Source of the DNA: Watersipora subatra
Lineage: Eukaryota > Bryozoa > Gymnolaemata > Cheilostomatida > Watersiporidae
Direction: 5' to 3'
Length of the DNA: 64,000 bases
Assembly (NCBI RefSeq): GCF_963576615.1
Contig: NC_088712.1
Coordinates: forward strand, 21,667,870-21,731,869
The position numbers and the translations under genes were made by a program. Positions 1-64,000 of this stretch are shown here, in pieces. The notes beneath the pieces are model-generated. The model saw only the letters and a list, made by a program, of their open reading frames with translations. It was not told the origin of the DNA and searched no databases. Positions within the stretch are counted from its first letter, which is position 1. Each line of letters starts with the position of its first letter.

Positions 1-704
1 ATTACCATGATGAGCTAATATTGGTGCATGCGAGTTATTGTCTGTGAATGCAAACAGTGCTACTTCTAACGCTCAGAAGCATGCACTATGTTTAAACACA
101 TATTTAAATGCTATAAGTTTATTGTAGAGTTCACATCTACACGTAAATCACAAATTGTTTACAAAATCACAAAACTAATAAGGAATATATTTTGATGTTA
201 TAGTTGTAGTTCAATAATTTATTCATTTTGTTTTTTTTTAATTCTTCGCACTGCATTATATATACATGTAGTTGTTAGTCTATTGTTTCTCATGAAGGTG
301 ACAGCGCTTTCAAAGACAGTATTATCAATACACAATACTTTTCTACTTGAAAGTTTATATGGAATTTCTAAATGCTAAACTTATTATAGCGACTATATTT
401 GAAGATTTATACTAAGTGTTACAGAGAGATAGCCTATGAAATCAACTATATTTTGCAATCTTATTTCTGACCGCAATTATTTTTAATAATCATCAGAAAG
501 CATTTTAATTCTAGCCAATCACAAAATATATTATGTTAATTGATTAAACTTTCATTTACTACTATACATGCAGGTTTGTTATTTTGAGATTAAACTCCTT
601 CTGGCTACACATTTGGAATAGAGAACTTTCCTTTATGTACATATTCACATATACACATTAGTTGCATATATGATGAAATAATATCACGTACCATGTACAT
701 TATA

Positions 705-744
705 CCAATGATATACAGCCCCCCATTGGGCTGTATATCATTGA
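705..744. mobile_element. 40-bp palindromic mini-element, CCAATGATATA family, copy 1
   Basis: The element starts CCAATGATATACAGCCC, ends with the inverted sequence GGGCTGTATATCATTGA, and is flanked on both sides by TTATA. It is almost all terminal inverted repeat. Confidence 0.75.
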
Positions 745-968
745 TTATACCATGTAACCTGGTATACCATAATATGAGGGTAATTGTGCACTCATGTATA
801 CATTCTGGTGAGTAATTTCTTAGGGAAAGATAGATGAGTAAATAGGGCACATTGGTTACTTTTGTTAAAGCTTTTGCTTGTAAGGAGTTTTATATTTCAG
901 AGGCCAAAATTACAACAATTCGTATTAGCTCTAATGGTATAACTGGATATCCGCCGCCAGTGCTTTAC

Positions 969-1253
969 CGGAAGTTGACCAATGAATCAACTTTCACTCT
1001 TCTACTCAGGGTAGAACGGCCTAGAATGAGAGAACGTAGCTCGGTTCCAAATTTATGTTAAGGGGTACTGTATAATCTATCTGCTTGATGAGAGAATGGG
1101 AGAGCTTACCGTTTGCGATGTATTACAGAACTTTAGCTAGAGCGATGAAGCAACTTGTGCCGTTTCCAATTAGACGAGCGCTCTCCCTAAGCGACGCTTC
1201 TAGATTACTGTTCTTATCCATGGCTCCTTTAACAGACATTCCTGCGCGACTAT
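969..1253 (-). pseudogene. Two exon-like blocks in frame with each other but with one internal TAA
   Basis: The minus-strand blocks are 1253-1110 (acceptor ttacttgcag, donor gtaagc) and 1020-969 (acceptor ctcattctag, donor gtaaag). The splice phases agree. The first reads as a hydrophilic, helix-like peptide containing NLEASLRESARLIGNG and then FIALAKVL, followed by TAA, then YIAN. The second continues with RSTLSRRVKVDSLVNF. I do not recognise the family. It could be a decayed gene copy or a mobile-element protein. Confidence 0.35.
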
Positions 1254-2200
1254 CTGCAAGTAAAGAGGGGTACATAATAGTTACATATTGTTGACTATTG
1301 TCATAAATGATGCTTTTTACTTGAGCATATAAAAAGTATAACTGACCGCATTTAGTCTAACTCAAAAACCGACAACAACATTCTTTTATATTATTTAGAG
1401 CTGCTTGAAAAAAGTCGTTGCTGCTCGAGCAACTTTTTAATATAGTTCAGACATTGATTTGATAATTTTTGTTCAATTATGTGTCAGCAATGTTATACCT
1501 TAAGATACTTAGCTGACTGTCACAAAGATCAATCTTTGGAGCAGTTGTCATCAACAAGATAGTATGAGTTTGATGTTGGTTTTATGGGTTATAGTCCGAG
1601 CCTCGACGGGTTTGAAGCTCGACGAGTTTGTATATCAACAACGGTTGGTCTAATCTCGACAGCGGTTGGTCCCAATTTTATTATAGAAATACACGTAATT
1701 GAATTTATTAATATTATAATTATTGTATTTTTGCATTATTATTTTATTTATGGAAATTTATAGTCTTACAGTCTGTAGTCTTATTATTTCCTTATGTTCA
1801 TTGATTTTCTCAATTTCTTCTCTTGAGCCGTTCATTTACAATTTTGGTATCACCAATATGATAATGATTATGCAAATCCATGCTATCAATTTAAAACTCG
1901 TTTAGTTTAGGCCTATATACATCATCAGATAACCACTGAAGGCTATTTCTAGTTTGTGGTTGTAAAATTTCTTCTATCACTGTGATTTTGGTGGTTTACA
2001 GTACAGCATAACTTGTCGATATTCAGACCAACCTTTGTCTAGATTCAAACCAACCTCTGTTGCGACTGTTTCCCTGGTTTTATCTGCACCAAGTGTTGAT
2101 ATGGTTGCTCAACAACCACTTTATAATTATTTGTAGTTTGGGATGAAATTTAATTTTTAGGGTTGTGTATAGGCTTGTCTAAGTTGTGGCTGTTACATTG

Positions 2201-3469
2201 CAGTAATACTTCAACTTACGAGTGCTCCAACGCACGAGAAACTTGAGATACGAGCCAGCTTTTAAGCAAGTTTTAGCACTAACATACGAGCCACGTTTGA
2301 GATACGAGCACGTGAGTCTGTTGCCACGTATGCCGGAGGTGTTTCATGAGAACAGCATCACTCTGTATTTTTCAACTGCTCAGGTTATACTTTTTGTATA
2401 ACCTGAGCAGTTTTGTATGCGCGACTTTCAGTGCAGAATTATGTGAATTAAAAGTACTGTGCGTAGACCGAAAGTTTGCCAGTAAAATGAAAGATAATGC
2501 AAAGAAAAAGCAAATAGTAACAATTATCAAACGGAAAATTATTGAAAAAATATGCGGAATGTGTATGCGTGATTGAGCTAGCTCAGCAATATGACTGAAA
2601 TACATCCACAATTATCAAACAGAAGGGTTATATTCAGGGCATTTATTTAGCTCGCAAAAGGACTAACCATAGTTTCTAAAAGGCGCAGCGATCTTCACGA
2701 CCGCTGATGGGGAGACTGCTCAGGCATTGGATAAAAGATCAACAATTGGCCGGTGACGGCGTAACTGAACGACGCTATGTGAAAAGGCTGGTACTATCTA
2801 TCAAAACTATAGACATTCGGACAAGTTGGCTAGTGGTCGTACATTTACCGTTTGTGACGACACATGTGTTCGTCCTAATCGCAACATGTTGAATGGGCGA
2901 CAAAGGCAAACGTCCTTAGATAGGCTTATTTTAAAACGGTCGGCTAGTCGTGAAAACGAAACAAAGGAAAAAATAGCTAACTAGCGAGAAACTTGAAACT
3001 ATGAACGCCAAAGAAATTTTAGTTACGTTAAGTTAAAAATGAAAGTTTGCTTTTAGGTTTGCTTGTAAGTTTGTCTTTTAAGACTTTGATAAAATCCAAA
3101 TTTATCAAAGTCAACTGTTGTAATGAAGGATAACTCTCTATAACTCCCTAGGATATATCCCTCTCTGGCAAATGCTAGCGTTAACTGCTATTGTATGTAT
3201 TTAATTTTACATTTTAATTAATCACATTTTCTTGCATTATTTTTATTTGTTGCTTTTTAAAAATTTGTGGTAAGTTAGGACAGTAACCAACATGTTCTTT
3301 CTGTTACAATATCTTGTTTTGAGCGTTTTATTTGCATTTTTAGAGTACGAAAACCAATCAATATATATTTAACGGTTCTATATATAAATAACTTGCACCA
3401 ACATGCGAGTAAATTGACATACGAGCTCAGTCTCGGAACGCATTAAGCTCGTAAGTCGAAGTATGACTG
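2201..3469 (+). mobile_element. Decayed Tigger/pogo-type DNA transposon with transposase remnant
   Basis: The inverted ends are CAGTAATACTTCAACTTACG and the complement of its partner at 3469. Inside lie broken reading frames with a CENP-B-type helix-turn-helix start (KKKQIVTIIKRKIIEKI near 2509) and WIKDQQLAGDGVTE (near 2727), typical of Tigger-like transposases. There are several stops and frameshifts, and no intact gene. The right flank is TA; the left is TG. Confidence 0.75.
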
Positions 3470-4289
3470 TATAGGCTTTTATGCCATTGTCTGCTTTTTA
3501 TGAAATATCTTCATTATCTGTTCGGGATTGAATTAAAAATTGATACAGTTATTTTGGTTTTTTACGCTTTATATCTGGATGATGAGGGATGCCCAATTTA
3601 AAACTCTTGGTGTCGTACATTTTCAGAGAGTGGCCTGTAAAAAACCACATATTGCTTGGTAAGTGGAGGGCTATTTTAAGCTTTCTTTTGGAGACTGGTT
3701 TGGTTTATATGAACTCAGTAGCTTTGATGTCTGACTTGCAATCAGTCAAATTTATAACAATGCCAAATAGTCTTGCAGTTCATTTGTAACTTTTATTAGA
3801 TATTTCTTTTTTAAACTATCACACAACTTCAAATTGAAATTACAGAAAACAGGAGCATTAAATATCTCACTGATGGTGAAGCATGACAATGAAGAACGCA
3901 TTAAGACAAGAATTATTGTACTAAGTAATTATTGTCTTAGTACTGAATTATGTACTAAGACCATATGGCAATTTATTTGTTTTTCTGCACCAGTTTTAAA
4001 GATGTCAGCCTTTTTCGAAAATATCTTTAGAGAATCTCTGAAATAAATTACATTTTTCATGTTTTAACAATTGTAATCAGTGATATCAGTGTAATCAGTG
4101 ACAAGCACATGTGAGTGTCATTTTTCATTATTCTCAATATCTGAATGATGACATTAGCGCTTAGTTTTTAAGCTGCTCAAAGGCACATGTGTAACATTAG
4201 CAGTATTGGACCATGAAAATTTCAATGTGAAACAGTACCTGAAAAGTAACATCAAGCCTGAAAAATTAAATTTTGGTGATTCTCAATAC

Positions 4290-5022
4290 AGTCATATGTC
4301 GACATACAAGTGCCTCAACACGTGAAAAAATCTAGATACCAGAAAAATTTCGAGCGAGTTTTGGCCTTGAGACACGAGAAGACTAAGATATGAGTATGCG
4401 GGCCGATTCTCGATGGCCACTAAATGGTCAAGGATGTGAGAAGCTGCTCTCGAGAACAGCATCGTTTGGCATTTCTCTTCGAATCAGTTTGAAAAAAGGT
4501 TTTTAAATGATTGACTAAAAGTTAGAGTGAACATGTGGCAAAAAGCGCCAAACCGGAAACACATAACATACAATTAAGACGACAAAATTAACTTCGGTTA
4601 AAGAGATAACTTTAGTAAAAGATTTCACTTTAACTTGCAGTGTGTGTTTAGCCAGTTAAACTAATTTAAGTTAAACTCAGTTTCTGTTACGTAAAGTTTA
4701 GTGTACCGAGTTCGCTGCTGTCAAGTCTTTATCAGACCGTCATTAGCCACTACGACTGTCTTGAAGGTGAACGCTTGCAGTAGTGTACATAGTAATGTTA
4801 CATTTTATTGCAGACTTTAACAACTAAATAGATATTTGTTACTTTGTCGGCGTAGTTACTAAATTACAACAATTAAAAACATGTTTTTCCACCGCAATAG
4901 CTTGTTTTATGGGGTTTTTTCATGGGAATGTAATGGATTAATTTGCATTTAGTTATTTTATATAAGAGATAGCGTTTCGAGATACGAGTAAATCTACATA
5001 CGAGCTCAGTCTCAGAATCTAT
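4290..5022 (+). mobile_element. Tigger/pogo-type element, right end truncated
   Basis: It starts CAGTCATATGTCGACATAC after a TA. It shares the GAGAACAGCATC segment and the ATACGAGTAAATCTACATAC subterminal sequence with the element at 2201-3469. It stops short of the right end. Confidence 0.65.
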
Positions 5023-6069
5023 TGATTTCATGCTTTTTTAATGAATAATTTGATTTCATTATTTTTAGTTATTATATTATTTATTTTATTTCATTCATTA
5101 AGGATAGTATGTCACTTTCAGAATATGTTTACCTTTCATAAGGTCCATTGTGAGTGAATACTCAGTATAAGATAATTTTGTTTCTAGAAGTGGTTATGAT
5201 AGACGAGCATAGCATTAGCGTAGCGTTGAAGTGTCAAGTCTATTGGAAGACTGTTCTATTGTGATGGTACTCTGTATTCAATTTTTTTTGACCTGCAGCG
5301 CTATAAAATAATGGTAAAGGTAGATTGGTTTCTAAAAATCTGGTTTTCTAGTGTGAATCTTTTTTTGTTTTGTCATCACTTGAAATAAAATTTTGAATGA
5401 GCTATCAAGATAATTTTATACTTGTAAAGTTTATCAACAGGCAACACAAACAGCTGAACAAACAGGAACCGAGATGAAGTCAGTGGTGGTTTATTAAATA
5501 TTATGCGCATTAGATGTTTTTGTGATATTAGTATTTTTTTAAATAACACAATGGAATATTTCTCCATGACTCATTTCCCCATGAACTTGGCGAGACTCTC
5601 CACTGGTTTTCAGTTGTATAAGAATGCCATATCTTGTACGGCGCCTGAATGGACTTAAAGTTATGAATACAGACAATATATAGAGTTTGTTGTTTTATTT
5701 GCTAAATTGTATCAGAAATAACAGATTTCGCTGAACCTTTCAAGCCTCTAGTTTAATATTCAGTCATTTCAATTCTAGAAGGTTCCTGACTTGGTGATTA
5801 GTGAAGCTTTTGTTGTGTAATTGCACGTGTCGTTTGCTGGTTTTGTTCCGTACTACTTGTATATATGTAAATGAGTAGTTCATACGTAAAGGAATTATGT
5901 ACATATATTGATATCTTTACTTTTACGTTGTAAAACTTAATAGACTATGATCATTAAAGGTTACATAGTAGAGGTTCTGCAGGAGTCTCGGGCATATTGA
6001 TTCTATTAATGTCGATACTAGACTGACAAGTCCATATGATTGCAAAAAGATTGCCTTAAATACTTTGTT
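5023..6069. other. Non-coding stretch
   Basis: AT-rich sequence between two repeats. I see no gene or repeat I can name. Confidence 0.5.
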
Positions 6070-6475
6070 TAAAGATGCGTACAAAAGTGGTACAAAATTA
6101 AATAGAAATTATCCGTATTTTTCTATCATTTACGATTGTTTTTGATTTTTGAGGTGATCTGACTGTCAGAATGCTTCAAGATTAAAATCGCCAAAACTTG
6201 GTCGCAGTTAAAATGCTCGAAAAAAAAAATCTAAATGACATCACTAGTTGTTATCGTTGCTATCGTTGTTATCGTTGCGATATTTGATATCAGCTATTGC
6301 GTTCAAGTTGAAGCATAACATGTCTCTATTCTGTCAGTCTCTTTGCAATCATCGACTTGCACTTGATTCAGTCGTTTTAATCGCAATCAAGTTTTACCGA
6401 TTTTAATCATGAAACATCCTGGCAGTCAGTCTGTCTCATCTATTAAAACAATCGCAAATGATAAGAAATATCAAA
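6070..6475. mobile_element. Foldback MITE, ATTTGCGATTGTTTTTGATTT family
   Basis: The arms face each other. The left carries TCATTTACGATTGTTTTTG, CTGACTGTCAGAATGCTTC and AAAATCGCCAAAACTTGGTC. The right carries the complementary set near 6380-6465. The middle has ATCGTTGCTATCGTTG repeats. Related copies lie near 22.1, 37.3, 55.9, 58.9 and 62.3 kb. Confidence 0.65.
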
Positions 6476-6539
6476 TATAAGAAATATATATCAATATGTT
6501 CTGAATAAGTTTACTAAAATTTTGCGCAAGTTCATCTTT

Positions 6540-6990
6540 AATCTTTATTTATAAATATATGTTTTATTAATTATATATTTATATTATATAAATTATTTAT
6601 ATTAATTATTTATGTTGATTAAATTAAAAATTAATTAATTGATAATATAAATTAAATAAATTATTTATAAGTAAGTGCTGATATATTTGCTAATTTGAAA
6701 TTTGGAAAATTGGCTAGAAATTGTCAATTATTATTTACCATCACATCTATCACGAGATATGGAATTTTTATATTCGAGCAAAAATATATATATAATTATA
6801 TTTTTATATTTATGATATAAAATATATTATATAATATTGATATATTACATATATATATTATGTATATATATGATATAAATTATATATATTATTATATATA
6901 TAAATATTTTTATATTTGTATATATATTTATATAATATATAAATATATATTATGTTTATATATATTTATTATATTTTATATATTATATAT
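6540..6990. repeat. AT-rich low-complexity tract
   Basis: Long runs of TATATA and ATTTATAT. An apparent reading frame of Tyr/Ile codons here is an artefact. Confidence 0.85.
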
Positions 6991-8857
6991 AGATTTGCTT
7001 GAGTTAGCATTAAGCGGACTATTTTATGGGCTTATATTATTGCTCGCTCTATTCAGTGTTTCATGGGCATAGTCTTGATTCATGTCAAAAAGATTTTTGT
7101 TAGTAAATTAACAGTTCCACCAGCCGTGTAAAACTAATAGCTGTTGGGGTGAATACTTACCAAACATAGATGGTTGCCATGGTGATGCTTAATGCCAGCA
7201 ACTTTTTATTGATTGGTAGAAAAGTATACAAGACGACAAATTATATTTAAAAGCTCTCTAGCAGTGATTGATTCTAAGTTAGTCTCATGAGGCATTATGA
7301 AGACCTTTACATATGAATTAAACTCATTTTACAATCTTATATGTTAAAAAAAAAGTGATCCCGAAAAAGGTTCTGGACCACATATTTTGTTGCACTTCAT
7401 TTGATTAATTTCACTGTCACTTATGATAGCTTCTCAACACTATGAAGCCCGGTAATTTGGGGAATCGTTTTTCCACCTAATCCTCCACCCGAGTTAACTC
7501 GGTTGGATAGTTTTGTTTTGGTTTTTATACTTCCAATTTATTTAGGATTTTGAAATTTTGGTTACCTTGTGGGTTTAGGTTCAATTTTTTCAGTTGTTCA
7601 CTTTTTTGGGTTTTATGTTTTTAGTTCAATTTCAAAGTTTAAAGTTGATTGGACAATTAGTTTTTAAGATATTGTCAAAAAACTGAAGGCACATTTAATC
7701 GACCTTGAACTTAAAAACGTCTGCTGATGGAATGTTAGTTTTTAATGACGCACTGATTGAGATCCTTGATAGTGAGGATCAAATATAGACAAAGCTGTAA
7801 GTTTCTCCTCAGCAACAAGAACTTTACACTCAAACTATTAGTTTTTCTATTCATAATATATACACAGACTCTATCAGACTCAGTATACAGCAATCATTAT
7901 GTTTCCTTAGTTACTTCTAAAATATCACTTTCTTGACAGAGCGTAAAAAAAAATTTCACGTCATTTGATTTCTGTTTTTTTTTTATTTAGTTCTACAACC
8001 GTCGAGCTTGAAAATGAAATTCAGTTCAAAAAGTATTGTGTTATTCCAAATACTTTTACAGTCTATAGAAAGTTGCTAATTCGGAATATGATTAGGTGAC
8101 CTTGTACGCAAGGTTAAGCTTCAGTGTTAACTGCTAGGAATAACACAAATCGTCATAAAGAGATGATAAAAATCAATGTAGAGGTATTCAATAAAAACAG
8201 GCTTTCATTGTTGCTCTACCCTTAGGGACAAGCAGCCTTCGCTATACGCGGTGCTGCGCTATTGTATTTTAAGGACCTTTTAACAAAAAAGTGAACTTTT
8301 ATTCACCTTGTTTATTGAGTTCATGTAATTTGCTCTTTTTTCTATGATATGCTGTTCAATTGACATGCAAATCTGAACTTTGGTCAATGCGTAAGGTTAT
8401 TTGTAAGTCTATGATTAGATAGGTCACAGTAGAAATATGAAAATATTTCAAATCCACCGTGAGTCAAATTGTCAACTTTATAATTTTATATATAGCAATA
8501 ATCTGTATTTTTATAGCAAAGCGACGATTTTCACTTGAAAAGAAACACAGTTTTAAATACATAATACTGCGACTATACAAAGATGTGTATAGTCGAGGTT
8601 TCAAGGTAAATAGGCTAAAACTTGCACATACGTACGACCTGCTTGCCATACTATGGAATAATTGTGCACATACATATTATACATACATATTACATATTAC
8701 AATTGTCAATCTGTAATGGCGATTGATTAAACATGCACATGCTTCATTTAGAACACTGAAACTATTAAAAGAAAAATACATGCCAAGACTTCCCCAAAAG
8801 GTTATAAATATACGTATATATAGCGTGAAGTTAATTAAACTTATAGCACACATATAC
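6991..8857. other. Non-coding stretch
   Basis: Mostly unique AT-rich DNA. No splice-flanked coding segment or known repeat was recognised. Confidence 0.45.
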
Positions 8858-9247
8858 CCTAGTTCACTTATGTATTCGCCTCATCTAACTTTCGCGTTTT
8901 CGCGGAGTCATCCTCTCGCGAAAATTTCATGAGCGAAACTAAACTATCAGACTGAACGAGCGAAAACGCGGAATTAAATAGCTTCGTTCATTGATAGTCC
9001 AAGAAACAAATGGCAGCAAGCGATCAAATTGCTTTATCGATCTCGGCCACACAATTCTACCTGCGGTTCACAAATACAAACTAGTCCCAAATTGAAATTT
9101 TTTTTCATTTTTCAAATTTTTTGCATTTATTTTCACATCACTATATTTTCGCACTCATCAGAGCTGCGAACTTAAGTTGCAGCGAAATTTTACTCTGTAT
9201 GCTACTCACGAAACTAAATACTAGCGAAATATAAGTGTCTTAGAGTA
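8858..9247 (-). mobile_element. MITE, CCTAGGACACTTATATTTCGC family (minus orientation)
   Basis: The ends resemble ACCCTAGGACACTTATATTTCGC inverted. The body carries CGCGTTTTCGCGGAGTCAT at one side and GCACTCATCAGAGCTGCG at the other, as in the copies near 18.8-20.3 and 34.0-34.5 kb. Confidence 0.7.
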
Positions 9248-9259
9248 AATAAGCAAATA

Positions 9260-9366
9260 CCTTCACTTAAAAACTAGAATGGTAAATGTTGTATATGTTG
9301 ATTAAAAGTAAATTTGCTATGCAAAAACTTTTTTGATTACCCGTGCAACACCGGGCCTTCATCTAG
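9260..9366 (+). mobile_element. Helitron 3' end
   Basis: The hairpin ACCCGTGCAACACCGGGC is followed after a short spacer by CTAG and then T, the Helitron 3' signature. The upstream body is shared with other copies (GAATGGTAAATGTTG). Confidence 0.6.
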
Positions 9367-9949
9367 TCTTAATTATATGCCTGTGTACACTATCGCTCAA
9401 GTCAGCGTTTAGCTGTGTGATGGGCGATTAGCTGTTTTTACTTCCATCATCAACAATAAGGTGTACACACTATGATCGATTAGCTGTAGGTGATCGCTAA
9501 CCAACAACCAATTAGAAATTACAAAATTGTATCAGTGATATTGTGGGTCCTTTTGTTATCTTTTAATCATCTGATTATGCAATTCATCAATAGTTCTTTG
9601 CCATGCTTACACCAATCTTCACACCTGTCAAAATTGGATCCGGTGCGGTCAACAAACAGCCAATCAAGATGCTAACAGTTGCGATCATCGGTGTCAAAGT
9701 TCAACCTGTTGAAAGTCGATTGTATCGTCGCTAGCAACGATTACGTTGGTCGCTCATCGCAAAATGACATCATAGCAGCCCATTGTTGTGCTCAATGGCA
9801 CAGTTAATCGTCGATCGGAGCAATACGGGCTTTAATAAGTTCAGCGTATGTCCATCAGAAACCAGCATAGCTTCAGATGGACAAACAGACATTTTACGGT
9901 AAAGACTAGCACACTGGCAGACTTGAGTTGGAAGTCGAGGTACAAGATT

Positions 9950-9983
9950 GCTCAAAATGAGACAATGCCGGGCATTCATCTAG
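9950..9983 (+). mobile_element. Helitron-like 3' end remnant
   Basis: A short hairpin, AATGCCGGGCATT, is followed by CATCTAGT. Confidence 0.35.
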
Positions 9984-10599
9984 TTTGAAATATATAATTG
10001 AAGAATGAAACTTTGAATATTCACAGAAAGTTTGAAATCTGTAATTGAGTTAAGATTTGATGGCTTATGATGGCTGTCCCAAATATTAAAAAGTCCGTTG
10101 CTCAATAAATTTTAGGTTATGGTTAACCCAATGTTTTACAATACCGATGATAGGTAAGGGTTTGCACAGGCCAATCAAACATCTCAGATGTCTACTAACA
10201 TTTTGTGTGGACTCGATATTTATAAATATATCCACACTAGCGATATATGGCTTAACCAGGTTCCATATTCAATGCTATTCTCAATAGTCTTTTGTCTTTT
10301 TACCTCAGATGAGTTTTAAGATTTTTACACTCTTATCGATTATGGTAAGTTTTTAAAAAAAATGAAAACAATTAAGCTTGTCAAAGTTATAAACAACCGA
10401 AGAGGCGTAAGCAAATTGAAAGTGTACTAATTTTAGTGCAAATGCTTTGGTATCGAATACATAATCGCAAGGTATAGTATATAATCGTTAGTCGACATGC
10501 ATTCAGACACGCAAAGATTTCTAATCACCATGTCAAGAACCTTCTAGAATACTCTACTTTTGTTCTCCTTTGTTAACTCTGAGTGTTCTATTGCTGCAG

Positions 10600-10705
10600 G
10601 TCATGGGCATGGCAAACAGTAAAGAGCAGACTCCCCGTCATACTAGTTACTGTCATAAACACTCTGCATCAAGAGAAAGACCAGCTTGTTGAGAAACATG
10701 GGCCG
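10600..10705 (+). CDS. ARMT1: ARMT1 exon 1 of those visible
   Basis: The acceptor is ttgctgcag and the donor gtatgc. The exon encodes the helix matching the family N-terminus (VKSRLPVILVTVINTLH). The first base completes a codon begun in an unlocated upstream exon, and the exon ends in phase 0. Confidence 0.88.
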
Positions 10706-13700
10706 GTATGCCTTGTCATGCGTATCTACTTGTTGTTGTTTGCCGTACTGTATCTACCTGCAGCTACGTGTTACACTGTATCTACCTGCAGCTCCATGTT
10801 ATGTTGTATTTATGTATTAGCTACCACCTGCTGACACCTGCGCTGTCGATCCAGTGTCACTTGTTTGATTACATTTATTTTTTGCCATTGGTTTTTAATG
10901 GTGTTTTTTGGATTCCCATCAGATAACTAGAAGTGCGCCAACAATATCTATTGTTGGTACACAATAAGCAGTTGTCAGGTCTTCGTGTATTTATAGACTT
11001 ATAGTTATCCTCTCCACGCTTCTTTAGCATTATGCTGCCAATATTGTAATCTATCTATATTCTATATCTCTCAAAGTCCGTGTGTTCGTCGGAAATCCGG
11101 CTATAGATCTTAAAATCTTGGATTAATATTCCATATCGAAGAGGATTCGATCTCGGACCTAGCCGTTCACCGGTCTTACGCCTCGCCCACTAGACTAGGG
11201 AAATCAAATTGTTTGGCTGCCAAAATAAGTCATTATATCAGAGCAAAACCTAACTGCTTTACGTATGTTCGCTGTTCGCTCACATTATTAAACTGGCTAA
11301 TAGCAAAACTCTCACTACTTCTCATTGTTTATAAGACAAAAAACTCTTCTCATGATATGTAGTTTGAAAGTTAGAATGGCAAATGTTGATATATGTTAAA
11401 TAAAAATCAACTTTTTGTCCAAATACTCTTCTATTACACGGGCAACGCCGGGTGGCACAGCTAGTATATATATATTTCTAAAAGTATGTCGTATGTGTAT
11501 TCAAGGTTTGATTGTCCGGCTATAGCAATTATTTTAGCATTGCACCCACACGTTACAAACACCCGTTAGGAAATTTCAATCTATGGCGTTACCATATTTG
11601 ATATATCATAACGCACGCTAATTGTTTTAGCAAAGTGCCCCACACGTTACGAAACTCCGAGGAAAAAACATTTTGGGACTTACATGTATGTATATGCAGC
11701 ACGACGCTTTTCGTCTTTATTTCGTTAGGGCTAATTTGTTCAGCTCCACGGTATCGACAATAATTTATCTATGAACTCAAAATTTGGCGACTTATGTACT
11801 AATTGTATACGTTATTAAGAGATATATGTTTCTCACCACGGCGAGTTCTGCATTATTCGTTACGGTAAAATGGTTTCGCAACCATAAAATCTCAGCTAAA
11901 TGACGTTTTTATTGATACATGCGCACTCGGGTTATAAAGGTAGTAATGGTGAAAGCTAGTACTATTATAAAAACAGTGTCCCTCTGTCTGAAGCCTTACC
12001 AAGAGCGCTAAGAAAAAAATATTTCCTCCCACGGGAATCGAACCCTGGGCATTTCCAGTGGCAAGAATGCTACCACTACACCACTCAGACACATTAACAC
12101 AAAGAGGAATAATTATCCATATACTGATAACTCATGACAATCTCTGTGAGAGATTGTCATGAGTAATAGCTATACGTACAATTATTCCGGAAAGTTGGAA
12201 GGTGATCGACTGGTGCAGTTGTTAAAATGGTGCTCAAGCAAGCTGCGTGTTGCAAGCTTGAATCCAGTGCAATGCAATTTTTGTCCTAGTATCCTGCCGT
12301 GGCTTGTGGATACATACAAAGACTATGTTCATCAGAAACTATCAGACACAGTTCATATTTATGGTGCAGATGAATGCAATTCATATTTATGCCACGAATG
12401 AATCCATATAAACTCTGGTCATATGCAGAACAGGTCTGTTATAAAGCGAGCTTTCAGTTATAACAGCCTTCCAAAGATAAAACTATTTATAAAACTCTCG
12501 AGCTACGGTTTGTAACGAAGAATCGACACACAGGTGATCGTCCACTGTTAACATAGTCAGCTATTGGGTTTCCTCATATACTCCAATCAAGGCAAAATTT
12601 ACCACAATTTTCTTATGATTGTACTAGTATACAGTTAGAATTTTATTTGCGTATCCCTAAGGTGTAAAAAATACAAAAATGCCCTGTTATCCATGTCATA
12701 TTTGTTAAAGTAATTTCTTGTTTGTGTCCTATCAACTATATTTCCTTTATGGCGTTGATTAAGTCTTTGCCATTGAAACCTATTAGGATCTATAATGGTG
12801 CACATGGCGGGTTTTGCAAACACATCCATCATTTTCCTTTTGTAGGAGGGAGGCTGCCAAAGCAAAGCTACAATAGCGCTGCTAGCTAAACTTCGGTATG
12901 AGATAATGACTGACAAACCTCTGACCAGACTCGAGGACAACCTGCCTGACTCAAAGCTCTGGAACTCCTTTTTAGATGAATTGTACAAGTGTGAAGGTAT
13001 GCAACTCAGTCTTAGTAAAAACTATTGACATGGAGGCATAACTCCAGTTAGATTGTAATGTTTTGAGATAAGTATTTTGTATGATCAAAATACTGTGTAT
13101 TTCTACGAATTCGTTCCTGTGTAGAAGCAGTTTGACCTAAGTTTTGACAGTACTGTGCTGCCGAGACGGAAAGCTGATGACTGTCCCACATTGTTTGTAG
13201 ATTCTCCACGATGGTTCCTTACTCCCTGGCTCTACATTGAGTGCCTTATGTACAGACAGATAGTTTCAGCCCTTCACCAGAGGTCTTGTTTCTTTTTACC
13301 AATATACATTACCATAATCTATGACTTCATCTAATTGCTGACTTGTTCTCGAGACTTCAACTAATGACATCTATTGTCAGTTTAACTCTGCCTTGTTGCA
13401 GCCATAGGAGGAAGTGATGTCAAATTACAATATGTCGCCACTTGATATAGACAGCGATGACTAAGTATTATATTATATTGAGTAATGACTTATTATATTG
13501 AGTAATGACTCATTATATTGAATCATAACTCATTATGTTGAGTCATGACTTATGATATTGAGTAATGACTTATTATATTGAGTCATGACTTATTATATTG
13601 AGTAATGACTTATTATATTGAGTAATGACTTATTATGTTGAGTCATACCTTATTATATTGAGTAATGACTTATTATGTCGAGTCATAACTTATTATATCG

Positions 13701-16700
13701 AGTCATGACTTATTATATTGAGTCATGACTTATTATATTGAGTAATGACTTATTATGTTGAGTTATGACTTATTATTTTGAGTCATAACTTATTATATCG
13801 AGTCATGACTTATTATATTGAGTCATGACTTATTATATCGAGTCATGACTTATTATATTGAGTAATGCTTTATTATATTGAGTAATGACTTATTGCATTG
13901 AGACATCACTTGTTATATTGAGTCATCACTTGTTATATTGAGTAATGACTTATTATAGCAAATGATAATTTTTTTAGCAAGTGGTGGCTTGTTATTGCAA
14001 GTTACAATGTAGTTTTTGACACGCTGATTCTTTGCAGCAAGCTGCTGTCAATCTTTGACCCTTTTGCTGGTGGTAAAAAAGCAAGCTGGAAGAATTCAGA
14101 AGACGCCATTCACTCTGTACTCGGCTTTCTCAACAAGCAAACTTGCTCTCCTCCTGCAGATATCGAAAATGTTAAATCTCTAGTCCGTCAATTTTTAGAG
14201 GTACATGTCTTAAATCTGCTAAAACCTGATAATCGGTATTTACATGTATCTATAAGAAAGGGCATCCAGATACTATGTTATCAGGATATTATGTTATCAG
14301 GATATTATGTTATCAGGATACTATGTTATCAGGATACTATGTTATCAGGATACTATGTTATGAGGATACTATGTTATCAGGATACTATGTTATCAAGATA
14401 CTATGTTATCAAGATACTATGTTATCAGGATACTTTGCTATCAGGATACTATGTTATCAGGATACTATGTTATCAGGATACTATGTTGTTCCGATATTAT
14501 GTTGTCATCTGATTAATATATTAACTGAGGATCATGTTAATTGTATATTTTGGGATCTGGTTAAAGGTTGACTTGCAACAAAATTCACATTACAGTTATT
14601 TGGTATCATAAGATTCACCATGTCTTACTGTGTTGTGTTATAGGTGCCAAATATGTACACACATGATTACAAGCTCTTAAAAGCGAAAAGCCGCCATAGA
14701 TTAGGTAGCTCTTATTAGTAAGCTTACTCAAAGTATCCGTTGGCAGTGTGCTTGGCTAATAGCAAGTGGCAGGCAACTCTCATTACCTTTCATTATTCTC
14801 TCATTATTCTACAACTCTCATTATTTATAAGCTGATTTTTAATACCCAGGCAACTCGTAGTACAGCTAGTCTTTGTATGCTGTTGTGTGTACGTATTGCA
14901 GCTATCCCTTTGGGGAAATAAGTGTGACCTGAGTATTTCATCTGGTCAAGACAACTCACAGACATCCAACCCTCTAAAGCAAATCGGTCAACTTGATGAG
15001 TTTTTATTGGTGGATGATTATGAGTGTTTATGGAGTCAGCTGCTTCAGCTGCGTGAGAAACATGGAGGGTGCAACTCCGTAAGAATAGACATAATCCTGG
15101 ATAATGCAGGTAACTCATTGTGACATTTTTCCCAGACTGTCTAATTACCCAGATGTGAAATGCGGTTCTATACAAGCATGTTACCACTTCCTCCAAATAG
15201 CTGCGCCGGTTTCAACTCAAAATTTCTGGAGCACTATAATTTATGACATTGTTATGTTGGCTTATGTGGCAAAGTTTTATGCTGATTTACAGCTGAAGTT
15301 AGAAAGCTTATTCTTGAAAGCGTTTTTTCAACATTATTTAAAATGTTATGAGGAGTTTAATCGAAGTGCCAACACTTCTCAGTCAATATCTCTTAAAATA
15401 TGACAATCATCGTTTTCTATTACGTAACACCAACGTACTACATCCACCATGGTGTGTTTTAGTTTGTGAACTTTCTGTTACTACAACCTACAATATCCTT
15501 ACTCCTCCACAATACTGTTGGTTGATCAACTTTTAACACACTTTTGTTCAACCCAAGACCTGCTGATTTCTCTCTCTTTAATGTTTTCTTGTTTTTTGGC
15601 ATGTAACGAAGACATCATTTTGTTGATGGTTACTATTGCCAATAAAAAACTTATACATACAGTAATAGTACAACGTAAATAATCCATTCCAGGATTGCTT
15701 ACGTTATAAGGATTTTATGCTATAAGAACAGTAAAATACATGTTAATTGCTTAATTCGTTCCGAGATCATTCCAAACTCACCCCTTTGCCCATGTAACAA
15801 AAAAACTAGGACTTAGTCCAAATTAACTTTTTAATTTGTTGGTCGTATTGTGAATGTAATATTATTAGTTCGCATCGACAACTTGTCTCCTTTTTCTGCT
15901 CAATTTCACTGATTTTATAGATTCTGACCGGTAATTGACTTGACTAGATGTAATTTCACTATAAGTTGATGGGGAACACACATATTCGACGTCCGTTTAC
16001 AACAATATGTTTATTGTTCAAGACAACAAAGTCTATTTTGCAAAGTAAAGCTAATGACATGTATTTTATATGTCTACAATAAAGCTAATCCAACATTGTT
16101 TTTACTATAGAAAGAGTAGCGTCTACCTGTATGTCATCTGTCTGTATCCAGCAGTCAAGATTAAGAGAAAAGAGAGCTTTTGACGATAATCCAACTCGTA
16201 ACATTCAGATTGGTCGACTGTAACAAATCGATCTTCTTTAAGTATCTATGAACAATTGCGCAGCCACCTATTCTCTGTTTTGTCGACACATCTGACGATC
16301 TATCACCACGGACTATAATGTCATAGAAGTTGTATATATAATAGACTAGCCGTACTACCCAGCGTTGCCCGGGTAATAAAAAATTCTTTGGACAAAAAAT
16401 TGATTTGTATTTAACATATAACAACATTTGCCATTCTAACTTTCAAACTATATATCATGAGAAAAGTGTTTTGTGTAGTTGAAATAAATTAGGTGAAAAA
16501 TAAAACAACTGTAAAGCTTTGCCAATTTTGTCAAACAACTGTAACCTTCAAACTTTATATTACGAGGAAAAGGTTTTGTGAAGGACAAATAATTTAAAAA
16601 TAAATAAAACAACTGTAAAGGTTTTCAAACTATTGTAAATTTAAAATTTCATAACTTTCAGCGACGTATATCTTTTAATAACGTACAGTGGAACCTCGGT

Positions 16701-19700
16701 TCGAAAACCGAGTTGTTTGAGATCCGAAACAATTTTTCCTATTAGAATGAATGTAAGTAAATTGTAATCCATTCCAAAGCGAGAAAACAACTTCGGTAAA
16801 GTATTTTACACCATAAACTATATTGTATACTGCATATTATATATAAAAACGGGTAAATATAGATCGTGTTTATTCTTAATAAAAGCTTTTCTATTCATGA
16901 TGATGGAAAAAGAAAACAAAAGTAAACATTTCGTATGTTTTGCTCTTAAAACATCAAAAACATTAAAGGTTAAGATACAATGACAAAAATTGCAGAAATC
17001 GATAATGAAACAGCAAAAAATGTCACAGATCAGTTACATCAAAATTTGTAGGAAAAGGAAAATATAAGCAGCAATGGCACGTTTACTTCACATCTTTGAA
17101 GGAAAATCCTACTCCAAAACAATTTAGGGTAACTCGAGTGGAGGGATTATCTCTCTAGCAAATCTATTTGGTAAATCTCTTCGTCCTAGTTGGTTCTTCC
17201 CTTTTTGTGAATTTATGAAGCGTAAATTGCTTCTCCATTTATTAACGAATGTTTCCATGCTGTTTCCGGAGCTGTTCCAATTCCAATGCGCTTGCTCTCA
17301 AACCGAGTTGGTTGAGAACCGAAGCGTCCAAGAGCCGAGGTTCCACTGCATTATAATCAGTACACAAATCGCCAAATTTTAAGTTTGAGATAAATTATTG
17401 TCGATATCATGGGGACATCATAAATTAGGCGAATAACCATCGCTTTGCATATACTTAAGTCCCAAACTTTTTTTGTTAAGGGGCATTGTAAAGCAAGGCT
17501 AAAATAATTAGCACGCGCATGAAGTATGGGGTATATGATACACTATGTTGTACTGGCTCAGTGGTAGAGCGCCCGGATAAGAACCGTGTTGACGCATTTG
17601 TCGTGAGTTCAAATCTATCAGCCAAACAGAATTATGAAATCAAGATTTTAAGAACCATTGATGGAGGGTCACACATACTCATAGCATTTGCCACTTTTGC
17701 ACCTCCACTAAGTCAAGTTTCCATGGTCACTGGTTGACGATGTTAGAATGTTTTGCTGAATGGATGAATTAAGAATGGAATGCTGGACACAAGAGTCAAT
17801 TAGAACAGTATACAGGATTAACTCCGCAAGAAAGACAATAGACATTGAAAGCCCTTGATTTGTAAAGTGAGAACTAAATTGTTATGGTTTTGTTTGTAAA
17901 AATATTTGTAAAAACTCAGTCAAACTTCGAAATACGAAGTTAGTCAATTCAAATTTTTGCTTCATACGTTGAAACCTTCATATGCCGAAACCTTTGTATG
18001 TCGAAACCTTTGTATGTCAAAACCATCACATGTCGAAACCATCACATGTTGAAACCATCACATGTTGAGACTTTATCTGTCAAAACCATCATATGTCAAC
18101 ACCTTCGTATGTCGAAACCATCATATGCTGAACCCTTTGTATGTAAAAACCTTCACATGTCGAAACCATGTTAATGTTGAAACCATCACATGTTGAAACC
18201 TTTATCTGTCGAAACTAGTGCTGGGCACGGGTAGTAATACTCGTTGAACTCGCGGGTTTATCTTCTCTCGAGTATCGGGTAATAGAGATTTCGGGTATTC
18301 CGGTCCTTCGGGTTCGGGTTTTGACTTTCAAGTTCGGGTTTTGGTACACGGATCCGTCGGGTAGTGTGGACAAAAACTCGGTCTATTGCATCCTCTGGGA
18401 CCACAGGGCATCTCTGTGTCATTTTTTCTAAGGAGGCATGACAATGGGGTTTAACGAGTCTTTAATTTAATAGGTAGAATAAAATATATCATACCTTATT
18501 TACTATGCCTACTAGAAATATTGTAGTCAAGCAGTGATTACTTGTCATTAAAAGGTGAGAAGAAATACTTACATCACATTTTATTTGCACATTTAGCCAA
18601 ATCGGCTTCGTAAACAAATCTATGCCATTTTTAATACGGCGCGTGTCAGCTATCACCGATAACACATAGGTTCTTAGTCTGTTTCCGCTATCGCCTTGTT
18701 AGAAACAGCTATCAGCGTTGATAGTAGCGGTGAAAATTTAATAACTCTGTTTAAATTGATTACCCTAGGACACTTATATTTCGCTAGTATTTAGTTTCGT
18801 GAGTAGCACACAGAGTAAAATTTCGCTGCAACTTAATTTCGCAGCTCTGATGAGTGCGAAAATATAGTGATGTGAAAATAAATACAGTGGAACAAACAAA
18901 TTAGATTCCTCAGGTCCGGTCCTCTAGTAAAAAAAGTTGTTATATTTGCGATTAGTTTGTATTTGTAACCCGCAGGTATAAATGTATGGCAGAAATCGAT
19001 AATTCAACGTGATCGCTTGCTGCCATTTGTTTCTTGGACTATCAATGACGTCTCGGTCCTTTCCGTCGTGACCGATATGGTACCAATATTCGATCTCAAG
19101 TATTTATAGCAAGCGATGGCCATGGCACGTTTTGAGTTCACAATATTTCAAATTTAAAAAAAATCAAATACAGTACATGTCTCATAAAAAAGAAAATAGA
19201 TAACAACCAACATCACAACCAGAACTGTATTACATGGTTGGACCTGGTGAGGGTTGTTATCGTTTTTGGTTGGCAGTAAAATTCATCACTACAATAAGTA
19301 TTATTTAATTGTATGACTTCACCTACCAGACTTTCATCCTCATCAGTTACAAATTCGGTGACTAAACTGATATCATCATCTTCTTCGTTTGTCTTGGCTT
19401 TTCCAAAAAAACTTGTTATCTTAATTTGCTTTGCCATGCTGCTCATTCGGTGTATTAACGAATTTACTAGAAATTTCCCAATGAGCTCAATCACACACAA
19501 AATTATCTGCATTTCTAATATCACGATTTTGTTGTGGATATCAATGAACTACAGGGCCGTATTCCCTTGGACAGCTGGCCGGCTAAGACGCCCCAACGTT
19601 TTAGGAATTTCATAGTCCAACGGCTATAGAAAGGTTTTTATCGCTGTAGAATATCACTTTATTCGAAGCCATAGATACAAACGTCAACTTTTAGTAGTTC

Positions 19701-22700
19701 TTAGGCGTCATTATTATCTTCATCAGCGGCAAAATATTCTTGTTAACGACTTTTATAAAGGTTTGCAAAATATCAAGTTTTAGCAAACATCTGCTTGCCC
19801 ATATCCTACTTAATGAACTTGAAATAAAATCGGCAAAAATGATCTTTGTTAAAACGCTTAAAAAAAGATGTCTTCTTTCTGAGCTTTTTAACTGCATACA
19901 AGTTTTGCCTGTTTTAATTTTAAAACGTTTTGTCAGTCACATCAGCTAAAACAAAGCAAATCTCAAAAAATAGAAAAATGTTGATACTTGCCAATAAAAT
20001 TTTTTAAAACTTCACGTGAGAGGCCCGGCTGAGGCCCTACATAAGAGAAACCTGTTGGGAGCTTACAGCACCCCCCCCTTCTCCACACCCCAGATGTTCA
20101 TAACTAGTCGTCTAACATTAGCCCCCCAACTTGCAACCAGTGAATACAGGCTTGCGTAGAACATAGCTATTTAATTTCGAATTTTCGCTAGTTCGTAATG
20201 ATAGTTTAGTTTCGCGCATGAATTTTTCGCGTGATGATGACTCCGCGAAAACGCGAAAGTTAGATGCCGCGAATACTTAAGTGTCCTAGGGTACCACAGC
20301 TAGCTATGATGGATTACATAATTCATTATAACCAAGTTTTACTAAGCCAACAAGCCTTACTAACGGAAAAAGCCGATAATGTAAATTTTTTTATGATATT
20401 TGGAGCACCATCTACAAAAGGTCAGAGGTACATAGAACATGCTTAAGTATTAAGCTACCATAGACCCTATCTTCTGCCACCTGTTGACACGAAAATGCCC
20501 TGTAGCCCCAGACTATCTTGACTGTTTAACAATCCACCTGTTAACGCTGCGAGTACGAATGTCAGTCAATAAAAACTGAAAAATGATAAATAAATTGAAA
20601 AGAAATATAATTGCTTTGTAAATTTGAAGATATATCTGTTTAGAAAATTTAAACATAAAATCCATATCAATAAACCCGATACCCGAAAAACCCGTAGGCA
20701 AAGAAATATCCGAGCCTAGCACTACTAGCTACCCGATCCTCGAAAAACCCGAACAGAAGGGGACGGGTCTAAACCCGTTGACCAAGAAGTACTCGTGCCC
20801 AGCACTAGTCGAAACAGTCACATGTCGAAGCGTTCGCATGTCGAAACCTTCGTATGTCGAAACCTTCGTATGTCAAAACATTCGAATGTTAAAACCTTCA
20901 TAGGTCGAAACTTTAACTATGCTGGCTCGCTTACACAAGCATTTACATGGTCTAATATTGTAACTGTTATCTTGTTAACTGTTATCTTGTTAACTGTTAT
21001 CTTGTTAACTGTTATCTTGTTAACTGTTATTTTGTTAACTGTTATCTTGTTAACTGTTATCTTGTTAACTGTTATCTTGTTAACTGTTATCTTGTTAACT
21101 GTTATTTTGTTAACTGTTATCTTGTTAACTGTTACCTGGGTTCCTTGTTTCGATACAAGCGAGTAATCGCCTACTAGGTAGTTAGTTCTATAAGATTATA
21201 ACAAGACGCTGTGCTTATGATTGGTTTATCATATGAATTCCGATAGATCATTTGCTAAAATACTCATGTATATAAACTGCGTGGTAGCAAAGGAAATGAA
21301 CTTTGAAGTTTCATTTTACATTGTCTTTATGTCACGCAAATATGTGTTGTTATTTTATTTTTGTGTTTGACAGGCTTTGAGTTACTTAGTGACCTTTGCC
21401 TAGCTGAGGTCTTACTTACGGTTGGGATGGCTAGCCAGATCATGTTTCACATCAAGTCATATCCTTGGTTCGTCTCCGACACGACCGAGGATGATGTCAA
21501 GTATTGCTTAAGCAAGCTGCAGCAGTCTGATATGATGCTGGAGCGATGCCAGGGCAATGCTTGGGCAGCCCGTGTCAATGAAGGTAAGGCCACAGTCTAG
21601 TATGCTAGGGCCACTTCTGTGAATGAAGTTGGGAACACAGTCTAGTATGTTAGGGCAGTAGGTGGAAACACAGTCTAGTATGTTAGGGCAGTAGGTGAGA
21701 ACACAGTCTAGTACATGTATAATAGAACTGCCTGCATCAATGAAGGGAAACACCGTTTAGTGTTCTATACTCCCAAAAGCCATATTTTAACATCTTGTAA
21801 GTGGTTAATATAATAACTTTTTACTTCATTCCTCTGCAGGTATATTAGGCATATCGGTTTTATGAAGATTTTTATTGACAAATGTGAGATGTAATGAAGA
21901 GAGATCTGGTGATAGTGAACTGAAACGAAGGCGAGATTGAACAGAAGTATCAGTAGTGTACGGTATATTCACATCTGCTGGCCTGAAAATGCCTCCAGTC
22001 TGTAAATGCTTGCAACACAAACTGTAAAATACAGACATCTGTTAAAGATAAACTTACACAAAATTTTAGTAGATTTTATCAGAAAATATCGATATTTTTC
22101 AGTCATTTGCGATTGTCTTTGATATTTGGGTTAATCCGACTGCCAAGACTTTCAAAGGCTTAAATCAACAACAACTTCAGAGCAGTCAAAATACTCGTAA
22201 GGAAAAGATGCATGAAATAACGTCACTAGTTGCTATGGATGCTATAGTTGAAATCTGCTATTGTGTTGAAAATGAAGGGTTACACGGCTCCATTCTGTCT
22301 GTCTCTTTGGAACCATAAAGACATGAAAAGTGCACTATCTCTTTATTTGAATGTTTAGTCTATTTTAATTTTGAAATATCCCTGTCAGTCAGATTACCTC
22401 AAACATAAAAAATCACATATACTGATACTTTCTGATCAAATTTTTTTGATGTTTAAGATGATCTAATTGCAGGATGTGTCAAGATTAAAATCGACAAAAC
22501 TTGATCGCGGTTAAAATTTTCAGATCAAATTAAAGTTTGATCATAACATCTATAGTTTCAAAGAGACAGAATAGACACTCATAATGCTTCAACTTGAACA
22601 CAATAGCCGACATCAACGATAGCAACGACAACTAGTGATGTCATTTCGCACGTATTTTTTTTCTGAACAAAATCTATTCTCATATAGGTTCATTCGTCTT

Positions 22701-25700
22701 CAGGAAGGATGAATATTGGACGCTGCCACACGACTATGCCGCTATGAGGGAAAAGTGCCCAAAGCTTTACACTCTGCTGTCTGACAGCGATCTTCTCATC
22801 TTCAAAGGTAGTCTAATTTATTATGGTTTATTCTTTTTAGTCAAACCACATTACGTTCATACCTGACATACGAGTGGTTTAAAATTTCATGTAAACGAAT
22901 GTAAATAAATGTAAATTTCACGAGTAGTGCTGCACGATAAAGTGATATAATTCAATGTGAGGATATATTTCAGTGGATGATCTTATATTGGGTCAGTTTT
23001 CAAATCGATCTGAATATCGAAGCCGATATTTTATCGAAATATTGGCTTATTTTATTTTGCAAAACTGGAGTTGTCTATTTTATTTATTGTAAAGAGGGGA
23101 CAACTCCTGTTTTTCAATCGATATTCACCAATATTCTCTCATATAGTTTATGTTAAAACCTAACACTGTATATCGTAAGAAGACAACTCCAATGTTCGAT
23201 ATTTTACGATATTCGATATATTTAGAGACCAAATAATCAAATGTACATGCAAAGATATCGTGCAGCACTACATACGAGTTTAAAAATGGTTTTTAATTTT
23301 ATTAGTTTTAAAATTTCATGTAAACAGTGAGCAAGTCTATGGTTCTAAACCCTAGTAATAATTTTAAATAGTTTATCTACTTTTCATAAAAGACTGAGAT
23401 TATTTTGAAGGCTGAATTTAGATAATGATGGGTTTTAAGACATCGATCTCTATCATTCTAAATCGGACTAAACATCCCTAACTTTCGTTCCTAAAAAGCT
23501 AGACTGCATCACATATTTATGGGCGGAGCTTGTTGCGACGACCGTGTTGTTTTCAAGACGGATATTGAAACGCTTTAAAAAGCCTTCATGACTTTGAAGG
23601 TTAGTGGACCAATCTTTATTTTGAGTACAAAATCGGAATCAGCGTATCTGATTTACTTAGAAAATATGATAAAAGTTGTATGTGACAGTTATGGTTTAAC
23701 TTATCTATTCATCTGTCTGGAGTTAGCTTAGAGATTAGGAACAATATTGCTTTTGACGAGATTTGAACTTAAGAATTTTGGCTTTATATCTCGACACTCT
23801 ACCGACTGCACCAATCTACCACCTAGCTTAGCAGTAATTGTGCAGTTACTTATATGATCTCTCGAAGCGCAACCAACACTCGGTTTACTTGCATATACAG
23901 TGCACCCTCAGAATACGATTACCCTGATATACAATTTTTTCGAGGTGGAGCACGCTAATTTTGAAACCTCACCATACGAATCTTATTTCACCACACCAAT
24001 TCAACAAAATTTTCACCCCAGTTCGGTTTTGGCAGTCAGTGTGCTTATTACCAATGTCAAAATAACAAAGACACCGAAATTCTGTTTGCCGAAAATCTTT
24101 TCACAACGCCCAGATGAAACACAATTACCGATTTATCTCAGTTCAGCAATTCTCGCATGTAAAGATTTTCCTTCAAAACCAGTAACAAAGTTGGAGTTGC
24201 GAGTCCTTCAAACAGTGGTCAAACGACTTCCCCTTAACCTGCTTACATAAAAATTCACTTCATTACCAAAACAACATCGTTCGGGCTGTTTTGCCAAATT
24301 AGGTTAAAAAGATTTTAAAAAGGTCTGCTAAAAGTTATAGTAAAAGCGAAGACTGAAAACTGATATAATAAAATATAAGGATAAAAAGTTGAAGTTCAAT
24401 TAAATAGTTAAAAATACAGACTGAAACTTAGCTTCAAGTGTGTGGTGGTGGTGTGGTGGTGGTGCGCGTGCGCAGATGCGTGCGTGTTTAGCTCAACTTA
24501 TATTAAATTAGTTCAAAGTCTAAGTTGCATGTATGTCTATTTGAAGGTAAGAACTCCCTACAATACGTACTGGTACATTACGCTGCTACATTTTATTGCA
24601 GATCGTAACCGCTTGATACACTAAGTACACTAAAGTTACTGTAGGTAACTATAGTTACTAAAATTAACCCACTATTTTGTTACTAATTTTAATATGTACA
24701 ACACTTACATAAAAGTTTGACGATTTTTACAAAGGGATGTTTTCATTATATAACCACTATGGTTTTTATACCCCACATGATTTTTTCCCTGTATGATGCC
24801 AACCCTGGAACGGATAAAAATTGTATCCTGAAGATGCACTGTATCAATAATACATGAACTATAAGTTAACTAGTTTAACCTTGACCCAGTGTAAGTCAAA
24901 GTTATTTAAGCCTCATATCTTCACTCTCGTCACTTTCATCTTCGACACCAGCACATTGCCGAGCTTTACACTTCCTCTTGCATGTCTCAAAGGGAGTGAA
25001 AACCTTTCTTAAAACTTGTTATGTAGTTTTTTATAATGTATTTGTTTTAATTCTCTCTGTAATTACCTGCACGTAGGTATGTTGTGTTATGATGATTTAA
25101 AAAAGTGAATAGGGTTAACATAAGCTCTCAATCGTCACCTAGTTGTATCTAATGAAGGGTTAAGGTCTGGCCACACGTAATGAATTATTCGTTCAATCTG
25201 ACCGAATTCACGAATTTCACAGAATTCACAGATTTATTCGGCCAAATATCACAGAATCGTCTGAGCTGTGCATGCACACCGAATTCGTCAACGAAACGCT
25301 TTTAATTGGCTAACCAATTTTTTTAGCGAGCACGATTCTAGTTGCTTTGACAAGTGGTATAGTCCAAGACACGTACGACGTCACACAATAAAAGTATTAC
25401 CACGATATGACTTGATACATACGATGCAACTGCCTATATGCGCTAGAGATAGCGCCAGTTTTTGCGACGGAGCTTTCTCTGCATAAAAAGAAATTATTAT
25501 TATTGAAAAAGAAACGATGTATAGCTTCTAAAACATCTAAAAGAAATTACTGGATACACAATGAGAAGTTCCTGCCATGGTGAACCAACGAGAGAGAACC
25601 AACAATAGCGCATATAGGCAGTTGCATCGAATGTATCAAGTCACATCGTGGTAATACTTTTATTGTGTGACGTCGTACGTGTCTTGGACTATACCACTTG

Positions 25701-26450
25701 TCAAAGCTACTAGAATCGTGCTCGCTAAAAAAATTGGTTAGCCAATTAAAAGCGTTTCGTTGACGAATTCGGTGTGCATGCACAGCTCAGACGATTCTGT
25801 GATATTTGGCCGAATAAATCTGTGAAATTCGTGAATTCGGTCACATTGAACGAATAATTCGTTACGTGTGGCCAGACATTTAGCCTGGGTTCTCACTTGT
25901 CACCTGGTCTATCTTTGGGAAGGGTAAGCCTTAGCTTTTACTTGGCACCTGGTAAGCGTTTTAGGGATGGTTAGAGTTCTCACTTCTCATTTAGTAAGTT
26001 TCTAGATAAGGTTTAGCCTGATTTCTAATCAAATACCTTGTACATGTCTAAAGGCAGGTTGGCCAAGGTCTCATTGGTTACCGAGCAAGGCACTTGGTCC
26101 TTTTAATAAATGATGGTTCAATAATACTTTTAGGGGATCTCAACTACAGGAAGTTGCTCGGTGATCGGGAGTGGCCATGTGAAGCAACCTTTGATGAGGC
26201 ATTGCTGGCGTTTAACCCCGCCCCAATGCTTTCTCTTCGAACGTTAAAAGCAGAGCTTTGCGTTGGTCTCGAAATAGGAATGATGGAAAAACTTACAAAG
26301 CAGGATAAAGAATGGATGGTGTCTGGAAAATATGCTGTTATCCAGTTTACAGACACTGTGTTACCACTGCACCTTCCCAGCAAGGCAGACTCCAGTGGTG
26401 ACTCAAGACAGAAAGTGGCCATTCAATCAACTGTAACTGTCATTGAATAA
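10600..26450 (+). CDS. ARMT1: ARMT1, DUF89 damage-control phosphatase (eight exons, 5' coding exon not located)
   Basis: This gene encodes a metal-dependent phosphatase of the DUF89/ARMT1 family. Family members hydrolyse sugar phosphates such as fructose-1-phosphate as a metabolite-repair activity, and a protein carboxyl-methyltransferase role has also been reported. Exons: 10600-10705, 12846-12996, 13201-13282, 14038-14200, 14902-15109, 21374-21583, 22688-22807 and 26134-26450. All joins keep phase. The joined product is about 451 residues, close to the vertebrate length of about 440. Family motifs in order are LWGNKCDLS (exon 5), DNAG split across exons 5 and 6, PWFVSDTT (exon 6), KGDLNYRKL split across exons 7 and 8, and RTLKAE (exon 8). 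The Asp/Asn of DNAG and the Asp of SDTT are the expected metal ligands. The first visible exon starts inside a codon, so an upstream exon with the start codon, about 15-20 residues, must exist. I could not find it. Introns are swollen by transposons, intron 5 to about 6.3 kb. Confidence 0.93.
11054..11464 (+). mobile_element. Non-autonomous Helitron, 411 bp, with antisense tRNA-like module
   Basis: It starts TCTATATTC after an A and ends with the hairpin ACGGGCAACGCCGGGT and CTAG before a T, so it sits in an A/T target as Helitrons do. Near 11150-11210 the complement reads like a tRNA A box (GTCTAGTGGGCGAGGCG) and B box (GATCGAATCC). It lies in ARMT1 intron 1. Confidence 0.75.
11465..12100 (+). 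mobile_element. Second Helitron-like unit, abutting the first
   Basis: A Helitron-type 5' end (TATATATATATTTCTAAAAG, then TGTCCGGCTATAGC) starts at once after the CTAG of the first unit. Its body (GGCGACTTATGTACTAATTG) is shared in inverse with 17350-17520. The 3' end is not clear. Confidence 0.5.
12028..12095 (-). repeat. tRNA-Gly-like pseudo-tRNA / SINE head
   Basis: The minus strand has an A box (GTGTAGTGGTAGCATTC) and a B box (GGTTCGATTCC) at tRNA-Gly-like spacing. The acceptor and anticodon stems do not pair, so it is not a functional tRNA gene. Confidence 0.5.
12175..12290 (+). repeat. tRNA-like SINE fragment
   Basis: It contains GATCGACTGGTGCAGTTG and, 40 bases on, GCTTGAATCC, an A/B-box pair. 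Upstream is a perfect short palindrome (12131-12161). Confidence 0.4.
12846..12996 (+). CDS. ARMT1: ARMT1 exon 2
   Basis: The acceptor is ttttgtag and the donor gtatgc. The exon encodes the ALLAKLRYEIMTDKPL segment conserved in the family and ends with one base of an Asp codon. Confidence 0.9.
13201..13282 (+). CDS. ARMT1: ARMT1 exon 3
   Basis: The acceptor is ttgtttgtag. The exon encodes RWFLTPWLYIECLMYRQI, matching the family's RWFYSPWL region. The donor, gtcttg after CAGAG, is weak but is the only one that keeps phase with exon 4. Confidence 0.87.
13461..13957 (+). repeat. 20-bp minisatellite, about 25 units
   Basis: The unit is AGTAATGACTTATTATATTG with point variants. It lies in ARMT1 intron 3 and ends about 80 bp before exon 4. 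Confidence 0.95.
14038..14200 (+). CDS. ARMT1: ARMT1 exon 4
   Basis: The acceptor is ctttgcag and the donor gtacat. The exon encodes the linker helix region (IFDPFAGGKKASW to SLVRQFLE) and ends in phase 0. A 20-bp minisatellite ends about 80 bp upstream. Confidence 0.87.
14270..14500 (+). repeat. 16-bp minisatellite, about 14 units
   Basis: The unit is TATCAGGATACTATGT. It lies in ARMT1 intron 4. Open frames across it follow from the repeat and are not genes. Confidence 0.95.
14563..14720 (+). mobile_element. Half of a foldback MITE, AAAGGTTGACTTGCAACA family
   Basis: It carries TTCACATTACAGTTATTTGG, then CACCATGTCTTACTGTG and AAGCTCTTAAAAGC. The full foldback copy is at 37729-38243. Confidence 0.65.
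14735..14868 (+). mobile_element. Helitron 3' end next to ARMT1 exon 5
   Basis: It carries GGCTAATAGCAAGTGGCAGG, as at 11.3 kb, then ACCCAGGCAACTCGTAGTACAG and CTAG. It ends 33 bp before exon 5. Confidence 0.5.
14902..15109 (+). CDS. ARMT1: ARMT1 exon 5
   Basis: The acceptor is gtattgcag and the donor gtaact. The exon opens with LSLWGNKCDLS, a signature of the family, and ends within the DNAG metal-site motif. A Helitron 3' end lies 33 bp before the exon. Confidence 0.93.
15658..16345. mobile_element. TIR element, CAGTAATAGTACAACGTAAA family
   Basis: The left end matches the inverted right end of the 32927-33772 element (AATCCATTCCAGGATTG, GGATTTTATGCTATA). Near 16170-16270 lies a minus-strand tRNA-like module (GATCGATTTGTTACAGTCGA). 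Its right end merges with a Helitron end. Confidence 0.55.
16346..17520 (-). mobile_element. Helitron (minus), split by a nested MITE
   Basis: The 3' end is CTAG 16346-16349 with hairpin ACCCAGCGTTGCCCGGGT, read on the minus strand. The body beyond the nested element at 16686-17348 is the inverse of sequence near 11.6-11.8 kb. The 5' end is not sharp. Confidence 0.6.
16686..17348. mobile_element. TIR DNA element, CAGTGGAACCTCGGTTC ends
   Basis: It starts CAGTGGAACCTCGGTTCG after TA. It ends CGAGGTTCCACTG followed by CA, probably a mutated TA. It is 663 bp, with no intact ORF, and is nested in a Helitron. Confidence 0.75.
17553..17628 (+). repeat. tRNA-like SINE head
   Basis: The A box is TGGCTCAGTGGTAGAGCG and the B box GAGTTCAAATC. 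It lacks the full stem pairing of a tRNA. Confidence 0.55.
18763..20294 (+). mobile_element. MITE of the CCTAGGACACTTATATTTCGC family, enlarged by a further insertion
   Basis: The termini match those at 8858-9247 and 34044-34464, which are 390-420 bp. Here about 1.1 kb (about 19047-20155) of foreign sequence separates the two halves. Confidence 0.7.
19213..19524 (-). pseudogene. Transposon-type N-terminal ORF fragment
   Basis: An open frame includes MAKQIKITSFFGKAK followed by an acidic stretch, resembling the start of hAT/ZMYM-like mobile-element proteins. No zinc finger or catalytic domain follows. Confidence 0.3.
20955..21135 (+). repeat. 15-bp minisatellite, about 12 units
   Basis: The unit is TGTTATCTTGTTAAC, with a GTTAAC palindrome in each unit. 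It lies in ARMT1 intron 5. Confidence 0.95.
21374..21583 (+). CDS. ARMT1: ARMT1 exon 6
   Basis: The acceptor is gtttgacag and the donor gtaagg. The exon encodes GFELLSDLCLAEVLL and PWFVSDTT, the second part of the metal/phosphate site. Confidence 0.94.
21592..21720 (+). repeat. Short tandem repeat, about 37-bp unit
   Basis: ACAGTCTAGTATGTTAGGGC recurs about four times directly after the donor of ARMT1 exon 6. Confidence 0.7.
22060..22672. mobile_element. Foldback MITE (copy 2 of the family at 6070)
   Basis: The left arm is AGATTTTATCAGAAAATATC and TTTGCGATTGTCTTTG. The right arm carries TGATACTTTCTGATCAAATT and AATCGACAAAACTTGATCGC. It ends 15 bp before ARMT1 exon 7. Confidence 0.65.
22688..22807 (+). 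CDS. ARMT1: ARMT1 exon 7
   Basis: The acceptor is catatag and the donor gtagtc. The exon encodes YWTLPHDYAAM and ends in the KGDLNYRK motif. Confidence 0.92.
22925..23270. mobile_element. hAT-like MITE in ARMT1 intron 7
   Basis: The ends are TAGTGCTGCACGATAAAG and the inverted GATATCGTGCAGCACTA. The flanks (TTCACGAG and CATACGAG) agree at five of eight positions. Confidence 0.6.
23757..23828 (-). repeat. tRNA-like SINE fragment
   Basis: The minus strand reads GATTGGTGCAGTCGGTAGAG and then AAGTTCAAATC, an A/B-box pair. Confidence 0.45.
23898..24841 (+). mobile_element. Tigger/pogo-like element, CAGTGCACCCTCAGAATACG ends
   Basis: The TIRs are CAGTGCACCCTCAGAATACG and the inverted GTATCCTGAAGATGCACTG. 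A TA duplication is intact on both sides. There is no transposase ORF. The interior matches 46.5-46.7 kb. Confidence 0.8.
25165..25877. mobile_element. Long foldback element, arms about 275 bp
   Basis: The ends are GTCTGGCCACACGTAA and its inverse. The arms are nearly identical over about 275 bases, around a centre at about 25470-25590. It lies in ARMT1 intron 7. The superfamily is not assigned. Confidence 0.85.
26134..26450 (+). CDS. ARMT1: ARMT1 terminal exon 8
   Basis: The acceptor is acttttag. The exon encodes GDLNYRKLLGDREW and RTLKAE, then WMVSGKYAVIQF, and ends at TAA 26448-26450. The last codons lie within the first, diverged unit of a 32-bp tandem repeat that continues past the stop. 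Confidence 0.95.
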
Positions 26451-26600
26451 CTATCCAATCAGCTGCAACTGTTATTCCATAACTATCCAATCAGCTGCAA
26501 CTGTTATTCCATAACTATCCAATCAGCTGCAACTGTTATTCCATAACTATCCAATCAGCTGCAACTGTTATTCCATAACTATCCAATCAGCTGCTTCTCT
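26424..26600 (+). repeat. 32-bp tandem repeat overlapping the ARMT1 stop
   Basis: The unit is CAGCTGCAACTGTTATTCCA plus TAACTATCCAAT. About five units are present, the first one diverged and coding. Confidence 0.9.
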
Positions 26601-27667
26601 TAACAAATAATAGTCAACAACTATGTCATAGACTTTTGACCAAGTGTAAAACAGATAAGTGTAAGTCAATTTTGTTGGTAGAAATGACATGTTACTACAC
26701 GATTGGCTATGGTCATCATACAGCTATACATGTATTTATGTGTTTGTCTCAGAATCTTGATCTAATCAGACTCAACGCATTTGGATTTACTGGTTAGTTA
26801 CAACTTTTAAAATGGTTGTCACGGCAGCGAAGAATATGCTGTCATCAGTTTTTGATGTAATATTGACTACTGTCAAATGTCATTGGTTGATGCCGTATTT
26901 GGTTGTATTTATGGCACGCTAGACTTGTTCCTGCTCATTCTATTGACACCTTTTATATATCACAATACTCACTTCACGGCTTGCTGGTGCTTTTACAAAC
27001 CATATACACATATATGACAGCTATTGCACAACCATGTTATCTCACTCCATATGCTACCTTGCCCTTAATTCCCTCTGTGACCTTGATAATGTTTTTAAAA
27101 TGTGTTGATTGATAACACAACAAAGCATAACTACTTAAACCCAAGTTGTTCAAGTTGGTATTTGATGGTAAATGGCTAGAAATTTTGAAATTGCCAGATT
27201 TACTAGACAGGCCATCTATCAACTTATGACAATACCTAAAATTTTGGAATTCTGTACTACATCAATGAGGTTTTAGTAAGATCAAAAGCTTTTGGTTTTT
27301 GCTGGGAAACTCCACAGATGATCTAAAATGACTAAAATGCTTTTTGATAACCGCTTGCACTTGAACATCAGAACATCGGTTACTGCAGCTTTGAGCATGG
27401 CCATATTGCAATGAGTGAACCATGAATTTTTCACTCGAACTGTTTATCTATTCTTAAAATACTTATACGTGGTTGTCTTCTCTAGCAAAATATGAAAAGT
27501 TATGCCTGGGCGAGTCATCCGTTCCAAAGATTCTTTGCTTTTCTAGTTTCTGTGTGATATGGACGGGGAGCATGTCATACCCTTCGTAACATCGTGTCAC
27601 TTGTTCGAGAATAGCGTAGTGTACATTATTTAAAAACCGGATATGCTATTAGCATGCCACGAAAAAG
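26601..27667 (+). other. ARMT1-SLC35E1 intergenic region
   Basis: Contains the presumed SLC35E1 promoter. I see no clear TATA box and no repeat I can name. Confidence 0.4.
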
Positions 27668-28007
27668 ATGAGCGGCTCAGCCGACGAGTTTACCAAAAGG
27701 GATGCCGTTAAGGTGGCTTTACTGTGTATTACGTGGTATACATTTTCTTCAAGTGCTAACATTATAGTAAAAACTTTACTGATAGATTTTCCGTATCCTA
27801 TGACGGTAACCATGGTACAACTATTAAGCATATGGGTTTATATTCAACCAGTCATGAGGTACTGCGGAACGCCTCAGGTCGATAGAATGAAAACGCCATG
27901 GAGTTATTACTTTACAATGATATTTCCTTTGGCTTTTGGAAAGTTTATTACTTCAGTTTCAGCTCACATCAGTCTTTGGCGAACAACCGTGTCTTATGCT
28001 CATACTG
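27668..28007 (+). CDS. SLC35E1: SLC35E1 exon 1
   Basis: The exon encodes residues 1-113, starting [12 protein letters not shown], with the first membrane helices and the AFGK and VSAHISLW motifs. The donor is gtaagt after CATACTG. Confidence 0.96.
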
Positions 28008-31000
28008 GTAAGTAAAACCAGCGTCGGATCTGTTGTGCCTAGATAAACCTTACAAGTACCATAATAAGCCTCTTTTCTGGTGTAATAACGTCATTTTTGG
28101 GAATTATAATTAAAACTAATCAAGTTTTTGTAATACACGCGTTTTTTAATACATAGCCTTAATAATTTGGGCTATGAGTGTGTTAGATGACTCAATGCAA
28201 TAGAAAAAGAGACCAGCACGAATTATTATCCTGAATTTTCATCACTAATAGCCCTGAACACGGCGTGGTAAGAGGTGTAGCCTACGAAGTTAACTGTAAC
28301 TGGAGAGTTTAAGATTTCTAGATACAAATTGTCGAAAAGCATTTCGTATTAATCAAAAAGAAAGGCCTTTCCGTCTATTGTATCTATAAACATATTTATT
28401 GGTCAAAGCAAAATCTCTACTAAAGGACGTTTCGTAGCTTGACCAGTATTGGCCAATATTTTGATCAGTACTGGCCACCTTTTGGTTTCATATCTAGACC
28501 TGTTTGCTTTCTGTGGTTACGACATAACCCACAACTCGTCTCACTCAGTTTTATTTGCTAGCTAAAATCAATAAATGACAAGTGTTTTGTTTTCGTTTGT
28601 TGTTTAATTTGGAGTTACAATGTATCACCAATGATATACAGCCCCCATGGGGGGGGGGGGGCCTGTATACAGCCCCCCCAGGGGGGGGGGCTGTATATCA
28701 TTGGTATCACCTAAAGAATAGGACAACTTTTGTTTCTAGCAATTCAAGTTTTGTTTTTGTATGGTGACATAGTTTTCGGTCTGCGCTGATATAAATAAAT
28801 CTTTCTATTTACGTTCTTGAAACATTTATTCTGAGCGAAACAAAACTAAAACAAGCATACAACACCCACCTCTTCTGACTCCCACACCTGGTGGTCTTAG
28901 CTTAGCCTCTTTGGTGGTCAAATTTGAACAGACAAACATTGTGTTCGTGGTTTTCATTCTTTTTTTTGTGCTTTCTTTTTTCGTGTGTACTTTTCTATTT
29001 GTTATGTAGTGATATAATTCTAACATGTATTTGCTACAGGTTTTAACCATTATATGTATTGAGAATTTTTACAAATGTTGATGTCCGAGTTTGTTGGGAT
29101 TTGGAAAGGATTAGGGCACTTGTATGGTAAAATGTTTTTTCCTGTAGGAAATTTTCTACTGATGAACGAATTAATTTTGGAACGAATTAATTTTGTTAGT
29201 AGAGGTTCCTCTGCTGTACTTTTTTATAGTTATAGCTGGACCTGATTGTCTGGGAAGTTGAAGGGAGTGTAGTACCATTATTTTGAAAAATTGTCCAAAA
29301 CTAACCTAATGTAACCTTTCGAGATTTGTATACCTCAGCCAAAGGGGCTGAAGTTTGTAAGAAACAGCCATACCGGCCAGAAAATTATGATGAGAACTAC
29401 AAAAGTTCATATTCTTTCACATATATTCTATCGTACTATTTAATTTGTTGTATTCTGAATCACAATTGAATCGGTTCACAACTGAACAAATAAAATTTAA
29501 ATGCCACCTCTAATAAACAATCACTAGAGAAGAATGGTTGAAAAATACAACGTAACCCTTTAATTGAACGTCACCTGTATTTGCTCGCCACTTTGACATT
29601 CTTTGATATTTATGAATCCATAATAAAAAGGAATCAGTAGAAAAATGTCCACAAAATGGTACTAATAAAGACTTGATTATGTCAATAACAAATAATTATC
29701 CTGTTGTTGCTGTAGTGGTTGCCATGGTTTTAGTAACAATGTACCGGACAAGGTCGATTGTCACAATCATCAGAACTACACTCTGATTTTAAGTCCTTAA
29801 GGTATAAATCCGGTCCATTGTCTTCAGATTTGTCCATAATGTGGTTTACCTTGGTTATTATAGTGCCATTATAGTGGTTATTATAGTGCCAAACAGTGTA
29901 TATCATGACAATATGGGAGCAGAATTTTCAATTACAATTTTTATTCAGGTAAAAGAGACAAAAAGTCATACATGCGAAATCTGGTTTGAGTTTGGATTGT
30001 TGGTCGGACCCCCCACACAGAGAAGAAAAGTTCTGAGACCATAAATGCACCAGTTAGGTTTCAAGGATTAGCCATACAAAATTTCAAGTCAATATCTTTA
30101 AAATTGACAAAATGACAGCGTTTTAAAGATTGAAAACACTGACAAAAAGTAAATAATGAGAAAATACTGCCTAAAGTTTGGGAATAGAAAACGAATGATT
30201 TCTTTATAGTTATAGGCAGCTGGATTGTCTCATACACTTTTGAAACCCTCCACCTGAATATGTATTGCTAAAACCCTCCACTTGAACATGTATTATCATA
30301 TGGTGCAGCTGACCTTCTGTTTGTTTTCCTAGCAGCAATTACCACTGGTTCAGCTGCCTTGTTTCCACGTACCACCCGGCAGCGATCAATATCTCAGGCA
30401 TATTGTCTCTGGACGTAGCCAACATTCAGTCCAAATTATGAGTGTTTTAAAGTGGTTTGACATACATTTTAGTGGCAGCAATGGAAAGAGTACACTTGAA
30501 TTTTATAGGAAACATGTCTTTTTGAAAATAATTTAAAAAAATACAATTTTGAGGGTGCCTTCTAACTTTAAGGACGAATCTGAAGACAAGGGATCTGATT
30601 TAGATGTGCGTGATTTCGAATCAGAGGGTGTGTAATTCTGACAATTGTGACGATCGCATCTTCTTAGGTACACCGTCACTAAAATCATGGCAACCCCAGT
30701 ACAGCAGCAACGAAAGAATTAATTATTATTGATGTAACGGAGTCATTATTAGTAAGTAACATTTTGTGGACACTTTTCTACTGATCGCTCTCTATTATGG
30801 GTTTGTTTAGATAAATTAATATCAAAGTGACGTGAAAATAGAGGCGACATTCAATTAGAGGTCACGTTCAAATAGAGGTTGTACGGCAATTGTGTGAGGT
30901 TGTCAGTCGAGTTTTTACTTTTTTTTAACGACTGGTTTGTAACCTCAGTGATAATTTGTTAAGTAGTTTTTTCATTTCTGTTTGTGATTATGTTTACTTA

Positions 31001-34000
31001 ACATCACAACAAATTACGCTGGATGTGTCCTAATTTTGTTTTTGGAACTTCTTTTTTGGGCACTTTCATTCGCAATAAGTGAGGGTGACTCTCTTAAACT
31101 GGGAACAATCACATGAGTTTTATTAAAACAATCTCTGAACATGAAAAGTTAGACGGGGTTTGTGTTCACCTGACTGTTTGTAATTATATTTGGTCAATGA
31201 TTGGTATTTTGTTATTTAGTGTATTTGTTATTCAGAGTTGAAAAAACCGGTTTTGTTTTAAAAGTGCAGTTTTTTCAATTTTTACTAAATGAACTCATAG
31301 GTTCCAGCTTTAAAGGGCCTTCTGTTGCACTGCACTAAACTTGCAGTCAATTGTCTCTGTCACCCTTGTTAATTCATGACAGGACTGTTTACAAATTTAT
31401 TACGCATGCACGTCAACAATATTTTTTGTGAAAAAACAATGATTTCTTCAAAATTATAAACAAATAAAAAATTTACTTTTTTGAAAAATAGTTTTTAGAA
31501 ATCGTTTGATTTTGTTGTGCCACCCTGGAACTGTATTATTATTATAATTGAGCTATTTTTGTTTAAAAGTGTTGATCACTTAATATGCATAACTTTACTA
31601 TAACCAGTAGTTCCTTGCTTTTCGCAGTTGAACCTCCTTATAATCATCTTCTTCCCCTTGCAGTTAAAGCCACGATGCCGATGTTCACTATCATTCTCTC
31701 TCGCATTTTCATGAATGAAACACAGACATTTCCAGTAAGTGCATACTTCGCAATCATACTGCCTGATCTTAACATGTACTTCATCTTGTTGACAAGAAGT
31801 GACAGGTGCCTTTAATTTGTTGCAGGTTTACCTATCTATATTGCCTATCATAGCAGGGGTATGCGTTGCTACAGCCACTGAATTGTCGTTTGACCTGGCA
31901 GGTCTTGTCAGTGCCCTCATTGCAACCCTCGGATTCTCCTGTCTCAATATATTCACTAAAAAGGTATGATGCAACTAAAACTATCAATTAGGGACTTGCT
32001 TTATTTCACCAGAGGTGTGGCTAGCTGAGTAGTTTCACTTGAGACATTCTTTTCCTTATCCATATGAGGTGAATATATATATAAATTATATTAATATATA
32101 TATAAACTAAGTAATGGTTCATCTGGTAGATTTTCTATGTATAGCGGCATAAAGTGTATGCAATTATACTAGCCCAAGTCAAAATATTTAGCAGCTTAGA
32201 AGTTGTAATTACTCACAATAAGTATTACGACAATGGAAAGACACTCTAGTATTTGGGCATTTCTAACACGATAACACTGGCACATTTTTGATAAGACACG
32301 GAAGCTTGCGCCATAAAATCCCTTCATAAAATTTGTTTTTGAAAAAATGCATAAACAATAATTAGGTACCATTTGTACCATAATGAGTTGTGTATAAAAC
32401 TCTCCTATAGAATTGATATATATGGCTGTGACAGCAGAGATTCCTCGTTGCTATCAATATTGGCAGCTATGTTGTTTTGCAATACGGCAGATACGAATTA
32501 AGTATATATAATCAATATAAAAATGTAAAAGTAACAGCGTGCTGCCATTATGACTAAGGACGAACATGCTGCCACCAAGGATGAATCTTTATCGCTTGTA
32601 GCCAATCCAACTTCGTTCTTCACTGTCTTTGTCGGAATCGCTTTAAATCCGTAGAAGTAAATGTGCAGCTGACATACTCAATGATGAATTCCTGTGAGAT
32701 ACATTATTTTGTGAGGAAACCAAATAAATTATTTCTAACACTATACTAGCGCGCCTTGTTGTGCACTATGGGAGATCGTCATGAGTAATCAGTATAAAGA
32801 GAATTATCCAGTACAGTCAACAGACCAACATGCTACCACTGTGCAAGTCTACCGGTGTTCTAATTGTACATATAGTTAATACACATGTTTATCTCTCACA
32901 AATCATTAGACTGTCAGAGTACAGTAAGGGCTCCTATAACCTAAACCTCCTATAGCGTAAATTCCAGATAACATGAACAAATTATGTGAAGTTTTTGCTT
33001 TGTAGTTCATAAAAGATTCCATATAATGTGAAGCGTCAAGTGAAGTTCAAGTTCTCAAATGCGATTTGAATAAAGTAAATATTGTAATTAGCCTTAAAAT
33101 GTCACTTTCTCTCGTCGCATTTATGATGAAAAATGACTTGTAGCGTTAACTCTATTATATATACAAGTTTCATGACATTCTAGTTCGTTGTGATAAATCG
33201 CCTGATGCGTCGATAAAACGGAGCGAATAAGTATCTGCGCAATTGTTCATAAATACCTGAAGGCGATCGATTGGTGCAAGTTTTACTGATCGTAATGTCA
33301 TGAGTTGGAGTATCGTTGGAAGCGCTCTTTCATCCTAACCTTGAACCCTGGAAACCCAGGTAAGCACCGCTCTTACAGTAAAAATAAATTTTTGTTTTGC
33401 TTTATTGTAGACATATAAAATTATTGTCTTTAATTTTTGGTTGCAGAATTGACTTTGCTGTCTAGAAAAAATAAACAAGTCGTTGCAAATGGACGTCGAA
33501 GATTGTCGAGGTCGTGCGCTTCCCTTAACTTATTGTAATACGACTGCAATCATGAACTATAAAAATCGTCTATGAAAACCAATAATACTGCAGTTGCGGT
33601 AAAGCCAACAAATTAAAAAAGTTAGGTCTAGTTTTTCCTTTTTGTATGGCCAACGGGTGAGTTAGGAAAGATCTTGGAACAGACTAGGCATTTTACTGTA
33701 TGTATAGCATAAAATCCCTATAATGTAAACATTCCTGGAACGGATTATTGACATAGTATGAGCAACTACTGTAGACCATTAGGGCTCCCAAGTGATGTAA
33801 TGGTAATGGGTTTGCTTTTCAATCGTTTGCGTTGCAATTTACAATAAATTGCGATAAAAAACAAAATTACATACCAAACATAATTACACTCAGGATCACA
33901 TTGTAAAATTTTACATGTTAGGGTTGTTAACATATTTTTTATTGACTCCACTCATGCATATAATTGTTGTGATCGGTTTAAGGACAGATATGACAGAGTC

Positions 34001-37000
34001 AATTAGTAAATGGAGGGCCGAACTACCCTAGGTAAATCAAAGTACCTTAGGACCCTTATATTTTGCTAGTATTTAGTTTCGTGAGTAGCATACAGAGTGA
34101 TATTTCGCTGCAACTTAATTTCGCAGCTCTGATGAGTGCGAAAATATAGTGATGTGAAAATAAATCCAGTAGAACAAACATAATTAAATCCCCAGGTTCA
34201 GTTCACCGATAAGAAAAAAATTTCAATTTGGGACTAGTTTGTAATTGTGAGCCGCAGGTAGAATGGTGTGGGCGAGGTCGATAATGCAATTTGATCACTT
34301 GCTGCCATTTGTTTCTTGAATTATCAAGAACAAAGCTATTTAATTTTGTGTTTTCGCTCGTTCGTTATGATAGTTTAGTTTCGCACATGAAATTTTCGCG
34401 AGAGAATGACTCCGCGAAAACGGGAGAGTTAGATGAGGCGAATACATAGGTGTCCTAGGGTACTCGAGTTCAAATTGGGTGCGGGCAATTGTATTCTTAA
34501 CGCTCTTGATGTGGCTTCAGACAGATGGACGGCTCTTATTATAGTATGGACTAGCTGAATGCCCGGGAATGGGTAATACAATACTTGCCTAATGAATTTG
34601 AGTAACTTACCTGTAAGCTAGTAGTCTAAATCTTTACTAAAACAATAGCTGTGTTTGAAACCAGCTTAATAATCTTTACGCGTAATGATCAACTGCGCTA
34701 GTTAATAATGTAATGATATGATATGATGTAATGATATGTATATATGATGTAATGAATGTCATTGCAATCGTTCATCACTGTGGTCAGTTGAATGATCGTG
34801 ATGTAGTGGTTTAGATTACACGGTCTTCAGACCTGGAGGTTCTGAGATCAAATCCTCTGCAAAGCGGACTTTTTATTGTCAGGTTTTATTCGCTATAACT
34901 GGACACAGGGATGACAGATAAAAAGACCAACAAAAAGACAAACACTGAGATTTATATATAGATTGGCATTGTAGTTATTGTAAAACTTGTCAGCCACGGC
35001 AACTATGAAAGACACATTAGAGATGCAGGGATATATTGGTGTCTATTTGTAGGCTCTGAGAGATACAGGGATCCACCACCTCCGTATGCTTCTCATTATC
35101 TCTAAAATCACATTCATTATGTTCATCCCTGTCTGGCTATTTATAGACCTGAGGAATATTCTCTCTGACGACAATGTGGTAAGTCAATACTTGGGTCTTT
35201 GCTGCTTCTACGGTCTCACTTTGTTATTCTGATCCGTTTTACTATTACTTTTCAATTGCTTCCTCTATCTTTGCTCTTTCTCTATCTATATCTCTTTCTC
35301 TATCTCTTCCTCTATCTATCTATCTTTGCTCTTTATCCTTTCTCATCTCTGTATCATTTAATATCTCTCTCTCTTTTTGTTCTCTTTTTTTAACTCTCTT
35401 TGCCTTCAACTACTATTTCGTCGCTTGCCTTTTTTAGCCTCTTTCTCATCTTGTTAATAGCTTCTTTCACCAAATCTGAACATGCAACTCAATCTCATAT
35501 GTGTATCAAGTTTGGGTGTCACAGTTGAGCAAAGAAATGACAATTCCAAATACCGTAAAACCTTTAATTGAATGCCGCAGCGCTCTATTTTTCAACTCTT
35601 TCTCTATAGCGGGGTTCAAATAGAGGTGGCGTTCAAATAGAGGTGGCGTTCAAATAGAAGTGGCGTTCAAATAGAGGTGGCGTTCAAATAGAGGTGGCGG
35701 TCAAATAAAGGCTGGCATTGTATTTTTCAAATGGCTCTGCAGCATTTTGTGAAGACAATTTTACCTCTTTTATAGGCGAAGCAAATGTCGTCTATATTTT
35801 CACTTTCCTCTGAGCTAAGCGACAGTACCGTTTTTAGATGCATTAATTCTGCTAACCTATCTCCAACTTGTTGACTTCAAAGATCTCGAAATAAATATAC
35901 GTAGGAAAGCTCAAAAATATATCTACCAGTTGATATCTATTGCTAGCAATTAACCTGCGATGATATTATAGTCTGTGCCCTGCTTTACAATTTGTTGGAG
36001 CATTCCATTTTTTTCATATCATCCTAAATTTCTTTGAAAGCATATTTTTATTTTATAACTATATTTAACAATGTTGCATAAATGCTCATTGCGCAAATGC
36101 TCATTGCGCTCATCAATATGCTTGCTACAGTTTGCAGCCAGAACTAGTTTCTTATGTGCAATAGAAGAGGAGTTACAGGTGTCAATTCATTCTACCATCA
36201 GATTACCGCAATGATGCTATCAAATAATATGTTATAAATCTGCATAATTATATAACAATAATCTATTAACTGCTACAAATATTGTGCCCAAATTTTTGTG
36301 AACATGTGGTATAAATGAACCACACTCATATCACATGCAGAAACAAAAATTAACATTTTTAAAACAAAACTATTTGCATCATTTGCTCGGCCAATTGCAT
36401 TCTGATCGTTGCCTTCGATGGAACGAACATCTTCACTTGTTCAATACTTTCCACAATGTCTTCTGATCTCAACTTTTTTTCTGTACTGCTGAACTAGTCG
36501 ATATTAGCGTCAAAACAATTTTTTAGCAGAGCAACATTTACGCATTGCATTTCGCCCAAATACATGTAATAACAAACTTTTAGCCCCATGCCCGTTAACC
36601 ACAACTTTTAGCCTAAAATTAGTCATTCATATACAGTCATAAATATACAATGTAAACCGTTTTTATATACATGTACTTGGAAGTATTAGGACTGTGTTAA
36701 TTAAGCAAAGAACTACTATTAGACCGACACAGTTAATTATTTCTATGTTGTCACTCTCAAAGTTTTAACAAAAACATTGAAAGCTCTGGAATTGGACAAC
36801 AAGAGAATTATTTGTTATTAATGTAAACGATTAATTATTAATACGATATTGTGGACACTTTTCTACTGATCACTTGCTATTATTGGTTCATAAAGATCAA
36901 AGAATGTCAAAGTGGCAGGCAAATGGAGGTTACATTCAATTAAAGGGTGGCGCTTTATTTTTCAACCCTTCTATAGAGATGGAGGTGACTTTCAAATGGG

Positions 37001-40000
37001 GGTGACGTTTAATTAGAGGTTGTACGGTATTTCCTCTGCATTCACCTTCATCATGGGCACTGTTACACCCTGATTATATATACACTGTCATTTTTCTGAC
37101 GCATATCTTGCCCATGTTTGAAGTTTCACATGTTGTACTTTTGGAAGTTAATTCATTTTGCTAACATATTTCATTTAGCTTTTTTTACTTGCACCGGCTT
37201 AACTTTATTTTCTCGGCCAATATGGCATATCAGATTTGTACCACAATTAGAAATGAAATGTTAAACAAAGATTAAATACAAACGTAACCAAATAGGTATG
37301 TGTTTAAAGTTTTTAATAGATTTTGGCAGAAATTATTGATATCTTTTTATCATTTGCGATTGTTTTATGTTCGAGGTGATCTGACTGCCCAAATGTTTCA
37401 AGACTAAAATTGAGAAAACTTGTTCGTACTAAGACCTTCAGAAGAAATATATGTGCCAAAATGATGTCACTAGTTGCTATTCTTGCTATAGTTAATATTG
37501 TTTATTGTGTTTAAGTTGCAGCGTTACACGTCTCTTTTCTGTCGGTTTATTTGCATAATTACACTTTCACTTGATCTGAGCATTTTAACCCTGATCAAGT
37601 TTTGTCGATTTTAATCATGAAACATTCTGGCAGTCAGATCCCCTCAAACATCAACAACAAACGCAAATGATAAAAATGTCGATACTTTCTGATAAAATCT
37701 AAGTATAGCTTTGTGTAAAATAATCTTTAAAGGTTGACCTGCAACAAAATTCACATTACAGTTATTTGATATCAAAAGATTCACTATGTCTTACTCTGTT
37801 GTGTTGTAGGTGCAAAATATGTGGAAATGTGATTACAGGCTCTTAAAAGCTCAAAAATGAACAGCTAATTGCCGCCATAACAAAACCGCCATAGATTAGA
37901 ATCTCTTTTCAAAACGGCTCAAATGTGTCGTAGTTGTGGGAGATGGTTTCTGTTTACACTTTCACGCAACCTCATTCGTCAAAACATTTTCACAAATATA
38001 CTTCATGCATTCAATAAAACTATGTCTATTGTTCTTACGCGTCTATTTTATCGTCATCGTAATGCTGTCACTTTTAGCACTGATATCTTATAACTTATAA
38101 CTTTCTTTAAAGGTTAGCTGTTCGTTTTTAGCTTTTAAGAGCCTGAAATCACATCTCCACATATTTTGCACCTACAACACAACGAAGTAAGACATGGTGA
38201 ATCTTTTGATACCAAATAACTGTAATGTGAATGTGAAATGGCTAAATATATCCTCAAAGCATCTCATTTTTTTCTTTTACTTGTAGATGAAGGGTGATAA
38301 GGTAATTCGATGTATCGTCTTGCTAATTGCCGATGCTTTCGCTAACTTTACCATAAACGTAGTCGCCTTTACCCTCCTATCACTTGTCACGCCCCTCAGC
38401 TATGCAGTGGCCAATGCTACAAAACGTATAGTTATCATCAGCTCTTCGCTCATCCTCCTCCGTAATCCAGTCACCACGGCTAATGTTGGAGGGATGCTAC
38501 TTGCAGTGCTCGGAGTCCTCATGTACAATAAGGTACGTCTCCTCACCCTTCCTTACCGTCGTGTTTATAGCACTATTTGGGACTACATAGTTCTGTTTTT
38601 ACTCATACTGTTTTTGGTGATCAAAAATCTTTTAAAATACTACTAAGTGAACCGGTAAGCATTTTAACTATGCTTCCAGTGTTGATTTGATAGATAGCTC
38701 TATGATTGCCATTTGCTTAAAGGTGACATGAAGTTGAAATGAAACAGTAAAGTAGCGAGCATCTATATTTGATAAGGGCTTTCCGGTGGAACCTGAAGTG
38801 TTTGTCATACTAGTGCTGCGAGACATTTTATATTGAGCCTTTTATTGGCATTTTATTTCACGTGATGTTATCACGTGTCAAAACAATAACCACAATGTTC
38901 CACAATGAGTACGTCATCAAAAGAAAGCGATTTCAAACCATGGCACTTTGGTGATGGCTGTGATTAACTGTTGGTTTTTGAGCTTTTAAGAGCTTGTAAT
39001 CACACTGAGTTGAATACGTCATCAAAATAAGGGATTTCAGTCTACAGCCGCTTTTTTACCTGTTCGTATTTGAGCTTTTAAGAGCTTGTAATCACATTTC
39101 TACATATTTTGAACCTATAACACCGCAGAGTGAGACATGGTGAATCTTTTGATACCAAATAACTGTAAGGTAAGTTTTGTTGCAAGTCAACCTTTAAGTA
39201 ATAAAAATATACCATGCAAAGGTTAAATGTAGTAAGGTCAGTATTGTTTAGGTCAGCGCTAGTAGCCCTGGAGAAATGATTGAGCAGAGCCCGAGCCCTG
39301 ACCTGAGCCTGCTAGGATACAGGCGTTAGATTGGTACCATTCTGCCAGTTATTTTCCCCAAGAAAAATTAGGCCAGCCCTTTTAGTTCTTGTTGGACACC
39401 AGGTGCACCACAAAATTGATTAGCAAGCCATGTTCATCAAACCTGCCGAGTTAGTGCTTGACATGCTCTCCAGCGCCATGCAGGGTCAGATGAAAGATAG
39501 CAGCAAATGTAGCCTACAACTGCCGCCCTGCGGCATGATCCCTGCGGTGAAATTTGTTGCAAGTCAACTTTTAAGAAGCATTGGATAAGAAGAGTTGAAT
39601 TTCGCATTCTCCATGCGTAGGACGCGTTTGAGTTCATGAGTATATGTTATATGATGTAATATGTTTGGTTCCAATTGCGTATCCTTCAGTTTGCCTTATA
39701 GTACACGAAGACACACAGTAACCGATTCAATAAATTGTTTGATTGGTATAATCTTTATACATTTGGCGCTCCTACAACGTAAACACTCTGTTTCAGGAAG
39801 ATTTACGTTACGGGATTTTATGTTATACGGGCAATGAAAAAAAGAAAGAAAAAAAGACTAGGCTAATTTTTTTAATTTCATTACTGCATCGTAATTGTAG
39901 TATTATTGGTTTGTATGGACAACTTTTATCCTCTTTTTATCGCTTTCACTCGGTTCAAGGTCTCGATTGCGGTAATTTTACGATGAGGTAAGGAGAACAC

Positions 40001-41313
40001 AAGCCTTCAATGTCAATTTATCACGACTGTTGTTTTTATTCTAGACAGCAAGGCCTATTTTTTAAAAAGGAAACCAATAAAAATGTTTTATATATCTAAA
40101 ATATAACAAAAATACAGCTTTACAATAAGATCGTTGTGTATCTGTTCATTGGCCTATCTAATAAAAAGGGTAGAGATTATAATACAAGATAGCTTTCGAC
40201 AATACTCCAACTCGTGACACTCAGACTGGTAGACCGACACTGTAACACATACACCGACACTGTAACACATACACCGACACTGTAACACATACACCGACAC
40301 TGTAACACATACACCGACACTGTAACACATACACCGACACTGTAACACATACACCGACACTGTAACACATACACCGACACTGTAACGCATACACCGACAC
40401 TGTAACGCATACACCGACACTGTAACACATACACCGACACTGTAACACATACACCGACACTGTAACACATACACCGACACTGTAACACATACACCGACAC
40501 TGTAACACATACACCGACACTGTAACACATACACCGACACTGTAACGCATACACCGACGCTGTAACACATACACCGACACTGTAACACATACACCGACAC
40601 TGTAACGCATACACCAATACTGTAACGCATACACCGACACTGTAACGCCTACACCGACGCTGTAACACATACACCGAATAATTGAGCAGCTACTTTAGTT
40701 ATTCTCTGCGCTTTATCGACACATTTAGCAATTTCCCACAGTAAAATAGACTGCCCCCAGTATTAGTATATATAATAGAGTACCCTATACATAGTTTTCT
40801 TTTCCAAAAGTGACGAGAGAGGAAGTGATTTTTCTAAGGCAAACCACGAGAATTGTTGAAGAATTGAAGAATTTAACATAGGCTTTACTATTACTACAGC
40901 TTCAGTGTCAAACTATTGCTTGTTGGTACATGTTTATATCCAACACAGCTAACCCTACTGATAGAATAGTAATATGACTCCTGCTGACACATGCTAACAG
41001 GTGTCATTAACCTGCATTGACAACCATTAGTATAAAACCATTTGCAAATAGCGTAGACCATTTTTTGATTAGTCTAGGAATATTTTTTTAATATCTCCCT
41101 TTTTAATTACAGGCTAAATATGATCAGGCAAAATTGAAGAGACAGCAGCTCCTACCGCTGGTGAGGAGTGAGCCTAATATCTTTCATAGGAATCTCCACC
41201 TCTCACCACTTCACAGAACCAACACAGAGTTTGACCTCCAAAACCATGTCAGTCTGCTTCCTACCAGTGATGCATATTTGAATGGTATAGCTCCTGTTGA
41301 TGGCTACAGGTAG
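27668..41313 (+). CDS. SLC35E1: SLC35E1, nucleotide-sugar/triose-phosphate translocator family protein (complete, six exons)
   Basis: This gene encodes a multi-pass membrane transporter of the drug/metabolite-transporter superfamily (TPT/EamA type), expected in Golgi or ER membranes. The substrate of SLC35E1 is not established. Exons: 27668-28007, 31664-31734, 31826-31963, 35053-35178, 38287-38532 and 41113-41313. All splice sites are GT-AG and in phase, giving 373 residues against about 410 in human. Diagnostic stretches are [18 protein letters not shown] and SYAHT (exon 1), VKATMP (exon 2), [13 protein letters not shown] (exon 3), IHHLRMLL (exon 4) and [13 protein letters not shown] with [10 protein letters not shown] (exon 5). 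The C-terminal tail is hydrophilic, as in the family. Membrane segments fill exons 1 to 5. The start ATG at 27668 has a purine-rich context (aaaaagATGa). Confidence 0.96.
28628..28704. mobile_element. 77-bp palindromic mini-element, copy 2 (G-run loop)
   Basis: The element has the same CCAATGATATACAGCC termini and is flanked on both sides by TATCA. The interior holds runs of 14 and 10 G. It sits in SLC35E1 intron 1. Confidence 0.8.
29546..30892. mobile_element. TIR element, TACCGTAAAACCTYTAATTG family, copy 1
   Basis: It begins TACAACGTAACCCTTTAATTG and ends with the inverse CAAATAGAGGTTGTACGG. It is 1.35 kb, in SLC35E1 intron 1. There is no intact ORF. Confidence 0.65.
31664..31734 (+). CDS. 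SLC35E1: SLC35E1 exon 2
   Basis: The acceptor is ccccttgcag and the donor gtaagt. The exon encodes [18 protein letters not shown], the conserved TPT segment after SYAHTV. Confidence 0.95.
31826..31963 (+). CDS. SLC35E1: SLC35E1 exon 3
   Basis: The acceptor is tttgttgcag and the donor gtatga. The 46 codons contain [16 protein letters not shown] and NIFTKK. Confidence 0.95.
32927..33772. mobile_element. TIR element, CAGTAAGGGCTCCTATAACC family
   Basis: The left end is CAGTAAGGGCTCCTATAACC and the right end is GACATAGTATGAGCAACTAC-TG. A tRNA-like module (GGCGATCGATTGGTGCAAG, GAGTTGGAGTATCG) lies near 33265-33330. It is in SLC35E1 intron 3. Confidence 0.65.
34044..34464 (+). mobile_element. MITE, CCTAGGACACTTATATTTCGC family
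   Basis: The termini are ACCTTAGGACCCTTATATTT and the inverted AATACATAGGTGTCCTAGGGT. It is about 420 bp and carries no insertion. Confidence 0.75.
34551..34962 (-). mobile_element. Non-autonomous Helitron, 412 bp, with tRNA-like module
   Basis: The minus strand starts TCTATATATAAATCTCAGTG after an A. It ends with a hairpin around CCCGGGCATT and CTAG before a T. A tRNA-like segment (GATGTAGTGGTTTAGATTAC, then GAGATCAAATCC) is antisense to the element. Confidence 0.8.
35053..35178 (+). CDS. SLC35E1: SLC35E1 exon 4
   Basis: The acceptor is tatttgtag and the donor gtaagt. The 42 codons include [11 protein letters not shown] and a membrane helix. Confidence 0.95.
35255..35400 (+). repeat. Pyrimidine-rich simple repeat
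   Basis: Runs of TCTCTATCTATATC and CTTTCTC on the coding strand of SLC35E1 intron 4. Confidence 0.85.
35551..37029. mobile_element. TIR element, TACCGTAAAACC family, copy 2
   Basis: It begins TACCGTAAAACCTTTAATTG and ends AATTAGAGGTTGTACGGTA. It is 1.48 kb. A 17-bp subterminal repeat (GTTCAAATAGAGGTGGC) occurs about six times at 35606-35705. Confidence 0.75.
37303..37716. mobile_element. Foldback MITE (best copy of the family at 6070)
   Basis: The left arm is TTTAATAGATTTTGGCAGAA and ATCATTTGCGATTGTTTTAT. The right arm is its inverse, ending GATACTTTCTGATAAAATC. Confidence 0.75.
37729..38243. mobile_element. Foldback MITE, AAAGGTTGACCTGCAACA family, full copy
   Basis: The left arm has TTCACATTACAGTTATTTGA and the right arm its inverse, CAAATAACTGTAATGTGAA. 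Both contain the AGCTCTTAAAAGC-type motif. It ends 43 bp before SLC35E1 exon 5. Confidence 0.75.
38287..38532 (+). CDS. SLC35E1: SLC35E1 exon 5
   Basis: The acceptor is acttgtag and the donor gtacgt. The 82 codons cover the most conserved C-terminal half, with [12 protein letters not shown] and [13 protein letters not shown]. Confidence 0.96.
38925..39197 (-). mobile_element. Half foldback MITE, same family
   Basis: GAGCTTTTAAGAGCTTGTAATCACA appears twice. The segment ends TTTTGTTGCAAGTCAACCTTT. Confidence 0.65.
39765..40770. mobile_element. TIR element of the CAGTAAGGGCTCC family carrying a minisatellite
   Basis: It contains GGCGCTCCTACAACGTAAAC and GGGATTTTATGTTATACGGG, as in the copies at 15.7 and 32.9 kb. 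An expanded 20-bp array fills 40237-40676. Confidence 0.55.
40237..40676 (-). repeat. 20-bp minisatellite, about 22 units
   Basis: The unit on the minus strand is TGTGTTACAGTGTCGGTGTA and is highly homogeneous. All three minus frames are open because 20-bp units without stops cycle through them. It is not a gene. Confidence 0.97.
41113..41313 (+). CDS. SLC35E1: SLC35E1 terminal exon 6
   Basis: The acceptor is taattacag. The exon encodes the cytosolic tail from [15 protein letters not shown] to TAG at 41311-41313. Confidence 0.93.
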   Translation, partial: AKYDQAKLKRQQLLPLVRSEPNIFHRNLHLSPLHRTNTEFDLQNHVSLLPTSDAYLNGIAPVDGYR

Positions 41314-41350
41314 CCATACGGCTGCCAACAAGAGTGTATCCCTCTAACCC

Positions 41351-41356
41351 AATAAA
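41351..41356 (+). promoter_or_regulatory. SLC35E1: SLC35E1 polyadenylation signal
   Basis: An AATAAA lies about 40 bases after the stop codon, implying a very short 3' UTR. Confidence 0.65.
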
Positions 41357-43737
41357 TACACTTGTCTTTATATTGTTTTATTTGTTGATTTTATAACTTT
41401 TTCTATAGCCTTTATTTTTCAACCTTTTTTGTTCATGTTTTTATTGAAACTTCATGATCTGATGTATAGCGGCTTCTTAGTGACTTTTCTTGGATGACTA
41501 CAACAAGCATTTGTAAAAACTATACCAGTTATTCAGTTTTGTGAACTGCATGTTAAGACTTTCGTCAGATGTTGACCTATCATCTCAGCCTGGTTTTACT
41601 TCTAAAGAGCCGTCACATGGAACAAACTGCTAATTACAGCAGCAACTCAATAACATTTCATCAGTCCCTCTTTCTATTGATACTTCCCAAAGATAGCCAA
41701 TATTTCTGTCAATTTTTATGACTTGAAAATGGTACTAGATTCTAGTATGGTCGAAATTACCCAAAATATTATTGGAACCTGTATCTGTAACGCTTGTCCT
41801 GTAAAATTGTTCACAGTATTTTGCCAACGAAGTGCATTCTAGATGAAGCAAAACCATTAGAGAAATTTGACACGATGAGGGCTGTGCCATCATCGTTTCC
41901 AGCACTTTTACTAGCAAAACCTGAATGTAGTTATGATGAGATAGGACGACTCCGTATGATGAATTTCTATTGACAATGCTAAAAGCTAGAAATCATATTT
42001 ACTAGTTAGTAAAAACGCATAAAAACTCTAAGATGTTGTCGTACTTGTAAGTATATAAAGTATCTTTCTGCCCTGTTGGTTGCCTTCAAACATAATTTTA
42101 TTAAACGACAAGCAGTGATGATCATCATGATCATAGCTGTGACAACATGAGGGCTGTGCCATCATGTTGTCTTATGCCAATTTTTTAAATAAAAGAAAGT
42201 GTTTAACAGTCCTGTGTAACAAGTCAGGCTGGAAGGCAATAACAATAGAGGCATGTTAGACATAATCACCCCTAGCCTAGTATGTGTTGAAGATAGAATA
42301 TTTTTGTTGTTATTGCTGGTTTCAATATGACAATATTTCAGTGACAATGTGCATTTATAATAATATAGCCTTAGTACTTGTCCTATTATTGATACGACGC
42401 TGTATTACTACCTATTTATTGTACCGTAGCCTGACTAGATGTTTTCATTCATTCACTATTTATTGGGTAATAGTCTAATATACAGTTACATCCATACCTT
42501 TGCAACCATAATATAGCCTCGGTACCATTTCCACAAATCTAATAATCATAACTTGGCAATGATAATTGTCTCATCCTGTTATTAAGACTTGCTATAAGGT
42601 TTCAAGGAGCTTTCAGATTGCTGACACAAATTCTTAAAATGTGTGCATGACATAATTATGACAGAAAATCACAGAAATTGGTACTTGATAAGCATTTGTT
42701 TAGTCCTACTTGTTAAATCTATAAACTTGGAGTTATCTTCTATACGCTGCTTTCATCAATAGGTGATCAAAGTGAAAGACCCACAAATGAATCTGATAAC
42801 AACTTTTCAGCAAACTCAATGCATTTGCTATAAGAAAAACATAAAACAAACATTTGTAAAAGTCCTTGACAATACCTTTTGCATTCGCTTATTCAATGTC
42901 AACGGTCCCTAACCAAATAAATCAATGAAGACAAATGAATGAAGACAAAAACTGCCATACGCACTTCTAAAATTATGACAATTATGCAATTATAAAACAA
43001 GCACCTCATGTGTACCTAATCGTGTATATCTGCGTGTTCTGAATCCGAAAGCACTCAAACGTTTGTTTATTGTAAAGTAATCAGAATCACCAGATCCTGG
43101 TAGAGCAAAGCGATTCGCCATTAGTAGCAAGGACAGTAGCCTCTGTAATGAGCTTTCAGCATCTTTCAGTAGGGCTGTTTGTCAAACAGTACTTGTACAT
43201 GTATGTACACAGCTGTAGCATGGTGTTTCACACCTCTGACTCATGACGCCCCTGTCTTATCAAGAAACCAACATTCCAATGATAGGATGGAAATGCTCAT
43301 CAGTGTGAGGATATAAAGATGTGATTTGGGACAAAACAAGTACAAACACTTGAAAGTATGGATGTTAGGGTGATGGTGGAAAAGTACGATGCTGAAGAAT
43401 GATGATGAGGAACTACACAAGTCAAGTGGTGGTTATCAAATTATCTATTTCGCAAAACAGATAGTATACAGAAAGTAATAAGCTTAGGCCAGTAGTATAT
43501 TTATGAATACTTGCTTGATAAATCACTTGATAGTGCACTAAGGAGACAGCTTACAGTCTTAAATATTATTTATCACTTCTATTAACAGATTTCATCAACG
43601 ATGAAAAAATCACCCAAATATTTATAATGTATCTACGTAGAATTGTTAAACACGGGCAACCAATGTACACGCAGAGTTAAGTAAAACTATATCCTTATAA
43701 AATGTCCCTAGTATGCGGAACACGAGAAATCAGAGCT
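41357..43737. other. Region between the convergent SLC35E1 and OAZ genes
   Basis: Presumably holds the OAZ 3' UTR. Minus-strand AATAAA motifs occur near 43064 and 42411. There is no gene I can support. Confidence 0.4.
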
Positions 43738-43945
43738 CTACTGGATTTGATATGCCAGACAGACAAACTGTTGGGTGTCAGAGGCGATAGGTGTTAGCAG
43801 CTGGTGGTCAGGAGATATGGCTGCGAACCCAAAAAACATGAAGAGGCGCACGATAGCGGAGAGATGAGGTTGATTCTTCTCCAAGCAGACGATCATGTGG
43901 TCGGCTTTGAGGTCAACCTCAACGTATTCCATAAGAGACACAAAA
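43738..43945 (-). CDS. OAZ: OAZ terminal exon
   Basis: The acceptor is cttgttgtag. The exon encodes FVSLMEYVEVDLKADHM and the C-terminal antizyme fold, and stops at TAG 43740-43738. Confidence 0.93.
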
Positions 43946-46900
43946 CTACAACAAGCAGTAATAAGTATACTAACAGGTTCTTGAAGTGCGACTCCTGAAA
44001 TATAACCAATAGGGTGCAACCGATGAGGTGCAACACCACTGATTCGCAAGCATTGAGACAAAACAACTAAGCTTTTTCATAATCAGACAACAGAATGTTG
44101 TTTTCTGTGTGCGAGTTTAGTGCCTTACAATAAGATAATACATCAAAATATAAAAAAAACATAATAAATAGTAGCAAAAGGAACCGCCTGTCTAGTTTAA
44201 ACTAGACTGGCAGTTCAAGACTACATTCGGTTCAAGACTACATTCGGCTAGCATAGATATAGAAATTTCATCAGCTGAACATTCTAGAACAAGGGCTGTC
44301 TAAACGAATCAAAAGCGGCGGGTGAAGACTGAGCACATGACACTGACTCTACAAGATAATAGATTTGATGTCAGCTTCTACAATTACTAAAGGTATTAAA
44401 ATATACACGCTGCATTATCTTTTGAGGGGTGATTATAGAATTCCACCAATGACTTGTGCTTACATACTATTAAGCAGGCTAGTAAGAAAATAAGAAATAT
44501 TTACCATAAAACTTGACTGCTCTTGGAAGCTATCTGTTTAACCCTTTGACAGGGGAAACGACCAGAATGTCGTTTACCGGTTGCGTGGGGAAACGACATT
44601 CATGTCTATTTCGGTAGACGTTTATAAAGCTGTCGTCTAGTAACGTTAAACAAAGGATATGAACACTAGTAAGTTTTAAATATCATCAACAAGATATCAG
44701 TCGATGATTTACAATATGAAACGATTATCTGAAAGGCGTTGCTTTGTGCTAAAAGCTAAAAACAAATCGCGATTCCTTGGAAAAGATTAAAAGTTGGAAA
44801 AACCAGTCAACATCGGCTCGACTTTCAAAACGGTAAAATAAAAGATTATTTTATCCTGCGATCGTTAGTGATTTTTTGTCTGATCAGAATAAAATTAATT
44901 CAAATGATAGAAGTGATGTAAACTTTTTTGGACTTTTAATATACTTGGAATATTAAGAGAAAACGATCGTTATGGTGGCTCGCACGGCTACGTTATAGCG
45001 TTTGACTATACCGAAAAAGATGCTTCCAAGCATTCCATACAGGGACAATTGCACATGATTGTAATTTTTTTTGAGTAGTAGAGATGTGAATGAATGTATA
45101 TGTACAAAAAAGTTTGTTCATTGAACTAAATTTAAGATTTGAGCTATGCATGTTCATAAAATATCGTTCTTTTTGAAATTTCGAAAATAAATTACACGAG
45201 TCTCGGTTGTTTTTGGGGGGGGCTTATACCCGGTCAAAGGGTTAACTTATCCAAGCATGCTCTGCTATCATAAATAAGGATTTTGAATATATAATTTTTA
45301 GATAATTTTTTTCAAAATGAGTAACTTCAATTATATAACGTCACAGCATTTCCTGTTGATACTTGAAAAAATAACCAATCTTTCTGCCAAATTTGGTCAT
45401 TTAAAACTATTGCTGGAACCTGGTAATTGACTAGAATTACACAAAAATAATATTGAAAAGTCGAACTGTCATGTCATCTGCTACTGTTGATGCATTAAAA
45501 ATTTGCGCCACGAATAAACCTTGAACTTGGTTTTTTTCATTGAGTGTTGGCCCTACACGGAGTGTGCACATCTAGGGTTAAGGGTTTGACTGGGAGAACT
45601 AATTGTAAAAAAGTATATTGTAATAAAAAATTACTGCACAAAGCAAACCAAACTACAAGGAAATCTAAAGGGGTGATAACGGTACAGTTCGACCTGGTTT
45701 AAAATACAATCCATTTCACAAAGCCTTTAGAAACACATTTGTTTAAATTCTAAAATAATTTTTTCGGTTACAAATAATGCAACGAACTTTTAATCCGTTG
45801 TAAAAACAGAACACAAAACTTTAAATCATTTTTACATTAGTTTACACAATAAATTTTACACTAAAAGAATAAGTAAGTATATATAACTTGTCATAAATAA
45901 TCAATCAATTGAATAGGGTAGGATAAGCAGTGCGCAGTAGCAACTCTTTCCCGTATTATTTCCTCCGAATTTTGAGGACAAAAAATGTGTAGAAATAGCT
46001 TCAGTAGCTTGCATGTTTTATTTTCGTAAAACATAAAAACTAAATACAGAGCACCCCGGGTTATGATTACAGGTTATGCGTTTTTTTCGCCTTACGAAGA
46101 GGAACACAATGTTTACTTTTGCCTCGCCATACGACATTTTGTCGCCAAGCAATATCAACAAAAATTTCTCTCGAAATTAACATTTGGCAGTTGGTATGCT
46201 GAATACATTGAAATAACCAAGATGCCGATATGCTATTTGCCGAAATTCCTTTTATAACGCCGAAAAAAGACACAATGCTCACACTCTTTCAGTTCAGTGT
46301 TATTCATTAGAAGTTATAGTGAAAACGAAACAAGAAAGAAATAAGTGATAAAATTTTAGATGAGAACAAGTTAAAGTTTAGTAAAATACATACTAAAACT
46401 TAGCTTTAGGTATGTTTTTAGTAAGCTAAATTCATTTAGGTTAAATTCAATGTTTATGTTATACGCCTGTCTCCAAGGTGAGAACTTCCCAGCGGTATGC
46501 ACTACACCTAGTACATTGTAATGTTACATTTATTGCAGATCATAATCACAAAATACTCTAAAGTTGCTACAGGTAACTATAGTCAATAAGGTTAATATAT
46601 TATTTGTTTAACAATTTTTAATATGTAAAGTACGCACATAAAAATGTGACGTATTTTACTAAGGGTATTGGCATTAGTATTAACTATGGGTTTCTATACT
46701 CCTGTATAGTACACTTTCGTCTTACGATGTCAAAACACTGGAACAAATTAAAATCATATGGTGCGGGTCCAATGTAATGCAGTTTGCAATACACGAAATG
46801 TTATCATTATTTCCTAAACCACAACAAACCTATCCGCGTACAACCTTTGAATACTGAAGAGAGAGAAAACGGTAAAAATGAGGAGAGTGAGATTGCGAGC

Positions 46901-49783
46901 ATCAGTTGGCAACTAAACTGCATTGTTGAGTTTCCTCGGCGTATCCCGAATGTGCGGGCTGTAAATTTTTGTTCGACATTTCAAGTAACAAAGTTGTCTC
47001 AAATTCTGCTAGAACTCCAAGTTGTTCGACATCTGGTATTTAAAGAAAATGTACCGAGAGACAGTCCCGACTCTCATAATTGACAGTGATAACTTGAAAG
47101 TGAGCTAGCAATTACCATGATTATTAGCTGCTATTTGTGATTATAAAATCACCTAATGCAAACATGCATTGAAACTGTTGAGTGTGCAAATCCTCACCTG
47201 TCCCTGCTGCCATATAGAGGAAGACTATTGGGCACCTTCACATACAAATTATTGTTGTGCATCAGGCACTGCCAGGCTACCTCCACCTCCTCTGCTAGCT
47301 TCACCAAGAATGTCAAATTAGAGTGAGATCTGACCGCTTCTGGAAACTGAAAATGATCTCCAGTGGGAGAGGGCGTTGTCGTATGCCCCACACTGCTGCC
47401 CTCCAAACCTGCGGCAGCCATAAGAACAACCAATAAGATTTAACACATACTGTAGACAACGCGTTCGTATTCAACAGCAGACATAAGGCGTGGTCACACG
47501 AGCACTGAACCGACGTAGGATCGGTTCGGAGGCTGGTTCGGTTCGTGGCACATGTCACACGGCATCCGAAGTCACTTCGTTTCCTAGATACCATACGTAT
47601 AGAGACAGGACACAGTTTCACTGGTAGTTTTTATGTATTTGAGTTAAATATTTCTATTGTAAACAAAGAACTTTGAGGAACAATTATAAATTATAATTAC
47701 ACAGCAGATTTATCAGAAGATCGTTCAGCTGCTCAAAACAAATCACTCGATATAAAGATTTTGCCAACCCTTTCCATCAACATAATTATTTTTTTTAAAT
47801 TAACATATGAATGTTTTTCTATGCGGAGTACATTACAAAGAAAAACAGTCTTTATCATAGTCCTGTGGTTTTACATAAATAAATCAGTCAACGATACTTC
47901 ATCAGGATGAATATGACACATTACTTATAATCTACACAAAAGAAAATCACAACCATTCTCTTACATTTATGCAAAACTTAAGTGCAACATCTTACATTTA
48001 TGCAACACAATCACAAGTCCGGATGAACCTTGTCATAAATTGCTTCATGTTGTTTATTTAACGAAATAAAAGTATCGTCCCATTTCTTATTTAACTTTGC
48101 TCACACGCACGTAAGGAGAAATGTGACGCGTGCTCGCTAGAATTCTAGAATTTTAACCAGCCAATAAGAGCAAGGGTTCGGCCACGAAATTTCGAGCAGC
48201 ACCGAAATATTTTGTTTTGGTCGGAAATGTCCTCGGCTGAACTTTTTACAGCTGAGAGCGACGTCGTTTTGCGTCACTTAGTTCGGTGCTCGTGTGACCA
48301 CGCCTACAGACTACAGTGCAAAATACAATGGTATAGGTTCAGAACCCAACAAGTAAATGCGCGACCCTTGAACAAAACTGAACCTGGATAATTACACCTC
48401 AAATACAGCTTTTATGCAACACAATAGGGCTTATGGTTCCCGTAAACTCACAGTATGACTGAATGGGCTTAAACTATGTGTGAAAATTTTAGATGAAAAC
48501 CAACACACAATACTGTTCGGCAGGAAGACAGGTTGGGTGTGTACGGCTTGAGTGAATAGAAAGGTGGTGTCGAAGATTCATCATTGGGCTATAAGGCCGA
48601 CCATAGTTCTGGTACACAAAAACAGTGAAAACTAATGATACTATAATATTGTGATATTATTGCAATATAGCGACTTTAGCCTTTATGGTAAGCAAAGCTC
48701 TGTGCCATGTAATTCAGCAGCAGATGCTAACCCTTCCGTGTATCATCGGTAAATGTATCTATACATATAAATCTCAATGTCATCCGTCTATCCAGTTATA
48801 GTGGTAAAGCTTTAGGAACGAAACATGCACTTCGCACTGGATTTGAACTCACAAACGCTAAGTCTTTCTTATTTGTAAATTCCAAATGTGCCATTTCAAT
48901 TTAATTTATAATGCGACTAATTGAAGCTTTTCCTTAATTGGTCTACTCAATTTACGAAAAAGTGTTTAAATCCACTTTTCATAGCATATCTAGCAGAATT
49001 TTGAAAAATGCCATTCTTGGCTGAATTAGAAACAAGAGATACTTCATGCACTATTCATACACTATCTATACACACTATTTAAGCGAACTTGATACAAACA
49101 CACTCAAGTAATAGCACGCTTGTCTGTTTTTGACCTATTGAATTAGCCTTATAATACTCCCCATATTGATAGACTCTCTATTCTAAAAAGAACGCAAGTT
49201 CATGAGCTCGATGTACATATGCTATAATCAGATGCTATAATTGCCAGATGCTATAATTAGCATCAGGCAAAATTTTCATATGTTAATTATAGCATCTACT
49301 ACTTTTTACAACACTAAACAGACCCTTGGAACATCAGCATTGTCACCCTGAGTATCAATCGCATATTAAAGCACAGTTGCCGTGCACATGCAGTTCAAAG
49401 TTTTAAAAAATTCACATTCGTAGTATGCATGAATTGCTGATTTTCAGGTAATACATCATGGAAGTCAGTGTGAAGTAGATCAGTGAACTATTTGAAGTAA
49501 GAGGGTAGTTACAGTAAATGTCTAATGCACATAAATTTAAAAGCTGTAATGCACTGCAAAGTTATTTCATAATGCACTGCACGACTCAGTACATTCTAAT
49601 GTGCCTTGATTGTTCAAACAACTTGTTTCATGAGATGCCAAGTAAGGATTGGATGTATACCAGGGAGTGGTTGTTGAGTGATTGCAGCGTGGGGAACATC
49701 AGGAGCACCACAGGGTTTCTGTATGCAGTCTCACAAAACAACGTACATCTGAGTCAGAACAGCCTCTCCTCCCCATGTTAGCA
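43738..49783 (-). CDS. OAZ: Ornithine decarboxylase antizyme with programmed +1 frameshift (three coding exons)
   Basis: Antizyme binds ornithine decarboxylase, breaks its dimer, delivers it to the 26S proteasome without ubiquitin and represses polyamine uptake. Coding exons on the minus strand are 49783-49661, 47408-47198 and 43945-43738. Exon A carries a short first frame from ATG 49776-49774 (25 codons, ending LWCS) to a TGA at 49701-49699. It then carries the +1 frame, which continues in phase through both later exons. C-terminal motifs match the family: LTFLVKLAEE, LYVKVP, GSRDS split by an intron, VEVDLKADHM, and the closing FFGFAAISPDHQLL region. With +1 slippage the product is about 177 residues, shorter than the human protein of about 228. 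More N-terminal sequence may lie in an upstream exon, because the ATG sits 7 bases after an acceptor-like ttcag. Translation is expected to respond to polyamines through the frameshift. Confidence 0.93.
44542..45241. mobile_element. piggyBac-type MITE, 700 bp
   Basis: The ends are CCCTTTGAC and GTCAAAGGG, flanked on both sides by TTAA (44538-44541 and 45242-45245), the exact piggyBac target duplication. There is no ORF. It lies in the last OAZ intron. Confidence 0.85.
46047..46774. mobile_element. Tigger/pogo-like MITE related to 23898-24841
   Basis: It starts CAGAGCACCCCGGGTTATG after TA. The interior (GCAGATCATAATCACA, AGGTAACTATAGTCAATAAG) matches 24.6 kb. The right end is diverged. Confidence 0.6.
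47198..47408 (-). CDS. OAZ: OAZ middle exon
   Basis: The acceptor is gctgccgcag and the donor gtgagg. The 211 bp take one base from the previous exon for GGT and give two bases to the next for AGT. The exon encodes LTFLVKLAEEVEVAWQCL and LYVKVPNSLPLYGSRD. Confidence 0.92.
47486..48305. mobile_element. TIR element, AGGCGTGGTCACACGAGCAC ends
   Basis: The inverted ends are AGGCGTGGTCACACGAGCAC and GTGCTCGTGTGACCACGCCT. The flanks ACATA and ACAGA are 4/5 identical. It lies in the OAZ intron, 77 bp from the acceptor of the middle exon. Confidence 0.75.
48758..48950 (+). mobile_element. Helitron 5' end with antisense tRNA-like module (truncated)
   Basis: It starts TCTATACATATAAATCTC after an A, then TCCAGTTATAG, then ACTGGATTTGAACTC, an inverted B box. 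No 3' end is seen. Confidence 0.5.
49661..49783 (-). CDS. OAZ: OAZ exon with frame-1 ORF and frameshift site
   Basis: The acceptor is gtgttcag and the donor gtatac. Frame 1 starts MGRRGCSDSD. After the shift, the +1 frame reads DVPHAAITQQPLPG and joins the next exon in phase. Confidence 0.88.
49699..49704 (-). promoter_or_regulatory. OAZ: OAZ +1 ribosomal frameshift site TCC-TGA
   Basis: TGG-TGC-TCC-TGA-T is the same slip-site context as in vertebrate antizyme mRNAs. The TGA closes frame 1. Skipping one base enters the frame that encodes the conserved antizyme domain. Confidence 0.9.
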
Positions 49784-49930
49784 CTGAACACAAATAATAC
49801 CAGTTAGGAAAAGATCCTAATTCATTGTGATGTAACTATCGCAATCAAATTAGCAGCGGGGAATTAAAAGAGTAAGCTCCATAACAGTTACCAAAATCAA
49901 AATCTCAACATAGAGATTTTCATCCCAATA

Positions 49931-50080
49931 ATAAATAGATGAAAAATCTCTGCAAATTCATTTTATGGATGCAATTTGTCAACAAAAACCAACTCAAACT
50001 AACGTGTTAGTTTGCGTTGATTTGTTGTTGACAAACAGCTTCCATCAAAATAAATTTGCAGTGATTTTTCATCTATTTAT
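49931..50080. repeat. 150-bp imperfect palindrome upstream of the OAZ frameshift exon
   Basis: The arms ATAAATAGATGAAAAATC and its inverse, with TTTGTCAACAA further in, fold around AACTAACGTGTTAGTT. Confidence 0.7.
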
Positions 50081-50452
50081 AGTCAACAAAATATACATTT
50101 GCAATAGATTTTTTCATAGCAACGTAACAAAGCTGTCAGAGAACAACCAGTATTTCAAACAACAACAATCTAGTAAACGCATTCAACTTTTTTATGATCA
50201 CGCTTAAGATAGGGCACGCAAGATTTTCCACAGATTTGCGAGTAAATCAAACTCGTGATGGATTTTTTTTATAAACGTACCTTATAGAAAGATTTAGCCA
50301 ATCGATGTAGCAAACACAGTCCACAGCATATTGCTAAAAAGGCGCTGTAATAACTCTACATTTTCAAAAAGTTGTGTATGCATAGAAAGAGTTTTGCCTA
50401 AAATCTAAGAGGCAAAACTGTACAAAAAGTTCGACTAGTAACTAATCATTAA

Positions 50453-50620
50453 GTACCTTGAAAGCTCTGTGGCAGAGCAGCCGATGGGAGAATGGTTTGA
50501 GGATGATTTCGGAAGATAGTCAGGTCGAAAATCTTTTTTACAAAGTATAGAACTAGACATTATTTTTGATTAGCGGCTACTACAGGTTGTGAAGGAAGAA
50601 TCGAGAACACTCCAGCTGCG
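50453..50620 (-). other. Candidate OAZ 5' (possibly non-coding) exon
   Basis: A donor-like CTTTCAAG/gtactt lies at about 50457 on the minus strand, upstream of the frameshift exon. No in-frame ATG is visible ahead of it, so if it is an exon it may be 5' UTR. The upper boundary is a guess. Confidence 0.2.
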
Positions 50621-51684
50621 GCAATATAAAATCAATGTCAGGATGGTCTTTGCGCATATACTTATGACGTAACAATGACGATTCCCGTTAGACTTTTTGA
50701 CCTAAGATTCTTGGAAGTTTGCCAAATTAAGCTCTCAATAAATCGTTGGCCCAATAGTTTATCGCGAGAACGAATATTTTCTTCGGAACAGTAAAGTAGG
50801 TTTCAACCCTTTCCAGTTCCAAAACTATCGATGAGGGCAGTTTAAAAAGAATGACACGTCGGATAATTTACTTGGGGTATTAATTGCTTTTATAAAAAAA
50901 TAATAATATGAGACGTACACGTGAGACGTTGTATATGCGTGCATCTGTCGCGTGCCTGATTGTATTGTCCGAGTTCGGGCTACGAATACCAGCTCGGCAT
51001 TGACAAATCACATCTCAAGCGCGTGGACCTATAGGAGTCGATCATGCGGACGGCTACGAAGTTATGTATCAGGTGACTGACCGCAGACGATGCTTTTCGT
51101 GGCGTTGAGGCATACATGTACATGTATTTAGTGGACGTCTATATTTAACATGGCGCAGTTGGCAGTATCGCTGCTGCGTGATACATGACGTGCGCGGTGT
51201 TATTTGTGGTGTTCAATGTTTCACAGATACTAATACTGCGTGGTAAGTGCTCCGCGTGTGTGCATTTCGTGTTTACAGTTTAGCCAATTCGCATTCGCTC
51301 CCAAACGGGGCATTAGAGCGATATCTTTATTTAAAACATGAGAAGATAACTCTTAGTTTATATTATATATTGAGTTTTTGGATTTAGCAACAAAAGGTAA
51401 AAAGTGTTGACCAGTGTTGGGAAGGGATTAAATGAGAGAGTAGGGAAAATTTGAATTAATTGTTAAGAGTCCTCACATAACAGGAATGTTTTATGTATGT
51501 GTTAATGGTACCTTTGGTACTTTAGTGGCGTGTATAGTGTAGGTCGGCATTAAAGTAAAAATCTACAAGGATTGCAATTTCTTTAGTAATGATTTTAGGT
51601 TTTGGTCAGAAATTCTTTGATGCTCTGCAAGAGTGTGCCGTGACCTCTCAGACATGAGGTCAGAAATCATATCATTTTTTTAAG

Positions 51685-52195
51685 GTTAAACGCCCACCTA
51701 AAAGCTTTCCTATTCTCTGATTCGAGAGAGTTGATGTGCTTTGATAAAACTGGAGATCAGACAGTTGAGGCATACTCAAGGACTGGGCAACAGATGGTTC
51801 TAAAAGAAATGGTTTTTGTTTTGGGTGAGAAACTTCTTAAGAACTTCATCAGCATGTATAGGGTAGATAAAGACTCAGTTATGGTCTTTTTTATGTGGAA
51901 GTTAAAGTTGAGTTTGTTGTCAATAATATCTCAAAAACATTTAAAGTCAGTGACAAATGTTAGCTATTGGCCTTTCATTGAGCATTTGTGAAAAAGGGAC
52001 TTTCCTGGGACCTTACTAATGAAGTTGTCTCTCACTTAGTGATGTTAAACTCCATTTGCCATTTATCAGCCCAGCCTATGAGAGAATCAAGGTCTGATTG
52101 AAGGTTTGCGCAGTCATTAGCTGACTTAGTCTGTGAATATAGGAAAGCATCATCAGTAAAAATTCTGAGTTTAGAGGTCTTCATGGCTGTTGGCA
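51685..52195 (-). pseudogene. LINE reverse-transcriptase C-terminal fragment, antisense
   Basis: The minus-strand frames give SLIGWADKWQMEFN and YASTV, then SPVLSKHINSLES and FRWAFNL, typical of the thumb and tail of non-LTR retrotransposon RT. Stops and frameshifts are present. It sits between the primer site and gag of the LTR element. Confidence 0.7.
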
Positions 52196-52439
52196 TATAA
52201 GTTTATAAAAATCGCTTAGTGGTGGTAAGTTAAATATTGGTGGTGCTTTTAACACTTGTGGTGTTTGTGTTGTTTTTCATTACGTGTCAAATATGGTGTT
52301 TAATTTTAAGGAATTTCCCTCGTTAAATTGGAGAGTGGTGATATCAATGGTTCATGGAAAAGATTGTTTGATAGTTTCCAATTGTAGTGGAAATGGTTAG
52401 CATGAAATTGGGTAAGGTTGAAGATGCCGATGATAGGTT

Positions 52440-52664
52440 TTGTGGCCGCATGAAATTCTTGCACTATTACACGCAATAGGGAGTAATGGTAGAGATGCTC
52501 TAAGCTATGTTGGTTTTTGTATGCAGAATGAAAATTGTACCTATGAGGATGCTATGGCTCATTTAGTTGCTATTTTTGGTACTGATGAAACTGTGTGCGT
52601 AAAAACTATGAAATTTGTTACTGTTTCACAAACAGGTGGAAAGGAAATCGATTACTTGCTTTGA
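52440..52664 (+). pseudogene. Retroelement gag fragment
   Basis: The frame has ALLHAIGSNGRDALSYVGF and an ATFGT-like AIFGTDETV stretch typical of gag helices. It continues in other frames to about 52850 with in-frame stops. Confidence 0.55.
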
Positions 52665-53221
52665 GTAGAGAAACTCAATAGAAATGTTAATTTTGGTGGT
52701 AATGAAGACGTAAGGAAAGAACTTGCTCTTACAATATCTGCAAATGGCTTGCAAAAATGTTCACTACATAGGCAATTAATGCAACACACAGAGTTAAATT
52801 AGAAAAACTTAATGGATACTTTGATGGCTAGAAAGCTCGCGTGAGAATTCGACACCATATTGGAGGGTGCTAGAAGTAAAGCTAGTGAAAATTAATGTTT
52901 CGGAAATTTTGACTAAAGCTTCTAAAATAAATTTCAAGTAAGAAGAGCCAGTCATTATTCAAGTTCTGATTCAAGTGCTTTCGTAAATGTTGAAATTAAC
53001 AGAATTTTTCAAAGGCAGCGTAAAAGTTAAATTACGATGTAGGGTCTAAGAGTAAATACTTTAAAGAGGGAGTAGAGATTCTGGTTATGAGTCTCCTAGG
53101 TGAGATCGTAGGAGCAGGTATAAAAACCTTAGCAGGTCTTCAAGAGACTCTAGCGTTAATAGATACAACCGTAGTTGGCGTATTAAGTCTGAGGATGGAT
53201 GCTCACCTAAGAGTGATGATA

Positions 53222-53340
53222 AATGTTACAACTGTGGTAATAGAGATCACAGGCTACGTTGTTGCCTTGCAGCTTGATGCTTTGTATGCAATAAGAAAGG
53301 TCATACTAGTATTGACTGTAAGAAAGATGGCGCTGACAAT
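53222..53340 (+). pseudogene. Gag zinc knuckles (disrupted)
   Basis: CYNCGNRDH, then after a stop CFVCNKKGHTSIDCKK, are two CCHC-type knuckles. A TGA lies between them. Confidence 0.7.
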
Positions 53341-53453
53341 ACTCGTCAAAGTGAATATAGACAATGCTGCAACGTATGTAGTAGGGAAGGTGATCGGAGT
53401 AGAGGCAAAAGCGTACATACCCAAGTAGAAGTGTTGTAATATGCATGTCCTAA

Positions 53454-53678
53454 ATGGCTAATAAAATGGTTAGAACCTTGAAGGTAAACGGTAGTGAAGT
53501 CTTTTTCACGTTTGATACGGGTGCTGATGTTTCTACTATAACTGTTAAAACATCATGTAAACTTGGTTTGAGTTTGAAAGAGCCAGATCGACCCCTTAGT
53601 GCTGCTGGTGGCGCAAGTTTAAAAGTTATAGGGTCCAGTGAAGTAAATATAAAGCGTTCTAGTTGCTTTCAGAAATGA
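53454..53678 (+). pseudogene. Retroelement aspartic protease fragment
   Basis: FTFDTGADVSTI holds the DTGA catalytic motif, followed by a typical flap and strand region. The frame closes early. Confidence 0.75.
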
Positions 53679-53929
53679 CAGAACTTGAAAATCTTAATTT
53701 ACTTGCTGTCATTGATGGTATGTGAACGGATAATTTTGATTCTTTTTGAGAATTTCCCAAAGTGTTTGAAGGCTCGGGTACCATGCCTGGTATGTTCTCC
53801 ATCACTCTGAGTGGTGGCTCAGAACCTCTCAGGTTGTAATCTCCAAGATCAATTGCAGCTGGGTTAAGATCTCAGGCTAAGAAAGAGTTTGATAAGATGC
53901 TCACTGATAATTAAACTTTGGAATTTAGC

Positions 53930-54160
53930 TGATAGGACGTGCTAACCACTGCACCACTCTTTTACCTTGTCACATTGCAGAATAATTATGCACATTGTTA
54001 TTACACGAAATGATCTCACACGACGCATGGAATTGTTAGCGTACTAGTCTTTACTATAATAAGATCCGTCTGTCCAGGGCCGAATGGACAGACGAGAGGT
54101 ATTCAGGTTCTTACTTGAGCGCTACCATCTGCACCATTCAACCAACTTGCTGCATTGCAG
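53930..54160 (-). repeat. Two tRNA-like SINE fragments
   Basis: On the minus strand, GTGGTGCAGTGGTTAGCACG lies near 53945 and ATGGTGCAGATGGTAGCGCTC near 54125. Both look like tRNA A boxes. Confidence 0.5.
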
Positions 54161-54544
54161 AATAATTGTGTGGATATTTATTACACCTGATGATCTCTCA
54201 TGCCACACACGATTGCTAATGTACTAGTAAGTAATAATAACAGCCTTTTGCAACTTGAAACAGGTTCTGTTTCGGCACCAATCAACATACCCCTCAGAAC
54301 ATATCCATTAGTAGTATGTTTGTACTGGAATTATCCTCTCATTCATGAAGACTTATTTAACTTATGCATGAAACATTTGTGAGTTTTTTAAAACAGCTGA
54401 CATTTCAACGACATATCCATTTTTTGGTAATCAGACAGTTTGCTGTCTACAATAGTTTGAATCGAAGATCAAAAGACAAATTTTTAACATAATCTAGCTT
54501 ACCACCACTTTAGAGATATCGAAGTATGAAATTTAGACATAAAG

Positions 54545-54850
54545 AGCAGTCGTGGTTCAGTGGTTAGGTCGCTAGCATATGATCAATAGGTTTTTAATTT
54601 AAATCACTTGGTGCTGTTTGGAAGCCATTGGTAGTGTTAGGAAGGGCATCTAGCCATAATTGCTCCTGTGCTAAATCTGATCGAGTCATCTGGATGTCAT
54701 CTGGGGTTGGCCATCAAGAAACCGGCCCCCCTCCCAACAAGGTTTCTGAAAGACCGACCTGTTACTGAGTCTGCCCTTCCAAGGTAGGAGCGGGCTTACA
54801 AGTGGCCATAGTATATGAGGAGCCCAAGAAAAAATGAATGGCAGAGCACC
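54545..54850 (+). repeat. tRNA-derived SINE
   Basis: The head is GTCGTGGTTCAGTGGTTAGG. The body contains GGAAGGGCATCTAGCCATAA, a tail motif seen in several invertebrate SINEs, and a GC-rich end. Confidence 0.6.
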
Positions 54851-55319
54851 AGAAAGACTCAATGCTTGCGGTTGTCTGTTGAATGCATACACTGTATTTA
54901 TTAATATATATGTGTTCAAACATAGATATGTTAAAAAATATATATATGTGACAGGTCGTATCATTTTTAATAAAAAATGGGCTCACAAAGTGACAATTGT
55001 CCATGTGGCTTAGACATTTGTGAAGCCAAATTATTTTCAACATTCATGAACATGTAACGTTTGTAGTGTACTGTTGCTATGGCCTTCCTAAACGTCAACA
55101 ATTAATACTGTTTGAAATTCAATCCGTCATCTTTGACGACAAAATTCTCAGTTCTTTGTGTTGACCAAATTGACCAACACCACCTTCGAAAAAAGCTGTA
55201 ACTCAGGTTAAATTGCTTCGATTCCAATTCCGAAAACAGTTTAAAAAAACTGAAAATTCTTTCTATTACATAGGGCTAAAAACAGTTATGTGATCCAACC
55301 TCATTTGTATTGAAAATGA

Positions 55320-55450
55320 TATGACCTGACACATATGCTCAAATATATATATGTTCAAATATATAATGTTCAAATATATATATGTTCAAATATACAAATG
55401 TTTAAATATATATATGTTCAAATATATATTGTATATATATTATTTATATA
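55320..55450. repeat. TATGTTCAAATATA tandem repeat
   Basis: Irregular repeats of CAAATATATATATGTT next to the element at 55453. Confidence 0.8.
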
Positions 55451-55452
55451 TG

Positions 55453-56346
55453 CAGGCAAACACGGATAACTCGCCCACGGATAGTTCAAACACATTGTTA
55501 ACTTGAACGGATTTGTTTGGACCGTTCCCATGCAATGATAAATTGCTCTCGATAACTTGAACTTAACATCATTAACTCGAACAGTTTTTTGCCGAAGGAG
55601 AAAACATGGTTTTTGTTAGTTTTATTCCGAAGGACTGGTCTTTAGTCGCAGAGCTGCGAGTACTCTGCTCTTTTAGCGAGGCGCTCCCTATACATATGTA
55701 GTGTTGTATATTTATTTTCCCCATACCATAAAATGGAACCAGCTAGGAAACCGTATAAAACAATGATTAATAGGGTCGCTAACACCTTGGCATAATTATG
55801 GTCAAACTATAAACGTTAGAAAGTATTAGTGGTGAAAATATAATAAAGATTGGTCATAAATGTTTACTCATGTCATGTTTTAAAAAAATTAACAGCAAAT
55901 TTAGATATTTTTTTATCAGCTGAGATTTGTTTGTAGTTTTAGGTTATGTGACTGCCAGGATTTTTAAAAATTAATGTCGACAAAATCGATCTCGGTTAAA
56001 CTGATCAGAAAAAATATGTCTTTTTTTTAGCATTTTAACCGCGATCAAGATTTGCCAATTTTAATCTGAAAACGTCTTGGTAGTCACATCACCTAAAACA
56101 ACAAACAAATATCAAGGGATAGAAAAAAATCTATACTTTTTGATAAAATCTTTTAAAACTTTACATGCAAAGCTCTTCAACTTGCATCAAGCAATCTATG
56201 CTTTTGATTTATATATAGTTTGTATATGTACATGTATCTACTGATAAATACATGCACTTGTGACAGTGCTCTGATAACTTGAACGCTCTGATAACTCAAA
56301 CACTTTAGCTCGGTCCTGGGAAGTTTGGATTATCCATGTTTGATTG
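55453..56346. mobile_element. TIR element, CAGKCAAACAYGGATAACTCG family, copy 1
   Basis: It starts CAGGCAAACACGGATAACTC and ends with the inverse GATTATCCATGTTTGATTG, before TA. The interior carries the foldback module of the family at 6070. Confidence 0.75.
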
Positions 56347-56371
56347 TATATAAGTATTTGTATTCATTTCA

Positions 56372-56746
56372 TCTATATATATATTTTTCAAAGTATGTCC
56401 TTGTGTCGTATGTCTGTCTGCATTCCGGCTATAGCTATTATAAGAATAACTGCTGCTGAACAACAATGCTGACGCAATGTCATGAAGTAACATCATTAGA
56501 AGCCTAGCGGCTTGCTGGAATTTTCCATTGGCAATGTGCCAGGCTAACAGCTTGAAAGTTACAGTTGTTTGACAAAGTTTTAAAACTTTCACACTTGTTT
56601 TCATTTTCTCTTAATTTTTTTCAACTACACAAAACACTTCTCTCAGGATATGTAGTTAGAATGGTAAATGTTGTTATATGTTAAATACAAATCAACTTTC
56701 TGTCGAGACTTTTTTATTACCCGGGCAACGCCTGGTAGCACCGCTA
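56372..56746 (+). mobile_element. Non-autonomous Helitron, 375 bp
   Basis: It starts TCTATATATATATTTTTC after A. It ends with hairpin ACCCGGGCAACGCCTGGT and CTAG before T. No tRNA-like module is apparent. Confidence 0.75.
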
Positions 56747-57590
56747 GTTATTATATACAAGTTATATTCATTGCCTTGTGCTCAAAGTGGTTTTGTTTTT
56801 TTTGTGGAGCAGTAAAGGAGTGAGGCACATTCTGTCACAATATTTTATAGCAGCTATGTTTCAAGTGTTTTAGTCAATTCAGTTGAAACTAGAATTTCTG
56901 GACATTAAAGATGTGGTTCCGTCAAAAAGGTCAAATTAATGAAATTAAGACTAATAAAAGGCTAAAACATCAGCTACAATTTGGTGTCATTTTTGTCTTT
57001 GTAGACTAATCCTGTCCAGAGATATATGCGTTTTAATGAGGCCATCTTATAAAAAGCTCACATTTTAGTGGGTGCTTCATTTGTGATGTAACGAGTGATA
57101 CATCTGAGAAGAGTACACGAGCAATAAATCTAAGGCCGCTTCATTAGCCAATCATCAGCACGAAATTTTTATATAGGTCGTAATAAATGTTATCACTCGT
57201 AAAACGCGTTGTCTACGATCTCAAATTTAGTGATTTTACTCTATTATTAAATCGCATAGACATCGATATTTACTAAATTAATTAACATCGTTACTTTAAT
57301 GAATTACTCGATCGGCATGTTTTATTGACGAACAACAGAATTGTAAAAATTACTCCAAAGTTTGCAGCGAAGGTGACTCTGAGTTTTTTGAGCATCAGGT
57401 GGTTAAAGTGCTACAGAGGAAGATAGGAGAATGGAAGTAAACTTATCTTTTACTTTGAGTCTTCTATAGATATTCTGTTAAGTTTGCATTCAGATTATAT
57501 TTTCCTGTTTGAGGTTATAATGTAATTGCCTGTGCGCGTGCAAGATACGTATGTACACTAAGTTTTTGACGGCTTCTTTTTAATCCATAG

Positions 57591-58097
57591 CATCTAGCAA
57601 TACAGTGGCTTAGATTGATGAATATACTAAAGGTAATATTTTTAGTACTCATTAATACATGTACTAATTAATAAAATTATAACTTTTTGCTATCACCAAT
57701 CATCGTTTTATAATTTTTTATCGTTTTACTGAGCTATATTTGCTTCAATTTTCTGTGGCAGTTTTATTTAGTAAATTAGATTTATGATTGGACTTTAGCT
57801 GTTCACTTCTCATTTGTAGAAAGCGAAGAAAGTCGATTGATCAATGCAAATCTTCAACTTCCAGAACCAAAGCTTCGAATCGTTGGCTTGGCATACTTAT
57901 GCTTTTATTAAACATTTATTCATTTTTAAAATTACTCGCAATCTATCCAACTCCCAATTTGAAAGCTTTCAGTAGATACGCATTAGAATGACATATCTAT
58001 GAATGACATATATTTATTGCATTTGTTTTACTGATTACAGGATGTTTATGTGGTCCCACCAGCCAAAGCAGCTTTGTCAGTGTGGAAACTGCCATAA
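57591..58097 (+). other. Unidentified exon-like segments (possible 3' end of a gene)
   Basis: Three open, splice-flanked segments are visible. The first is 57591-57632, with acceptor taatccatag and donor gtaata (HLAIQWLRLMNILK). The second starts at 57820 after catttgtag (SEESRLINANLQLPEPK in one frame). The third is 58041-58097, after ctgattacag (DVYVVPPAKAALSVWKLP, then TAA). The first and third share phase 0. No protein family is recognised, and no upstream exon is certain. Confidence 0.25.
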
Positions 58098-58329
58098 ATG
58101 GGAAAGAGAGACTTGAATGTGCACCGCATAAACCATGATGTTTTGTTTGAATTTGCTGCTGCAGATGAATTTGTCTTTTTGTAGGAGCTGAAACTATGTG
58201 AGGGGCCACGACTTGATGGATATTCTTAATAAAAGCTTTATGCCAAGATGGAATTTTTTTGCTTGTAAAAATTGTATAATAAAATAATATTGTTGAAGAT
58301 AATGCAAAACATGATTTGCAGACTATTGT

Positions 58330-58410
58330 AGTGAATTGGATACGGTATATGGATGTCCGCAAAACTGGAAAATGTGAGTTCAAATCCAGTTTGCAGCAGA
58401 TTTCTCATCA
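58330..58410 (+). repeat. tRNA-like SINE fragment
   Basis: GTAGTGAATTGGATACGG is followed by GTGAGTTCAAATCC, an A/B-box pair, shortly before mini-element copy 3. Confidence 0.45.
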
Positions 58411-58496
58411 TTATAACTCTATCCCTATGTATATTCTTTTCAAAGACAAGCTTGCTCATTTTTCTTACGGTAGTAAGAAACTAGTTTTCGGTGTGG

Positions 58497-58574
58497 GCAA
58501 TGATATACAGCTCCACCCCAGGATAGGCAACGGGCATAATGTGGGCGGAGCTTTTGGAGGCTGTATATCGTTAG
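58497..58574. mobile_element. 78-bp palindromic mini-element, copy 3
   Basis: The termini are GCAATGATATACAGC and the inverted CTGTATATCGTTAG. It is flanked on both sides by TGTGG. Confidence 0.75.
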
Positions 58575-58889
58575 TGTGGGTAGCGACGGGACTGTGACGA
58601 TACAAAGACCTTATTCTACATAGTTTGCTTGACAGAATTACCGTAGGCCAGTAGAATTGGTAGTCGGTACTAAGATGTTTACACAGCATTTAGAAGAAGG
58701 TAATATGACAAGTTTTTAATTTTCCTTGTTTGAGGCCTTTGAGACATTGGTAATAATGTATCTGTAGCTGGATTTAAAATTTTATTCTAGTCAACACGAG
58801 CAAATACCAGATAAAATATATGCCAATAGAGCCGCGTAGGACTAGACTTTTATCGCAATAGCCGATGTGAATATGAGAGATAGATACAG

Positions 58890-59070
58890 GTTGTATCACG
58901 CGTGACATCATTTTGGACAAGTCTGGGCATGTTTTTTTTGGCCTGAGCGTTTTTACCGTGGTCGAATTTTTTTGATTTTAATCTTCAAATATCTTGACAA
59001 TGAGATCGCCTAACTCAACAAACAACATATCAACTGATAGAAAAAGAAAAATACTTTTAAAATCAACTCA
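58890..59070. mobile_element. Half copy of the foldback MITE family at 6070
   Basis: GAGCGTTTTTACCGTGGTCG, GATTTTAATC and GATCGCCTAACTCAACAAAC match the right arms of the other copies. Confidence 0.5.
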
Positions 59071-60306
59071 AATTTGATGCAACCACATTTTAAAATCAAT
59101 TCTTTGGTATCTTTTACTTGCAGTAGTATTGAAATGACTTCGCGCATTCTACTAGGAAGAATTGAATCGATTCTTTACTGTCATCATAGATTAATTTACC
59201 CGATTTTCCATTTTTCAATAAGCAAAAAGGCTTCAGTCACTGCCTCTCTTTATTATTACTATCTCAGTATCTCTATGATAAGTAATTTACATTGTATAAC
59301 TGTGTTGGCTTAAAATTAATCATTGACAGTGATATACTATTAAAGCAATTAGTTAATCATAAGTGCAGCTCAGTAATTTCAGCCGCGCTTAACGTTTTTA
59401 TAAACCTTGATATCACCGCATATATGTTATTTGTCAATACATTATTATGTAGTATTATTATTTATGAACCACATAATGATATAGTATAGTTCTATAGTTT
59501 GCCTGGGCACTGACAAAAAGTTTAGCTACGCTGGATTATATGTAAGCTAGCGTGTTTATGGTGGTTGCTTTCGGTGCCGTAACTGTTAGCTATGTGTAGC
59601 GTTGTGTTGACTAATCTGATGTGATATCACTCGAGTGGTAATTAGTTTCTATAAAGGAGAAATGTCATGCTCTGGTGCGGTTCAATCCGCATTTTGGATA
59701 AACTGTAGAAAACCATTTGATTATATGACTGAAAACTTTTACATAGGACCCTGTCTAAAGTGTTGGAGTAAACACAAGAGGCGGATGCCCAAGGAATTAA
59801 ATTAAGGAGATTCGATGCACTTTGCCTGCAACCAGTGCCCTTGTGGGGCACATATTTAATCATGGGGCATCATCATGCACCCCAATAAATCGATAATGAC
59901 CCACCAAAAAGTAATCAATAAGTATGTTGACAAACTTCCTATAATAAATGTTAAAATGAACCTCCAACAATCAATAATTATTTTATTTCCAAGCTTGTTT
60001 TGCATAGGAGTTACCCAACACTTGTGTGGGTGCACAACTTCTATTTTGAGCAAAGGCTTGCTGGTAGACCAGTAGCAAATTAATAAAGAATTGATTTTGT
60101 CTAAAGAACTAAATTGAATAAAACTATTGAAAGTTAGGATAGCTAAAAACTTAAGAATTAAATTGTCAAGTTTTGCTTATTGAATTAAAATGAATCAATT
60201 CTAGCCTGGTCTATGATGCAAAATAATGGAGAATTGAATTGCTAATTTTTGGATGATTATTTTTTAAAGCCCTAAAAACGTTTCTGCTGTATCCTTATTT
60301 GTACGA
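59071..60306. other. Non-coding stretch
   Basis: AT-rich. No feature I can support. Confidence 0.4.
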
Positions 60307-60374
60307 GCAATGATATAAACCCTCATAAATACATGAAACCCCCACATAAATAAATGAAGGGTTTATATCATTGG
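60307..60374. mobile_element. 68-bp palindromic mini-element, copy 4
   Basis: The termini are GCAATGATATAAACCC and GGGTTTATATCATTGG. The flanks are TACGA and TACAA, four of five identical. Confidence 0.7.
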
Positions 60375-60899
60375 TACAAGTATTGTGCTGTACACATGTA
60401 TCGAAGCTTCTACGTGGGAGTTACGTTTCCGTGCAAATTAATTGGCGCGAGTTTCTTAACAGGATGTTGAGCGCAAGCCTTTTATGTTTACCAGTCGTTA
60501 TGGTTTCGAGGAAACCGCAACAATTTTTTTTCGCTACAATCATTATTATATTTAAACTAAATTTAGTAAAAGTTTTATGCAAAAAGCTGATTAAAACTGG
60601 CTTACAAAACTGCTGCTTAAAACACTGTTGACAGAATGTCCCTTTAGTAAGTACGTGTTATTTATCTTTGCGCACATATAGCTTCTCAAACCATTATCTA
60701 TTATACTATTGCTACACTGGAACTGAACGTTAATTGTTGCACGGTTTGATAAGACAATCGAACTCATTAGATGGTTTTTCACATCATTAACTAACATACG
60801 GATTATCTCCTTTTGGACATATAAACTGGAATACGAAATTTGACGTACGACAAATAAAGATTTTTGTCCTGTTTGCTTGATCAACTACGCGCAAAACAA

Positions 60900-60941
60900 C
60901 TGACATTTCTCTCGTGATTATTCCGGAAAAACAGCGCAGGT
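60900..60941 (+). other. Donor-like site, possible 5' UTR exon
   Basis: A strong donor, CGCAG/gtaagtc, ends at 60941 after a stretch without a long ORF. It could be a first exon of a gene lying mostly outside the window. No transcript evidence is visible. Confidence 0.15.
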
Positions 60942-61611
60942 AAGTCAATCATTTTTCATACAATAACCTTGCGAGAGCGAAGCATATGTATTATCCTAAA
61001 GTTTCATGACTATTGTAATATAATGTATGGTTGTTTATTGTTGTTTTAATAGCAACCTGCCAGTAGCGATCACTTTCGGGCAGTACTGAACTGGCAAACA
61101 GAAAATAGTTGCATTCGTTGATTCAGTCATGTATTAACGCGTTTCGAGTTTATATTCGTATTTTTTCCTATTCATCCACAAAAATATCTAACTCAAGCAT
61201 ATTTTCGTTTTGTTTCGTTTGCTATAAATAGACATCGAAGTAATGTTGGCTTGTATGCCTGACTATTCCAACAATTAAATCGTCTTAAAATAAATGTAGA
61301 AGCGTCAGAAAATCAATGTTAAAGTATTTTGAATGAACATCTGTGTTGCTAGCTAAATCGTCACTGGTCTCTACGCTGTTGTCGTTAAATCAAGTTTTAT
61401 TATACTTTTAACATTTCAAGTATTCATTCACGCGTACTGTATTTTTGTTTTATGATGGGGCTTTAAAAGTACTGTATTTAACATATTTTGACTTAGATGT
61501 GAATGTTTGTCAATTCTATTCAGTTATTCATATTTAAAAAAACTGAAGTTACTGTTTGCTGGTAATCGTTTTGCCAACATATGTTTCTAAAGTAAGTCAC
61601 TATGTGATGTA

Positions 61612-62040
61612 TTGATGTATCAATTCCTCAAAATGTTCAGTGCTTTCTCTGAGAGAAATGAAAATTCTCAACAGGAATTTCGCTTACGTAATGTAAGGCT
61701 TAAAAGTGTAAATTCACATCCATATCTAGGCATTGAACTTAGTTGTAACATTAAATGGGATAGATACATGAACAACATAGTGGCCAAAGCTTTTAGATTA
61801 TTAGGCATGTTGCGCAGAGTGTTAAAAACTACAGACACAAAGACAAGAAAGGTTGCATATGAGACTTTGATAACACCTGGACTAGAATATGGATGCCAAG
61901 TTTAGGATCCATACCTAAAGGGAGATATAAATAAATTGGAAAAATTGCAAAACATGGCACTGCGCTTCATATTTAGATTGAGAGGTTGGTTAGCTTTTCA
62001 AAGCTACGGGAAGACACAGACATTGTTTAATTAGCAGGGA
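61612..62040 (+). pseudogene. LINE reverse-transcriptase C-terminal fragment
   Basis: The frame reads SHPYLGIELSCNIKWDRYM, RLLGMLRRVLK and TPGLEYGCQVWDP, then DINKLEKLQNMALRFIFRL. This is the region after the RT palm in jockey/CR1-type elements. It is open for 97 codons, broken by a TAG, and cut by the element at 62131. Confidence 0.85.
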
Positions 62041-62130
62041 GAAAAAGGGGGAAAAAGAGTGTCCTTGTTTTTTAGAGTAAAATCTAGTGAGGTTATACAG
62101 GATACATACAATAACGCACCAAAACACTTA

Positions 62131-63264
62131 CAGTCAAACATGGATAACTCGAACTTCACGGGACCGAGCAAAAGTGTTCGAATTATCAGAGCGTTCAAGT
62201 TATCAGAGCACTGTCACAAGTCCGTGTATTTATTAGTAGTTACATGTACATATACAAACTATAATATAAATCAAAAGCATAAATGGCTTGTTTCAAATTA
62301 AATGCTTCTAATGTAAAGTTTAAAACGTTTTTATCAAAAAGTATAGAGATTTTTCTATCACTTGAGATTGGTTTGTTGTTTGAGGTGATGTTATTGCCAG
62401 GATGTTTTTTTTAGATTGACATTGGCAAAACTTGATCGTTGTTGAAATGCTCAAAAGAAAAGACATCTTTTTCTTTTGAGCGTTTTACCCACGATCAATT
62501 TTGCCGATTTTTCTTGAAGTTTATGCAACTTCAAGAAAAACTTACCAAGGAAAAATCCCTTACTTTACCTGGGATTCGTTAAGAGCAACACTCCGAGGCA
62601 GTTCAATTAAAAGTTTTACAAGGTTTAACGGTACATTGTATATTACTCACGCTTTTTGAATGGATACTTATTGAATGTACACACGTATTCTGTGTTTAGG
62701 TCAAACGATGAATAGTTTTTTTAGCTAAGACAACGTATAATAAAAACAATTTTTAAGACGTTTTAAACATTCAACATTCCGACGTTGATTCAACACGGAA
62801 TTAACGTCGGAAAACTATTCGTCACGGGCTAGCCGGGTCACGCACTCAAGGATTTTCGCCACGCACATACAAAACAACATGCTGTTTTTGTTTTGTATGT
62901 GCGTGGCGAAAATCCTTGCGCGCGTGACCCGGCTAGCCCGTGCTATTCATCGTATAGCAGTATAAATCAAATTTGACCAAACCTTTAGAAAAGTCGTTGA
63001 CAAAATTATTTTGCCGATGGAGGTAATAACAACGCTTATGAATTACGAAAAGATGAGGTTTACCTCTATGGCTTTGAATAAAGTGATTTTCTAAAGCGAT
63101 AACAACCGTTTCGGTAGCCATTGGGCAAAAAAACAGTTCGAATTAACAGTGTTGAGTTCGAGTTATCTATAGCAATTTATCATTACGTGGGAACGGACCA
63201 AAGAAACCGTTCGAATTAATCATGTGTTTGAGCTATCCGTGGACGAATTATCCATGTTTGACTG
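62131..63264. mobile_element. TIR element, CAGTCAAACATGGATAACTC family, copy 2
   Basis: The ends are CAGTCAAACATGGATAACTC and GAATTATCCATGTTTGACTG. A TA duplication is intact on both sides. It is 1134 bp with no transposase. It contains the foldback module (62320-62530) and a 120-bp hairpin element. Confidence 0.85.
62823..62942. mobile_element. 120-bp hairpin element with 8-bp near-duplication
   Basis: The ends are CACGGGCTAGCCGGGTCACG and the exact inverse. The arms of about 54 bp are almost identical. The flanks CTATTCGT and CTATTCAT differ at one base. Confidence 0.75.
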
Positions 63265-63821
63265 TATATGGTACACGTCAACCTTCGGGTCTTTTTGTAC
63301 CAAAAATTAAAACAAACGCACTTTTTAATTCTTCTGGCCTCGTACTATAAAGGATATCTGAGGGAAGGTCATAGGTTGCACTGAATAATGTATATATATA
63401 CTTGTGGCTTTTGTATTTTTGTTATAGATTAATAGGTAAATCTACATGAATATACATGAATATGTATAAAAAAAGAATAAAAGGGGAGGAAGTAAATAAA
63501 AAACATAAAAAAGAAAAAGTTATGACATATTAATTAATGAGTTCTCACGCTTTTTGCCTCATATTGAGGATCTTAGTGAGAAAACTCCATTCTGATTTTG
63601 ATGCATAATATCAATCGACTCCGGCCATAGATCTTTTCACATATGCATATCATCCCTTACTTTGAAAACGACAAATATGGCTCTGGTCACCTGTGAATCT
63701 ACTGATATAACAGTAATAATTTGTTGCCTAAAACTATGTATTAAAGGTTTCATCTTATATCACATATATTTCTTATCAAAATCAAGTAACGATCTCTCGT
63801 TAGTACAAAAGGACGCTACTA

Positions 63822-64000
63822 TAGTCATACCTCGACATACAAGCATAATGCATTCAGGGGCTGAGCTCGCATATTAATTCTCTCGTATCTCAAATCAACT
63901 TTTCATATATAACTCAACTAAACCTTCACTTTTAGCTGGCATTTTTAAAACTTTCAAAAGAATCTGACACGAAAGATTGAGTGATGCTGTTTTCGTAAGC
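63822..64000 (+). mobile_element. Tigger/pogo-type element running off the window
   Basis: It starts (C/T)AGTCATACCTCGACATAC after TA, with the usual GCTCGCAT and TCTCGTATCTC subterminal motifs. It continues to the window edge. Confidence 0.65.

What the first reader, a model, noticed from the sequence alone, without database searches (positions are those of the whole stretch)
705..60374. A family of 40-78 bp near-palindromic insertions with 5-bp target duplications
Four copies (705-744, 28628-28704, 58497-58574, 60307-60374) share the terminus (C/G)CAATGATATA and its inverse. Each is bordered by a different direct repeat of 5 bases: TTATA, TATCA, TGTGG and TACGA/TACAA. The duplications show these are insertions and not just local palindromes. 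At 40 bp the smallest copy is little more than two inverted ends, close to the limit for anything a transposase could move. I do not know a named superfamily with this terminus; a 5-bp duplication is compatible with Transib-like or other enzymes.
Basis: partly seen in the sequence, partly recalled or inferred. Interest (0 to 1): 0.88.

Follow-up and report, generated by a model that had tools for sequence, protein, structure and literature searches.

The report
Scars left by departing P-type transposons
The tiny palindromes are most likely not miniature jumping genes but repair scars: when a cut-and-paste transposon left, the cell rejoined its two stubs, so this genome keeps a large natural record of how broken DNA was mended.

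Summary
The element proper is CAATGATATA...TATATCATTG. Places with exact 10-base ends number 269 (20-34 bp), 1418 (35-65 bp) and 109 (66-96 bp) genome-wide.

Short copies do not behave as mobile units. Of 107 counted with a duplication, 99 are different sequences. At 57 sites the arms match the ends of an ~815-bp transposon with the same ends and duplication, and 66 of 114 arms stop at base 18-20; 1 reads two or more bases beyond the stop, although the donor's repeat runs ~75 bp. Twelve of 28 long fillers hold copies of the arm (shuffles 0.07). This is the published structure of Drosophila P-element excision junctions: duplication, 17-nt stub, templated filler, stub, duplication.

A family with P-type transposase kin in this genome leaves similar palindromes (29 places). 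The target motif resembles Galileo's. Against: the transposase for CAATGATATA was not found, and three identical pairs lie at different sites. Window copy 3 is carried inside a larger repeat. Verdict: excision scars of a P-like transposon.

The parts
699..705 (.). left copy of 7-bp target duplication ATTATAC
706..743 (.). 38-bp scar: 20-nt left arm joined to 18-nt right arm, no filler
744..750 (.). right copy of 7-bp target duplication ATTATAC
28622..28628 (.). left copy of 7-bp target duplication GTATCAC
28629..28703 (.). 75-bp scar with a ~35-nt filler that contains a 13-nt copy of the arm (TATACAGCCCCCC); between two TPT-family exon-like ORFs, so probably intronic
28704..28710 (.). right copy of 7-bp target duplication GTATCAC
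58420..59100 (.). interspersed repeat, parts of which are shared with L049, L054, L056, L059, L060, L061, L082; it carries copy 3
58498..58573 (.). 76-bp copy that reads past base 20 into the donor's end (blast match to base 27; to ~50 in relatives L049 and L061), duplication GTGTGGG at 58491-58497 and 58574-58580; taken as an internally deleted copy duplicated together with its host repeat
60301..60307 (.). left copy of 7-bp target duplication GTACGAG
60308..60373 (.). 66-bp copy of the AAACCC end type (CAATGATATAAACCC...GGGTTTATATCATTG); not part of the arm count
60374..60380 (.). right copy of 7-bp target duplication GTACAAG (1 mismatch)

Best explanation
The short palindromes are excision scars of a P-superfamily-like DNA transposon with ends CAATGATATACAGCC(C)nA. 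Shown: 7-bp duplications at a palindromic target motif; intact ~815-bp non-autonomous copies with the same ends and the same kind of duplication; short copies made of two end arms that stop at 18-20 nt or earlier; fillers that often copy the arms; interiors nearly always particular to a site. Inferred: the transposase cuts one strand at the transposon boundary and the other about 19-20 nt inside, so each donor flank keeps a single-stranded stub of the end. The two stubs are then joined with microhomology, trimming or templated insertion, as in polymerase-theta end joining. Some scars were later multiplied inside other repeats. The family's own transposase was not found.
For: Duplications: of 55 elements listed, 45 have GTNNNAC on both sides and 41 of 45 agree at the three free bases (shuffled partners 4.6%). 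Genome-wide this pattern gave 142 forward and 152 reverse hits, 0 for the reversed pattern. Donors: six 776-817-bp elements with the same ends and perfect 7-bp duplications. Arms: 57 sites, 114 arms; 50 end at the A after the C-run, 34 in the run, 14 before it, 15 one base past, 1 two or more past. Fillers: 12 of 28 of 8 nt or more contain an arm copy of 8 nt or more; shuffle mean 0.07, maximum 2. Uniqueness: 107 copies, 99 distinct. Published match: 17-nt 3' tails and the Table 1 junctions of P excision (PMC2895639). In-genome control: the repeat family whose right end L087 shares (L087 encodes P-type HTH, RNase H and GTP-binding domains; seven complete copies with perfect 8-bp duplications) has ends that also occur as short palindromes at 29 places, reversed control 0.
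Against: No transposase was found between CAATGATATA ends: three P-type transposons that I delimited and the L087 family have other ends and 8-bp duplications. Arms are 18-20 nt, not the 17 nt of Drosophila P. The 14 identical pairs fall into five groups: one group of five copies and one pair where the flanks that I fetched are duplicates, but three pairs at different sites, as mobile copies would be (two CCCAAAT junctions, one CCCCCAGGGGG junction whose duplications happen to be complements; flanks unrelated where fetched). In the control family the stop is less sharp: of 32 arms, 13 are at 13-14 nt (the pattern asked for 13), 7 at 18-20, 5 at 21-22 (some by chance overlap) and 1 at 33, and duplications there could not be read. 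Six exact-ended copies in fetched loci have no duplication (two in L003, two in L071, and L013 and L080, which lie in the host repeat). No site was seen with the intact element in one copy and a scar in another. Sixteen of 28 long fillers show no arm copy by my rule. Samples come from the first listed places (mostly chromosomes C1-C3) and were selected for exact 10-nt ends.
Confidence: 0.8

Rival explanations
1. Tiny non-autonomous transposons (micro-MITEs) of 30-78 bp that a transposase moves from site to site.
For: Most copies have their own target duplication; three identical pairs lie at different sites; copy number is high.
Against: 99 of 107 copies are distinct; the largest identical group (five copies, three with flanks fetched) and one pair are flank duplicates. 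30-31-bp copies with perfect duplications exist (L053, L055), too short to keep two separate ~20-nt ends.
Confidence: 0.07
2. In-place shrinkage: an inserted ~815-bp element with ~75-bp inverted ends lost its middle by replication slippage or hairpin removal, without a transposase.
For: Same ends and kind of duplication as the 815-bp donor; long inverted repeats are unstable (general knowledge); copy 3's family (67-78 bp) reads deeper into the donor end.
Against: Deletion points would scatter over the 75-bp repeat; 1 of 114 arms reads two or more bases past the A. Arm-copying fillers are not expected from slippage.
Confidence: 0.05
3. Excision scars, but of a transposon outside the P superfamily whose enzyme also cuts far inside its ends.
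For: No P-type transposase was found with these ends; the 7-bp duplication differs from the 8 bp of the four P-type families examined here.
Against: CA...TG termini, 7-bp duplication and a GTNNNAC core within a ~15-bp palindromic motif match Galileo of the P superfamily (PMC4168063 passages). The genome is rich in P-type transposases (175 matches), and one such family leaves similar palindromes.
Confidence: 0.1

Closest known systems
End-joining products after Drosophila P-element excision (Chan et al. 2010, PMC2895639; passages and section 7 with Table 1 seen)
   Same: Duplicated target on both sides, stub of the terminal repeat from each end, short microhomology or templated filler between them.
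   Different: There 17-nt tails, 8-bp duplication, laboratory-induced at one site; here 18-20-nt arms, 7-bp duplication, well over a thousand natural places in one genome.
Galileo, P superfamily of Drosophila (PMC4168063; passages seen)
   Same: 7-bp duplication with palindromic consensus GTANTAC, target motif of 15 bp.
   Different: Galileo is classified by its transposase sequence and has long terminal repeats; the transposase for the present ends is not known. The end sequences themselves were not compared.
P-MITEs of Anopheles gambiae (PMC1562414; passages seen)
   Same: Non-autonomous relatives with P-like ends, like the ~815-bp donor here.
   Different: 8-bp duplications, interior shared within a family; not scars.
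Excision footprints compared between two rice genomes (PMC4423477; passages seen)
   Same: Genome-scale list of repair outcomes with fillers.
   Different: 94 putative excisions found by comparing two genomes; no fixed ~20-nt stubs described in the passages seen.

Membership tests
P superfamily of DNA transposons | CA...TG terminal dinucleotides | tested here: met
   ends CAATGATATA...TATATCATTG; four P-type families of this genome also begin CA. That this defines the superfamily is my reading of these and of the published Drosophila and zebrafish ends
P superfamily of DNA transposons | 8-bp (P) or 7-bp (Galileo) target duplication at a palindromic motif | tested here: met
   7 bp; 33 of 41 sites (35 short copies, 6 donors) NTNNNAN against 4.3 expected; GTNNNAC
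P superfamily of DNA transposons | excision leaves a long stub of each end (17 nt in Drosophila P) | tested here: met
   arms stop at 18-20 nt: same kind of stub, slightly longer; strand and cut not tested biochemically
P superfamily of DNA transposons | THAP / RNase H / GTP-binding-domain transposase encoded between these ends | tested here: inconclusive
   175 matches to PF21787 in the genome; the four loci fetched have other ends; the remaining matches were not examined for ends
Mobile MITE family (short copies) | copies at different target sites share their interior | tested here: not met
   99 distinct of 107; of five identical groups two are flank duplicates where fetched, three are pairs with simple joins at different sites
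MITE family (the ~815-bp donor) | short inverted-repeat element without coding frame, interior shared between copies at different sites | tested here: met
   five copies 85-92% identical to L045 over the aligned stretch, longest open stretch under 70 codons in the three translated, different 7-bp duplications
Transib / RAG-like | 5-bp target duplication (recalled) | tested here: not met
   duplication is 7 bp
hAT | 8-bp target duplication; excision leaves only a few bases (recalled) | tested here: not met
   7 bp and ~20-nt stubs

The most novel reading that the evidence does not exclude
This genome is a germline archive of probably over a thousand independent excision events of one P-type transposon lineage with a 7-bp duplication, each preserved as a readable double-strand-break repair junction rich in polymerase-theta-like templated insertions. 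Some micro-MITE families reported elsewhere may be the same kind of scar.
Probability: 0.55. Interest if true: 0.72.

Novelty: new variant of a known kind. Interest (0 to 1): 0.62.

Why it matters
It turns a puzzle (can anything move a 30-40-bp element?) into a readable record: each scar marks a past excision and shows how the germline mended it. With so many sites one can measure the cut position, trimming, microhomology and templated synthesis in a natural genome, and estimate how often a transposon left rather than arrived. It also warns that small palindromic repeats with target duplications may be annotated as miniature transposons when they are scars.

Tried and rejected
5-bp duplication and Transib reading: rejected, the duplication is 7 bp. 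Reading the outer base as a random added nucleotide: considered, then explained by the 7-bp duplication. Longer elements from unpaired ends in the first ~270 kb: nothing convincing. The 1.6-3.2-kb repeat around several copies is a host, not the source: it has 8-bp duplications and P-type kin of its own. Unpaired ends L050, L051, L057 and L063 gave no partner in the ~1.2 kb fetched; L057 is a further copy of the 815-bp element whose other end was not recognised. Remnant coding in the 815-bp element: of two segments tried in Pfam one gave MEKHLA at E 0.031, below its cut-off, the other nothing. Autonomous partner: four P-type loci tested, with other ends; L087's left end lies outside the stretch fetched. 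CCCAAAA-type ends (126) gave two facing pairs among the 100 listed, again 815 bp apart. L045's duplication GTGACAC is the complement of that of scars L089-L092, but no flank match was found. A first filler count without tolerance for arm mismatches (33 fillers, 14 with p of 0.01 or less) was replaced, because arms with one mismatch had been counted as filler. Paper searches for the end sequence and for AGAGTTATCTCCC listed nothing relevant by title. Searches touching scars of this kind: (listings, plus passages of the papers named); I saw no natural genome-scale set of P-type scars there, but most subscription papers are not held. A bivalve transposon survey has no P-element terms in its text (PMC10294476). 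The organism was not identified.

Rows dropped before counts: host-repeat copies; nine alternative or doubtful pairings; copies without a duplication within 2 (rarely 3) mismatches (the six exact-ended ones are named under evidence against); nine sites with other end types from the arm count; places that by their interior looked like host copies were mostly not fetched, and one of these (C1:15343774), which one search shows to have another duplication, stayed out through a coordinate rule. The elements of 66-96 bp listed were not put into the arm count. On re-checking, the statement '12 of 14 identical pairs share the duplication' was replaced by the count by groups, and confidence lowered from 0.82 to 0.80.
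Full report
Setting. The window is C5:21667870-21731869 of an assembly of 784 Mb in 239 contigs. Among the 21 contigs whose length I saw, eleven are of chromosome size, 46-79 Mb. The organism was not identified; exon-like matches in the window (TPT transporter) point to a eukaryote with introns.

Observation. Copies 1 and 4 match an exact paired-end pattern; 100 shuffles of the window give none. Genome-wide, places with exact 10-base ends number 269 at 20-34 bp, 1418 at 35-65 bp and 109 at 66-96 bp; the reversed patterns give 8, 6 and 2. The counts include copies multiplied inside other repeats and sub-matches nested in longer scars, so independent events are fewer.

The duplication is 7 bp. 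In a host repeat the same site occurs with and without the palindrome. Seven empty copies carry the site once (GAGTAAC in five, one-base to two-base variants in the others); of eight occupied copies, seven carry it on both sides within one mismatch and L013 has lost the right side. L069 and L018 show the same with GTGAGAC. Of 48 early pairings with at most one end mismatch, 35 agree in at least 6 of 7 bases. In the later table of 57 copies from fetched loci, which was filtered for a duplication, 35 are perfect, 15 have one mismatch and 7 two; six exact-ended copies have none. In the sample, 45 of 55 listed elements carry GTNNNAC on both sides and 41 of these 45 agree in all three free bases, against 4.6% for shuffled partners. 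Around 41 sites (35 short copies and 6 donors) the motif is palindromic and reaches 4 bases beyond the duplication; 33 of 41 fit NTNNNAN, 4.3 expected.

Long relatives. Exact CAATGATATACAGC ends number 2791 + 2839. Some lie about 815 bp apart facing each other. Six fetched copies are 776-817 bp, five with exact ends on both sides and one with a single end mismatch, all with perfect 7-bp duplications: GTGACAC, GTTTTAA, GTGACAT, GTATAAG, AATACAC, CTTAAAG. Five are 85-92% identical to the sixth (L045) over the aligned parts. They have inverted ends of about 75 bp (CAATGATATACAGCCCCCCAAGGATAGGCGACGG...) and no long frame in the three translated. A search with that end had 2307 first-look candidates, of which 40 were scored.

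Short copies are made at each site. I counted 107 short copies with a duplication. They are 99 different sequences. Fourteen pairs are identical, and they fall into five groups. One group of five copies (GTTCAAC; flanks of three fetched) and one pair (GTATTAC) are duplicates of one site with nearly identical flanks. Three pairs lie at different sites: two CCCAAAT junctions with different duplications, and one CCCCCAGGGGG junction (L099, L100) whose duplications are near-complements but whose flanks do not match. Since selected GTNNNAC, 747 of 5671 pairs share a duplication within one mismatch on either strand anyway, so the weight lies on the 99 distinct interiors, not on the shared duplications.

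Arms and fillers. After removing copies with the same duplication and similar interior, 66 sites remain of 89, 57 of them with CAG-type ends. Sites were separated by duplication alone, without flanks. The 114 arms follow the donor end and stop: 50 at the A that follows the C-run, 34 in the run, 14 before it, 15 one base beyond, 1 two or more beyond. Without tolerance for mismatches, 66 of 114 arms are 18-20 nt and 1 is longer. The sampled length range (mostly up to 65 bp) would have allowed longer arms. Of 28 fillers of at least 8 nt, 12 contain a copy of at least 8 nt of the arm in either direction; shuffled fillers give 0.07 on average and at most 2. Window copy 2 is one of the twelve.

Mechanism. 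In Drosophila, P transposase leaves 17-nt 3' tails of the terminal repeat on each donor flank, and end joining yields duplication, stub, microhomology or templated insertion, stub, duplication (PMC2895639; the 17-nt staggered cut also in PMC7776569 passages). The present copies have the same architecture, with stubs of 18-20 nt. That templated fillers point to polymerase theta is inference from that paper. That the cut is staggered and leaves 3' tails is inferred by analogy.

Which transposon. The genome holds 175 matches to the P-type RNase H domain PF21787, 150 of 342 candidates scored. I delimited three such transposons: 4.2 kb (duplication ATAAAGTG, ends CATAGACC), 5.5 kb (GACTATTA, CAGTGTCG) and 4.9 kb (GAGATGGG, CAGAGCCA). 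A fourth, L087, shares its right end with the host repeat, of which seven complete copies (1.6-3.2 kb) have perfect 8-bp duplications; L087's left end was not fetched. None of the four has CAATGATATA ends. The host family is nevertheless a useful control: its ends also occur as short palindromes, 29 places against 0 for the reversed pattern. In the 16 whose letters were shown, 31 of 32 arms are at most 22 nt, including chance overlap, and one reaches 33; but 13 of 32 stop at 13-14 nt, the minimum that the pattern asked for, so the stop is less sharp than in the CAATGATATA family. Their duplications could not be read. A negative control with a non-P transposon was not run. CA...TG ends, a 7-bp duplication and a GTNNNAC core in a ~15-bp palindromic target motif are close to Galileo of the P superfamily (GTANTAC, 15-bp motif; PMC4168063 passages). 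I therefore call the family P-like by working, and leave membership open until its transposase is found.

The window copies. Copies 1 and 2 are scars of the CAG type: a direct join, and a join with templated filler. Copy 4 has ends of a second type (AAACCC) and a one-base difference between its duplications; it was not in the arm count. Copy 3 reads past base 20 into the donor end and lies in a repeat shared in part by seven fetched loci with GTGTGGG-like duplications. It looks like an internally deleted copy that was multiplied with its host.

Limits. Lists show only the first places, so samples lean to chromosomes C1-C3. Patterns required exact ends, which favours young copies. No site was seen both intact and scarred. 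The autonomous partner is missing.

Noticed in passing
G000:C3:2908609-2908805: Head-to-tail array of a ~51-bp unit made of one scar plus its 7-bp duplication (GTTGAAG): a scar apparently turning into a satellite repeat.
   Followed up: no
L006, L010, L011, L012, L013, L016, L017: 1.6-3.2-kb non-autonomous family (ends CATAGAGTTATCTCCCCCTAGAGTGATAACT, perfect 8-bp duplications, internal repeats) that carries scars at fixed places; its P-type transposase kin is L087.
   Followed up: partly
L001:1468, L016:6094, L068, and many places: A 76-78-bp scar (duplication ATGGAAA) with several direct copies of the arm in its filler, multiplied with its host repeat.
   Followed up: partly
L003:1501-1675: Two exact-ended palindromes close together with extra TATATCATTG copies and no simple duplication, suggesting repeated breakage or joining at one place.
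   Followed up: no
G000:C8:8.0-18.2 Mb: Cluster of mostly broken P-type transposase fragments on chromosome C8.
   Followed up: no
window 27653-28015 and 38287-38646, + strand: Two exon-like ORFs of a TPT-family transporter, matching the start and end of the domain; scar copy 2 lies between them.
   Followed up: partly
window 26052-26450, + strand: Exon-like ORF matching the end of the ARMT1-like damage-control phosphatase domain (E 1.9e-8).
   Followed up: no
window 40154-40694, 14233-14571, 20729-21166: Long open frames made of short repeated peptides, so tandem DNA repeats.
   Followed up: no
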